Positions 1 through 32,651 of a stretch of 32,651 nucleotides of DNA are shown in pieces. The position numbers and the translations under genes are program-made. The stretch's first letter is position 1; the number at the start of each line of letters is the position of its first letter. The stretch is taken from NCBI RefSeq assembly GCF_014696315.1, contig NZ_JACJPX010000086.1:1-32651 (forward strand), in the 5' to 3' direction. Origin of the DNA: Calothrix membranacea FACHB-236. GTDB taxonomy: Bacteria > Cyanobacteriota > Cyanobacteriia > Cyanobacteriales > Nostocaceae. The notes beneath the pieces were generated by a model, which saw only the letters and a list, made by a program, of their open reading frames with translations, made no database searches and was not told the DNA's origin.

Positions 1-1
1 A

Positions 2-100
2 CAATTAGTACTGTTACTTCTTTTACAAGACATTGAACGTCTGAGAGACTTGGCACTTAGTCATGGAATTGACATTCAAATTTCCAGGTGCAAGATATAA
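2..100 (+). CDS. 3' end of an unidentified reading frame
   Basis: An open frame enters from the left edge and stops with TAA at 98-100. It encodes about 32 residues, with a leucine-rich start followed by a charged stretch (DIERLRDLALSHG). I do not recognise the family, and it may be chance or the end of a mobile-element gene. It is worth noting because it stops exactly where the recognisable symporter homology begins in the same frame, which fits an insertion or deletion junction near position 100. Confidence that it is a real gene end is low. Confidence 0.25.
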   Translation, partial: QLVLLLLLQDIERLRDLALSHGIDIQISRCKI

Positions 101-529
101 GCTACCGTCCAATTTGTACTATTACCCGTATTAGTAGGAATTGTGATTCGGTACTTTTGGTCTCCTAGCAAATTGGTAATGGAAGGTGTATTACCCCTAG
201 TTTCTATGTTCGCAATTGTTTGGATTATTGCTACAGTTGTAGGCTTGAATCACGAGCGATTATTCATTGTACCAGTAGTAATTATTGCGGTAATTTTACA
301 TAATGTTTTGGGTTTAATTTTGGGTTATATGGGTGCAGCTATTACAGGTCAACCAAAAGCTATTTGCCGTACAATTTCCATAGAAGTAGGAATGCAAAAT
401 TCTGGTTTAGCTGTGGCATTAGCGATCGCGCATTTTGATCCAGTAGCAGCGATACCAGGAGCTATATTTAGCGTTTGTCATAATCTCACAGGTTCCCTAA
501 TAGCCGCTATTTGGCGGAAATATTCATAA
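101..529 (+). pseudogene. 5'-truncated bile acid:Na+ symporter (BASS) family protein, C-terminal half
   Basis: After the in-frame stop at 98-100, the same frame reads through a hydrophobic protein (ATVQFVLLPVLVGIVIRYFW, then several membrane segments). It carries the family-typical stretch GMQNSGLAVALA followed by AAIPGAIFSVCHN. These are C-terminal-half hallmarks of BASS-type carriers, which transport bile acids, 2-keto acids or pantoate-like organic anions across the membrane. Family members are normally about 290-330 aa. Only about 142 codons remain here, so the N-terminal transmembrane half is missing. A GTG at 143 is the first usable start but falls inside a membrane segment. The remnant ends 23 bp before the convergent phosphatase gene. 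It is most likely a non-functional remnant, unless the upstream half is joined by a frameshift outside this window. Confidence 0.6.
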
Positions 530-552
530 TTACAGCACTCCAGTGTTAAAAA

Positions 553-1395
553 TTATGCCCCATGCCCTAATTCCAAACGAACATAAGTGCGATCGTCAAA
601 GGATTCTCTACCTGGAGCAAGCCCTCTATGACCTAAATAAATGTCATAAAATAAGGGGTCTTTTGCAATCATTTCTGAAAGAACTGCCTCGCTTTCTGTC
701 AAAGTAGTTCTTAAATCTGGATAACCATCACTAGCAAGAACTACGGACTTAACTTCTTCTGGAATCTGAATAACTTCAATATATTTCTCAGGTACTTGCT
801 CGCCATTAATCACACCGTAACCAAAAGGTTCAGATGGAGAATTACATAAGGAAGCTTGTACTCTATATATAGATACCAGGAAATTTTGGCTGGGATCGTT
901 TTGCAATAGTTCGTCAATTGTTTTACCCTGAGCTAGATAGGAATGCACAATCACAGAACGTAACTTAGTTGTCACTTCATCTACTTTACTGAAAGGATTG
1001 TGGCCTTTTCCGTCTAATAAATATTGGCAATCTCCAACTCGCCAAAGTTCTCGACGCGCATTAGAGAAGAGTATGATTGCAAAACAGGGCGCAAAAATTG
1101 GCACTGTCTCTGATTGAACTCTTGCTAAGGCTTCTTTTACTGCTTGAGTTAACTGCTCAATGGCTTCTATAGGACTAGTATCAGGAGCAAGACTTTCTAG
1201 AGCTTTAGCACCTATTTCTGCTACGAAACGACCAGGAGAAAGCCCATCATAACTAGCACCTGATGCATCTGTAGCGCCATCTAAGACAGCTACAAAGTCT
1301 TTAGTAACGACAAGGCGATCATCGCCTTGTCTGGGATCTCCGTACTTTGAGCGACTCCATGACTCAACTACTGTGAAGCTGGCGTTTTGATTCAT
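553..1395 (-). CDS. PP2C-like protein serine/threonine phosphatase
   Basis: This 280-residue protein has the order of metal-binding motifs expected of PP2C-type phosphatases: GDDR at about 24-27, LDGATD at 38-43, WRVGDCQYL at 118-126, ASDGYPDL at 221-228 and FDDRTYVRL at 266-274. The acidic residues in these motifs normally coordinate two Mn/Mg ions for dephosphorylation of Ser/Thr. There is no signal peptide or membrane segment, so it should be cytosolic. It is a single catalytic domain with no sensor domain, and its substrate is unknown. It converges on the truncated symporter. Its last codons (GHGA, stop) are read from two tandem heptamers GGGCATG, a repeat that recurs at 11190. The start is the ATG of MNQNASF. 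The family call is firm and the cellular role is unknown. Confidence 0.85.
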   Translation of the reverse strand: MNQNASFTVVESWSRSKYGDPRQGDDRLVVTKDFVAVLDGATDASGASYDGLSPGRFVAEIGAKALESLAPDTSPIEAIEQLTQAVKEALARVQSETVPIFAPCFAIILFSNARRELWRVGDCQYLLDGKGHNPFSKVDEVTTKLRSVIVHSYLAQGKTIDELLQNDPSQNFLVSIYRVQASLCNSPSEPFGYGVINGEQVPEKYIEVIQIPEEVKSVVLASDGYPDLRTTLTESEAVLSEMIAKDPLFYDIYLGHRGLAPGRESFDDRTYVRLELGHGA

Positions 1396-1521
1396 CTCTA
1401 ATGTCTTACCTCACAGCTATTTGTACCAGATATTAAATGCTGATAAAAATAATACCAATTTAAATAATGTTTGCGACAGATAAGCTAATACGCGTCTAAA
1501 TTGCATAACTACTAATCAGGG

Positions 1522-1552
1522 CTGTTGACTGTCAAAAGTTAACGGTCAACAG
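1522..1552. repeat. imperfect inverted repeat (GTTGAC/GTCAAC type)
   Basis: The arms CTGTTGACTGT (1522-1532) and ACGGTCAACAG (1542-1552) pair with a single G-U-type mismatch. A similar GTTGAC/GTCAAC hairpin occurs at 9368-9395, so this looks like a dispersed palindromic repeat. It is the only structure I see in the 351-bp gap between the divergent phosphatase (start 1395) and the DUF7219 gene (start 1747). No T-run follows, so a terminator is unlikely. Confidence 0.5.
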
Positions 1553-1746
1553 ATCACACAATGGATTGTGCAACTTAAAAGCGAATAGCTTACCCGTAGG
1601 CTTTGCAAAATTCATCTTTGATTTTGAGGAAATTCACTGATTCGTCCAGGCTAAACGGTACTCATTAATCTAGTGAAAGTATCAATTGCCAATAAATTGA
1701 GGGCTTGCTAATATTTTGCCTTCTAGATTACCAGCAGGTGCACATT

Positions 1747-1992
1747 ATGGCGGAATCAAACGGCATAATCAATGATGGCTTTCTCTATCCTCGCAGTCGC
1801 TACTATGGTCGAGTAAAACCGCAGAACTTAGTATTTAACGCGAATCTGCAAGAATTTTCTCAAAAGGTAGGTTATATTTCCTGCTTGGAGACAAACGGTA
1901 AACTATCACCAGAGGAAGCTTATCAGAAGATTGAAAAAATGTGGGAGCAGTTAAAAAAATCCAAAATTGAATTAGGAATTACTTCTGATTAA
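1747..1992 (+). CDS. DUF7219 family small cyanobacterial protein
   Basis: This small soluble protein has 81 residues if started at the ATG of MAESNGI. The frame is open further up to 1705, but the residues before MAES look unlike the family. The core FLYPRSRYYG ... NLVFNANLQEFSQKVGYI ... LETNGKLSPEEAYQKI is, from memory, the signature of a conserved cyanobacterial family of unknown function (DUF7219). The C-terminal part is probably helical and charged. There are no signal peptide, membrane segments or recognisable catalytic residues. No clear Shine-Dalgarno sequence precedes the ATG. The gene stands alone on the plus strand, so context says little about its job. The gene call is firm; no function can be given. 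Confidence 0.75.
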   Translation: MAESNGIINDGFLYPRSRYYGRVKPQNLVFNANLQEFSQKVGYISCLETNGKLSPEEAYQKIEKMWEQLKKSKIELGITSD

Positions 1993-2145
1993 AGGATTTG
2001 TCATAGGTTGCTGATAAGTGACAATATTTAATATTTTCTGCTAAATGGCTGACTATAAATATAAATTATTTTAATGTAGATACAAGACTCTAAACTTTGG
2101 CTGTCTAAGTAGGTTGGCGAAATTAAAGATAACTGGCTGAGGTTG

Positions 2146-2167
2146 TCATTGGTCATTGGTCATTGGT
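2146..2167. repeat. STRR heptamer array (TCATTGG)x3
   Basis: Three tandem copies of the heptamer TCATTGG lie in the 420-bp gap between the DUF7219 gene and the WD40 gene. They belong to the short tandemly repeated repetitive (STRR) class known from heterocystous cyanobacteria. The gap also holds the palindromic repeat at 2240-2324 and nothing else I can support. Confidence 0.7.
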
Positions 2168-2239
2168 AAGGATTTCAAGCCTGTTTACTGTTAGGCGCTG
2201 ATTTCCAAGATAATTTTTCACGAAATAATTATCTTAGCG

Positions 2240-2324
2240 CGTAACGCACCATCTATGCGGCGGTGCGTTACGGCTAAATTTCATTGTCTCTAAGTCCCAA
2301 ATTCTTTCATAGCCGTAACACACC
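2240..2324. repeat. palindromic GTGCGTTACGG dispersed repeat
   Basis: Two overlapping inverted repeats share one arm. CGTAACGCACC (2240-2250) pairs with GGTGCGTTACG (2262-2272). GGTGCGTTACGGCT (2262-2275) pairs with AGCCGTAACACACC (2311-2324) with one mismatch, and CCTAC follows. The same sequence theme recurs at 3750-3797 and 7880-7967. It is MITE-like and contains no coding sequence. Confidence 0.6.
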
Positions 2325-2412
2325 CTACTAGTGTGGCAAGTCTAAAGTTGTGCATTAAATTCTCATTGATAGGGCGCTAAAGCGCAACTACAAACCTTTT
2401 TTGATAGATAGG

Positions 2413-3477
2413 CTAAACGCGCCAAATCTTGATCGACTTATCGCCGCTACCACTGATGAGATTTTTACCATCTTTACTCCAAGCTAAAGCATAAATTCCG
2501 CCACCATGACCGCTCAATTTATTAACTACTTTTACAGTTTTCAAATCCCATAATTGAATTTCGCGGGATAAACTGCCAATAGCAAAAGTTTTGCCATCTG
2601 GGCTAATCTCAATAGTATGAATAGGGCCAATTCCTATAGAGAAATTATGCATTAATTTCCCGGTTTTCAAATTCCAGATTTTAATGTTTTTACCATCAGT
2701 TTCTTGTAGTGATTGATGGCTACCATCGTAACCGCCATTAATCAGCGTTTGCCCATCTGGACTGAGAGCAAGAGAAATAACCGCTGAGGCTCTTGCTTGG
2801 GCATACATAGGATTAACTGGTCGAGGCGGAATTAAAGTTCGCAGTAGTCTGCCATTGCTGATATTCCATAACTGAATTCTGCCATCTTCTAACCCACTAA
2901 TTAGGGTTTTATTATCGGGGCTAATGAGAATAGCTGTGGAGATTTTTCCAGGTTTGAAGCTCCGAATTAATTGCCCAGTTTTTAGGTTCCATAGCTTAAT
3001 AGTTTTATCGTAACTAGTAGATACTAAAGTTTGTCCGTTTGGGCTAATGTCAATATGAGTTACTTGATTTGTATGTCCAGTTAAGGTGCGAATTGACTTG
3101 CCACTTTTTGGGTTCCACAGCTTAATTGTTTTATCACCACTGGCGCTAGCTAATGTTTGTCCATCTGGAGTGATAGCCAGAGAAATTACTCTATCTGAAT
3201 GCCCAGTTAAACTGCTGAGTAAAACACCAGTTTTGGGATTCCATACTTTGATTACTTTATCATCACCACTACTAGCTAAAATCTGTTCATCTTTGCTAAG
3301 GGCTAAGGTGCGAACTGGTTCTTGATGTCCAGATAAAGTCAGAGCTACTTGATTAAGTTGTTGAGTTTTGGGATTAGGTTCGGCAATAGCTGGAGTTAAA
3401 TTAATAACGTTAATAATAGTAGATAATGTGAGGGTAGTTGCTGTGAGTGCTTTTAAAATAGAAGATTTTGTTTGCAT
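2413..3477 (-). CDS. exported WD40-repeat (beta-propeller) protein
   Basis: The protein has 354 residues. It begins with a Sec-type signal peptide: a short basic n-region, a hydrophobic core at about 8-28, and a likely cut after AIA near residue 32. The rest is about seven WD40 blades. Clear units read LSGHQEPVRTLALS...IKVWNPKTG, LTGHSDRVISLAITPDGQTL...IKLWNPKSG and LTGHTNQVTHIDISPNGQTL...IKLWNLKTG. The fourth and fifth blades are more divergent, with an insertion (PPRPVNPMYAQARA), and the last ends in SIKIWRV. Such propellers are scaffolds for protein-protein contact and carry no catalytic site. Export suggests a periplasmic or outer-surface role. It has the whole propeller and no kinase or other effector domain. 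It is probably a single-gene unit, and its partner is unknown. Confidence 0.85.
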   Translation of the reverse strand: MQTKSSILKALTATTLTLSTIINVINLTPAIAEPNPKTQQLNQVALTLSGHQEPVRTLALSKDEQILASSGDDKVIKVWNPKTGVLLSSLTGHSDRVISLAITPDGQTLASASGDKTIKLWNPKSGKSIRTLTGHTNQVTHIDISPNGQTLVSTSYDKTIKLWNLKTGQLIRSFKPGKISTAILISPDNKTLISGLEDGRIQLWNISNGRLLRTLIPPRPVNPMYAQARASAVISLALSPDGQTLINGGYDGSHQSLQETDGKNIKIWNLKTGKLMHNFSIGIGPIHTIEISPDGKTFAIGSLSREIQLWDLKTVKVVNKLSGHGGGIYALAWSKDGKNLISGSGDKSIKIWRV

Positions 3478-3576
3478 AGGTATTTGGTAGAGCAGTTTAT
3501 ATATAGGACTTTACTTTTGAGTGATGCAGTATCAACTTCACGACTGATGAGTGAAATTCCGGTTGAGATCAGAAAA

Positions 3577-3610
3577 TTTCTCGTTTCCCTGGAGGTAGAG
3601 AAACGAGAAA
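3577..3610. repeat. perfect 11-bp stem-loop upstream of the WD40 gene
   Basis: TTTCTCGTTTC (3577-3587) and GAAACGAGAAA (3600-3610) form a perfect stem around a 12-base loop. Weaker complementary pairs surround it (TGCAGTA near 3524 with TACTGCA near 3629), so a larger folded element of roughly 150 bp is possible. Small overlapping open frames on both strands here reflect this symmetry and are not called. It could be a decayed MITE, a structured leader or a small RNA; the sequence does not decide. Confidence 0.4.
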
Positions 3611-3729
3611 ATAAAAGTAGTTCCCTACTGCACGTTTTCTCTACGATTAACTTCATCGTGCTATAGGTAAAAATCGGAAAAGTCAGGAACTTCCAAAAAA
3701 CAAATTATCTAATAGCGGTTTCTGTAGAG

Positions 3730-3797
3730 GATTCATATTTGATTTGTAATATACAAAGGTGCGTTGCGCTTCGCGACAACACACCCTACACATAAAT
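3730..3797. repeat. dispersed repeat beginning AGGATTCATATTTGATTTG
   Basis: The segment starts AGGATTCATATTTGATTTG and ends with the GTGCGTTGCG...CACACCCTAC palindromic theme. The same start (AGGACTCATATTTGATTTG) and a similar GTGCGTTA-containing body occur at 7857-7967. It is inserted within the left MITE copy. Confidence 0.5.
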
Positions 3798-3901
3798 GGC
3801 ACTGACTTAAGCAAAAGTGGCTGCCCAGATCCCCGACTTTTTCAAAAAGTCGGGGATCTAAATCTCGCTAAAGTAAGTGACATTCCACCCTACACATAAA
3901 T
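3782..3901. mobile_element. small hairpin element flanked by 16-bp direct repeats
   Basis: A perfect 16-bp stem (AGATCCCCGACTTTTT, 3827-3842; complement 3844-3859) with a one-base centre is flanked by identical 16-bp direct repeats CACCCTACACATAAAT at 3782-3797 and 3886-3901. The intervening unit is 88 bp. A related hairpin with the same left flank (ACTGACTTAAGCAAA) occurs at 25567-25624. The direct repeats look like a target duplication or a short unequal-crossover duplication. Confidence 0.6.
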
Positions 3902-3923
3902 CTACTCAGATTATATTTCCTTT

Positions 3924-3956
3924 CTCCCCCTGCTCCCTGCTCCCCGCCCCTCTGCC
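3924..3956. repeat. STRR-like heptamer tract (CTCCCTG)
   Basis: Tandem CTCCCTG-type heptamers form part of the interior of the left MITE copy. The inverse tract GGGAGCA is at 7720-7743, and a third tract is at 11260-11292. Confidence 0.6.
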
Positions 3957-4058
3957 TAGACAAAAATGGGATTTTTCGAGTTGCAAGCCGCCAAGGGAGC
4001 AGTCAGCATGACAGGCGAGGTAAACTGTTGAAACTGACTGTTTTAGATAAACTGCCTT

Positions 4059-6209
4059 ATGCCGGAATTTTTATTGGAAGTTGGAACAGAAGAACTACCT
4101 GCAAGCTTTCTGGGGGATGCCATAGTACAATGGCGATCGCTCATTCCTCAAAGTCTTTCTACTCACAGCCTCACTAGTGATGCAGTGGAAGTTTACGGGA
4201 CTCCGCGACGGTTGGCGGTACTGATTAAAGGCTTACCATCTCGCCAACCAGATAGGGAAGAGGAAATTAAAGGCCCCCCCGCACAAGCAGCTTTTAAAGA
4301 TGGTCAACCCACACCAGCAGCTTTGGGATTTGCGAAAAAGCAAGGTGTGGAAATTGCGGCGCTGCAAGTTCGCCCCACTGATAAGGGCGATTTTGTGTTT
4401 GTCAACAAAAGCATTGCTGGTCGTCCAGTGGCAGATATATTAACGGAACTGGTGCCGCAGTGGATTTATGCTTTAGAAGGTAAGCGGTTGATGCGCTGGG
4501 GTGATGGAGATGTGCGCTTTTCTCGTCCGATTCGCTGGCTAGTGGCTTTGTTAGATGCAGCGGTATTGCCGATTGAGTTGGTAAATGCTTCTAAGGTGGT
4601 GAAAAGCGATCGCATTTCTCGTGGTCATCGGGTCTTACATCCGGAAACGGTCACAATTTCCCAAGCTAATGATTATGTTAGCACTCTGCGATCGGCTTTT
4701 GTGGTGGTTGATGCTGAGGAACGCACCACAACTATCCAAGAACAAGTGAAGGCATCAGTCCAAAAGTTAAGCGCTACTACGGAAATTTACCCAGATTTAT
4801 TAGCCGAAGTCACCAACTTGGTTGAGTATCCTTCTACGGTGGTGGGTAAATTTGAAGACGAATTTTTGAACTTGCCGACGGAGGTGATTACTACTGTGAT
4901 GGTAAGTCACCAGCGTTATTTCCCTGTATTTAAAACTGAGAATAGCAAAGACTTATTGCCCAATTTCATCACCATTTCTAACGGCGATCCCAGCAAAGCC
5001 GATGTGATTGCTGTGGGTAATGAAAGGGTAATTAGAGCTAGATTAGCTGATGGGCAATTTTTCTACAAAACTGATTTAGCTAAACCTTTAGAAAGCTTTT
5101 TACCACAATTAGAAAAAGTTACTTTCCAAGAAGATTTAGGTTCTCTAAGGCTGAAGGTAGATAGAATCGTCAAAATTGCGGGACAAATTGCAAACCAACT
5201 GCAATTAGCCGAAACACAACGCCAAAATGTTCACAAAGCCGCATTGCTTTGTAAAGCTGACCTGGTCACCCAAATGGTTTATGAATTCCCTGAATTACAA
5301 GGGGTAATGGGCGAGAAGTACGCTTTAGCCAGTGGCGAAAATTCCGAAGTTGCTAGAGCAATTTTTGAGCATTATTTACCCAGGGGAGCCGATGATATTT
5401 TACCGGAAACTCTTACAGGTCAAGTTGTCGGTTTGGCAGATAGATTAGATACCTTAGTCAGTATTTTTGGTCTAGGTTTAATCCCCAGCGGTTCCTCCGA
5501 TCCCTTTGCTTTACGTCGGGCTGCCAATGCTGTAGTTAACATTACCTGGTCAGCAAATTTACCAATCAATTTAGCTGAGTTATTAGCACAAATTACCAGC
5601 GATTTTGTCACTACATATAACAAAGACCAAGCACCTTTAATTACCTCATTGCGCGAATTTTTCTTGCAACGTATCCGTACCCTATTGCAAGAAGAAAAAC
5701 AAATTGATTATGACCTAGTAAATGCTGTTTTAGGAGAGAATGACCCCGAATATACCGAACGGGCACTCAAGGATTTATTAGATGTCCGCGATCGCGCTTT
5801 ATACTTGCAGCAAATTCGCCGCGATGGTACTTTAGATACCATCTATGAAACTGTTAACCGTTCCACGCGTTTAGCTGCCCAAGGTGATTTAGATACCGAA
5901 CAGTTAGAACCAACTAACTTAGTTCGCCAAGAACTCTTCCAAAAGTCCTCAGAAGCAGCTTTCTACAATGCCATAGTCGAATTAGTCCCCCAGACCCAAG
6001 CCGCCCAGCGATCGCGCAATTATGAGCTGTTAATAACAGCATTAAGTAAAATCGCACCTACTGTAAGTACCTTTTTCGATGGTGCTGATAGCGTGTTAGT
6101 AATGGACTCCAATCCCGAAATTAAGCGCAACCGGTTAAATTTGTTAGGACTACTTCGCAATCATGCCCGTGTTTTAGCGGACTTTGGTGCAATTGTCAAA
6201 AATTTGTAG
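4059..6209 (+). CDS. glyS: glycine--tRNA ligase, beta subunit
   Basis: This 716-residue protein matches the beta subunit of the bacterial alpha2beta2-type glycyl-tRNA synthetase in length and content. It starts with the family signature [18 protein letters not shown], contains [14 protein letters not shown] near 280 and [15 protein letters not shown] near 480, and ends in an anticodon-binding (DALR-like) helical region. The beta subunit binds tRNA-Gly; the alpha subunit (glyQ), which holds the class II active site, must be encoded elsewhere. The ATG at 4059 is the natural start because the conserved signature begins there. The gene precedes murD by 89 bp on the same strand, which allows co-transcription. 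The region just upstream is filled with repeats ending near 3988, so its promoter must lie in or after them. Confidence 0.96.
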
Positions 6210-6298
6210 CTTAAATAAACAAAAAGTACGTGTAATTTTTGCCAATAAACGCTACGATCAGTAGTGCTTAACCAGGGACACTCTGCTACACACAATCT

Positions 6299-7690
6299 AT
6301 GCCTAGATCTGCTGTCATTGGATTAGGAAAATCCGGTATTGCTGCGGCAAGATTGTTGCGAAGGGAAGGCTGGGAGGTGGTGCTAAGTGATAGCAACACC
6401 TCCGAAACCCTCCTCAAACAACAACAAGAACTTGCTACAGAAAATATAACTGTAAAACTGGGGTATTCCCTAGAATTCAATACAGCTGATTTACCGCAAT
6501 TAATAGTTGTCAGCCCTGGTGTACCTTGGGATATTCCCGTATTAGTTAAAGCCAGAGAATTAGGTATTGAAACTATCGGGGAAATGGAGCTAGCTTGGCG
6601 ATATTTGCAAACTCCACCTTGGGTAGGTATTACCGGCACAAATGGTAAAACTACAACCACGGCTTTAATTGCAGCAATTTTTCAAGCTGCGGGTTTAGAT
6701 GCCCCTGCTTGCGGTAACATTGGCTATGCTGCTTGCGAAGTTGCCTTAGCTGCAAAACAGCCAGATTGGGTAATAGGAGAAATCAGTAGTTATCAAATAG
6801 AATCTTCTGTAACTCTTGCCCCCAGAATTGGCGTTTGGACAACCTTCACACCCGATCATCTGAGCCGCCATAAAACTTTAGATAATTACTACAAAATTAA
6901 AGCCCAGCTATTACATAAATCCCAACTACAAGTATTTAATGGCGATGATGTCTATCTGAGTAAAGTAGGATTAAGTGATTGGCCTGATGCCTATTGGACA
7001 AGCGTAAAAGGTAAAGATTACCTCATAGGCGACAAAGGCTTTTACATTGCAGATGGCTGGGTAATAGAACAATTATCTGCCACTTCCACACCAGAACCGA
7101 TTGTAGAAGTATCGGCTTTGCGAATGGTGGGAGAACATAACCAGCAAAACCTGCTCATGGCTGTTGCAGCCGCAAGATTAGCACAAATTGATCGCAATGC
7201 CATTTGCCGCGCTATTAGTGAATTTCCTGGGGTAGCCCATCGTTTAGAGCATATCTGCACTTGGGAAGGCATAGATTTTATCAACGATAGCAAAGCCACC
7301 AACTACGATGCGGCGGAAGTCGGTTTAGCATCGGTGAAAAGTCCAGCGATTTTAATTGCCGGTGGTGAAGCCAAAGCTGGCGATGACACAGGCTGGCTAG
7401 CCAAGATTCAAGCTAAAGCCGCTGCTGTTTTATTAATTGGTAACGCCGCCCCAGCATTTGCCCAACGTCTGCAAGAGGTGGGGTATGCTAATTATGAAAT
7501 CGTGGAAACGATGGATAAGGCAATTCCCCAAGCCGCAGAATTAGCCAAAAAGCACCAAGCTACTGTAGTGCTGCTATCTCCAGCTTGCGCTAGTTTTGAC
7601 CAATATCCTAATTTTGAAGTCCGCGGCGATCATTTCCGCCAGCTTTGCTTAGATTGGGCGGGAAAAAACCAATTAGGGACTTCCAACTAA
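6299..7690 (+). CDS. murD: UDP-N-acetylmuramoyl-L-alanine--D-glutamate ligase
   Basis: This cytosolic Mur ligase adds D-glutamate to UDP-MurNAc-L-Ala in peptidoglycan synthesis, using ATP. The 463-residue protein shows an N-terminal Rossmann-like domain ([16 protein letters not shown]), the ATP-binding loop [16 protein letters not shown] at about 112-127, the central-domain ISSYQIESS and FTPDHLSRH, the [14 protein letters not shown] motif, and the C-terminal [23 protein letters not shown]. Length is normal for the family. The start ATG at 6299 directly precedes the conserved [12 protein letters not shown]. The last residues, LGTSN and the stop, are read from the left terminal repeat of a 128-bp MITE-like element that begins at 7673, so the native C-terminus seems to have been replaced by a few repeat-encoded residues. 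This should not affect the active site. Confidence 0.96.
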
Positions 7691-7800
7691 AAAAATATAC
7701 CATCCCTGCGTAGGCAAGGGGGCAGGGAGCAGGGAGCAGGGGGAGAAAGAAAAATATTATCTGAGTAAATTGGATAATTTATTTTCTGGAAGTCCCTTAA
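7673..7800. mobile_element. 128-bp MITE-like element overlapping the murD 3' end
   Basis: The ends are inverted: AGGGACTTCCA at 7675-7685 and TGGAAGTCCCT at 7787-7797 (11 bp perfect, with weaker similarity extending to about 25 bp). The interior holds tandem GGGAGCA heptamers (7720-7743) and CTGAGTAAATTGGATAATTT. There is no coding capacity. It is homologous, in inverted orientation, to the interrupted copy at 3685-3988. It provides the final five codons and stop of murD. Confidence 0.65.
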
Positions 7801-7856
7801 AAATTAAGTGAGAACATTGTTTTAGTGGAGAAGCCTTCTACTATTCCACAATATAT

Positions 7857-7967
7857 AGGACTCATATTTGATTTGGGAAATCCACGTAGGATGCGTTAGC
7901 AGCGAGAGTACGGCATCAGTGCTACAGCTTTTCGTGCGTTACGGCTTACGCCTAACACACGCTACAT
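7857..7967. repeat. dispersed repeat beginning AGGACTCATATTTGATTTG
   Basis: This copy shares its first ~20 bases with the one at 3730 and carries GATGCGTTAGC and GTGCGTTACGGCTTACGCC, followed by an ACACACGCTAC end, in the GTGCGTTA palindromic style. It lies between the murD-end MITE and the 21/63-bp array. I see no gene in this part of the 7691-8625 intergenic region. Confidence 0.5.
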
Positions 7968-8024
7968 TACTGAGATTTTCTCAGAAATGAGGCGATCGCC
8001 CTTGCAAAATCAGCTTTGGTTATC

Positions 8025-8287
8025 AACGAGCGCTCATCCATAGAGAACATCGGTTCCTTCATAACCAACCAGCTGATGTTGTCTATCAACGAGCGCTCAT
8101 CCATAGAGAACATCGGTTCCTTCATAACCAACCAGCTGATGTTGTCTATCAACGAGTGCTCATCCATAGAGAACCCGATCTCCTTCATAACCAACCAGCT
8201 GATGTTGTCTATCAATGAGATCTCCTTCACAACCAACGAGATCTCCTTCACAACCAACGAGATCTCATTCACAACCAACGAGTTGAG
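8025..8287. repeat. 21-bp-period tandem array with 63-bp higher-order unit
   Basis: Three 63-bp units (8025-8087, 8088-8150, 8151-8213) each consist of three different 21-bp segments beginning AAC. The first two units are identical and the third differs at a few bases. They are followed by three 21-bp units (8214-8276) of the form AAYGAGATCTC-TTCACAACC and a partial one. The first segment type has a palindromic core (GAGCGCTC or GAGATCTC). Because 21 is a multiple of three, both strands stay open, giving heptapeptide reading frames that start only at TTG or far upstream. I treat it as non-coding. Confidence 0.85.
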
Positions 8288-8533
8288 TTAAGGAGAAAAG
8301 GGGAAAGAAAACCGGAAGCAGAGGAGCAGAGGAAGCAATTTCGTAAAGGGGTTTAGTAATGCTAAAGCCTCCAGCCACTTCTAAGAGATGTTCAGTATTG
8401 CTAGGCGATCGCAAAACTTTTACTTACACATCCCCATAGCAGTTTCTAAATTCTTTGCATACATCCTTAAGGCAGATTTACTCGCAATTGGTAAGAATGA
8501 TTTAATTGACTTGAGTCTTTCACTTCTATTGAC

Positions 8534-8558
8534 AAGGTTTGGTAACTAGCCAAACCTT
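8534..8558. other. 9-bp perfect stem-loop downstream of the response regulator
   Basis: AAGGTTTGG (8534-8542) and CCAAACCTT (8550-8558) form a hairpin with a 7-base loop. It lies about 70 bp beyond the end of the minus-strand response regulator gene. On the plus strand TTCCC follows; on the minus strand there is no T-run, so termination is only a possibility. The rest of 8288-8625 (338 bp) holds a HIP1-like core (GGCGATCGCAA near 8405) and no gene I can support. Confidence 0.35.
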
Positions 8559-8625
8559 TTCCCTGAATATACCAGTACTCAGTCACTAATCGCAAATATT
8601 TTTGAATAGTTTTAATAGAAAATTC

Positions 8626-9276
8626 TTATAGGCCAGGAGAACAAACAGAATTGGCATAAATCGCTAGTTGGGCGCGATTTTTAATGTTCAGGCGATTAAA
8701 AATGCTATTAATATGCGTTTTAACTGTACTTTCCGTAATAAATAGCTTTTGAGCAATTTCTTGATTCGTCGCACCAACTGCGACTAACTTCGCGACATCT
8801 AATTCTCTTGGTGTTAACGAAGCTAATGCTGGGTGAACAGGTTGAGGTGGCGTTGGCTGGGCTTGTTTTTGCATAATCACTCTCTCTAAAAGCCCAGGCG
8901 CAAGTTGTGCATATCCTCGATTAACGCTGCGAATAGCATTAACCAGTTCTTCTGAAGGCATATCTTTTAAAAGATAACCTTTTGCACCAGCGCGAATTGC
9001 GTCATGCACATCATGATCATCATCGTAAGTACTTAAGACTAAAACTTTAACTTGCGGAAATTTTTCACAAATGATGCTTGTAGCGGTAGCACCATTCATC
9101 ACCGGCATTCGCAAATCCATTAAGACAACATCCGGTTGTAAGGCTTCAACTTGTGCAATGGCATCTTCTCCATTTTCTGCCATACCCACAATTTCTAAGT
9201 CTGATTCTAAACTCAGCATTGCTTTCAGACCTTGGCGAACTAAACTTTGGTCATCTACAAGTAATAAGCGAATCAT
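8626..9276 (-). CDS. NarL/FixJ-family response regulator
   Basis: This two-domain transcription factor has 216 residues from the chosen start. The receiver domain shows the acidic pair (LLLVDDQSLVRQGL), the phosphoacceptor aspartate in VVLMDLRMPVMNG, the conserved serine/threonine region VLSTYDDD, and the lysine in KGYLLKDMP. The output domain is a LuxR/NarL helix-turn-helix: LTPRELDVAKLVAVGATNQE followed by IAQKLFITESTVKTHINSIF. The frame is open to 9315, but the ATG at 9276 (MIRLLLVDDQ) is preferred because the receiver fold begins there. The cognate kinase is probably the NarL-type kinase at 10194-11123 on the same strand. Target genes cannot be read from the sequence. Confidence 0.92.
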   Translation of the reverse strand: MIRLLLVDDQSLVRQGLKAMLSLESDLEIVGMAENGEDAIAQVEALQPDVVLMDLRMPVMNGATATSIICEKFPQVKVLVLSTYDDDHDVHDAIRAGAKGYLLKDMPSEELVNAIRSVNRGYAQLAPGLLERVIMQKQAQPTPPQPVHPALASLTPRELDVAKLVAVGATNQEIAQKLFITESTVKTHINSIFNRLNIKNRAQLAIYANSVCSPGL

Positions 9277-9367
9277 AATAATTTTAGATTTTGAGTTTGA
9301 GATTGTAGAGACCAATCACAAAAGTTAATATAGCAATCATATTTCAATTGTGAAAAATATCGGTTTT

Positions 9368-9395
9368 GGTTGTTGACAATCAGCAGTCAACAACC
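9368..9395. repeat. 10-bp perfect inverted repeat upstream of the response regulator
   Basis: GGTTGTTGAC (9368-9377) and GTCAACAACC (9386-9395) pair around 8 bases. It lies between the kinase-like gene and the response regulator and resembles the GTTGAC/GTCAAC repeat at 1522. It could be a dispersed repeat, an operator or an attenuating hairpin. Confidence 0.45.
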
Positions 9396-9440
9396 TTGGA
9401 TGTAATATTTCACAAATCATTGAGTATTGCTAAGTATTTG

Positions 9441-9896
9441 TTATTGGTCATGGGTCATTTGTCTTTTTTCTGAGACTAAAAACCTGATATTGGGCAGTAT
9501 ATCAGATTTTTCATAGCTGGGTTGAATAAAGAAACCCCAACAATTTTGTATATGTGGGCTTTGGCTTGATTCTAGGCAAACTAAAGTATTTACTGTGTCC
9601 ATATTTCTGACAATTTGCCTAACTTCTTGCATCAATTCGCCACTTAATTGATAAGCTTCAGTCAGAGATTGCTGTGCTTCGATTGGCTTAACTGTCCACA
9701 ATTTCTGCGTCGCTTGCAATTGGATATTTAAAGCCATCATCGACTGACCTAAGCCTTTATATAAATTAATTAATTCATAATTTTTATCTTGAATTAACAG
9801 TAATTCTTGAGATTTTTTGCGGTATATTGATAGTGCATTTACTAATTGCCAAACTAGTATCAAGCACCCCAGGGACAACAACAGAACAGTAATCAT
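9441..9896 (-). CDS. membrane-anchored degenerate histidine-kinase-like protein lacking the phosphoacceptor His
   Basis: The 151-residue protein starts with one transmembrane segment (about 2-22), followed by a helical region like the dimerisation domain of the neighbouring NarL-type kinase. NLYKGLGQSMMALNIQLQAT aligns with ELHDSLGHALTALNIQLQTA of the kinase, and EAQQSLTEAYQLSGELMQEV with QAQEFLDEAHKLVAIATQEV. The phosphorylated histidine and the next aspartate are Tyr and Lys here, and there is no ATPase domain. It cannot be a normal kinase. It could be a dimerisation or decoy partner of the kinase, or a decaying duplicate. Its final residues (MTHDQ) and stop come from TGACCCA/TGACCAA heptamer repeats, so the original C-terminus may have been lost. 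It lies between kinase and regulator on the same strand. Confidence 0.6.
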   Translation of the reverse strand: MITVLLLSLGCLILVWQLVNALSIYRKKSQELLLIQDKNYELINLYKGLGQSMMALNIQLQATQKLWTVKPIEAQQSLTEAYQLSGELMQEVRQIVRNMDTVNTLVCLESSQSPHIQNCWGFFIQPSYEKSDILPNIRFLVSEKRQMTHDQ

Positions 9897-10061
9897 AAAT
9901 TTGGCGCGGTGATTGAAAAAAGGTTATATGCATAATTAAAGCCTGATTTTAATTATTTGACTATCTGTTGTTGAGTTTTTCCTACTTTAGTTGAGAATCA
10001 CTAGCTAGCATACATAAAAAGTATGAGGTTATAGTTTAGAGTCAGACCAAAGTTGTAGGTT

Positions 10062-10088
10062 GGTCATTTGTCATTTGTCATTTGTCAT
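10062..10088. repeat. STRR heptamer array (TCATTTG)x3-4
   Basis: Three to four tandem copies of TCATTTG lie in the gap between the kinase and the degenerate kinase-like gene. They adjoin the longer CATTACT array. Confidence 0.7.
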
Positions 10089-10102
10089 CAGTAATAGAGA
10101 TT

Positions 10103-10204
10103 TTACCCATTACTCATTACTCATTACCCATTACTCATTACTCATTACTCATTACTCATTACTCATTACCCATTACTCATTACTCATTACCCATTACCCA
10201 TTCC
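10103..10204. repeat. STRR heptamer array (CATTACT/CATTACC), about 14 copies
   Basis: About 100 bp of nearly pure heptamer repeat, CATTACT with CATTACC variants, run into the 3' end of the kinase gene. The kinase stop codon (10194-10196) is inside the array. Open frames across it merely read ITHYSLL-type repeats and are not genes. Confidence 0.9.
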
Positions 10205-11123
10205 CCTCTAGCCATTCATGTAAATTCAGAGGTTGCCATTCACCAATTGTTACTTGCTGGTATGGCTGAACTGAAACTGATGCTTGAGGAATGGATATTT
10301 CAGATATTAGTGATATATTTGGTAGCTCTTGTATTTGAGGTATTTCGGGTATTTCATCTAATTGATGAGGCATTTGTGGGAGTTGTGGTAGTTCCCGAAT
10401 TGCACCTAAATTATTAGTTATTTCGTGAATATTATATATTTGCATAGGGATTTCAACAGTTATGCAACAACCTGCCCCAGGCTGCGATACTAATTGAAAA
10501 TGTCCTTGTAAAACGGCGATGCGTTCTTGCATTCCCCGCAGTCCGTAACCATTGGCTACTTTTTGGGCATCAAATCCCCGGCCGTTATCTTGAATGGTTA
10601 AATAAACTCCATTTGCTGTTGTGGAAAGATGAATTTGTACTGCCGTTGCTTGGGCATATTTACGAATATTATTGAGTGCTTCTTGGATAATGCGATAAAG
10701 GGGAGCGGTAAACTGAGGTAATAAGGCGATCGCTAAATTCATCTCAACTTCAGGGACAATCCCAGTAGTTAGATGAAAATCGCGTACTAGAGATTCAATC
10801 AAGGTTTCGAGAGATTTGCCAGCCAGGGGATCGCTGCGTAAAGCTTTCACAGATTGGCGAACTTCTTGAGTTGCGATCGCAACTAATTTATGTGCTTCAT
10901 CCAGAAACTCTTGGGCTTGATTAGGATCGGGTTTGCAAAGTTTACTGGCTGTTTGTAATTGAATGTTCAGCGCTGTGAGGGCGTGTCCGAGAGAATCATG
11001 TAACTCTCGCGCAATGCGGTTACGTTCTTGCGCGGCTGAAAGATTAGCAAATTCCAAGACGCACTGCCACAACTGCTGATGCATCTGACTGAGTTGTTCC
11101 GGTGTATACAAATCATCTAACAA
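10194..11123 (-). CDS. NarL-type soluble sensor histidine kinase
   Basis: The protein has 309 residues and no transmembrane segment. A short N-terminal helical region leads into a HisKA_3 dimerisation domain with AQERNRIARELHDSLGHALT; the phosphoacceptor is His42. A HATPase_c domain follows, with the N-box EALNNIRKYA, the G1 box DNGRGFD and the G2 box GYGLRGMQER. After the ATPase (ending near IPMQIYN, about 230) comes an unusual ~75-residue tail rich in Pro, Leu, Gln and Ile (LPQLPQMPHQLDEIPEIPQI). The last three residues and stop are encoded by the STRR array. It should sense a cytosolic signal or a partner and phosphorylate the response regulator at 8626-9276. The shared upstream element at 11156-11184 lies 32 bp before the ATG. 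Family call is firm; signal unknown. Confidence 0.9.
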   Translation of the reverse strand: MLDDLYTPEQLSQMHQQLWQCVLEFANLSAAQERNRIARELHDSLGHALTALNIQLQTASKLCKPDPNQAQEFLDEAHKLVAIATQEVRQSVKALRSDPLAGKSLETLIESLVRDFHLTTGIVPEVEMNLAIALLPQFTAPLYRIIQEALNNIRKYAQATAVQIHLSTTANGVYLTIQDNGRGFDAQKVANGYGLRGMQERIAVLQGHFQLVSQPGAGCCITVEIPMQIYNIHEITNNLGAIRELPQLPQMPHQLDEIPEIPQIQELPNISLISEISIPQASVSVQPYQQVTIGEWQPLNLHEWLEGNG

Positions 11124-11155
11124 GGTAATCCCTCCGTAACTTTCAGCTAATTCCT

Positions 11156-11184
11156 TATAGTTCTGGGTAGGGAAGACTTATGCA
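11156..11184 (-). promoter_or_regulatory. shared upstream element, copy E (histidine kinase)
   Basis: Read on the minus strand: TGCATAAGTCTTCCCTA, then CCCAGAACTATA. It matches the elements upstream of the three exoproteins and of the sigma-like gene in TGCATAAG and CAGAA at the same spacing. The arms TAGGGAA and TTCCTTA are nearly complementary, as are different arm sequences in copies A and B. It ends 32 bp before the kinase ATG, a promoter-like distance. Confidence 0.55.
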
Positions 11185-11189
11185 ATATT

Positions 11190-11253
11190 GGGGCATGGGG
11201 CATGGGGTAATGAGTAATGAGTAATGAGTAATGAGTAATGAGTAATGGGTAAT
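11190..11253. repeat. STRR arrays (GGGGCAT)x2 and (TAATGAG)x6
   Basis: Two heptamer tracts lie back to back upstream of the kinase: GGGGCAT at 11190-11207 and TAATGAG at 11208-11253. TAATGAG is the reverse complement type of the CATTACT array at the kinase 3' end, so the kinase gene lies between inverted STRR arrays. Confidence 0.85.
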
Positions 11254-11259
11254 TTATTC

Positions 11260-11292
11260 TCCCCCTGCTCCCTGCTCCCTGCCTCCCCTGCG
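11260..11292. repeat. STRR-like heptamer tract (CTCCCTG)
   Basis: CTCCCCCTGCTCCCTGCTCC and a degenerate continuation match the interior of the MITE-like repeats near glyS and murD, but the flanking MITE sequence is absent here. Confidence 0.6.
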
Positions 11293-11323
11293 TCCTTATT
11301 CGGGAATATTAGCCTGTAATGTT

Positions 11324-11496
11324 AATGTATCGACTTACATTGCGATTGTATCGCGTAACATTGTTAATGCATCGATTTACATTGCAATTGTATAGGGTGA
11401 CATTGTTAATGTATCGATTTACATTGCGATTGTATGGGGTGACATTGTTAATGTATCGACTTACATTGCGATTGTATGGGGTGACATTGTTAATGT
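11324..11496. repeat. 21-bp tandem array, 8 units (four 42-bp pairs)
   Basis: Eight contiguous 21-bp units alternate between two types: AATGTATCGAYTTACATTGC(G) and ATTGTATGGGGTGACATTGT(T), so the higher-order unit is 42 bp (starts at 11324, 11366, 11408 and 11450). The array ends 18 bp before the stop of the TPR-CHAT gene. It is clearly related to the array at 25796-25987. Its open frame reads heptapeptides (LMYRFTL/RLYGVTL) and I do not call it a gene. Confidence 0.88.
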
Positions 11497-11513
11497 CCGC
11501 GATGCCATGACGA

Positions 11514-14150
11514 CTAAGTCCAATTTCCTAGCAATACAAAGGCTCCCCAGTAGTATGGTGATTGATATTCTGGGTTCTTTAAAACGGCAATTTGGGCGCG
11601 TCTGAGGGCTTCAGCTTTAGAAATACCTGTTTGATTGGCTTTTACTAGTTGGTTATAAAACTCGCTAATTAGAGTGGCCGTTGCTTCATCATCTACACGC
11701 CAGAGAGTTGCTACTGTACTCCGGGCCCCAGAACGTACTGCTACACCTGCTAATCCCAAGGCGGAACGATTGTCACCGGCTGCAGTTTCGCAAGCGCTAA
11801 GTACCAGGAGTTCCAGGGAGTTATTTCGGGATACTTCGACAGTTTTTAATACGCCACTAAGTTGGTTAACTTTGATTTTGCCATCCCAAGTGAGAATAAA
11901 TGTGTCATCAGCTTGGGAGCTAAATTGACCGTGGGTAGCTAAGTGGACAATTGGGAAGGAAATCGCAGAGATTTTGTTTTGAAAGGCAGAATTTGTAAAG
12001 CTTTGGTTAAATAGGACTTGCGAAGGAACTTCTGATTTAATGGTGTTCACTTCCTTCTCGACATTGGGTAAAGCTGAAAACCCTGAACGTGCTTCACTTA
12101 GCCCACCTACTAAGGCTCCTAAACGTTCTTGTTTAAGCGATCGCGGTGCTAATAATTGTAGTCCTGGTGTGAGGGCTATGCTGTATTTTTCCACAAGGAA
12201 CTGTTTACCATCATGCAGTGCTGCCATTGGAATGTTCCGCAAAACTCCATCTAAGACAAATACTAATGTCTCTACTTGACTAGCGGCTAAGTCTGCTGCT
12301 TCTGGTCGCAGTACTAAATCATACATTTTTTGCAGTTGGGGAAGCGTCTTATCTAGGAGGGTTGGTTGGTTGATTCCTTCACCTAGCTGGGATGCTAGCC
12401 GCTCGATTTCTTCACGGGTGATGGTTGTTTTATAGTAGCGAAAATCACGGTTGTCTTTCTTTTCGGCTTTTGTGTTGGAGTTTGGTAAGCTGGCAATAAT
12501 CGCTAGCTGATTGTCAAGAATAATTGGGTAAATCACCGCTGCTTTTGTATCAACCTGATCTACTTGTGCCAGGTTTCCATTTAGGCAAGCTTCGCGAAAA
12601 AAGTTATCAAGTTCAACTAATTGCAAGCCTTCAATGACATCTCGCGCTGTCTTCAAACTATCTTTTTGATTGGATTCCACCAACAAGCCGACGAGTTGAC
12701 GGTGAATTGGTTCAACTGCTTCACGGAAGGAAAATTGCAAATCGGGATTAGCGGCGGCTAAGTCTGCACGCAGAGATTTGATTGTACCCACAGCTTCTTT
12801 ATAAGCTGCGATCGCACTATTATTTTTCCCTTGGGCTGCCAACACTCTACCTAATTGCCATTGCCAACGATAGGCGATATCTCCGGCGTTAATTTGTTGT
12901 CCTAATTGCACTGCTTGTTGAGTTAATTTTTCTGCCTCTGCCCACTGTTGTGTCTGTTCGGAAACATGACCTAAGCTACCTATGGCATCAGCTTGTATGC
13001 GTACATCGCCTAAATCTTTAGCTTGTTGTACCGCTATTGCCAGTAGTTTAGCGATTTCTTCCCAATCAATCTGCCCAACTGCTTGCTTTTGCATTTGGAT
13101 CATTGTTTGCGCCAAATTCACCCGTGATGCGATCGCACTCCGGCTAGCAGGTAGGGCTGCAATTTGTTGTTGTACTTGTGGTAACAAGGCTTTGGCTGCA
13201 TCTAGCTGCTTCGTCTCCACCAGCAAGCTGAGTTGATTAACTTGCGCTTGCACCTTTAAATCTGGGATTCCAGATGCAGCGGCTTGTTGGTAGTAATCGA
13301 TTGCAGTCTGAGGATCAATCTCAGTCTTGTTAGCTTTATTCAAGCTGATTTGCGCCCGGGTGAGATTACCGAGACTTAGTTGGTTGAGAGTAACGATTTC
13401 AGGTAATTTTAACTGCTGTGCGATCGCTAAACTGCGTAACAAAATTAAATTGGCTGGGTCAAAACTCCCCACAACCCGCAGCGACTCACCCAAAGTTCGC
13501 AAAGCTGTTGCTGTTTCTGGTGTTGCAGGGACTTTTTCTATTGCTGGCTTGAGTTGTTCAGCCTTGGTAGTAGAAATCTGCGGTAACTTTAACGCCGTTT
13601 CCAGTAGAGAAATTGCTTTTTTATAAAGACCTAAATGTTGGAAAGCCTGTGCTTGGTTAACTTGACTCGTCAGCGCCTTATTTGGTTTATTTAACTGACT
13701 ATATAAAGATGTTGCACCTTCCCAAGATTTAAAAGCCGCCTCAGCTTGACCGCGTGCTAATTGTAACCCACCTCTAATATCTAAAGCTTGAGCCAAAGCC
13801 AATGATTTCTCTGCTTTTGTATCTTTTATAGTATTTAAAATATCAACACTTTCTGTAATTGCCCGGTTCGCATCATCCCACTGTCCCAACTGTTGATAAC
13901 ACAGCGATAAATTACTCAAACTCAACGCTTGCAGGATAGGTTCTTTAGCTGCTTGATAACCTTTAGCTGCTTGTTGAAACAACTGCGCCGCCTCTGCAAA
14001 CTGCCCTTTAGCGTATGAATTTCGCGCCTGCTGTTCCACAGATAAACTAGGAACTTGAGCGATATTTGTCACCTGCGCTAACCCTGGCGATGTCATAGAT
14101 AATAAAACTGCGATCGCCATCAACACCACAAACCTTTTAATCTTCCTCAT
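11514..14150 (-). CDS. exported TPR-CHAT domain protein (caspase-like fold)
   Basis: The 878-residue protein begins with a Sec signal peptide (basic MRKIKR, hydrophobic core, likely cut near GLAQ at 25-26). Residues from about 40 to 480 are tetratricopeptide repeats (for example NSYAKGQFAEAAQLFQQAAK and LSNLSLCYQQLGQWDDANRA). The C-terminal third is a CHAT domain with an intact candidate catalytic dyad: His740 in VHLATHGQF and Cys787 in VLSACETAAG. It ends in the usual YYWGAFVLLGNW. CHAT domains are caspase-related cysteine proteases, although activity of this one is not shown. Export would place it in the periplasm or outside. It follows the exoprotein genes by 138 bp on the same strand and could act on them. 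A GCGCAGAG repeat and an AGGAG one base from the ATG precede the start, so initiation is not certain. Confidence 0.88.
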   Translation of the reverse strand: MRKIKRFVVLMAIAVLLSMTSPGLAQVTNIAQVPSLSVEQQARNSYAKGQFAEAAQLFQQAAKGYQAAKEPILQALSLSNLSLCYQQLGQWDDANRAITESVDILNTIKDTKAEKSLALAQALDIRGGLQLARGQAEAAFKSWEGATSLYSQLNKPNKALTSQVNQAQAFQHLGLYKKAISLLETALKLPQISTTKAEQLKPAIEKVPATPETATALRTLGESLRVVGSFDPANLILLRSLAIAQQLKLPEIVTLNQLSLGNLTRAQISLNKANKTEIDPQTAIDYYQQAAASGIPDLKVQAQVNQLSLLVETKQLDAAKALLPQVQQQIAALPASRSAIASRVNLAQTMIQMQKQAVGQIDWEEIAKLLAIAVQQAKDLGDVRIQADAIGSLGHVSEQTQQWAEAEKLTQQAVQLGQQINAGDIAYRWQWQLGRVLAAQGKNNSAIAAYKEAVGTIKSLRADLAAANPDLQFSFREAVEPIHRQLVGLLVESNQKDSLKTARDVIEGLQLVELDNFFREACLNGNLAQVDQVDTKAAVIYPIILDNQLAIIASLPNSNTKAEKKDNRDFRYYKTTITREEIERLASQLGEGINQPTLLDKTLPQLQKMYDLVLRPEAADLAASQVETLVFVLDGVLRNIPMAALHDGKQFLVEKYSIALTPGLQLLAPRSLKQERLGALVGGLSEARSGFSALPNVEKEVNTIKSEVPSQVLFNQSFTNSAFQNKISAISFPIVHLATHGQFSSQADDTFILTWDGKIKVNQLSGVLKTVEVSRNNSLELLVLSACETAAGDNRSALGLAGVAVRSGARSTVATLWRVDDEATATLISEFYNQLVKANQTGISKAEALRRAQIAVLKNPEYQSPYYWGAFVLLGNWT

Positions 14151-14154
14151 ACTC

Positions 14155-14180
14155 CTCTCTGCGCCTCTGCGCCTCTGCGT
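14155..14180. repeat. tandem 8-mer repeat (GCCTCTGC)x3 at the TPR-CHAT start
   Basis: Three copies of an octamer (CTCTGCGC phase) abut the start codon of the TPR-CHAT gene and provide the AGAGAGGAG sequence just before its ATG. This repeat type is common next to genes in Nostoc-like genomes, from memory. Confidence 0.65.
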
Positions 14181-14288
14181 GAAATAAAAAAATGAAATCA
14201 GTTTTGATAAAAATTTTCAGATGAGGCAATTCAAGATTTAGAATTGTTATTTTCTGATTCAGATGATGAATAAAGTAGGGAACACTTA

Positions 14289-16976
14289 CTAAGATTTTGG
14301 ACACATCGCAGAACTACTAATACCAGCAGGTGTTGCTGTTGGTACTTCGGCAACCAGCATAATATTACCGTCAGCCGTTTTCACTAACCCTTGCGCCTCA
14401 ACAATTTGTGAAGAATTCCCCACATCTTCCTTGACTCGCGTCTGTGCGTCAGTCTTGACAATTCGCTGCTTAGTATCAACATTTTCCCCATCCAAACTGG
14501 CTAAAGGACTGAGGCTAGTTGTTAAAGCAAGCGGTTCAAAGGAATTGGGCGGTAAACTACCACGTCCAGTAACGACAAAGCTACCCAAGGGTTTAGCATT
14601 AGGGCCTCTGGGGCAAGTTTGAGCAAATTTTGTACTAGCATCAACTAATCCTGTTGGTAGTTCAATGAGTTTTTGTGGCGGTTGAACTTCTGGTTGAGTG
14701 ATAGTGATTTGTCCCTGTACGCCTAATTGAGAACTGGCAGTGATATCGCTTTGATTTGTTAGTTGGGGACGAGGTTCAATACCAAAGATAGCCTGAGTGC
14801 TGATGTTGACATTACCACCTTTACCAGTGAAGGCATTAGCGGAGATATCGCTGTTTTCGTTGGGTAAAGCGACAATAAATGTTGAGTAAATATTGATGTT
14901 CCCTCCATCTCCACCTGTTTCGGCTTTACCTGCGTTCGTAGAAATTTGAGCGCCACGACGGAGTAAGAGTAAGCCGTTGTTAAGGTTGATGTTACCTCCG
15001 TTACCAGATGTAGATTCGGCCTTGAGAGTGCCACTGTTATCTAGGGTAACTTTAGGTGAGGTGACAATAATATCTCCAGCAGTACCCGTACGACTTTCGG
15101 AGTTAACGAACAAGCCACTGTTAAGGTTAAAACTTGTGCTAGAAATGGTGAAAAAATCAGTAGCATTAACTTTGATTATGCCAGCATTCCCCTGTCCAAA
15201 AGTTGAGGCTAGAAGTTGAGCACCGTCTCGTAATAAGAAATTATCAGCATAGATGGTAATATCACCCCCATTACCAACTGTTCCTTTCTCCACGTTGCTG
15301 CGAATACTACTGAGACGATCATTATTGCTGCCAGCAATATCAACAATACCTGTAACTTTGACATTGACATTCCCTGCGTCCCCCCGCCCAGCTGGCTGGG
15401 TTTTAGATGCACCACGAGTAATAGTTTGCAGTTGAGCGCCATCAAATAGTGATAGGGTGGCAGCATTGATGTCGATATTCCCACCCTGACCGATACCCCC
15501 TGCTTCTACTGTGCTTAAGATGGAAGCGTTATTTGCAATGGCGACAGCATTTTTTGCAGTCACTGTCACATTCCCCGCATTCCCCTGTCCAAAAGTTGCG
15601 GTTGTAAGTCCAGCGGTGTCTCGTAATGAGAAATTACCAGCATCGATAGTAATATTCCCACCCTGACCGATACCCCCTGTTTCTACTCTGCTGAAGATGT
15701 AAGCTTTATTTGCAATGGCGACAGCATCTTTTGCAGCCACTGTCACATTCCCCGCATTTCCCTGTCCATAAGTTGAGGCTACAAGCAAAGCGCCGTCTCG
15801 TAATGAGAAATCATCAGCATAGATACTAATATTACCTCCATTGCCTTTTTCTCCTGAGCGCACAAAATTGCGAATTGTGCTATCAGAGATAACCATTTCT
15901 CCTGTTGCATTCAAGGTAATATCCCCCACAACAGTTTCAGGTGTCCTCAAACCTAGTCCAATACTCGTAGAAAGCAAACTTCCACCCAAAATTTTTAAAT
16001 TTCGGGCATTGACTGCAATATTACCGCCCCCACTACCAGTTACAAATACACGTGCATTAGTAAAGGAGACATCTGCACGAGTTATATTCTCCGGAAATCC
16101 CAAGCTCAAATTATCCCCATTAAATAGAAGATTGATATTTCCAGATTCCGCTAACCCTCCCAACTCAACTCGCCCGCCATAAGCATTTAATTGTCCACCA
16201 TTTATGCTGACATTACCACCCACAAGCAGCAAACTCTTGCCATCTGGAACCCTTAAACCCAAAGCATTAAAACCTAATGTATCTTTTCCGGCTGGTGCAA
16301 TTGAATTATTTTGAATCGCTGCATTTTGATTAATTTGATTAAACAGCAACGCGGAAGGATTAATAGTTAACAAAAGTGCTGCTTGCGGATTTGTAGCACT
16401 AAAAATTCCCTGATTACCAAATTGCAAAGCATTAGCAGTAGTCCCAACAAACGAACCGCGCACATCTAACCGTGCATTTTGCCCAAATAAAATGCCATTA
16501 GGATTAATTAAAAATAAATTAGCAATGCCATCAACTCCCAAAGTGCCGAGAATATTTGAGCCTTGTCCACCTGTCACCCTTGTGAGAATATTTTGCACGC
16601 CAGCAGGATTACCAAAATACACTCGTTGCCTATCATTAATATTAAACTCGCTAAAACTGTGAAACAGATTGCTACCACGTACAGCCCCACCATCAATTTT
16701 GTCGGCGTTTGCACCATTAATTAAAACATTGGGTGTGATACGAGAACTTTCTGCGCCTAAAGTATTATCCGGGTTGATTTGACTGTAGGCTGGAGTGCTA
16801 CTCAGCAGAATGAGGCTACATAATATGAGCTTTGGTTGCACAGTGATCATTGCGAATATTCGCCAAAAGACCTCTTGAAAAGAAGTGCGATCGCATTTAG
16901 ATCGCTTTATTCTATCTTGTTGCACTTGCAACTTACTATCGCAATTCCGTTGGAGCCAGTTATGTATCTGATTCAT
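14289..16976 (-). CDS. filamentous haemagglutinin-like exoprotein 1 (TPS/TpsA type), 895 aa
   Basis: The protein has a long N-terminus (about 65 residues) ending in a hydrophobic segment and SSTPAYSQ, a likely signal peptidase site. A two-partner-secretion (haemagglutination activity) domain follows at about 66-310, with the family-typical NPAGVQNILTRVTGG and NPNGILFG (158-165). The rest is a right-handed beta-helix of repeats such as GNAGNVTVAAKDAVAIANKA, with DGAQL...STFGQGNAG motifs. The C-terminus is conserved among the three paralogues (FGIEPRPQLTNQSDITASSQ, LPTGLVDASTKFAQTCP, KTADGNIMLVAE, SSSAMCP) and has two cysteines, Cys788 and Cys892. Such proteins are secreted through an outer-membrane TpsB pore as adhesins or surface fibres; no tpsB is in the window. 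It is last in the exoprotein array, and copy A of the shared element lies 48 bp upstream. Confidence 0.88.
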   Translation of the reverse strand: MNQIHNWLQRNCDSKLQVQQDRIKRSKCDRTSFQEVFWRIFAMITVQPKLILCSLILLSSTPAYSQINPDNTLGAESSRITPNVLINGANADKIDGGAVRGSNLFHSFSEFNINDRQRVYFGNPAGVQNILTRVTGGQGSNILGTLGVDGIANLFLINPNGILFGQNARLDVRGSFVGTTANALQFGNQGIFSATNPQAALLLTINPSALLFNQINQNAAIQNNSIAPAGKDTLGFNALGLRVPDGKSLLLVGGNVSINGGQLNAYGGRVELGGLAESGNINLLFNGDNLSLGFPENITRADVSFTNARVFVTGSGGGNIAVNARNLKILGGSLLSTSIGLGLRTPETVVGDITLNATGEMVISDSTIRNFVRSGEKGNGGNISIYADDFSLRDGALLVASTYGQGNAGNVTVAAKDAVAIANKAYIFSRVETGGIGQGGNITIDAGNFSLRDTAGLTTATFGQGNAGNVTVTAKNAVAIANNASILSTVEAGGIGQGGNIDINAATLSLFDGAQLQTITRGASKTQPAGRGDAGNVNVKVTGIVDIAGSNNDRLSSIRSNVEKGTVGNGGDITIYADNFLLRDGAQLLASTFGQGNAGIIKVNATDFFTISSTSFNLNSGLFVNSESRTGTAGDIIVTSPKVTLDNSGTLKAESTSGNGGNINLNNGLLLLRRGAQISTNAGKAETGGDGGNINIYSTFIVALPNENSDISANAFTGKGGNVNISTQAIFGIEPRPQLTNQSDITASSQLGVQGQITITQPEVQPPQKLIELPTGLVDASTKFAQTCPRGPNAKPLGSFVVTGRGSLPPNSFEPLALTTSLSPLASLDGENVDTKQRIVKTDAQTRVKEDVGNSSQIVEAQGLVKTADGNIMLVAEVPTATPAGISSSAMCPKS

Positions 16977-17024
16977 CGCTGATTGCTCTCAAGGCTTATA
17001 GGTTGCATTTAACTCACACCTATC

Positions 17025-17053
17025 AGTATTTCTGGGTAGGTGTAACTTATGCA
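17025..17053 (-). promoter_or_regulatory. shared upstream element, copy A (exoprotein 1)
   Basis: On the minus strand it reads TGCATAAGTTACACCTA, then CCCAGAAATACT, 48 bp before the exoprotein 1 ATG. TAGGTGT and ACACCTA form inverted arms around the conserved ATTTCTG centre. It is nearly identical to copy B (28 of 29 bases). A TGCATAAG box followed about 20 bp later by AAATACT would suit a promoter with a ~40-nt leader. Confidence 0.6.
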
Positions 17054-17086
17054 GTAGTTGCAATAATTTGCAAAATATTCTTAGTT

Positions 17087-17119
17087 GCTGCGTAGGCGTA
17101 GCCCGCCGTAGGCATCGCA
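17087..17119. repeat. dispersed 33-bp GC-rich repeat (GCGTAGGCGTAGCCCGCC)
   Basis: A 33-bp sequence identical to 20774-20806 lies between exoproteins 1 and 2. It contains GTAGGCGTAGCCCGCCGTAG followed by GCATCGCA. It resembles a repeat that is very common in Nostoc-type genomes (from memory). The flanking bases are also similar, so it duplicated with the exoprotein unit. Confidence 0.65.
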
Positions 17120-17134
17120 CACCAGACGCTGCGA

Positions 17135-20100
17135 TTAAGATCCTGGACACATCGCAGAACTACTCGTAGCCGCAGGTGTTGCTGTTGGCGCTTCAGCAAC
17201 CAGCATAATTTTACCGTCAGCAGTTTTCACGAAACCTTGCGCCTCAACAATTCGCGAAGTTTTCGGCAGATTCGCCGTTGGGGATGCATTCGATACATTG
17301 CTGAAACTTTCCCCATCCAAACTAGCTAAAGGACTGAGGCTAGTTGTACCTGTTAATGGTTCCAACGTATTGGGTGGTAAACTACCTCGTCCAGTAATCA
17401 CAAAGCTACCCAAGGGTTTAGCATTGCGGCCGTTGGGGCAAATTTGGGCAAATTTAGTACTAGCGTCAACTAATCCTGTTGGTAGTTCGATGAGTTTTTG
17501 TGGCGGTTGGACTTGTGGTTGAGTGAAGATGATTTGTCCCTGTATGCCTAATTCAGAACTTGCAGTAATATCACTTTGATTTGTCAGTTGCGGACGAGGT
17601 TCGATACCAAAGATAGCCTGAGTGCTGAGGCTAACATTACCACCTTTACCTGTGAAGGCATTAGCGCTAATATCGCTGTTCTCGTTGGGTATAGCGGCGA
17701 TAAAGGGTGAATTAATACTGATATTACCGCCATCACCGCCAGCTTGTGCCCTACCTGCGGTGGTGGAAATTAAACCGCCACGGCGCAACAGTAATAAATC
17801 ACCAATTTCGAGGATGATGTCTCCACCATTACCTGCATTTGTCAAAGATGCTATTCCACTTCCTTGACCATTAATTTCTAAAAAATTAGCCCTAATTCTC
17901 ATGTTTCCGGCATCACCATTACCTATACTACCGGAAAAAATTTCAGCATCATCACGGACAACAAGGCGATTTGTCGTAATATCTATTTCGCCACCTTTAC
18001 CATTAGCCCTTTCGTCAACGGATGTTACTAAGCCAGTTCCCAACTCGCTGTCTGAACCTGTCAGTATAATGTTATCAGCTTGTACTGTTAAATTACCCGC
18101 GTTTCCATTTCCTCTAGTTCCTGATGATATCTGCGATTGTTCTTGTACATTTAATAGTTGAGTTTTGATGCTGATATTGCCAGCATCGCCTCTAGCTTCG
18201 TTCTCAACTTGAGTGATAATGTTGCTACTTCCACCCATATTAATTTGCTCGGCATTAATCGCAATTTTTCCCGCATTACCTTGATTAAAAGTAGTCGCAG
18301 AAATTTGTCCTTGATTGCTGAGGTTTAAGCGTCCTGTTGTTACATCAATACTGCCCCCAGAACCAATTCCTCCCACTTGCAAATCAGCAAATAAACCTGA
18401 TGGTGCAAAAGAATTATCAAGTCGTTGTGGCCCTACCCCACTAATATCAATAAAATCAGTGGCACGAACCACTAAATTACCACCTTGTCCTCGTCCGAAG
18501 AGTACTGAAGTTGATATGTTTGCACCATTACTCAGGCGCAACCTTTCTGAGTCAATAGTTATCGTGCCACCATTTAGATCTGCATTACTTCCATTAACTT
18601 CAGAGGAGATTCTACTAATAAAGTTGATACCACCGAAGCGAGATAAAGTTTCTTGTGCTAACGGGTTAGACAAAACTGCTTGCACATTAGTGTAATCTAG
18701 TTCAATCAACTGTTCCTGAGGTACGAAAACAAACCCATCTAGTTCTAAATCCTTGGCGCGGATAGTAATATTTCCAGGATTACTACTGCTTGTAGAATCA
18801 GTGCTGATATTTCCCCCTTGAGTTAGGCTGAGTCTGGGTGTTTGTATCGTGACATTACCTCCATTCCCCGTTGCCTCTAAACCTGTTTGACTTGATACAC
18901 CACTCAAGTTTAGAGATGTTGCAGAAACACCACTAATCTCTACATACTCATCAGCTTTGATAAAAATGTTACCTGCATTCGTACTGCTAAAAGTGCTTGT
19001 ACTAATATAGCCCCCATCTTTGAGACTAACTCGCTGGGTTTCAATGGTAATATCCCCTGCACTTGCTTGAGATATACTTCCGGGTTGAACACCTGTAAGG
19101 ATGCTACCATTAGTCACCTCAACTGCATTCCTAGCTTGAATGGAAATAGAACCCACCGTTCCAGCACTAGTATTTGCTGTGATTCCTCCTTCTGGGGAGG
19201 TATTTTGAACTCGCAAAGTGCCAGTTTCAATTCGCAGGTTACCTGTTGAACCTGAACTCAAGCTAGAAAGTCCTAAAATACCTTTGTCGGTTATATTGAC
19301 AGCATCTGTTGACCGTAAATTGAAGTTTCCCGCTTTACCTACACCTGCAGATATAACAGAGACAGCGCCGCCATTGACATTAACAGACTCAGTAGTATTA
19401 AGGTTCAGGTTTCCTCCATTACCTGCACCTCTGGTACTTACTGAGACAGCACTGGTCAGACCAGTATTTTGTAAGATTCCATCTCCGTTAATTGTGATTT
19501 TTCCAGCATTGATAGTAACATCGCCACCCGTACCTTCACCATTGTTAGCAGAGAAAATCGAGCTACCGTTAGCAAGAGTAACTGCATCGCTGGCTTGAAT
19601 TTGAATATCACCCCCGTTCGCTGCACCAGAAGTAACGCTCTGAATTGAAGACTTTTGATCTAAACTCAGTTGCGTTGCATCAATCACAATTGAGCCGCCA
19701 TTGTTGCCAAAAATAAACGAATTATTGAGCTTAATCTCCTCCCCAAATAGTTCAATTTCACTATTGCCAATTGCCAGGATGAAGCTGCGATTCGTTAAGT
19801 TGATAGATTCTCGTTGTAAATTTTCTGGGAAATTGAAATCTAAAGATGAGTTATTAACATCCAACCCAACTGTTGTATTTCCCGCCACAGATCCTAGTTT
19901 CACTTGTCCATCAAAGGCAAATAATATACCTCCATCCAAGATAATTTCACCGCCTACTAATGCTAGGGTGCTACCACTAACACCTAAACCGTTAACAGCT
20001 TGATTAGTAATACTTGCAGGTTGAGAACCAAACTGTAACCCGCTTGGGACATTGATAGTTAATAAAGGTGGTGATTGGGGATTGGTGGCGCTAAACTCCA

Positions 20101-20668
20101 CTCCATTGGGAAAGACTAAACTATTTGCTGTAGTTGCTGTAAATGCTCCCCGAATATCTAACAGGGCATTTTGCCCAAATACAATGCCATTGGGATTAAT
20201 TAAAAATAAATTGGCATTACCATTAACTCCCAATGTGCCAAGAATATTCGAGGCTTGTCCACCTGTCACCCGCGTGAGAATATTTTGCACTCCGGTAGGG
20301 TTGCCAAAATACACTCTTTGCCCATCATTAATATTAAATTGAGTAAAACTATGAAAAAGATTGCTACCACGTACAGCGCCGCCGTCAATTCTGTCTGCAC
20401 TTCCACCATTAATCGGAACATTCGGTGTAATGAGAGAACTTTCTGCGCCTAAAGTATTATCAGGATTGATTTGACTGTAGGCTGGGGTGCTACTCAGCAG
20501 AATGAGACTGCATAATATAAGCTTTGGTTGCACAGTGATCATTGTGAAGATTCGCCAAAACCCATTTTGAAAAGAAGTGCGATCGCATTTAGCTCGCTTT
20601 ATTCTACATTGTTTCACTAGCAACTTATGATCACAATTACGTTGGAGCCAGTTCTGTATCTGATTCAT
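17135..20668 (-). CDS. filamentous haemagglutinin-like exoprotein 2 (TPS/TpsA type), 1177 aa
   Basis: It has the same plan as its neighbours: a ~65-residue signal region (MNQIQNWLQRNCD ... SSTPAYSQ), a TPS domain with NPTGVQNILTRVTGG and NPNGIVFG, a long beta-helix, and the conserved two-cysteine C-terminus (KFAQICPNG ... SSSAMCPGS). The helix repeats differ from those of exoprotein 1, with LSLTQGGNISTDST, LRLSNGANISTSVL and LNVQEQSQISSGTRGNGNAG units, and the segment after the TPS domain is divergent, suggesting reassortment between shared ends. It carries SSNPGNITIRAKDLELDGFV with an inserted non-repeat stretch near 650-690. Copy B of the shared element is 43 bp upstream of the ATG. It is probably secreted to the cell surface; ligand and TpsB partner are unknown. 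Confidence 0.88.
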   Translation of the reverse strand: MNQIQNWLQRNCDHKLLVKQCRIKRAKCDRTSFQNGFWRIFTMITVQPKLILCSLILLSSTPAYSQINPDNTLGAESSLITPNVPINGGSADRIDGGAVRGSNLFHSFTQFNINDGQRVYFGNPTGVQNILTRVTGGQASNILGTLGVNGNANLFLINPNGIVFGQNALLDIRGAFTATTANSLVFPNGVEFSATNPQSPPLLTINVPSGLQFGSQPASITNQAVNGLGVSGSTLALVGGEIILDGGILFAFDGQVKLGSVAGNTTVGLDVNNSSLDFNFPENLQRESINLTNRSFILAIGNSEIELFGEEIKLNNSFIFGNNGGSIVIDATQLSLDQKSSIQSVTSGAANGGDIQIQASDAVTLANGSSIFSANNGEGTGGDVTINAGKITINGDGILQNTGLTSAVSVSTRGAGNGGNLNLNTTESVNVNGGAVSVISAGVGKAGNFNLRSTDAVNITDKGILGLSSLSSGSTGNLRIETGTLRVQNTSPEGGITANTSAGTVGSISIQARNAVEVTNGSILTGVQPGSISQASAGDITIETQRVSLKDGGYISTSTFSSTNAGNIFIKADEYVEISGVSATSLNLSGVSSQTGLEATGNGGNVTIQTPRLSLTQGGNISTDSTSSSNPGNITIRAKDLELDGFVFVPQEQLIELDYTNVQAVLSNPLAQETLSRFGGINFISRISSEVNGSNADLNGGTITIDSERLRLSNGANISTSVLFGRGQGGNLVVRATDFIDISGVGPQRLDNSFAPSGLFADLQVGGIGSGGSIDVTTGRLNLSNQGQISATTFNQGNAGKIAINAEQINMGGSSNIITQVENEARGDAGNISIKTQLLNVQEQSQISSGTRGNGNAGNLTVQADNIILTGSDSELGTGLVTSVDERANGKGGEIDITTNRLVVRDDAEIFSGSIGNGDAGNMRIRANFLEINGQGSGIASLTNAGNGGDIILEIGDLLLLRRGGLISTTAGRAQAGGDGGNISINSPFIAAIPNENSDISANAFTGKGGNVSLSTQAIFGIEPRPQLTNQSDITASSELGIQGQIIFTQPQVQPPQKLIELPTGLVDASTKFAQICPNGRNAKPLGSFVITGRGSLPPNTLEPLTGTTSLSPLASLDGESFSNVSNASPTANLPKTSRIVEAQGFVKTADGKIMLVAEAPTATPAATSSSAMCPGS

Positions 20669-20711
20669 CGTTGATTGATAGCGTTATAGGTTGCATTGCA
20701 CTTACACCTTA

Positions 20712-20740
20712 AGTATTTCTGAGTAGGTGTAACTTATGCA
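20712..20740 (-). promoter_or_regulatory. shared upstream element, copy B (exoprotein 2)
   Basis: On the minus strand it reads TGCATAAGTTACACCTA, then CTCAGAAATACT, ending 43 bp before the exoprotein 2 ATG. TTACACCT (20703-20710) and AGGTGTAA (20725-20732) are perfect 8-bp inverted arms. It differs from copy A at one base of 29. Confidence 0.6.
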
Positions 20741-20773
20741 GTAGTCACAATAATTTGCAGAATATTCTTAGTT

Positions 20774-20806
20774 GCTGCGTAGGCGTAGCCCGCCGTAGGC
20801 ATCGCA
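20774..20806. repeat. dispersed 33-bp GC-rich repeat, second copy
   Basis: Identical to 17087-17119 and in the same orientation and context (between the shared element and the 3' end of the next exoprotein gene). The spacing confirms that the intergenic region was duplicated together with the gene. Confidence 0.65.
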
Positions 20807-20843
20807 CAGCAAACAAAGAAATCAAGAATGATAAAATTGACTA

Positions 20844-23800
20844 CTAAGATCCCGGACACATAGCAGAACTACTAATACCAGCAGGTGTTGCTGTTGGTAC
20901 TTCAGCAACCAGCATGATATTACCGTCAGCAGTTTTCACTAAACCTTGCGCCTCAACAATTTGTGAAGAATTCCCCACATCTTCCTTTAACTGTATCTGT
21001 GCGTCAGTCCCAACAATTCGCTGCTTTGTATCAGCATTTTCTCCATCTAAACTAGCTAAGGGACTGAGGCTAGTTGTCAAAGCTAGTGGTTCTAAAACAT
21101 TGGGTGGTAAACTACCGCGTCCAGTTATGACAAATGAACCCAAAGGTTTTGCATTGTAGTCTCTAGGGCAAGTTTGAGCAAATTGAGTAGTAGCGTCAAT
21201 TAATCCTGTAGGGAGTTCCAGCAGCTTTTGTGGGGGTTGAATTTCTGGCTGAGAAATAGTGATTTGTCCCTGTACGCCTAATTGAGAACTTGCAGTGATA
21301 TCACTTTGATTTGTCTGCTGGGGACGTGCTTCAGTACCAAAAATATTTTGCACATTGATGTTAACATTACCGCCTTTACCTCTGAAAGCATTGGCGGAGA
21401 TATCGCTGTTTTCATTAGGTACAGCGACAAGAAAGGGTGAATTGATAGTGATGTTACCGCCATCGCCACCAGCTTGTTGAACACCTGCTGTAGTTGTTAC
21501 AAAACCACCACTGCGTAAAAGTAAGAAATCGCGGATATCAAGAGTTATATTGCCACCGTTACCAGCCAAAGTTGCAGATGTAATTCCTGCTTTATTGGAA
21601 ATGCGGACATTACCAGCTTTGATATCAATATTCCCAGCATTCCCAGTACCACCAATAGTAACTGCACTAAAGATACCGCTTAAACTACTGCGACGCTCGA
21701 TATTCTCAAGATTGACAATGTTACCACGACCCGCGCCATCGAGAATTATCGTATCACGGGCATTAATGGTAATATTACCTGCATCGCCTTTGGCTAGAGT
21801 AGTACTACTAATTGCTCCTCCAAGTACAGATAGTGAACCAGTTATGAGGTTAATATCACCTCCCTTACCCTCACCTTGATTTTCGAGAGTAGTATAAACT
21901 CCACTGGGTACTCCACTGCTACCAACACCCTCAAAGGTAATACTATCAAAGGCATTAATTGTAATTTTGCCAGCACTGCCATTACCGACACTGCTGGCAC
22001 TCAGTACACCACCATTACTTGCTGTTAAAGAGTTAGTTGTTACTTCTATGTCTCCAGCTTTACCAATACCTCCATCAAATAGAATACTCAAAAGACTACT
22101 GGAAAATCCATCTCTATCTACACCATCAACAATAACAGCATCATGAGCATTGATAGTGATATTACCTGCATTTCTACGCGCAGCAGTTAAAAAAGTACCA
22201 CCATTTGTTAATGAAAATGTTCCAGTATTTACTTGAATTTTGCCGCCGTTACCACTTTCTGTTGCATAAGAATTTAAACTGCTGCCATTGTCAATCACAA
22301 CACTATCAAGAGTATTAATAAAGATGCTGCCAGCATTACCTTGTCCAGCACTAAATGTATCTATTTGTCCACCATTGTTTAACAATAACGCCTTTGCATT
22401 AACCTGAATATTACCACCATTACCGATGGCATCAGATAGTACTACACTACCAGCGTTACTCATAAAACCATTGCGGCTTACACCATCAAACGTCACTGTA
22501 TCACGAGCGTTAATCGTAATATCACCTGCATCTCCTTTCCCACCTGTATTGCTAGAAATTTGTCCACCATTAGTGACTGCAAGTGAACCAGTTGTAATTT
22601 GAATCTCTCCGCCCTTGCCTTCACCACTAAATAAGTTACTTTGCAAGCCACTACCAATATCAACAACAGTACCATTAGGTAGAGTAACGTTAGAAATGAA
22701 ACCATTAACTTCAACAGTATCACTGGCTTCTATGGTAATATTACCTGCCTGTCCTTTTCCTAATATACTGGTGGACATTCGACCACCATTGGTTAAAAAC
22801 AGCGCTCCAGTTTTTACCTGAATACCACCAGCATCGCCATTATATGCATAAGTAACAGCAGCGCTGTTTAAACCGTTACCATCAAAACCGTCAAAAGTTA
22901 TGCTATTTTTAGCATCAAGAAATATATTGCCTCCATTACCTTCACCACCGTTAAAAGCTTGTAGAGTACCGCCGTTTTGAAACAACAGCGTATTTGCACT
23001 AATGCGAATGTCACCGCCATTACCAATACCCCTCAAATCAACATTGCTTGAGGCTTGACTATATATCGAAGTTTCACCAGCAAAACCTGCAAAAGTAACC
23101 GTATCGCGGGCGTTGATGGTAATGTTACCTGCATTCCCCTGGCCGCTTGTACTGCTAGATATATCCGCACCATTAGTAACAAAAAGTGAGCCAGTTGTAA
23201 CGCTAATATCTCCAGCTTTACCAACTCCTCCAGTCAGTAAACTGCTACTTAGTCCACTAGTGCTATCAAAGACATTACCATTGACTTCACGAGTTGTTAC
23301 ACCATCAAGTTTGACCGTATCACTGGCTTCGACTGTAATATTACCCGCGTTGCCTTGCCCTAATACATTAGTAGATATATTACTGCCATTTGAGAACAAA
23401 AGTGACCCAGTTTTTACTCGAACATCTCCGCCGTTACCTACTGCGTCAGTAAAAACATTACTAATAATACGAGCATTTGTGTCAAAGGTAATGGTATCAA
23501 GGGCATCGATTATAATATTGCCTGCATTCCCTTTTCCTAAAGTACTAGCACTGATAAAAGCATCGTTACTAATTGAAACACTACCAGCTGTTAGCTGAAT
23601 ATCTCCCGCATTACCTATGCTTGAAGGGGTGACAGCACTAATTATGCGACTAGCGATTTGGCTATTTTTGCCAAATCCATCTAAAGAAATCGTATCACGG
23701 GCATTGATAGCAATTTTACCTCCGTTACCTTGTCCGAAAGTTCTGGTGTTAATTTCTGAACCCTCAATTATCGACAGAGAACCAGCTTGAATGTCTATAC

Positions 23801-25421
23801 TACCGCCATTACCCACAGCATCCGTTTCTACGGAACTGAAAATCCTACTACCATCTGTAAGTAAAACAGTATCCTTTGCTTGAATAAAAACACTACCTGC
23901 ATTACCTTGTCCATAAGTGCCAGCACTAATTTCGCTGTTATTAAGGAAAAGTGAGTCAACATTAATATTGATATTTCCTCCATTTCCTCGCCCAACGGGT
24001 AATTCTTGATAAACTCCGATGACATCCGTTGCTAATACAGCATCATCATTAAGAGACAGCAAAGCAGCATTGATATTAACGCTACCACCATTACCTACGG
24101 CTCCGCTGGCCACGCCGCTGTAAATACCTGTCTTGCTACCTAGAGACACAGCATTAGATGCTTGTATAAATATATTGCCTGCGTCGCCCTGCCCCAAGGT
24201 GCTGACATTAATTAACGCTTCTTTATCTAAGTTCAACGAACCTGTGGCAATATTGACATCACCAGACTTACCAAATGCTCGTTCGCGTACAGAGTTGCTG
24301 ATAATGCTTTTATCAGTTAAAGTTGTTGTCCCTGTGGCATTAATGACCACATCTCCACTTTTACTATTTGCTGTACCTAAACCGATTTCTATTCCGGCAC
24401 GCAGTTTACTGTCCCCTGTTAAGTTTACATTTCGCCCATTAATCTTGATGTTCCCGCCATCTGCACCCCGGACGTTGACTTCTGCGCCATTGCTGAGAGA
24501 AACATCTGCACGTTCTACGCCATCGGGTATCGCTAAACTAGGCAAATTATTAGCAGCAAGATTCAGTCCTAGTGTTGCGGGTGCATTTATAGCAGCTAAT
24601 TCAATATTGCCGCCATAAGCCCGGAGTCCACCGCCATCAATGTTGATATTTCCACCAATTAGCAATAGATTCTGATTATCTGCGACTCTTAATCCTGTAA
24701 CATTTTCACCCGCAGGACTGATACCTGCTGTTGCTTGGGATTGATTGGTAATTGGTTTGGGATTAATTTGATTAAACAACAACGCGGAAGGATTAACAGT
24801 TAATAAAGGTGGTGCTTCGGGATTTGTAGCGCTGAAAATTCCTTGATTACCCAATTGCACAGCATTGGCGGTAGTTCCCACAAATGAACCGCGTACATCT
24901 AAGCGCGCATTTTTCCCAAATAAAATACCGTTGGGATTAATTAAAAATAAATTAGCAATGCCATCAACGCCTAATGTGCCGAGAATATTTGAAGCTTGTC
25001 CACCAGTCACCCGCGTGAGAATATTTTGCACGCCAGCAGGGTTGCCAAAATACACTCGTTGCCCATCATTAATATTAAACTCGCTAAAACTGTGAAACAG
25101 ATTGCTACCACGTACAGCCCCACCGTCAATTTTGTCGGCGTTTGCACCATTAATTAAAACATTGGGTGTGATGCGAGAACTTTCTGCGCCTAAAGTATTA
25201 TCGGGGTTGATTTGGCTGTAGGCTGGGGCGCTGCTGAAGAAGATGAGGCTACATAATATGAGCTTTGGTTGCCCAATTATCATTGCGAATATTCGCCAAA
25301 AGCCGTCTTGAAAGGAAGTGCGATCGCAAGAGGAAGATTTTGCAGATGGCTTCGTTCTCCGTCGTTTTACTACCAATTGAGTATCGCAAGTACGTTGTAG
25401 CCAGTTCTGTATCTTATTCAT
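20844..25421 (-). CDS. filamentous haemagglutinin-like exoprotein 3 (TPS/TpsA type), 1525 aa
   Basis: This is the largest of the three. Its N-terminus has a slightly longer, very basic insert (VVKRRRTKPSAKSSS) before the shared CDRTSFQDGFWRIFAMI and the signal core, ending SSAPAYSQ. The TPS domain is close to that of exoprotein 1 (NPAGVQNILTRVTGGQASNI, NPNGILFG). The beta-helix is built from many regular units of about 50-60 residues, with the pattern GNAGNI-I-A-DTV-DG, then GNGG-I-TGSL-NGG-ISS-T-GQ. The C-terminus again carries the KFAQ/QFAQTCP and SSSAMCPGS cysteines. It is first in the transcription order of the array; copy C of the shared element lies 48 bp upstream. It is likely a long secreted surface fibre or adhesin. 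Confidence 0.88.
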   Translation of the reverse strand: MNKIQNWLQRTCDTQLVVKRRRTKPSAKSSSCDRTSFQDGFWRIFAMIIGQPKLILCSLIFFSSAPAYSQINPDNTLGAESSRITPNVLINGANADKIDGGAVRGSNLFHSFSEFNINDGQRVYFGNPAGVQNILTRVTGGQASNILGTLGVDGIANLFLINPNGILFGKNARLDVRGSFVGTTANAVQLGNQGIFSATNPEAPPLLTVNPSALLFNQINPKPITNQSQATAGISPAGENVTGLRVADNQNLLLIGGNINIDGGGLRAYGGNIELAAINAPATLGLNLAANNLPSLAIPDGVERADVSLSNGAEVNVRGADGGNIKINGRNVNLTGDSKLRAGIEIGLGTANSKSGDVVINATGTTTLTDKSIISNSVRERAFGKSGDVNIATGSLNLDKEALINVSTLGQGDAGNIFIQASNAVSLGSKTGIYSGVASGAVGNGGSVNINAALLSLNDDAVLATDVIGVYQELPVGRGNGGNININVDSLFLNNSEISAGTYGQGNAGSVFIQAKDTVLLTDGSRIFSSVETDAVGNGGSIDIQAGSLSIIEGSEINTRTFGQGNGGKIAINARDTISLDGFGKNSQIASRIISAVTPSSIGNAGDIQLTAGSVSISNDAFISASTLGKGNAGNIIIDALDTITFDTNARIISNVFTDAVGNGGDVRVKTGSLLFSNGSNISTNVLGQGNAGNITVEASDTVKLDGVTTREVNGNVFDSTSGLSSSLLTGGVGKAGDISVTTGSLFVTNGADISSSTSGQGNAGNITINARDTVTFAGFAGETSIYSQASSNVDLRGIGNGGDIRISANTLLFQNGGTLQAFNGGEGNGGNIFLDAKNSITFDGFDGNGLNSAAVTYAYNGDAGGIQVKTGALFLTNGGRMSTSILGKGQAGNITIEASDTVEVNGFISNVTLPNGTVVDIGSGLQSNLFSGEGKGGEIQITTGSLAVTNGGQISSNTGGKGDAGDITINARDTVTFDGVSRNGFMSNAGSVVLSDAIGNGGNIQVNAKALLLNNGGQIDTFSAGQGNAGSIFINTLDSVVIDNGSSLNSYATESGNGGKIQVNTGTFSLTNGGTFLTAARRNAGNITINAHDAVIVDGVDRDGFSSSLLSILFDGGIGKAGDIEVTTNSLTASNGGVLSASSVGNGSAGKITINAFDSITFEGVGSSGVPSGVYTTLENQGEGKGGDINLITGSLSVLGGAISSTTLAKGDAGNITINARDTIILDGAGRGNIVNLENIERRSSLSGIFSAVTIGGTGNAGNIDIKAGNVRISNKAGITSATLAGNGGNITLDIRDFLLLRSGGFVTTTAGVQQAGGDGGNITINSPFLVAVPNENSDISANAFRGKGGNVNINVQNIFGTEARPQQTNQSDITASSQLGVQGQITISQPEIQPPQKLLELPTGLIDATTQFAQTCPRDYNAKPLGSFVITGRGSLPPNVLEPLALTTSLSPLASLDGENADTKQRIVGTDAQIQLKEDVGNSSQIVEAQGLVKTADGNIMLVAEVPTATPAGISSSAMCPGS

Positions 25422-25469
25422 CCCTGATTCTTCTTAGGTCTTATAGGTTGTATTAAACTCACTCCTATA

Positions 25470-25498
25470 AGTATTTCTGGGGATGTGTAACATATGCA
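25470..25498 (-). promoter_or_regulatory. shared upstream element, copy C (exoprotein 3)
   Basis: On the minus strand it reads TGCATATGTTACACATCC, then CCAGAAATACT, 48 bp before the exoprotein 3 ATG. The TGCATA box and CAGAAATACT are kept; the middle has diverged and the inverted arms pair only with a bulge. Confidence 0.55.
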
Positions 25499-25511
25499 AG
25501 AGTTGCTGAAA

Positions 25512-25566
25512 TAGCTGTAGATGGCGCTGTTTATGCTTCGGCAACTAGCATAATATTACAGTCAGT
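25512..25566 (-). pseudogene. decayed 3' scrap of a fourth exoprotein gene
   Basis: Read on the minus strand this segment gives TDCNIMLVAEA, stop, TAPSTA. It aligns with the C-terminal KTADGNIMLVAEVPTATPAG of the intact exoproteins, with nucleotide similarity over about 45 bases. It sits beyond the shared element of exoprotein 3, where the 3' end of the next tandem gene would be expected. It is the remains of at least one more tandem copy. Confidence 0.7.
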
Positions 25567-25624
25567 ACTGACTTAAGCAAATGTTACCTTCAGATACCCG
25601 ACTTTTCCAAAAAGTCGGATATCT
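25567..25624. repeat. hairpin repeat related to 3800-3860
   Basis: ACTGACTTAAGCAAA is followed by an imperfect 15-bp stem (25592-25606 with 25610-25624, mismatch in the AGATACCCG/CGGATATCT part). The left flank and stem core (CCGACTTTT) match the element upstream of glyS. It directly abuts the exoprotein scrap and may have caused or marked its truncation. Confidence 0.55.
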
Positions 25625-25795
25625 AAACCCATATCACGAAGGTTGATTACGAATCATGAATTATACCAATTCTTTATGAAGCTGCCTAGAATTCGCTCCC
25701 CTCTAGCCTATGCCAATCGTCTCAAGCCGGGAAACTCGCCCACAGCGCTGGCTCCCCTGATTAAGGCTACGGTGTACATACCAGTTGCTTCATCA

Positions 25796-25987
25796 GCATT
25801 GTTAATGTAACGACCGACATTATTAATGTATCGGTTGACATTATTAATGTATCGGTTGACATTGCTAATGTATCGGTTGACATTGTTAATGCAACGACTG
25901 ACATTGCTAATGTATCGGTTGACATTGTTAATGTAACGACCGACATTGCTAATGTATCGGTTGACATTGTTAATGTAACGCTCTACA
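25796..25987. repeat. 21-bp tandem array, 8 full units plus partial ends
   Basis: Contiguous 21-bp units start at 25804, 25825, 25846, 25867, 25888, 25909, 25930 and 25951, of the form AATGTATCGGTTGACATTG(YT). Variants carry AACGACCGACATT, and AACGACCG and ATCGGTTG types partly alternate. It shares AATGTATCG and ACATTG with the array at 11324-11496 and has the same orientation. It occupies the 697-bp gap between the DUF928 gene and exoprotein 3; apart from the repeats listed I see no gene in that gap. Confidence 0.88.
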
Positions 25988-26103
25988 TCCCCCTTTTTTA
26001 GGGTGATTTAAGGGGAGCAGATGATCTGTGTACAAAGTAGCGTTGTAGCAAGTGGCGTGGATTTAGGGGAATCTAAATATGTGCAACTTCACATGAAATT
26101 GGT

Positions 26104-26123
26104 ATTACGAATTACGAATTATT
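26104..26123. repeat. STRR heptamer (TTACGAA)x2-3 at the DUF928 stop
   Basis: ATTACGAATTACGAATTATT abuts and includes the stop codon of the DUF928 gene (26119-26121). Confidence 0.55.
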
Positions 26124-26874
26124 TAGGTTGATTTCTCGCTGCCGATGGTGGTGTACATACATTAGCAACAAATTCATTACGTTGTTTTACAAAAGATGCA
26201 GAGGGTTTTTCTACTTGGTAAAGACTTTGGAAAGCATCAGACCAAGGGTGAAATATGCCTGTTTCAGTTGTGTGTTTAATTTCGTAGTTAATTAAGAAAT
26301 CAGCTTTTTTCAAAGCAATTTCTTCAGGAGAGGCTTTAGTTGCTTTCAGTTGTTGTTCTAATGTTTGCAATTCATCCTGAATTTTTTGGCGATCGCTTGC
26401 TTCCATTACCTGAAATGTTGTCCAGTTGTTGCTACCGGATAGTTGCCATTGGTAGAATTTGCCTGGTTCTAAAGGCTTTTCAGCATCGTAAGTAGCTTGT
26501 TGATCGGCGATTTTGACGGATTTTTGCCAAACTACTTTTTCAGTTTCGTAATCGCGGACAACTACTTGAGCATCTTGATTATTACCAGGACTGTGCCATA
26601 AAAATAAGGGGCGATCGCTCCACAATTTATATGTTTCTACTAAACCAGGAGAAATTGCACAGACTGGTTGCACTACACCTCTAGAGGCTAGGCGTTTTTT
26701 GGGGCGACGTTGCCAAAATAAGCCTACCCAATCGACAGATTGCGCGATGGTTTGTTGTGTTTGCCGAATATTTTGAGCGTTGGCAAGGTTTTCACTGACG
26801 ATACTACCGGAAGCGATCGCTAAAGGAATGAGTGCAAAGCCCAAAAGTGACTTGCGATTATTAATTTTAAACAT
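26119..26874 (-). CDS. exported DUF928 family protein
   Basis: This 251-residue protein has a Sec signal peptide (FKINNRKSLLGFALIPLAIA, likely cut after NANA near 34). The mature part matches, from memory, the cyanobacterial DUF928 family: a basic RRPKKRLASRG, then PVCAISPGLVETYKLWSDRP, LFLWHSPG and an immunoglobulin-like stretch (VVVRDYETEKVVWQKSVKI, YQWQL), followed by a helical C-terminal part. No catalytic residues are evident; it is probably a periplasmic binding or accessory protein. Its ATG lies 2 bp after the stop of the CHAT-CHASE2 gene and its Shine-Dalgarno AAGGAG is inside that gene, so the two are co-transcribed and probably translationally coupled. Function unknown; the coupling suggests it works with the CHASE2 sensor. 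Confidence 0.85.
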   Translation of the reverse strand: MFKINNRKSLLGFALIPLAIASGSIVSENLANAQNIRQTQQTIAQSVDWVGLFWQRRPKKRLASRGVVQPVCAISPGLVETYKLWSDRPLFLWHSPGNNQDAQVVVRDYETEKVVWQKSVKIADQQATYDAEKPLEPGKFYQWQLSGSNNWTTFQVMEASDRQKIQDELQTLEQQLKATKASPEEIALKKADFLINYEIKHTTETGIFHPWSDAFQSLYQVEKPSASFVKQRNEFVANVCTPPSAARNQPK

Positions 26875-26876
26875 GA

Positions 26877-29291
26877 TTATTTTCTCCTTGTAGCTGGTAA
26901 AACGTAGGCTAAAAACACCGACGAGGGTAAAAACCAGGGTAGTAAAATTGCGGCTGTTATATAAATTTGCAGTCCCACTAAACCATATAAAATTACAGCA
27001 CCGACTGCGCCGAAGGTGATTTGCCGACGACGCGTGAGACTTAAACGCGATTGGCTTTTAATCACGAAGACCGTGATTTTACCAAGAATCATGGCAATCC
27101 CAATCAGCAAAATGCTGGGGATGGGAATTACCAAACGATTGCTAACAAAATGGTGAATCATATATGCCAATGTTTCACCGCCTGTCAGCCAAGGCTGTTG
27201 TGTCCAATAACTGTATGCAGCTGGCGCTGGGGAACGATCTGGTTGTCCTGGTGCTATTCCTAACCTGTCATCGTTACCCACCGCAATTAACACTACCTGT
27301 TTGGACACTAAAGGGAATTTGTTGATATCGGGATTTTCAATTAATTCCCAAGCGGGAATTTTTGTATAAACTTGGTTAGGCGGAATTGAGTAATCAAGAA
27401 TGGGTTGAATATTAAAAGGCGATCGCCATTGCCATAGTTGTGATAAGTTACCTTTTTGGGAATGCTGCTGCACCACATCCAAGAACTCAGCCCGTAAATT
27501 CTTCTCGCGGTTGGTTTGCGGTTGGGGTAAATCGGTAATTTCTTGCTTGGCTAACTGCACCAGCGATAGCAAATATGCAAAGGGACAAACTTGACGACAA
27601 TCGCTGTCGGCTTCTGGGAATTCTAGTAAGTTGGGGTAAGCATCAATGTATCCTTGCAATGTCCAATTCCACTTGTTAATCCCTAATGCTTCGTTTGTCC
27701 CCACTTCTCTTGTTGGTTCCTGTACCGCCGCAAACAGTAACCATGTGTTAGCATCCACCGCCTGACGCACGGCTGTCGCTAAATCTGCATCAGCATTTGG
27801 GGGATCGGTTTGGGGTGTATCAAAAATAAAGTCTAAGCCGACAACAGAAGCATTTAATTTGCGCGTACTATCCAGCAGCTTGGCGACATAACTGCGGTTC
27901 ATGGGGAATAGTTGCGAATTTGGCAACTGGGCGCGGTAAATTGATTCAGTATCAATTTGCACTAAAGCAACGGGTGGGGCTTCTTCGGCATCAACTTGGG
28001 CGGTAGCGCTGCGGTAAACTGCCTGAGTAAGGGTGCGTCCATCTAATAATAGTGATTGCATAGGTGCCAAAACGCTGCACAAGACACCCACAGTTAGCGC
28101 GATCGCCTCTAAGCGGTTGGGTATACTTTGACGCAGCCGTTGTCGCCAGTGGAAGGGGGGAATACGGTAAAGGTGAGCGCCAGGATGACAGAATAATGAA
28201 GGTAAAAGGTAGGCTGAAGGATAGGTGTGGCTTTTATCCATACGTAAATATTGCCTAGCACCAATCACCGCTTCGTAGACATTCTGGTGTTTCCCCAACC
28301 CTTGCAAAAATCTCACCAAAAAATCTTGGGCGACACGGTTATGAATCGGTTCGCGCATCACCACAACTTGTCCAAAACCCAAATCAATCAAAGATTCTGC
28401 TAGGTTTAACCCACTACAGGAATTAAAAATTGCTACTTGCAGTCCGCGTTTTCTGGCGGCGCTGAGTTGTGATGCAATTTCGCTAATGGAAATCGATACA
28501 CCAGGCGCAATCCCTAATTCTCCGCCTGTCATTTCCGTTTCGTTGCTGTGTCCCGCGAAAAATAACACATCCCAACCCCGTTCATCGGCGATCGCATCGG
28601 CAATTTTCTCAATAATTTCCGTGGGTGTTTCTTCTAGCTTCCAACTGACAAATTCCACATCAGCAATCTGGAACAGCGATTTTAAAGTTTTCTTTTCTTC
28701 TTGAAAATCCAACCCTGTATCATCGCCTAAAATTGCTAAAATCCGGGTGCGTCCCTGACGTTTATCAGGATGGTGTGTACCTGTTTCCTGAGAAATATTT
28801 AAGGGAGTGCGGATAAATTGAATCGCCCCGGTGGTAGCAAATTCAGTCCCTAATTCCCACGCTTCCCAAGGAAAACGATCCAATTCCACAGGCGCACAGG
28901 TCAGAAATACTTGCACCGCCTCATCCGTTTCGGGATGTTCCTTAACCAGTTGCTGGCTAGATTGAGCAATTTGGGCACGAATTTCATATAATTCTGCACT
29001 GCGTAACCAGCGATGAAATTCATACATCAACTTAGTTTCCGCTTTCACCAGTTCCGCGTGCCAATCTATCGCCAGCCTAGCGACACCACCATCAACCGCC
29101 CTTCCCCGCATTTGATCGGAACGATAAAAATTAAGATATGCCCGTCGCCAGTCTTGATACAACTGACTGAGGGCAGAAGGATAATTAACCTGTGCAGTTA
29201 ATCTTTGCCCTTTGCCCCAAGATAGTTCAAATAAACAAATTTGTTCTATTTTTTGAACTTTAAGATTAAAAAGATAAGAGTTAAGTTTCAT
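26877..29291 (-). CDS. CHAT-CHASE2 membrane protein (caspase-like domain fused to a periplasmic sensor)
   Basis: The 804-residue protein has, in order: an N-terminal region without a signal peptide; a CHAT domain at about 125-375 with the candidate dyad His248 (FFAGHSNE) and Cys292 (FNSCSGLNL); a transmembrane segment at about 396-415; a CHASE2 domain at about 420-715 (VALVQIDTESIYR, VVGLDFIFDTPQTDPPNADA, VVLIAVGNDD); and three membrane segments at the C-terminus. The topology puts CHAT in the cytosol and CHASE2 in the periplasm. CHASE2 is a sensor domain usually fused to kinases, cyclases or phosphodiesterases; here the only recognisable output is the N-terminal CHAT domain, so it would couple envelope sensing to a caspase-like protease. 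Activity is inferred. It overlaps functionally with DUF928 downstream and follows the DUF1822 gene by 111 bp. Confidence 0.88.
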   Translation of the reverse strand: MKLNSYLFNLKVQKIEQICLFELSWGKGQRLTAQVNYPSALSQLYQDWRRAYLNFYRSDQMRGRAVDGGVARLAIDWHAELVKAETKLMYEFHRWLRSAELYEIRAQIAQSSQQLVKEHPETDEAVQVFLTCAPVELDRFPWEAWELGTEFATTGAIQFIRTPLNISQETGTHHPDKRQGRTRILAILGDDTGLDFQEEKKTLKSLFQIADVEFVSWKLEETPTEIIEKIADAIADERGWDVLFFAGHSNETEMTGGELGIAPGVSISISEIASQLSAARKRGLQVAIFNSCSGLNLAESLIDLGFGQVVVMREPIHNRVAQDFLVRFLQGLGKHQNVYEAVIGARQYLRMDKSHTYPSAYLLPSLFCHPGAHLYRIPPFHWRQRLRQSIPNRLEAIALTVGVLCSVLAPMQSLLLDGRTLTQAVYRSATAQVDAEEAPPVALVQIDTESIYRAQLPNSQLFPMNRSYVAKLLDSTRKLNASVVGLDFIFDTPQTDPPNADADLATAVRQAVDANTWLLFAAVQEPTREVGTNEALGINKWNWTLQGYIDAYPNLLEFPEADSDCRQVCPFAYLLSLVQLAKQEITDLPQPQTNREKNLRAEFLDVVQQHSQKGNLSQLWQWRSPFNIQPILDYSIPPNQVYTKIPAWELIENPDINKFPLVSKQVVLIAVGNDDRLGIAPGQPDRSPAPAAYSYWTQQPWLTGGETLAYMIHHFVSNRLVIPIPSILLIGIAMILGKITVFVIKSQSRLSLTRRRQITFGAVGAVILYGLVGLQIYITAAILLPWFLPSSVFLAYVLPATRRK
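26884..26889 (-). promoter_or_regulatory. Shine-Dalgarno of the DUF928 gene inside the CHAT-CHASE2 gene
   Basis: AAGGAG on the minus strand lies 9 bases before the DUF928 ATG and within the last codons of the upstream gene, supporting the chosen start and translational coupling. Confidence 0.7.
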
Positions 29292-29402
29292 ATTTAGCTA
29301 ATTTACTTTTTTCGCGCAGTGGCGCAAAATCAGAACACAAAAACCCAGTTTTTGTCAATCAAAACTGTTAATTCTTAATTCATGAATACAGTCTCTAGTT
29401 CC

Positions 29403-30701
29403 TTACAAAGTTTGCAATTCTAAACCAAAAGGTGGAATTTCAAATACAGCCTCATCAGTAATGACTGTTACCCAGAATTTTTCGTTCCAATCGCCAATCA
29501 CTTGAGCGTACAGTATGCCTTGGCTGGTATCTGATAAAGTCTCCTCAAATAATATTTGTGTTTCATCACGTACCTCTAAAGTTAATTGATTGGGCATAGG
29601 TCTTTCTGGTTGAGAGCCTACAGCAACTAACAACATCCATTCAGGGTTTGCGGAATTTTCTGATAGCACCCACATAATTGCGTATAATCGCAAACTCCCT
29701 TCTTCACATTCCAAATCACGAAATGCACCCCGTGCTGTGTTAGGAATATAAACACCTTGATGTTCTAATCCTGCACGAATTTGCTCAAAATCATCTTGCA
29801 AAGAGCGTAATTGTAAAGTACGTAATTGCGAAAATGCTGGTAATGGCATCAGCATCCATCCCAACTCTTGAGCAGCAAGGTCTATTTGATTATTTAACCA
29901 CAAACCGACATTAATTAATGGTTGAATTAAACTAGGATTAGTAGCTTTGTGAACCCAGTTGATTAATTCTGGGCTACTTAATAATGTTATTCCTTCGTTA
30001 ACTGTTAACAATTCCCAAGGCTGCTGTTTTTGCAACTGTGGTTTTAGCGTTGTTAGCTTTTGTTTTAAAGCTGTTTTATTAGTGTATCGATTTGTTACAG
30101 GTAGTTGAATTGCTTGTGGATTCAGACAGCGTAAATTTAGCAGTAAAGCGTCAGAGTCAGGATTAAACCAAAGTTGAGGTAAAGTATAAGTCCAATCTTC
30201 TTCTACAGGTAACTGTGCCTTGACTTGATAGCGATGGTATTCTTCATAGTTCATAAAACCAGATACAGCTACTTGGTTTTGTTCCTCTTCTACCTGGATC
30301 AACACATAGAAATGAGCCGCAAAATCAGGAATATCAAAAACTGCATTGGGAACCCGATGTTGGTCAGTTAAGACGCTAGCGGTGATGATACAAATTTTGA
30401 AAGCTCCCACTTGAATATTACAAGCTGCTGACAATAAATCTGCTGTTGCTGGTTGCCAAATCGAAGCAGAATCAATGTTAATTTCTAAATCAGACGCGCG
30501 GTGTTTCAGCCATTGTTCAAATCCTAAAACACCTAATGCACACAGATAAACTTGCCAGCGTTGTTGTGAAAAATGAACTGATTGGCTTAAACTTGCAGCC
30601 CTTTGAAAATGCTCAGGTAATAATTCTGTGCGAGTTTCATTCAGGGAATACCAGTCGGGGTAATCAGCCAAATCGAAATCTGAGGTAGGTTGGTTAATCA
30701 T
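29403..30701 (-). CDS. DUF1822 family protein
   Basis: The 432-residue soluble protein (ATG at 30701, MINQPTSDF) belongs, from memory, to cyanobacterial DUF1822, which is repeatedly found next to sigma-like and CHASE2/CHAT genes. Visible features are an N-terminal LPEHFQRAASLSQSVHFSQQ, a conserved GVLGFEQWLK, DFAAHFYVLIQVEEEQNQVA with VSGFMNYEEYH, and NVGLWLNNQIDLAAQELGWM; the C-terminal part is beta-rich. The frame is open two codons further to a TTG, but the ATG is the better start. That ATG overlaps a TTGACCA heptamer repeat. There is no signal peptide or membrane segment. It lies between the sigma-like gene (116 bp gap) and CHAT-CHASE2. Its function is unknown; a role as regulator or substrate of the neighbouring proteins is a guess. 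Confidence 0.8.
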   Translation of the reverse strand: MINQPTSDFDLADYPDWYSLNETRTELLPEHFQRAASLSQSVHFSQQRWQVYLCALGVLGFEQWLKHRASDLEINIDSASIWQPATADLLSAACNIQVGAFKICIITASVLTDQHRVPNAVFDIPDFAAHFYVLIQVEEEQNQVAVSGFMNYEEYHRYQVKAQLPVEEDWTYTLPQLWFNPDSDALLLNLRCLNPQAIQLPVTNRYTNKTALKQKLTTLKPQLQKQQPWELLTVNEGITLLSSPELINWVHKATNPSLIQPLINVGLWLNNQIDLAAQELGWMLMPLPAFSQLRTLQLRSLQDDFEQIRAGLEHQGVYIPNTARGAFRDLECEEGSLRLYAIMWVLSENSANPEWMLLVAVGSQPERPMPNQLTLEVRDETQILFEETLSDTSQGILYAQVIGDWNEKFWVTVITDEAVFEIPPFGLELQTL

Positions 30702-30817
30702 GGTCAAGAGTCAATGGTCAAGGTTCAAAAGTTAACAAATAAAATTAATAATGTCGCTAAATATATTTGCTCTATCTTTTCTTACTTTGGGTTCTCTACA
30801 TTGCGTTTAAATAATCT

Positions 30818-32233
30818 TTACTTTACCTCGCTTCTATTATCTAAATAATGGCAAAGACGACGAGCTAAAAGACCAGATAAAGGCTGATTGCGTACAGGGT
30901 TCTTTACTTCAGATTCAGCTTCTTGCATCACTCCAGAAATTTGCTCATCTAAAATTAATTTCAACTGCTGATCTAAACGTTGCAACCGTTCAAAATTCGT
31001 AAATTCTTGCGCTATTTGCAAAACGCGATCGCGTAAAATCAACAACATGCTTTGGCGAATATCAGCGCGCAGTTCATTTAACTTTAATAACCGGGTAACT
31101 TCATATTGTTTTTTCATTCCCAATTGCGGTGCAATTTGGCTCATTGGTTGACCTTGACAATGAAAAAGATGTAACCCAGTCAAATATAATCGCCTAATTT
31201 CTTGATTAGTGTTGCGCTTACTTTGGAGTTTACCGAGAGCAACTTCCACAACGTGAGAGATAGCTGCGTCTAAGGATGTCAAAAATTCTTCTTGATATAA
31301 ATTCATGAAATCAACTTTGTCATCCTCTTCTTCAGTCAAGAGCGATCGCTCTACAATTGGTTGAATCTCCGGCTGATCGTAAGCAACTGACGCAATGTAA
31401 CCGCCTTGAGCCGCAATGCGGTATTGTCTGAGCTTACTAGCCATCGCTTGCAATTGGTTTAACATCGCCTCCTGGCTCAGTTTGCGATTCGTCCGACTTT
31501 GCAAATCATTAATCATGCGAGTTAACTGTTCTGCTGTCGGGATTTGACAGGGTTGGTTTACTCCTGCCAGTTTTTGCTGCAAGCGGTCTTCACGGTAAAC
31601 TGCGTGATAACTAATCAACAATTGGCAAACTTGCTCAATTTCCATTGGCGTTAGGTGATACATATCCGCGAGAATGCGTTGTAATTCCTTCGGGTTAGTA
31701 TCATTCAACAGCGCCCAATCGCTGATCAAAAACACACCATGCTGAAGTAAAAATCGTTTGATTTCTGCATTTTGTTTGACATAGCGACTTACCCATGCAT
31801 TGAGCGAACCTTTAGCTGGCTCAAATGTTTTTAACAGCTTTGTGGCTAAAGACTCATAAGTAGACTTGCGTACTCTTGGTTGATTAGAAGTTCCTGATAT
31901 TACTTGGTCATCTAAAACAAAAGGTAACAACTCTTCAGTAGTAAAGCCGTGGCGATTGCCAAATCTCATTGTTAAATCAAGACAAACTCGATATATTTGC
32001 TGAGATATATAGCACCGCAAACAAATTTCCGCTAAGTTAGCTTCTTCAGTATCGCTCACTTTACCTTGTTGCATTTGTTGCCACAGATAGCGTGCGATCG
32101 CAGCATCAGAAACCTCGCCCTTGCCGGCAAATTCTTTTTGAAAATAAGTTTGAGCCGCTACTATCATTTCCACCCGGCGCTTACTTGTAGAATCTAACTT
32201 GACAAATTCCCAGTATTTTGATGATTGAACCAC
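30818..32233 (-). CDS. sigma-70-like regulatory protein
   Basis: The 471-residue protein looks like a divergent sigma-70 family factor. The middle has FEPAKGSLNAWVSRYVKQNA, which resembles sigma region 2, and the C-terminal third has MSQIAPQLGMKKQYEVTRLL (about 362-385), which resembles the region 4 helix-turn-helix. The intervening part is helical. The start is GTG at 32233 because the frame is closed by a stop a few codons upstream and there is no ATG before residue 23. A strong AGGAGGTG lies 40 bases upstream with no start codon at a useful distance. Copy D of the shared element is 91 bp upstream, so it may regulate itself. It heads the cluster with DUF1822, CHAT-CHASE2 and DUF928. Confidence is good that it is a gene and moderate for sigma function. 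Confidence 0.7.
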   Translation of the reverse strand: MVQSSKYWEFVKLDSTSKRRVEMIVAAQTYFQKEFAGKGEVSDAAIARYLWQQMQQGKVSDTEEANLAEICLRCYISQQIYRVCLDLTMRFGNRHGFTTEELLPFVLDDQVISGTSNQPRVRKSTYESLATKLLKTFEPAKGSLNAWVSRYVKQNAEIKRFLLQHGVFLISDWALLNDTNPKELQRILADMYHLTPMEIEQVCQLLISYHAVYREDRLQQKLAGVNQPCQIPTAEQLTRMINDLQSRTNRKLSQEAMLNQLQAMASKLRQYRIAAQGGYIASVAYDQPEIQPIVERSLLTEEEDDKVDFMNLYQEEFLTSLDAAISHVVEVALGKLQSKRNTNQEIRRLYLTGLHLFHCQGQPMSQIAPQLGMKKQYEVTRLLKLNELRADIRQSMLLILRDRVLQIAQEFTNFERLQRLDQQLKLILDEQISGVMQEAESEVKNPVRNQPLSGLLARRLCHYLDNRSEVK

Positions 32234-32324
32234 GGGATTTTTCGTTAATTGCAGCTAATTACCTCAATTTTTTCACCTCCTACCAGGAAAAGCAATTTGC
32301 TGAGTATCTGTAACTCTATTTCCT

Positions 32325-32353
32325 TATATTTCTGAGGAGGGTGAACTTATGCA
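32325..32353 (-). promoter_or_regulatory. shared upstream element, copy D (sigma-like gene)
   Basis: On the minus strand it reads TGCATAAGTTCACCCTCC, then TCAGAAATATAA, 91 bp before the GTG start. TGCATAAGTT and CAGAAATA match the exoprotein copies at the same spacing. Its presence in front of a sigma-like gene suggests autoregulation or a common regulator. Confidence 0.55.
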
Positions 32354-32651
32354 AAATCACTGAAAGACAGTAGGGAACAGTCAAGTAGTACTCACCCTAC
32401 GCCAAGAACTTGAACGCGAAATATAAAATTTTCAACAGATTGCAGTTACATAAATTACAAAAATTAATCACATAATCCTAATTAGCCAAAATCAAGCAAC
32501 AGATGCAAACCTGAAAACCCAGATAGCATATAAACCAATAAGCTTCAGTTAAAAAAATTAATTGATAACAAAACCAAAAAACTAGTTACTCAACAAAAAA
32601 ACAGAACAATAATTTTGGAGGGGGTTTGGGGGACGCAACCGTCACCCAATC
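32354..32651. other. non-coding region upstream of the sigma-like gene
   Basis: The last ~300 bp are AT-rich with no open frame worth calling. A G-rich tract (GGAGGGGGTTTGGGGGACGC, 32617-32636) near the right edge resembles the start of another dispersed repeat but is cut by the window end. I see no promoter I can place with confidence beyond element D. Confidence 0.4.

Follow-up and report, generated by a model that had tools for sequence, protein, structure and literature searches.

A bipartite promoter-like element associated with a divergent sigma-like gene and a putative regulon of exported and caspase-like proteins in cyanobacteria

The window, that is, the whole stretch of 32,651 nucleotides of Calothrix membranacea FACHB-236 analysed here, encompasses a histidine kinase gene clustered with that of a response regulator, genes for exported proteins of the filamentous haemagglutinin (TPS) type, and a gene for a sigma-like protein next to DUF1822 and CHAT-CHASE2 genes. 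The relevant genes are as follows:

8626..9315, minus strand: NarL-type response regulator, considered as a reader of the element described below and disfavoured
10194..11123, minus strand: histidine kinase (HisKA_3, HATPase_c)
11514..14150, minus strand: CHAT-TPR protein after exoprotein A, with no element of its own at 3 or fewer mismatches
14289..16976, minus strand: TPS exoprotein A (Pfam PF05860)
17135..20668, minus strand: TPS exoprotein B (Pfam PF05860)
20844..25421, minus strand: TPS (filamentous haemagglutinin type) exoprotein C (NCBIfam TIGR01901)
26119..26874, minus strand: DUF928-like protein (23.3 bits, under the Pfam cut-off of 26)
26877..29291, minus strand: CHAT (caspase-like) and CHASE2 protein, fitting the published EACC2-caspase-CHASE2 description by its CHAT and CHASE2 parts
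29403..30707, minus strand: DUF1822 protein, with a counterpart close to the sigma-like gene in 76 of the 80 named loci
30818..32233, minus strand: sigma-like protein of 471 aa, the proposed reader of the element, without a Pfam or NCBIfam sigma model and linked to sigma factors by hhalign via family L227

The sigma-like gene thus lies in a DUF1822 and caspase-like CHASE2 neighbourhood of the EACC2-caspase type, and a CHAT-CHASE2 gene is found near it in 60 of the 80 named loci, several of which are incomplete.

The earlier note on this DNA had reported five copies of a short element, 32, 48, 43, 48 and 91 bp before the starts of ORFs. A search with the pattern TGCATAAGT-N10-CAGAAATA (3 or fewer mismatches) recovered exactly these five in the window, all on the minus strand and each oriented toward a start codon, against a mean of 0.19 copies, and at most 3, in 100 dinucleotide shuffles. 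The five copies, and one further conserved block, are as follows:

11156..11184, minus strand: element copy 32 bp ahead of the TTG start of the histidine kinase, with a -10 end that reads CAGAACTATA
17025..17053, minus strand: element copy 48 bp ahead of the ATG of TPS exoprotein A
20712..20740, minus strand: element copy 43 bp ahead of the ATG of TPS exoprotein B
25470..25498, minus strand: element copy 48 bp ahead of the ATG of TPS exoprotein C
32264..32298 (approximate limits), minus strand: second conserved stretch, located within the leader of the sigma-like gene (AAATTGCTTTT..AGGAGGTGAAAAAATT)
32325..32353, minus strand: element copy 91 bp ahead of the GTG of the sigma-like gene, conserved across cyanobacteria and putatively autoregulatory

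One detail of the letters given previously needs correcting: the copy of the sigma-like gene ends CAGAAATATA, not CAGAAATACT. The caution that the exoproteins are paralogues was apt: their three copies sit in similar flanks and are not independent of each other. These flanks are shared neither by the kinase and sigma copies nor by unlinked copies in the genome. The consensus of the element, which is not confined to the window, is TGCATAAGT-N10-CAGAnATAtA. Elsewhere in this genome, unlinked copies stand before a CHAT-TPR gene, a TPR gene, a C39-peptidase ABC exporter gene and a gene for a double-glycine-type leader peptide, and a fourth TPS exoprotein gene carries a copy with a poorer -10 part.

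The element is kept before the sigma-like gene across cyanobacteria. The strict motif occurs within 500 bp upstream of this gene in 46 of the 80 named loci, and the best upstream match has mismatches at 3 or fewer of 17 positions in 49 of the 80, compared with none of 240 shuffled controls; because closely related genomes are among the 80 loci, and some strains appear in duplicate, they do not represent 80 independent cases. Among orthologues with at least 50% identity, 28 of 30 have an upstream match at this level, and in the 31 named loci where the best upstream match exceeds 3 mismatches, the identity is under 50% in 29. Upstream of the paralogue of the sigma-like gene in the same genome (G000:C93), the search yielded weak matches only, with 4 mismatches.

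Across 243 genomes, the element tracks the sigma-like gene, not the neighbouring kinase. The 71 genomes with a sigma-like match together contain 160 element copies, and the 172 genomes without such a match contain 22; 3 or more copies were detected in 16 of the 70 non-self sigma-positive genomes vs 1 of the 172 sigma-negative ones (Fisher p about 8e-9). A reversed-pattern control gave 9 copies in the 243 genomes, 7 of these in the 172 genomes without a sigma-like match. A strict copy is absent from 39 of the 71 genomes with a sigma-like match. Selection, the explanation for the copies favoured in the earlier note, is backed by this co-occurrence and by the conservation upstream of the sigma-like gene, and the same two observations support the nomination of the sigma-like protein as the candidate reader. 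Two genomes depart from the pattern. G028 carries three copies with neither a sigma-like nor a DUF1822 match and is an unexplained exception. In G246, element copies occur without a sigma-like match. The DUF1822 orthologue of this genome begins 65 bp from the edge of a contig, on the side where the sigma gene would be expected, so that an assembly gap most likely accounts for the absence of that gene, and G246 was set aside as a counter-example.

The kinship of the 471-aa protein emerges at the profile level. The protein itself matched neither Sigma70_r2 nor Sigma70_r4 up to E = 10, nor any NCBIfam sigma model, and a sigma model was absent among the 25 families listed for 34 homologues. Using hhalign, the family was matched to the L227 family at 98.2% over 259 columns, from the second half of region 2 through region 4. 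The L227 member of this genome exceeds the Sigma70_r4 cut-off and scores 23.5 of the required 24 bits for Sigma70_r2 in one scan and 25.4 bits in another, and the L227 family matches classical sigmas at 95.4%. Profile-level homology reaching sigma-70 regions 2 and 4 is thus present through the L227 family; compared directly, the sigma-like family and classical sigmas give a weak profile match, at 85% over 106 columns of the C-terminal half. A search of PDB sequences with the profile returned four weak matches (best E 0.068), none of them a sigma factor. Profile comparison links the sigma-like protein to true sigma-70 factors, and the best explanation is that it is probably a member of a divergent sigma-70 branch.

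We consider it likely, with a probability of roughly 0.75 on the sequence evidence, that the 471-aa sigma-like protein reads the element as a bipartite sigma promoter and so drives both its own operon and a regulon. TGCATAAGT would be the -35 region and CAGAnATAtA the -10 region; their hexamers, TGCATA and AnATAT, are separated by 16 bp.

It appears unlikely that the promoter belongs to another sigma factor, for instance of the SigJ or SigF type or of the L227 family, that controls the sigma-like gene as well. In favour of such a factor, the letters AAATACT of the -10 part are similar to aAtacT in the J-box promoters of SigJ in Nostoc punctiforme, whose extended -10, GGGaAtacT, is combined with a weak -35 (PMC6495340), and the copies in G028 occur without a sigma-like match. 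The proposed promoter and the J-box are alike in being a cyanobacterial alternative-sigma promoter class with a genome-wide regulon and a similar -10 (aAtacT vs AAATAcT) (PMC6495340). The factor proposed here is a different and far more divergent protein. Identity with the J-box was rejected on the letters: the conserved GGG before the -10 is replaced by CAG, and the -35, weak in the J-box as described, is the near-invariant TGCATAAG (PMC6495340). Moreover, the copies track the sigma-like gene, and the element, sought upstream of L227 genes, was absent in all 10 members examined.

Slightly less probable still would be that the element serves as an operator for the NarL-type response regulator whose partner is the kinase at 10194-11123, with the sigma-like gene as one target. 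In favour of such an operator, the kinase gene has its own element in the window genome and in the 7 others of the genus that were searched, 8 in total, each with an orthologous kinase; the kinase and regulator genes share a cluster; and G246 combines element, kinase and regulator with no visible sigma-like gene, a case that the contig break accounts for. Against it, the copies do not follow the kinase matches, by which the regulator was judged in the cross-genome comparison: among 242 non-self genomes, 3 or more copies were present in 12 of the 141 with a kinase match and 5 of the 101 without (p = 0.32; scoring covered the nine top kinase candidates of each genome, and paralogues are among the matches). 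Genomes with a sigma-like match but no kinase match have 3 or more copies in 5 of 19 cases vs 1 of 90 in the reverse case. The NarL-type regulator is therefore disfavoured as the reader. Within flanks of up to 8 kb around the sigma-like gene, the kinase was found in 0 and the regulator in 1 of the 80 named loci, a count that is no test of this explanation because the distance in the window is 21 kb. Furthermore, typical NarL-type operators are unlike an asymmetric, directional element with fixed spacing, such as the one described here.

Position and direction were assessed on 93 motif copies, mostly from genomes picked as copy-rich. Rather than the many matches unrelated to gene starts that the earlier note had named as counter-evidence, 89 of the 93 are intergenic, that is, not 150 bp or more inside an ORF of at least 200 aa, and directional; the 4 copies inside ORFs were left out of later counts. 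An ORF start lies within 250 bp on the 3' same-strand side at 62 of the 89 copies and on the 5' opposite-strand side at 28, and for 21 of the 93 copies, a downstream ORF was not found within the stretch examined. The -35 part is almost invariant across sites, positions 7, 8, 18, 24, 27 and 28 are skewed although they were unused in site selection, and position 23 drifts by lineage (28 of 36 sites from three f15 genomes have G vs 5 of 32 from three others, the groups having been chosen after inspection of the letters). This promoter-like geometry, along with the intergenic position and the direction, supports the predicted promoter nature of the element, as proposed in the earlier note. A dispersed repeat or mobile element lying near genes by chance, suggested by several copies per genome with a common core and by the wider flanks shared by the three exoprotein copies, is extremely improbable and was rejected, given that the copies are nearly all intergenic, that spacer and flanks carry little information across 88 sites, and that the place before the sigma-like gene is similar in distant genomes.

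Under the preferred reading, a sigma promoter served by the sigma-like protein, we infer both recognition of the element and activation by this protein. It would switch on its own operon (sigma, DUF1822, CHAT-CHASE2 and DUF928 genes) in a positive loop, together with exported TPS proteins, caspase-like and CHAT-TPR proteins, and double-glycine-type peptides with a C39-peptidase exporter; the histidine kinase would be a regulon member in this genus. Autoregulated ECF sigma factors with private promoters activate their own operons via a -35/-10 pair common to their targets. The proposed factor would do the same, but the protein here comprises 471 aa and is unrecognised by sigma Pfam models. To our knowledge, the promoter letters match no ECF group.

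Neighbourhoods of EACC2-caspases with an ECF sigma factor and DUF1822 have been described (PMC8195603). The partners are the same, namely, a sigma factor, DUF1822 and a caspase-like protein, possibly with CHASE2, but the published account, in its available part, gives gene order and a proposed role, without a promoter, autoregulation or a regulon (PMC8195603). Our literature searches on the promoter and regulon found no description, the gene neighbourhood alone appearing in the available part of PMC8195603. The same form of the element in distant cyanobacteria suggests one previously undescribed gene-control circuit. For a sigma-like family present in 71 of the 243 sampled genomes and missed by standard domain models, the analysis offers a candidate promoter, a candidate factor and a concrete list of predicted targets. 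Regulation of caspase-like and CHAT proteins in bacteria would thereby be linked to the export of surface proteins and small peptides. Since the motif yields a target list from the genome, the function of a system that we found described by gene order only becomes directly testable.

A further, tentative possibility, which we regard as rather doubtful, is a caspase-gated switch: the CHAT-CHASE2 membrane protein, sensing an outside signal, might proteolytically free the sigma-like factor from DUF1822 acting as an anti-sigma, turning on the operon and the exported regulon. The freed factor would act through the private promoter, and among the products of this regulon there are in turn many CHAT, TPR and caspase proteins, exoproteins and double-glycine-type peptides. 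Among the 25 families listed in the Pfam tally of 68 proteins encoded downstream of the element (72 less 4 with masked letters), TPR families dominate; all-against-all comparison was used for the finer grouping of these 68.

The element stands five times on the minus strand of the window, at 11156-11184, 17025-17053, 20712-20740, 25470-25498 and 32325-32353, and these copies lie 32, 48, 43, 48 and 91 bp 5' of the respective ORF starts, exactly as the earlier note had it. Searched with the core TGCATAAGT-N10-CAGAAATA and up to 3 mismatches, the window yields the same five sites and no others, against a chance expectation of 0.19. The copy before the sigma-like gene ends in CAGAAATATA, not in the CAGAAATACT originally reported. 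As had been suspected, the three exoprotein copies have similar flanks and should be treated as a single event; the copies before the kinase and the sigma-like gene have flanks unlike theirs. Starting at 32353 and moving along the minus strand, one meets the following features.

32325-32353, minus: element
30818-32233, minus: sigma-like gene (471 aa)
minus: DUF1822 protein
minus: CHAT-CHASE2 protein
minus: DUF928-like protein
25470-25498, minus: element
minus: TPS exoprotein C
20712-20740, minus: element
minus: TPS exoprotein B
17025-17053, minus: element
minus: TPS exoprotein A
minus: CHAT-TPR protein
11156-11184, minus: element
10194-11123, minus: histidine kinase
9441-9896, minus: kinase fragment
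minus: NarL-type regulator

In the 7 other genomes searched from the genus, the orthologous kinase is likewise preceded by a copy of the element, with GGAGG or GGAGA and then a TTG start after it. The kinase-like protein at 9441-9896, which has a HisKA_3 domain with no ATPase domain match, is kept in the same 7 genomes and is thus not a decaying remnant. Short tandem repeats (GAGTAAT units, about 11185-11260) adjoin the kinase element directly on its 5' side, and the same GCGTAGGCGTAGCCCGCCGTAGGCATCGC repeat precedes two exoprotein elements, upstream of 17053 and 20740.

Among 93 copies examined in context, 89 are intergenic, and a downstream ORF was found for 72. An ORF starts within 250 bp on the side to which the element points in 62 of 89 cases, compared with 28 of 89 on the opposite side, and the distances from core to start codon cluster at 24-65 bp. 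Outside the letters used for site selection, skewed positions are G7, T8, pyrimidine 18, A24, T27 and A28. As a putative promoter, the element would have the form TGCATA, 16 bp, AnATAT. Position 23, tallied by hand in genome groups picked after looking, is G in 28 of 36 sites from three genomes of one lineage (f15) vs 5 of 32 from three others, as expected if the factor and its sites drift together.

The 471-aa protein is recognised by no sigma model. A profile of 34 homologues matched a second cyanobacterial family (L227) with 98.2% probability over 259 columns; Pfam sigma regions 2 and 4 are present in the own-genome member of that family, and the family aligned with classical sigmas at 95.4%. 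PMC8195603 classes the corresponding factor of comparable neighbourhoods as an ECF sigma factor. The second family (own-genome member at C2:76816-78063; also L228) has matches, some of them weak, in 33 of the 39 relatives searched, and weak DUF1822 matches adjoin its members in G246 and G248.

The distribution of the element follows that of the sigma-like gene. Of 243 genomes sampled from the order, 71 have a match to the latter; at most 6 candidates were scored per genome, so that some absences may be misses. Strict copies (TGCATAA-N12-CAGANNTA) number 160 in these 71 genomes vs 22 in the remaining 172, and at least three occur in 16 of 70 sigma-positive genomes (own genome excluded) vs 1 of 172 (Fisher p about 8e-9). 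Nearer kin of the window's sigma-like protein show the link most clearly: the 22 genomes whose match has E <1e-95, own genome among them, hold 135 copies. The reversed pattern occurs 9 times overall, with 7 of these in the 172 genomes without a match, so that some excess of copies persists there too. A rival reader is the NarL-type response regulator paired with the window's histidine kinase; a kinase match is unlinked to three or more copies (12/141 with it, 5/101 without, p = 0.32), and such numbers occur in 5 of 19 genomes with a sigma-like but no kinase match vs 1 of 90 with the reverse combination. We put the probability that the sigma-like protein recognises the element at roughly three in four. 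The strict copy is absent from 39 of the 71 genomes with the sigma-like gene. The genus relative G246 has elements and no sigma-like match; its DUF1822 orthologue starts 65 bp away from the end of a contig, so that the sigma-like gene is probably missing through an assembly gap. Another genome, G028, lacks a match to the sigma-like protein as well as to DUF1822 and still holds three copies, of which two are identical.

As to possible autoregulation, a strict copy falls in the 500 bp ahead of the sigma-like gene at 46 of 80 named loci, and comparison of orthologue upstream regions bore out its conservation there: at most 3 of 17 letters are wrong in 49 of 80, and in 0 of 240 shuffled controls. 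With mismatches allowed, orthologues of at least 50% identity match in 28 of 30 cases, 25 of these 117-155 bp 5' of the start, with variable spacer letters. The 31 loci with no upstream match within 3 mismatches include 29 below 50% identity; promoters in loci and genomes without a match may have diverged, as in sites ending in AGAGTTAAGA. The gene's companions are DUF1822 in 76 and CHAT-CHASE2 in 60 of the 80 loci. The leaders of L071-L098 share a second conserved block, AAATTGC(T/A)TTT-N5-AAGGAGRTGRAAnAATT (window 32264-32298, minus strand), some 45-50 nt 5' of the GTG start; 24 of 30 close orthologues carry its AGGAGGTG. The block resembles a strong ribosome-binding site with no long ORF behind it and may mark either a very short upstream ORF or an RNA element with a control function.

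Across the 8.81-Mb own genome, two pattern scans with up to 3 mismatches gave nine matches each, namely, the five window copies and a few more, and the reversed pattern gave none; a third scan, of eight genomes of the genus, added further sites. Outside the window, the element precedes genes for a 1108-aa CHAT-TPR protein (C11:17396), a 735-aa C39-peptidase ABC exporter (C80:11007) and a 98-aa peptide with the leader EELDGVSGG (C137:12599). Copies with a weaker -10 precede a 415-aa TPR protein related to the 1108-aa one (C11:21470) and a fourth TPS-domain exoprotein (C14:8053), whose open frame overruns the element, making its start uncertain. Chance probably accounts for some of the other matches with 2 or 3 mismatches.

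We consider the element and its targets an alternative-sigma promoter and regulon, a general kind already known, with a factor from a little-studied family; no description of the promoter sequence was found in the literature searched, and what is new relative to known systems is the target set. Among 68 downstream proteins compared, mostly from other genomes, the largest group is TPR (17, many with hydrophobic N-termini), followed by four each that are sigma-like, caspase-like (Tat-like starts by eye; one confirmed Peptidase_C14) or apparently ABC ATPases, and by pairs and singletons of other kinds. A crude measure places a hydrophobic stretch close to the N-terminus in 34 of the 68. At one locus (L177, G165:C160), the element lies 363 bp upstream of a gene that by eye resembles another sigma factor (L225); if it is one, that genome would have a sigma cascade. 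The double-glycine-type peptide gene on C137 is followed by a 365-aa protein (L284:3107-4204) that by eye resembles cyclic-nucleotide-binding proteins, and in L087 and L097 comparable proteins follow an element. Short ORFs with the leader EELDGISGG are preceded by the element in two further named loci, L077 and L080.
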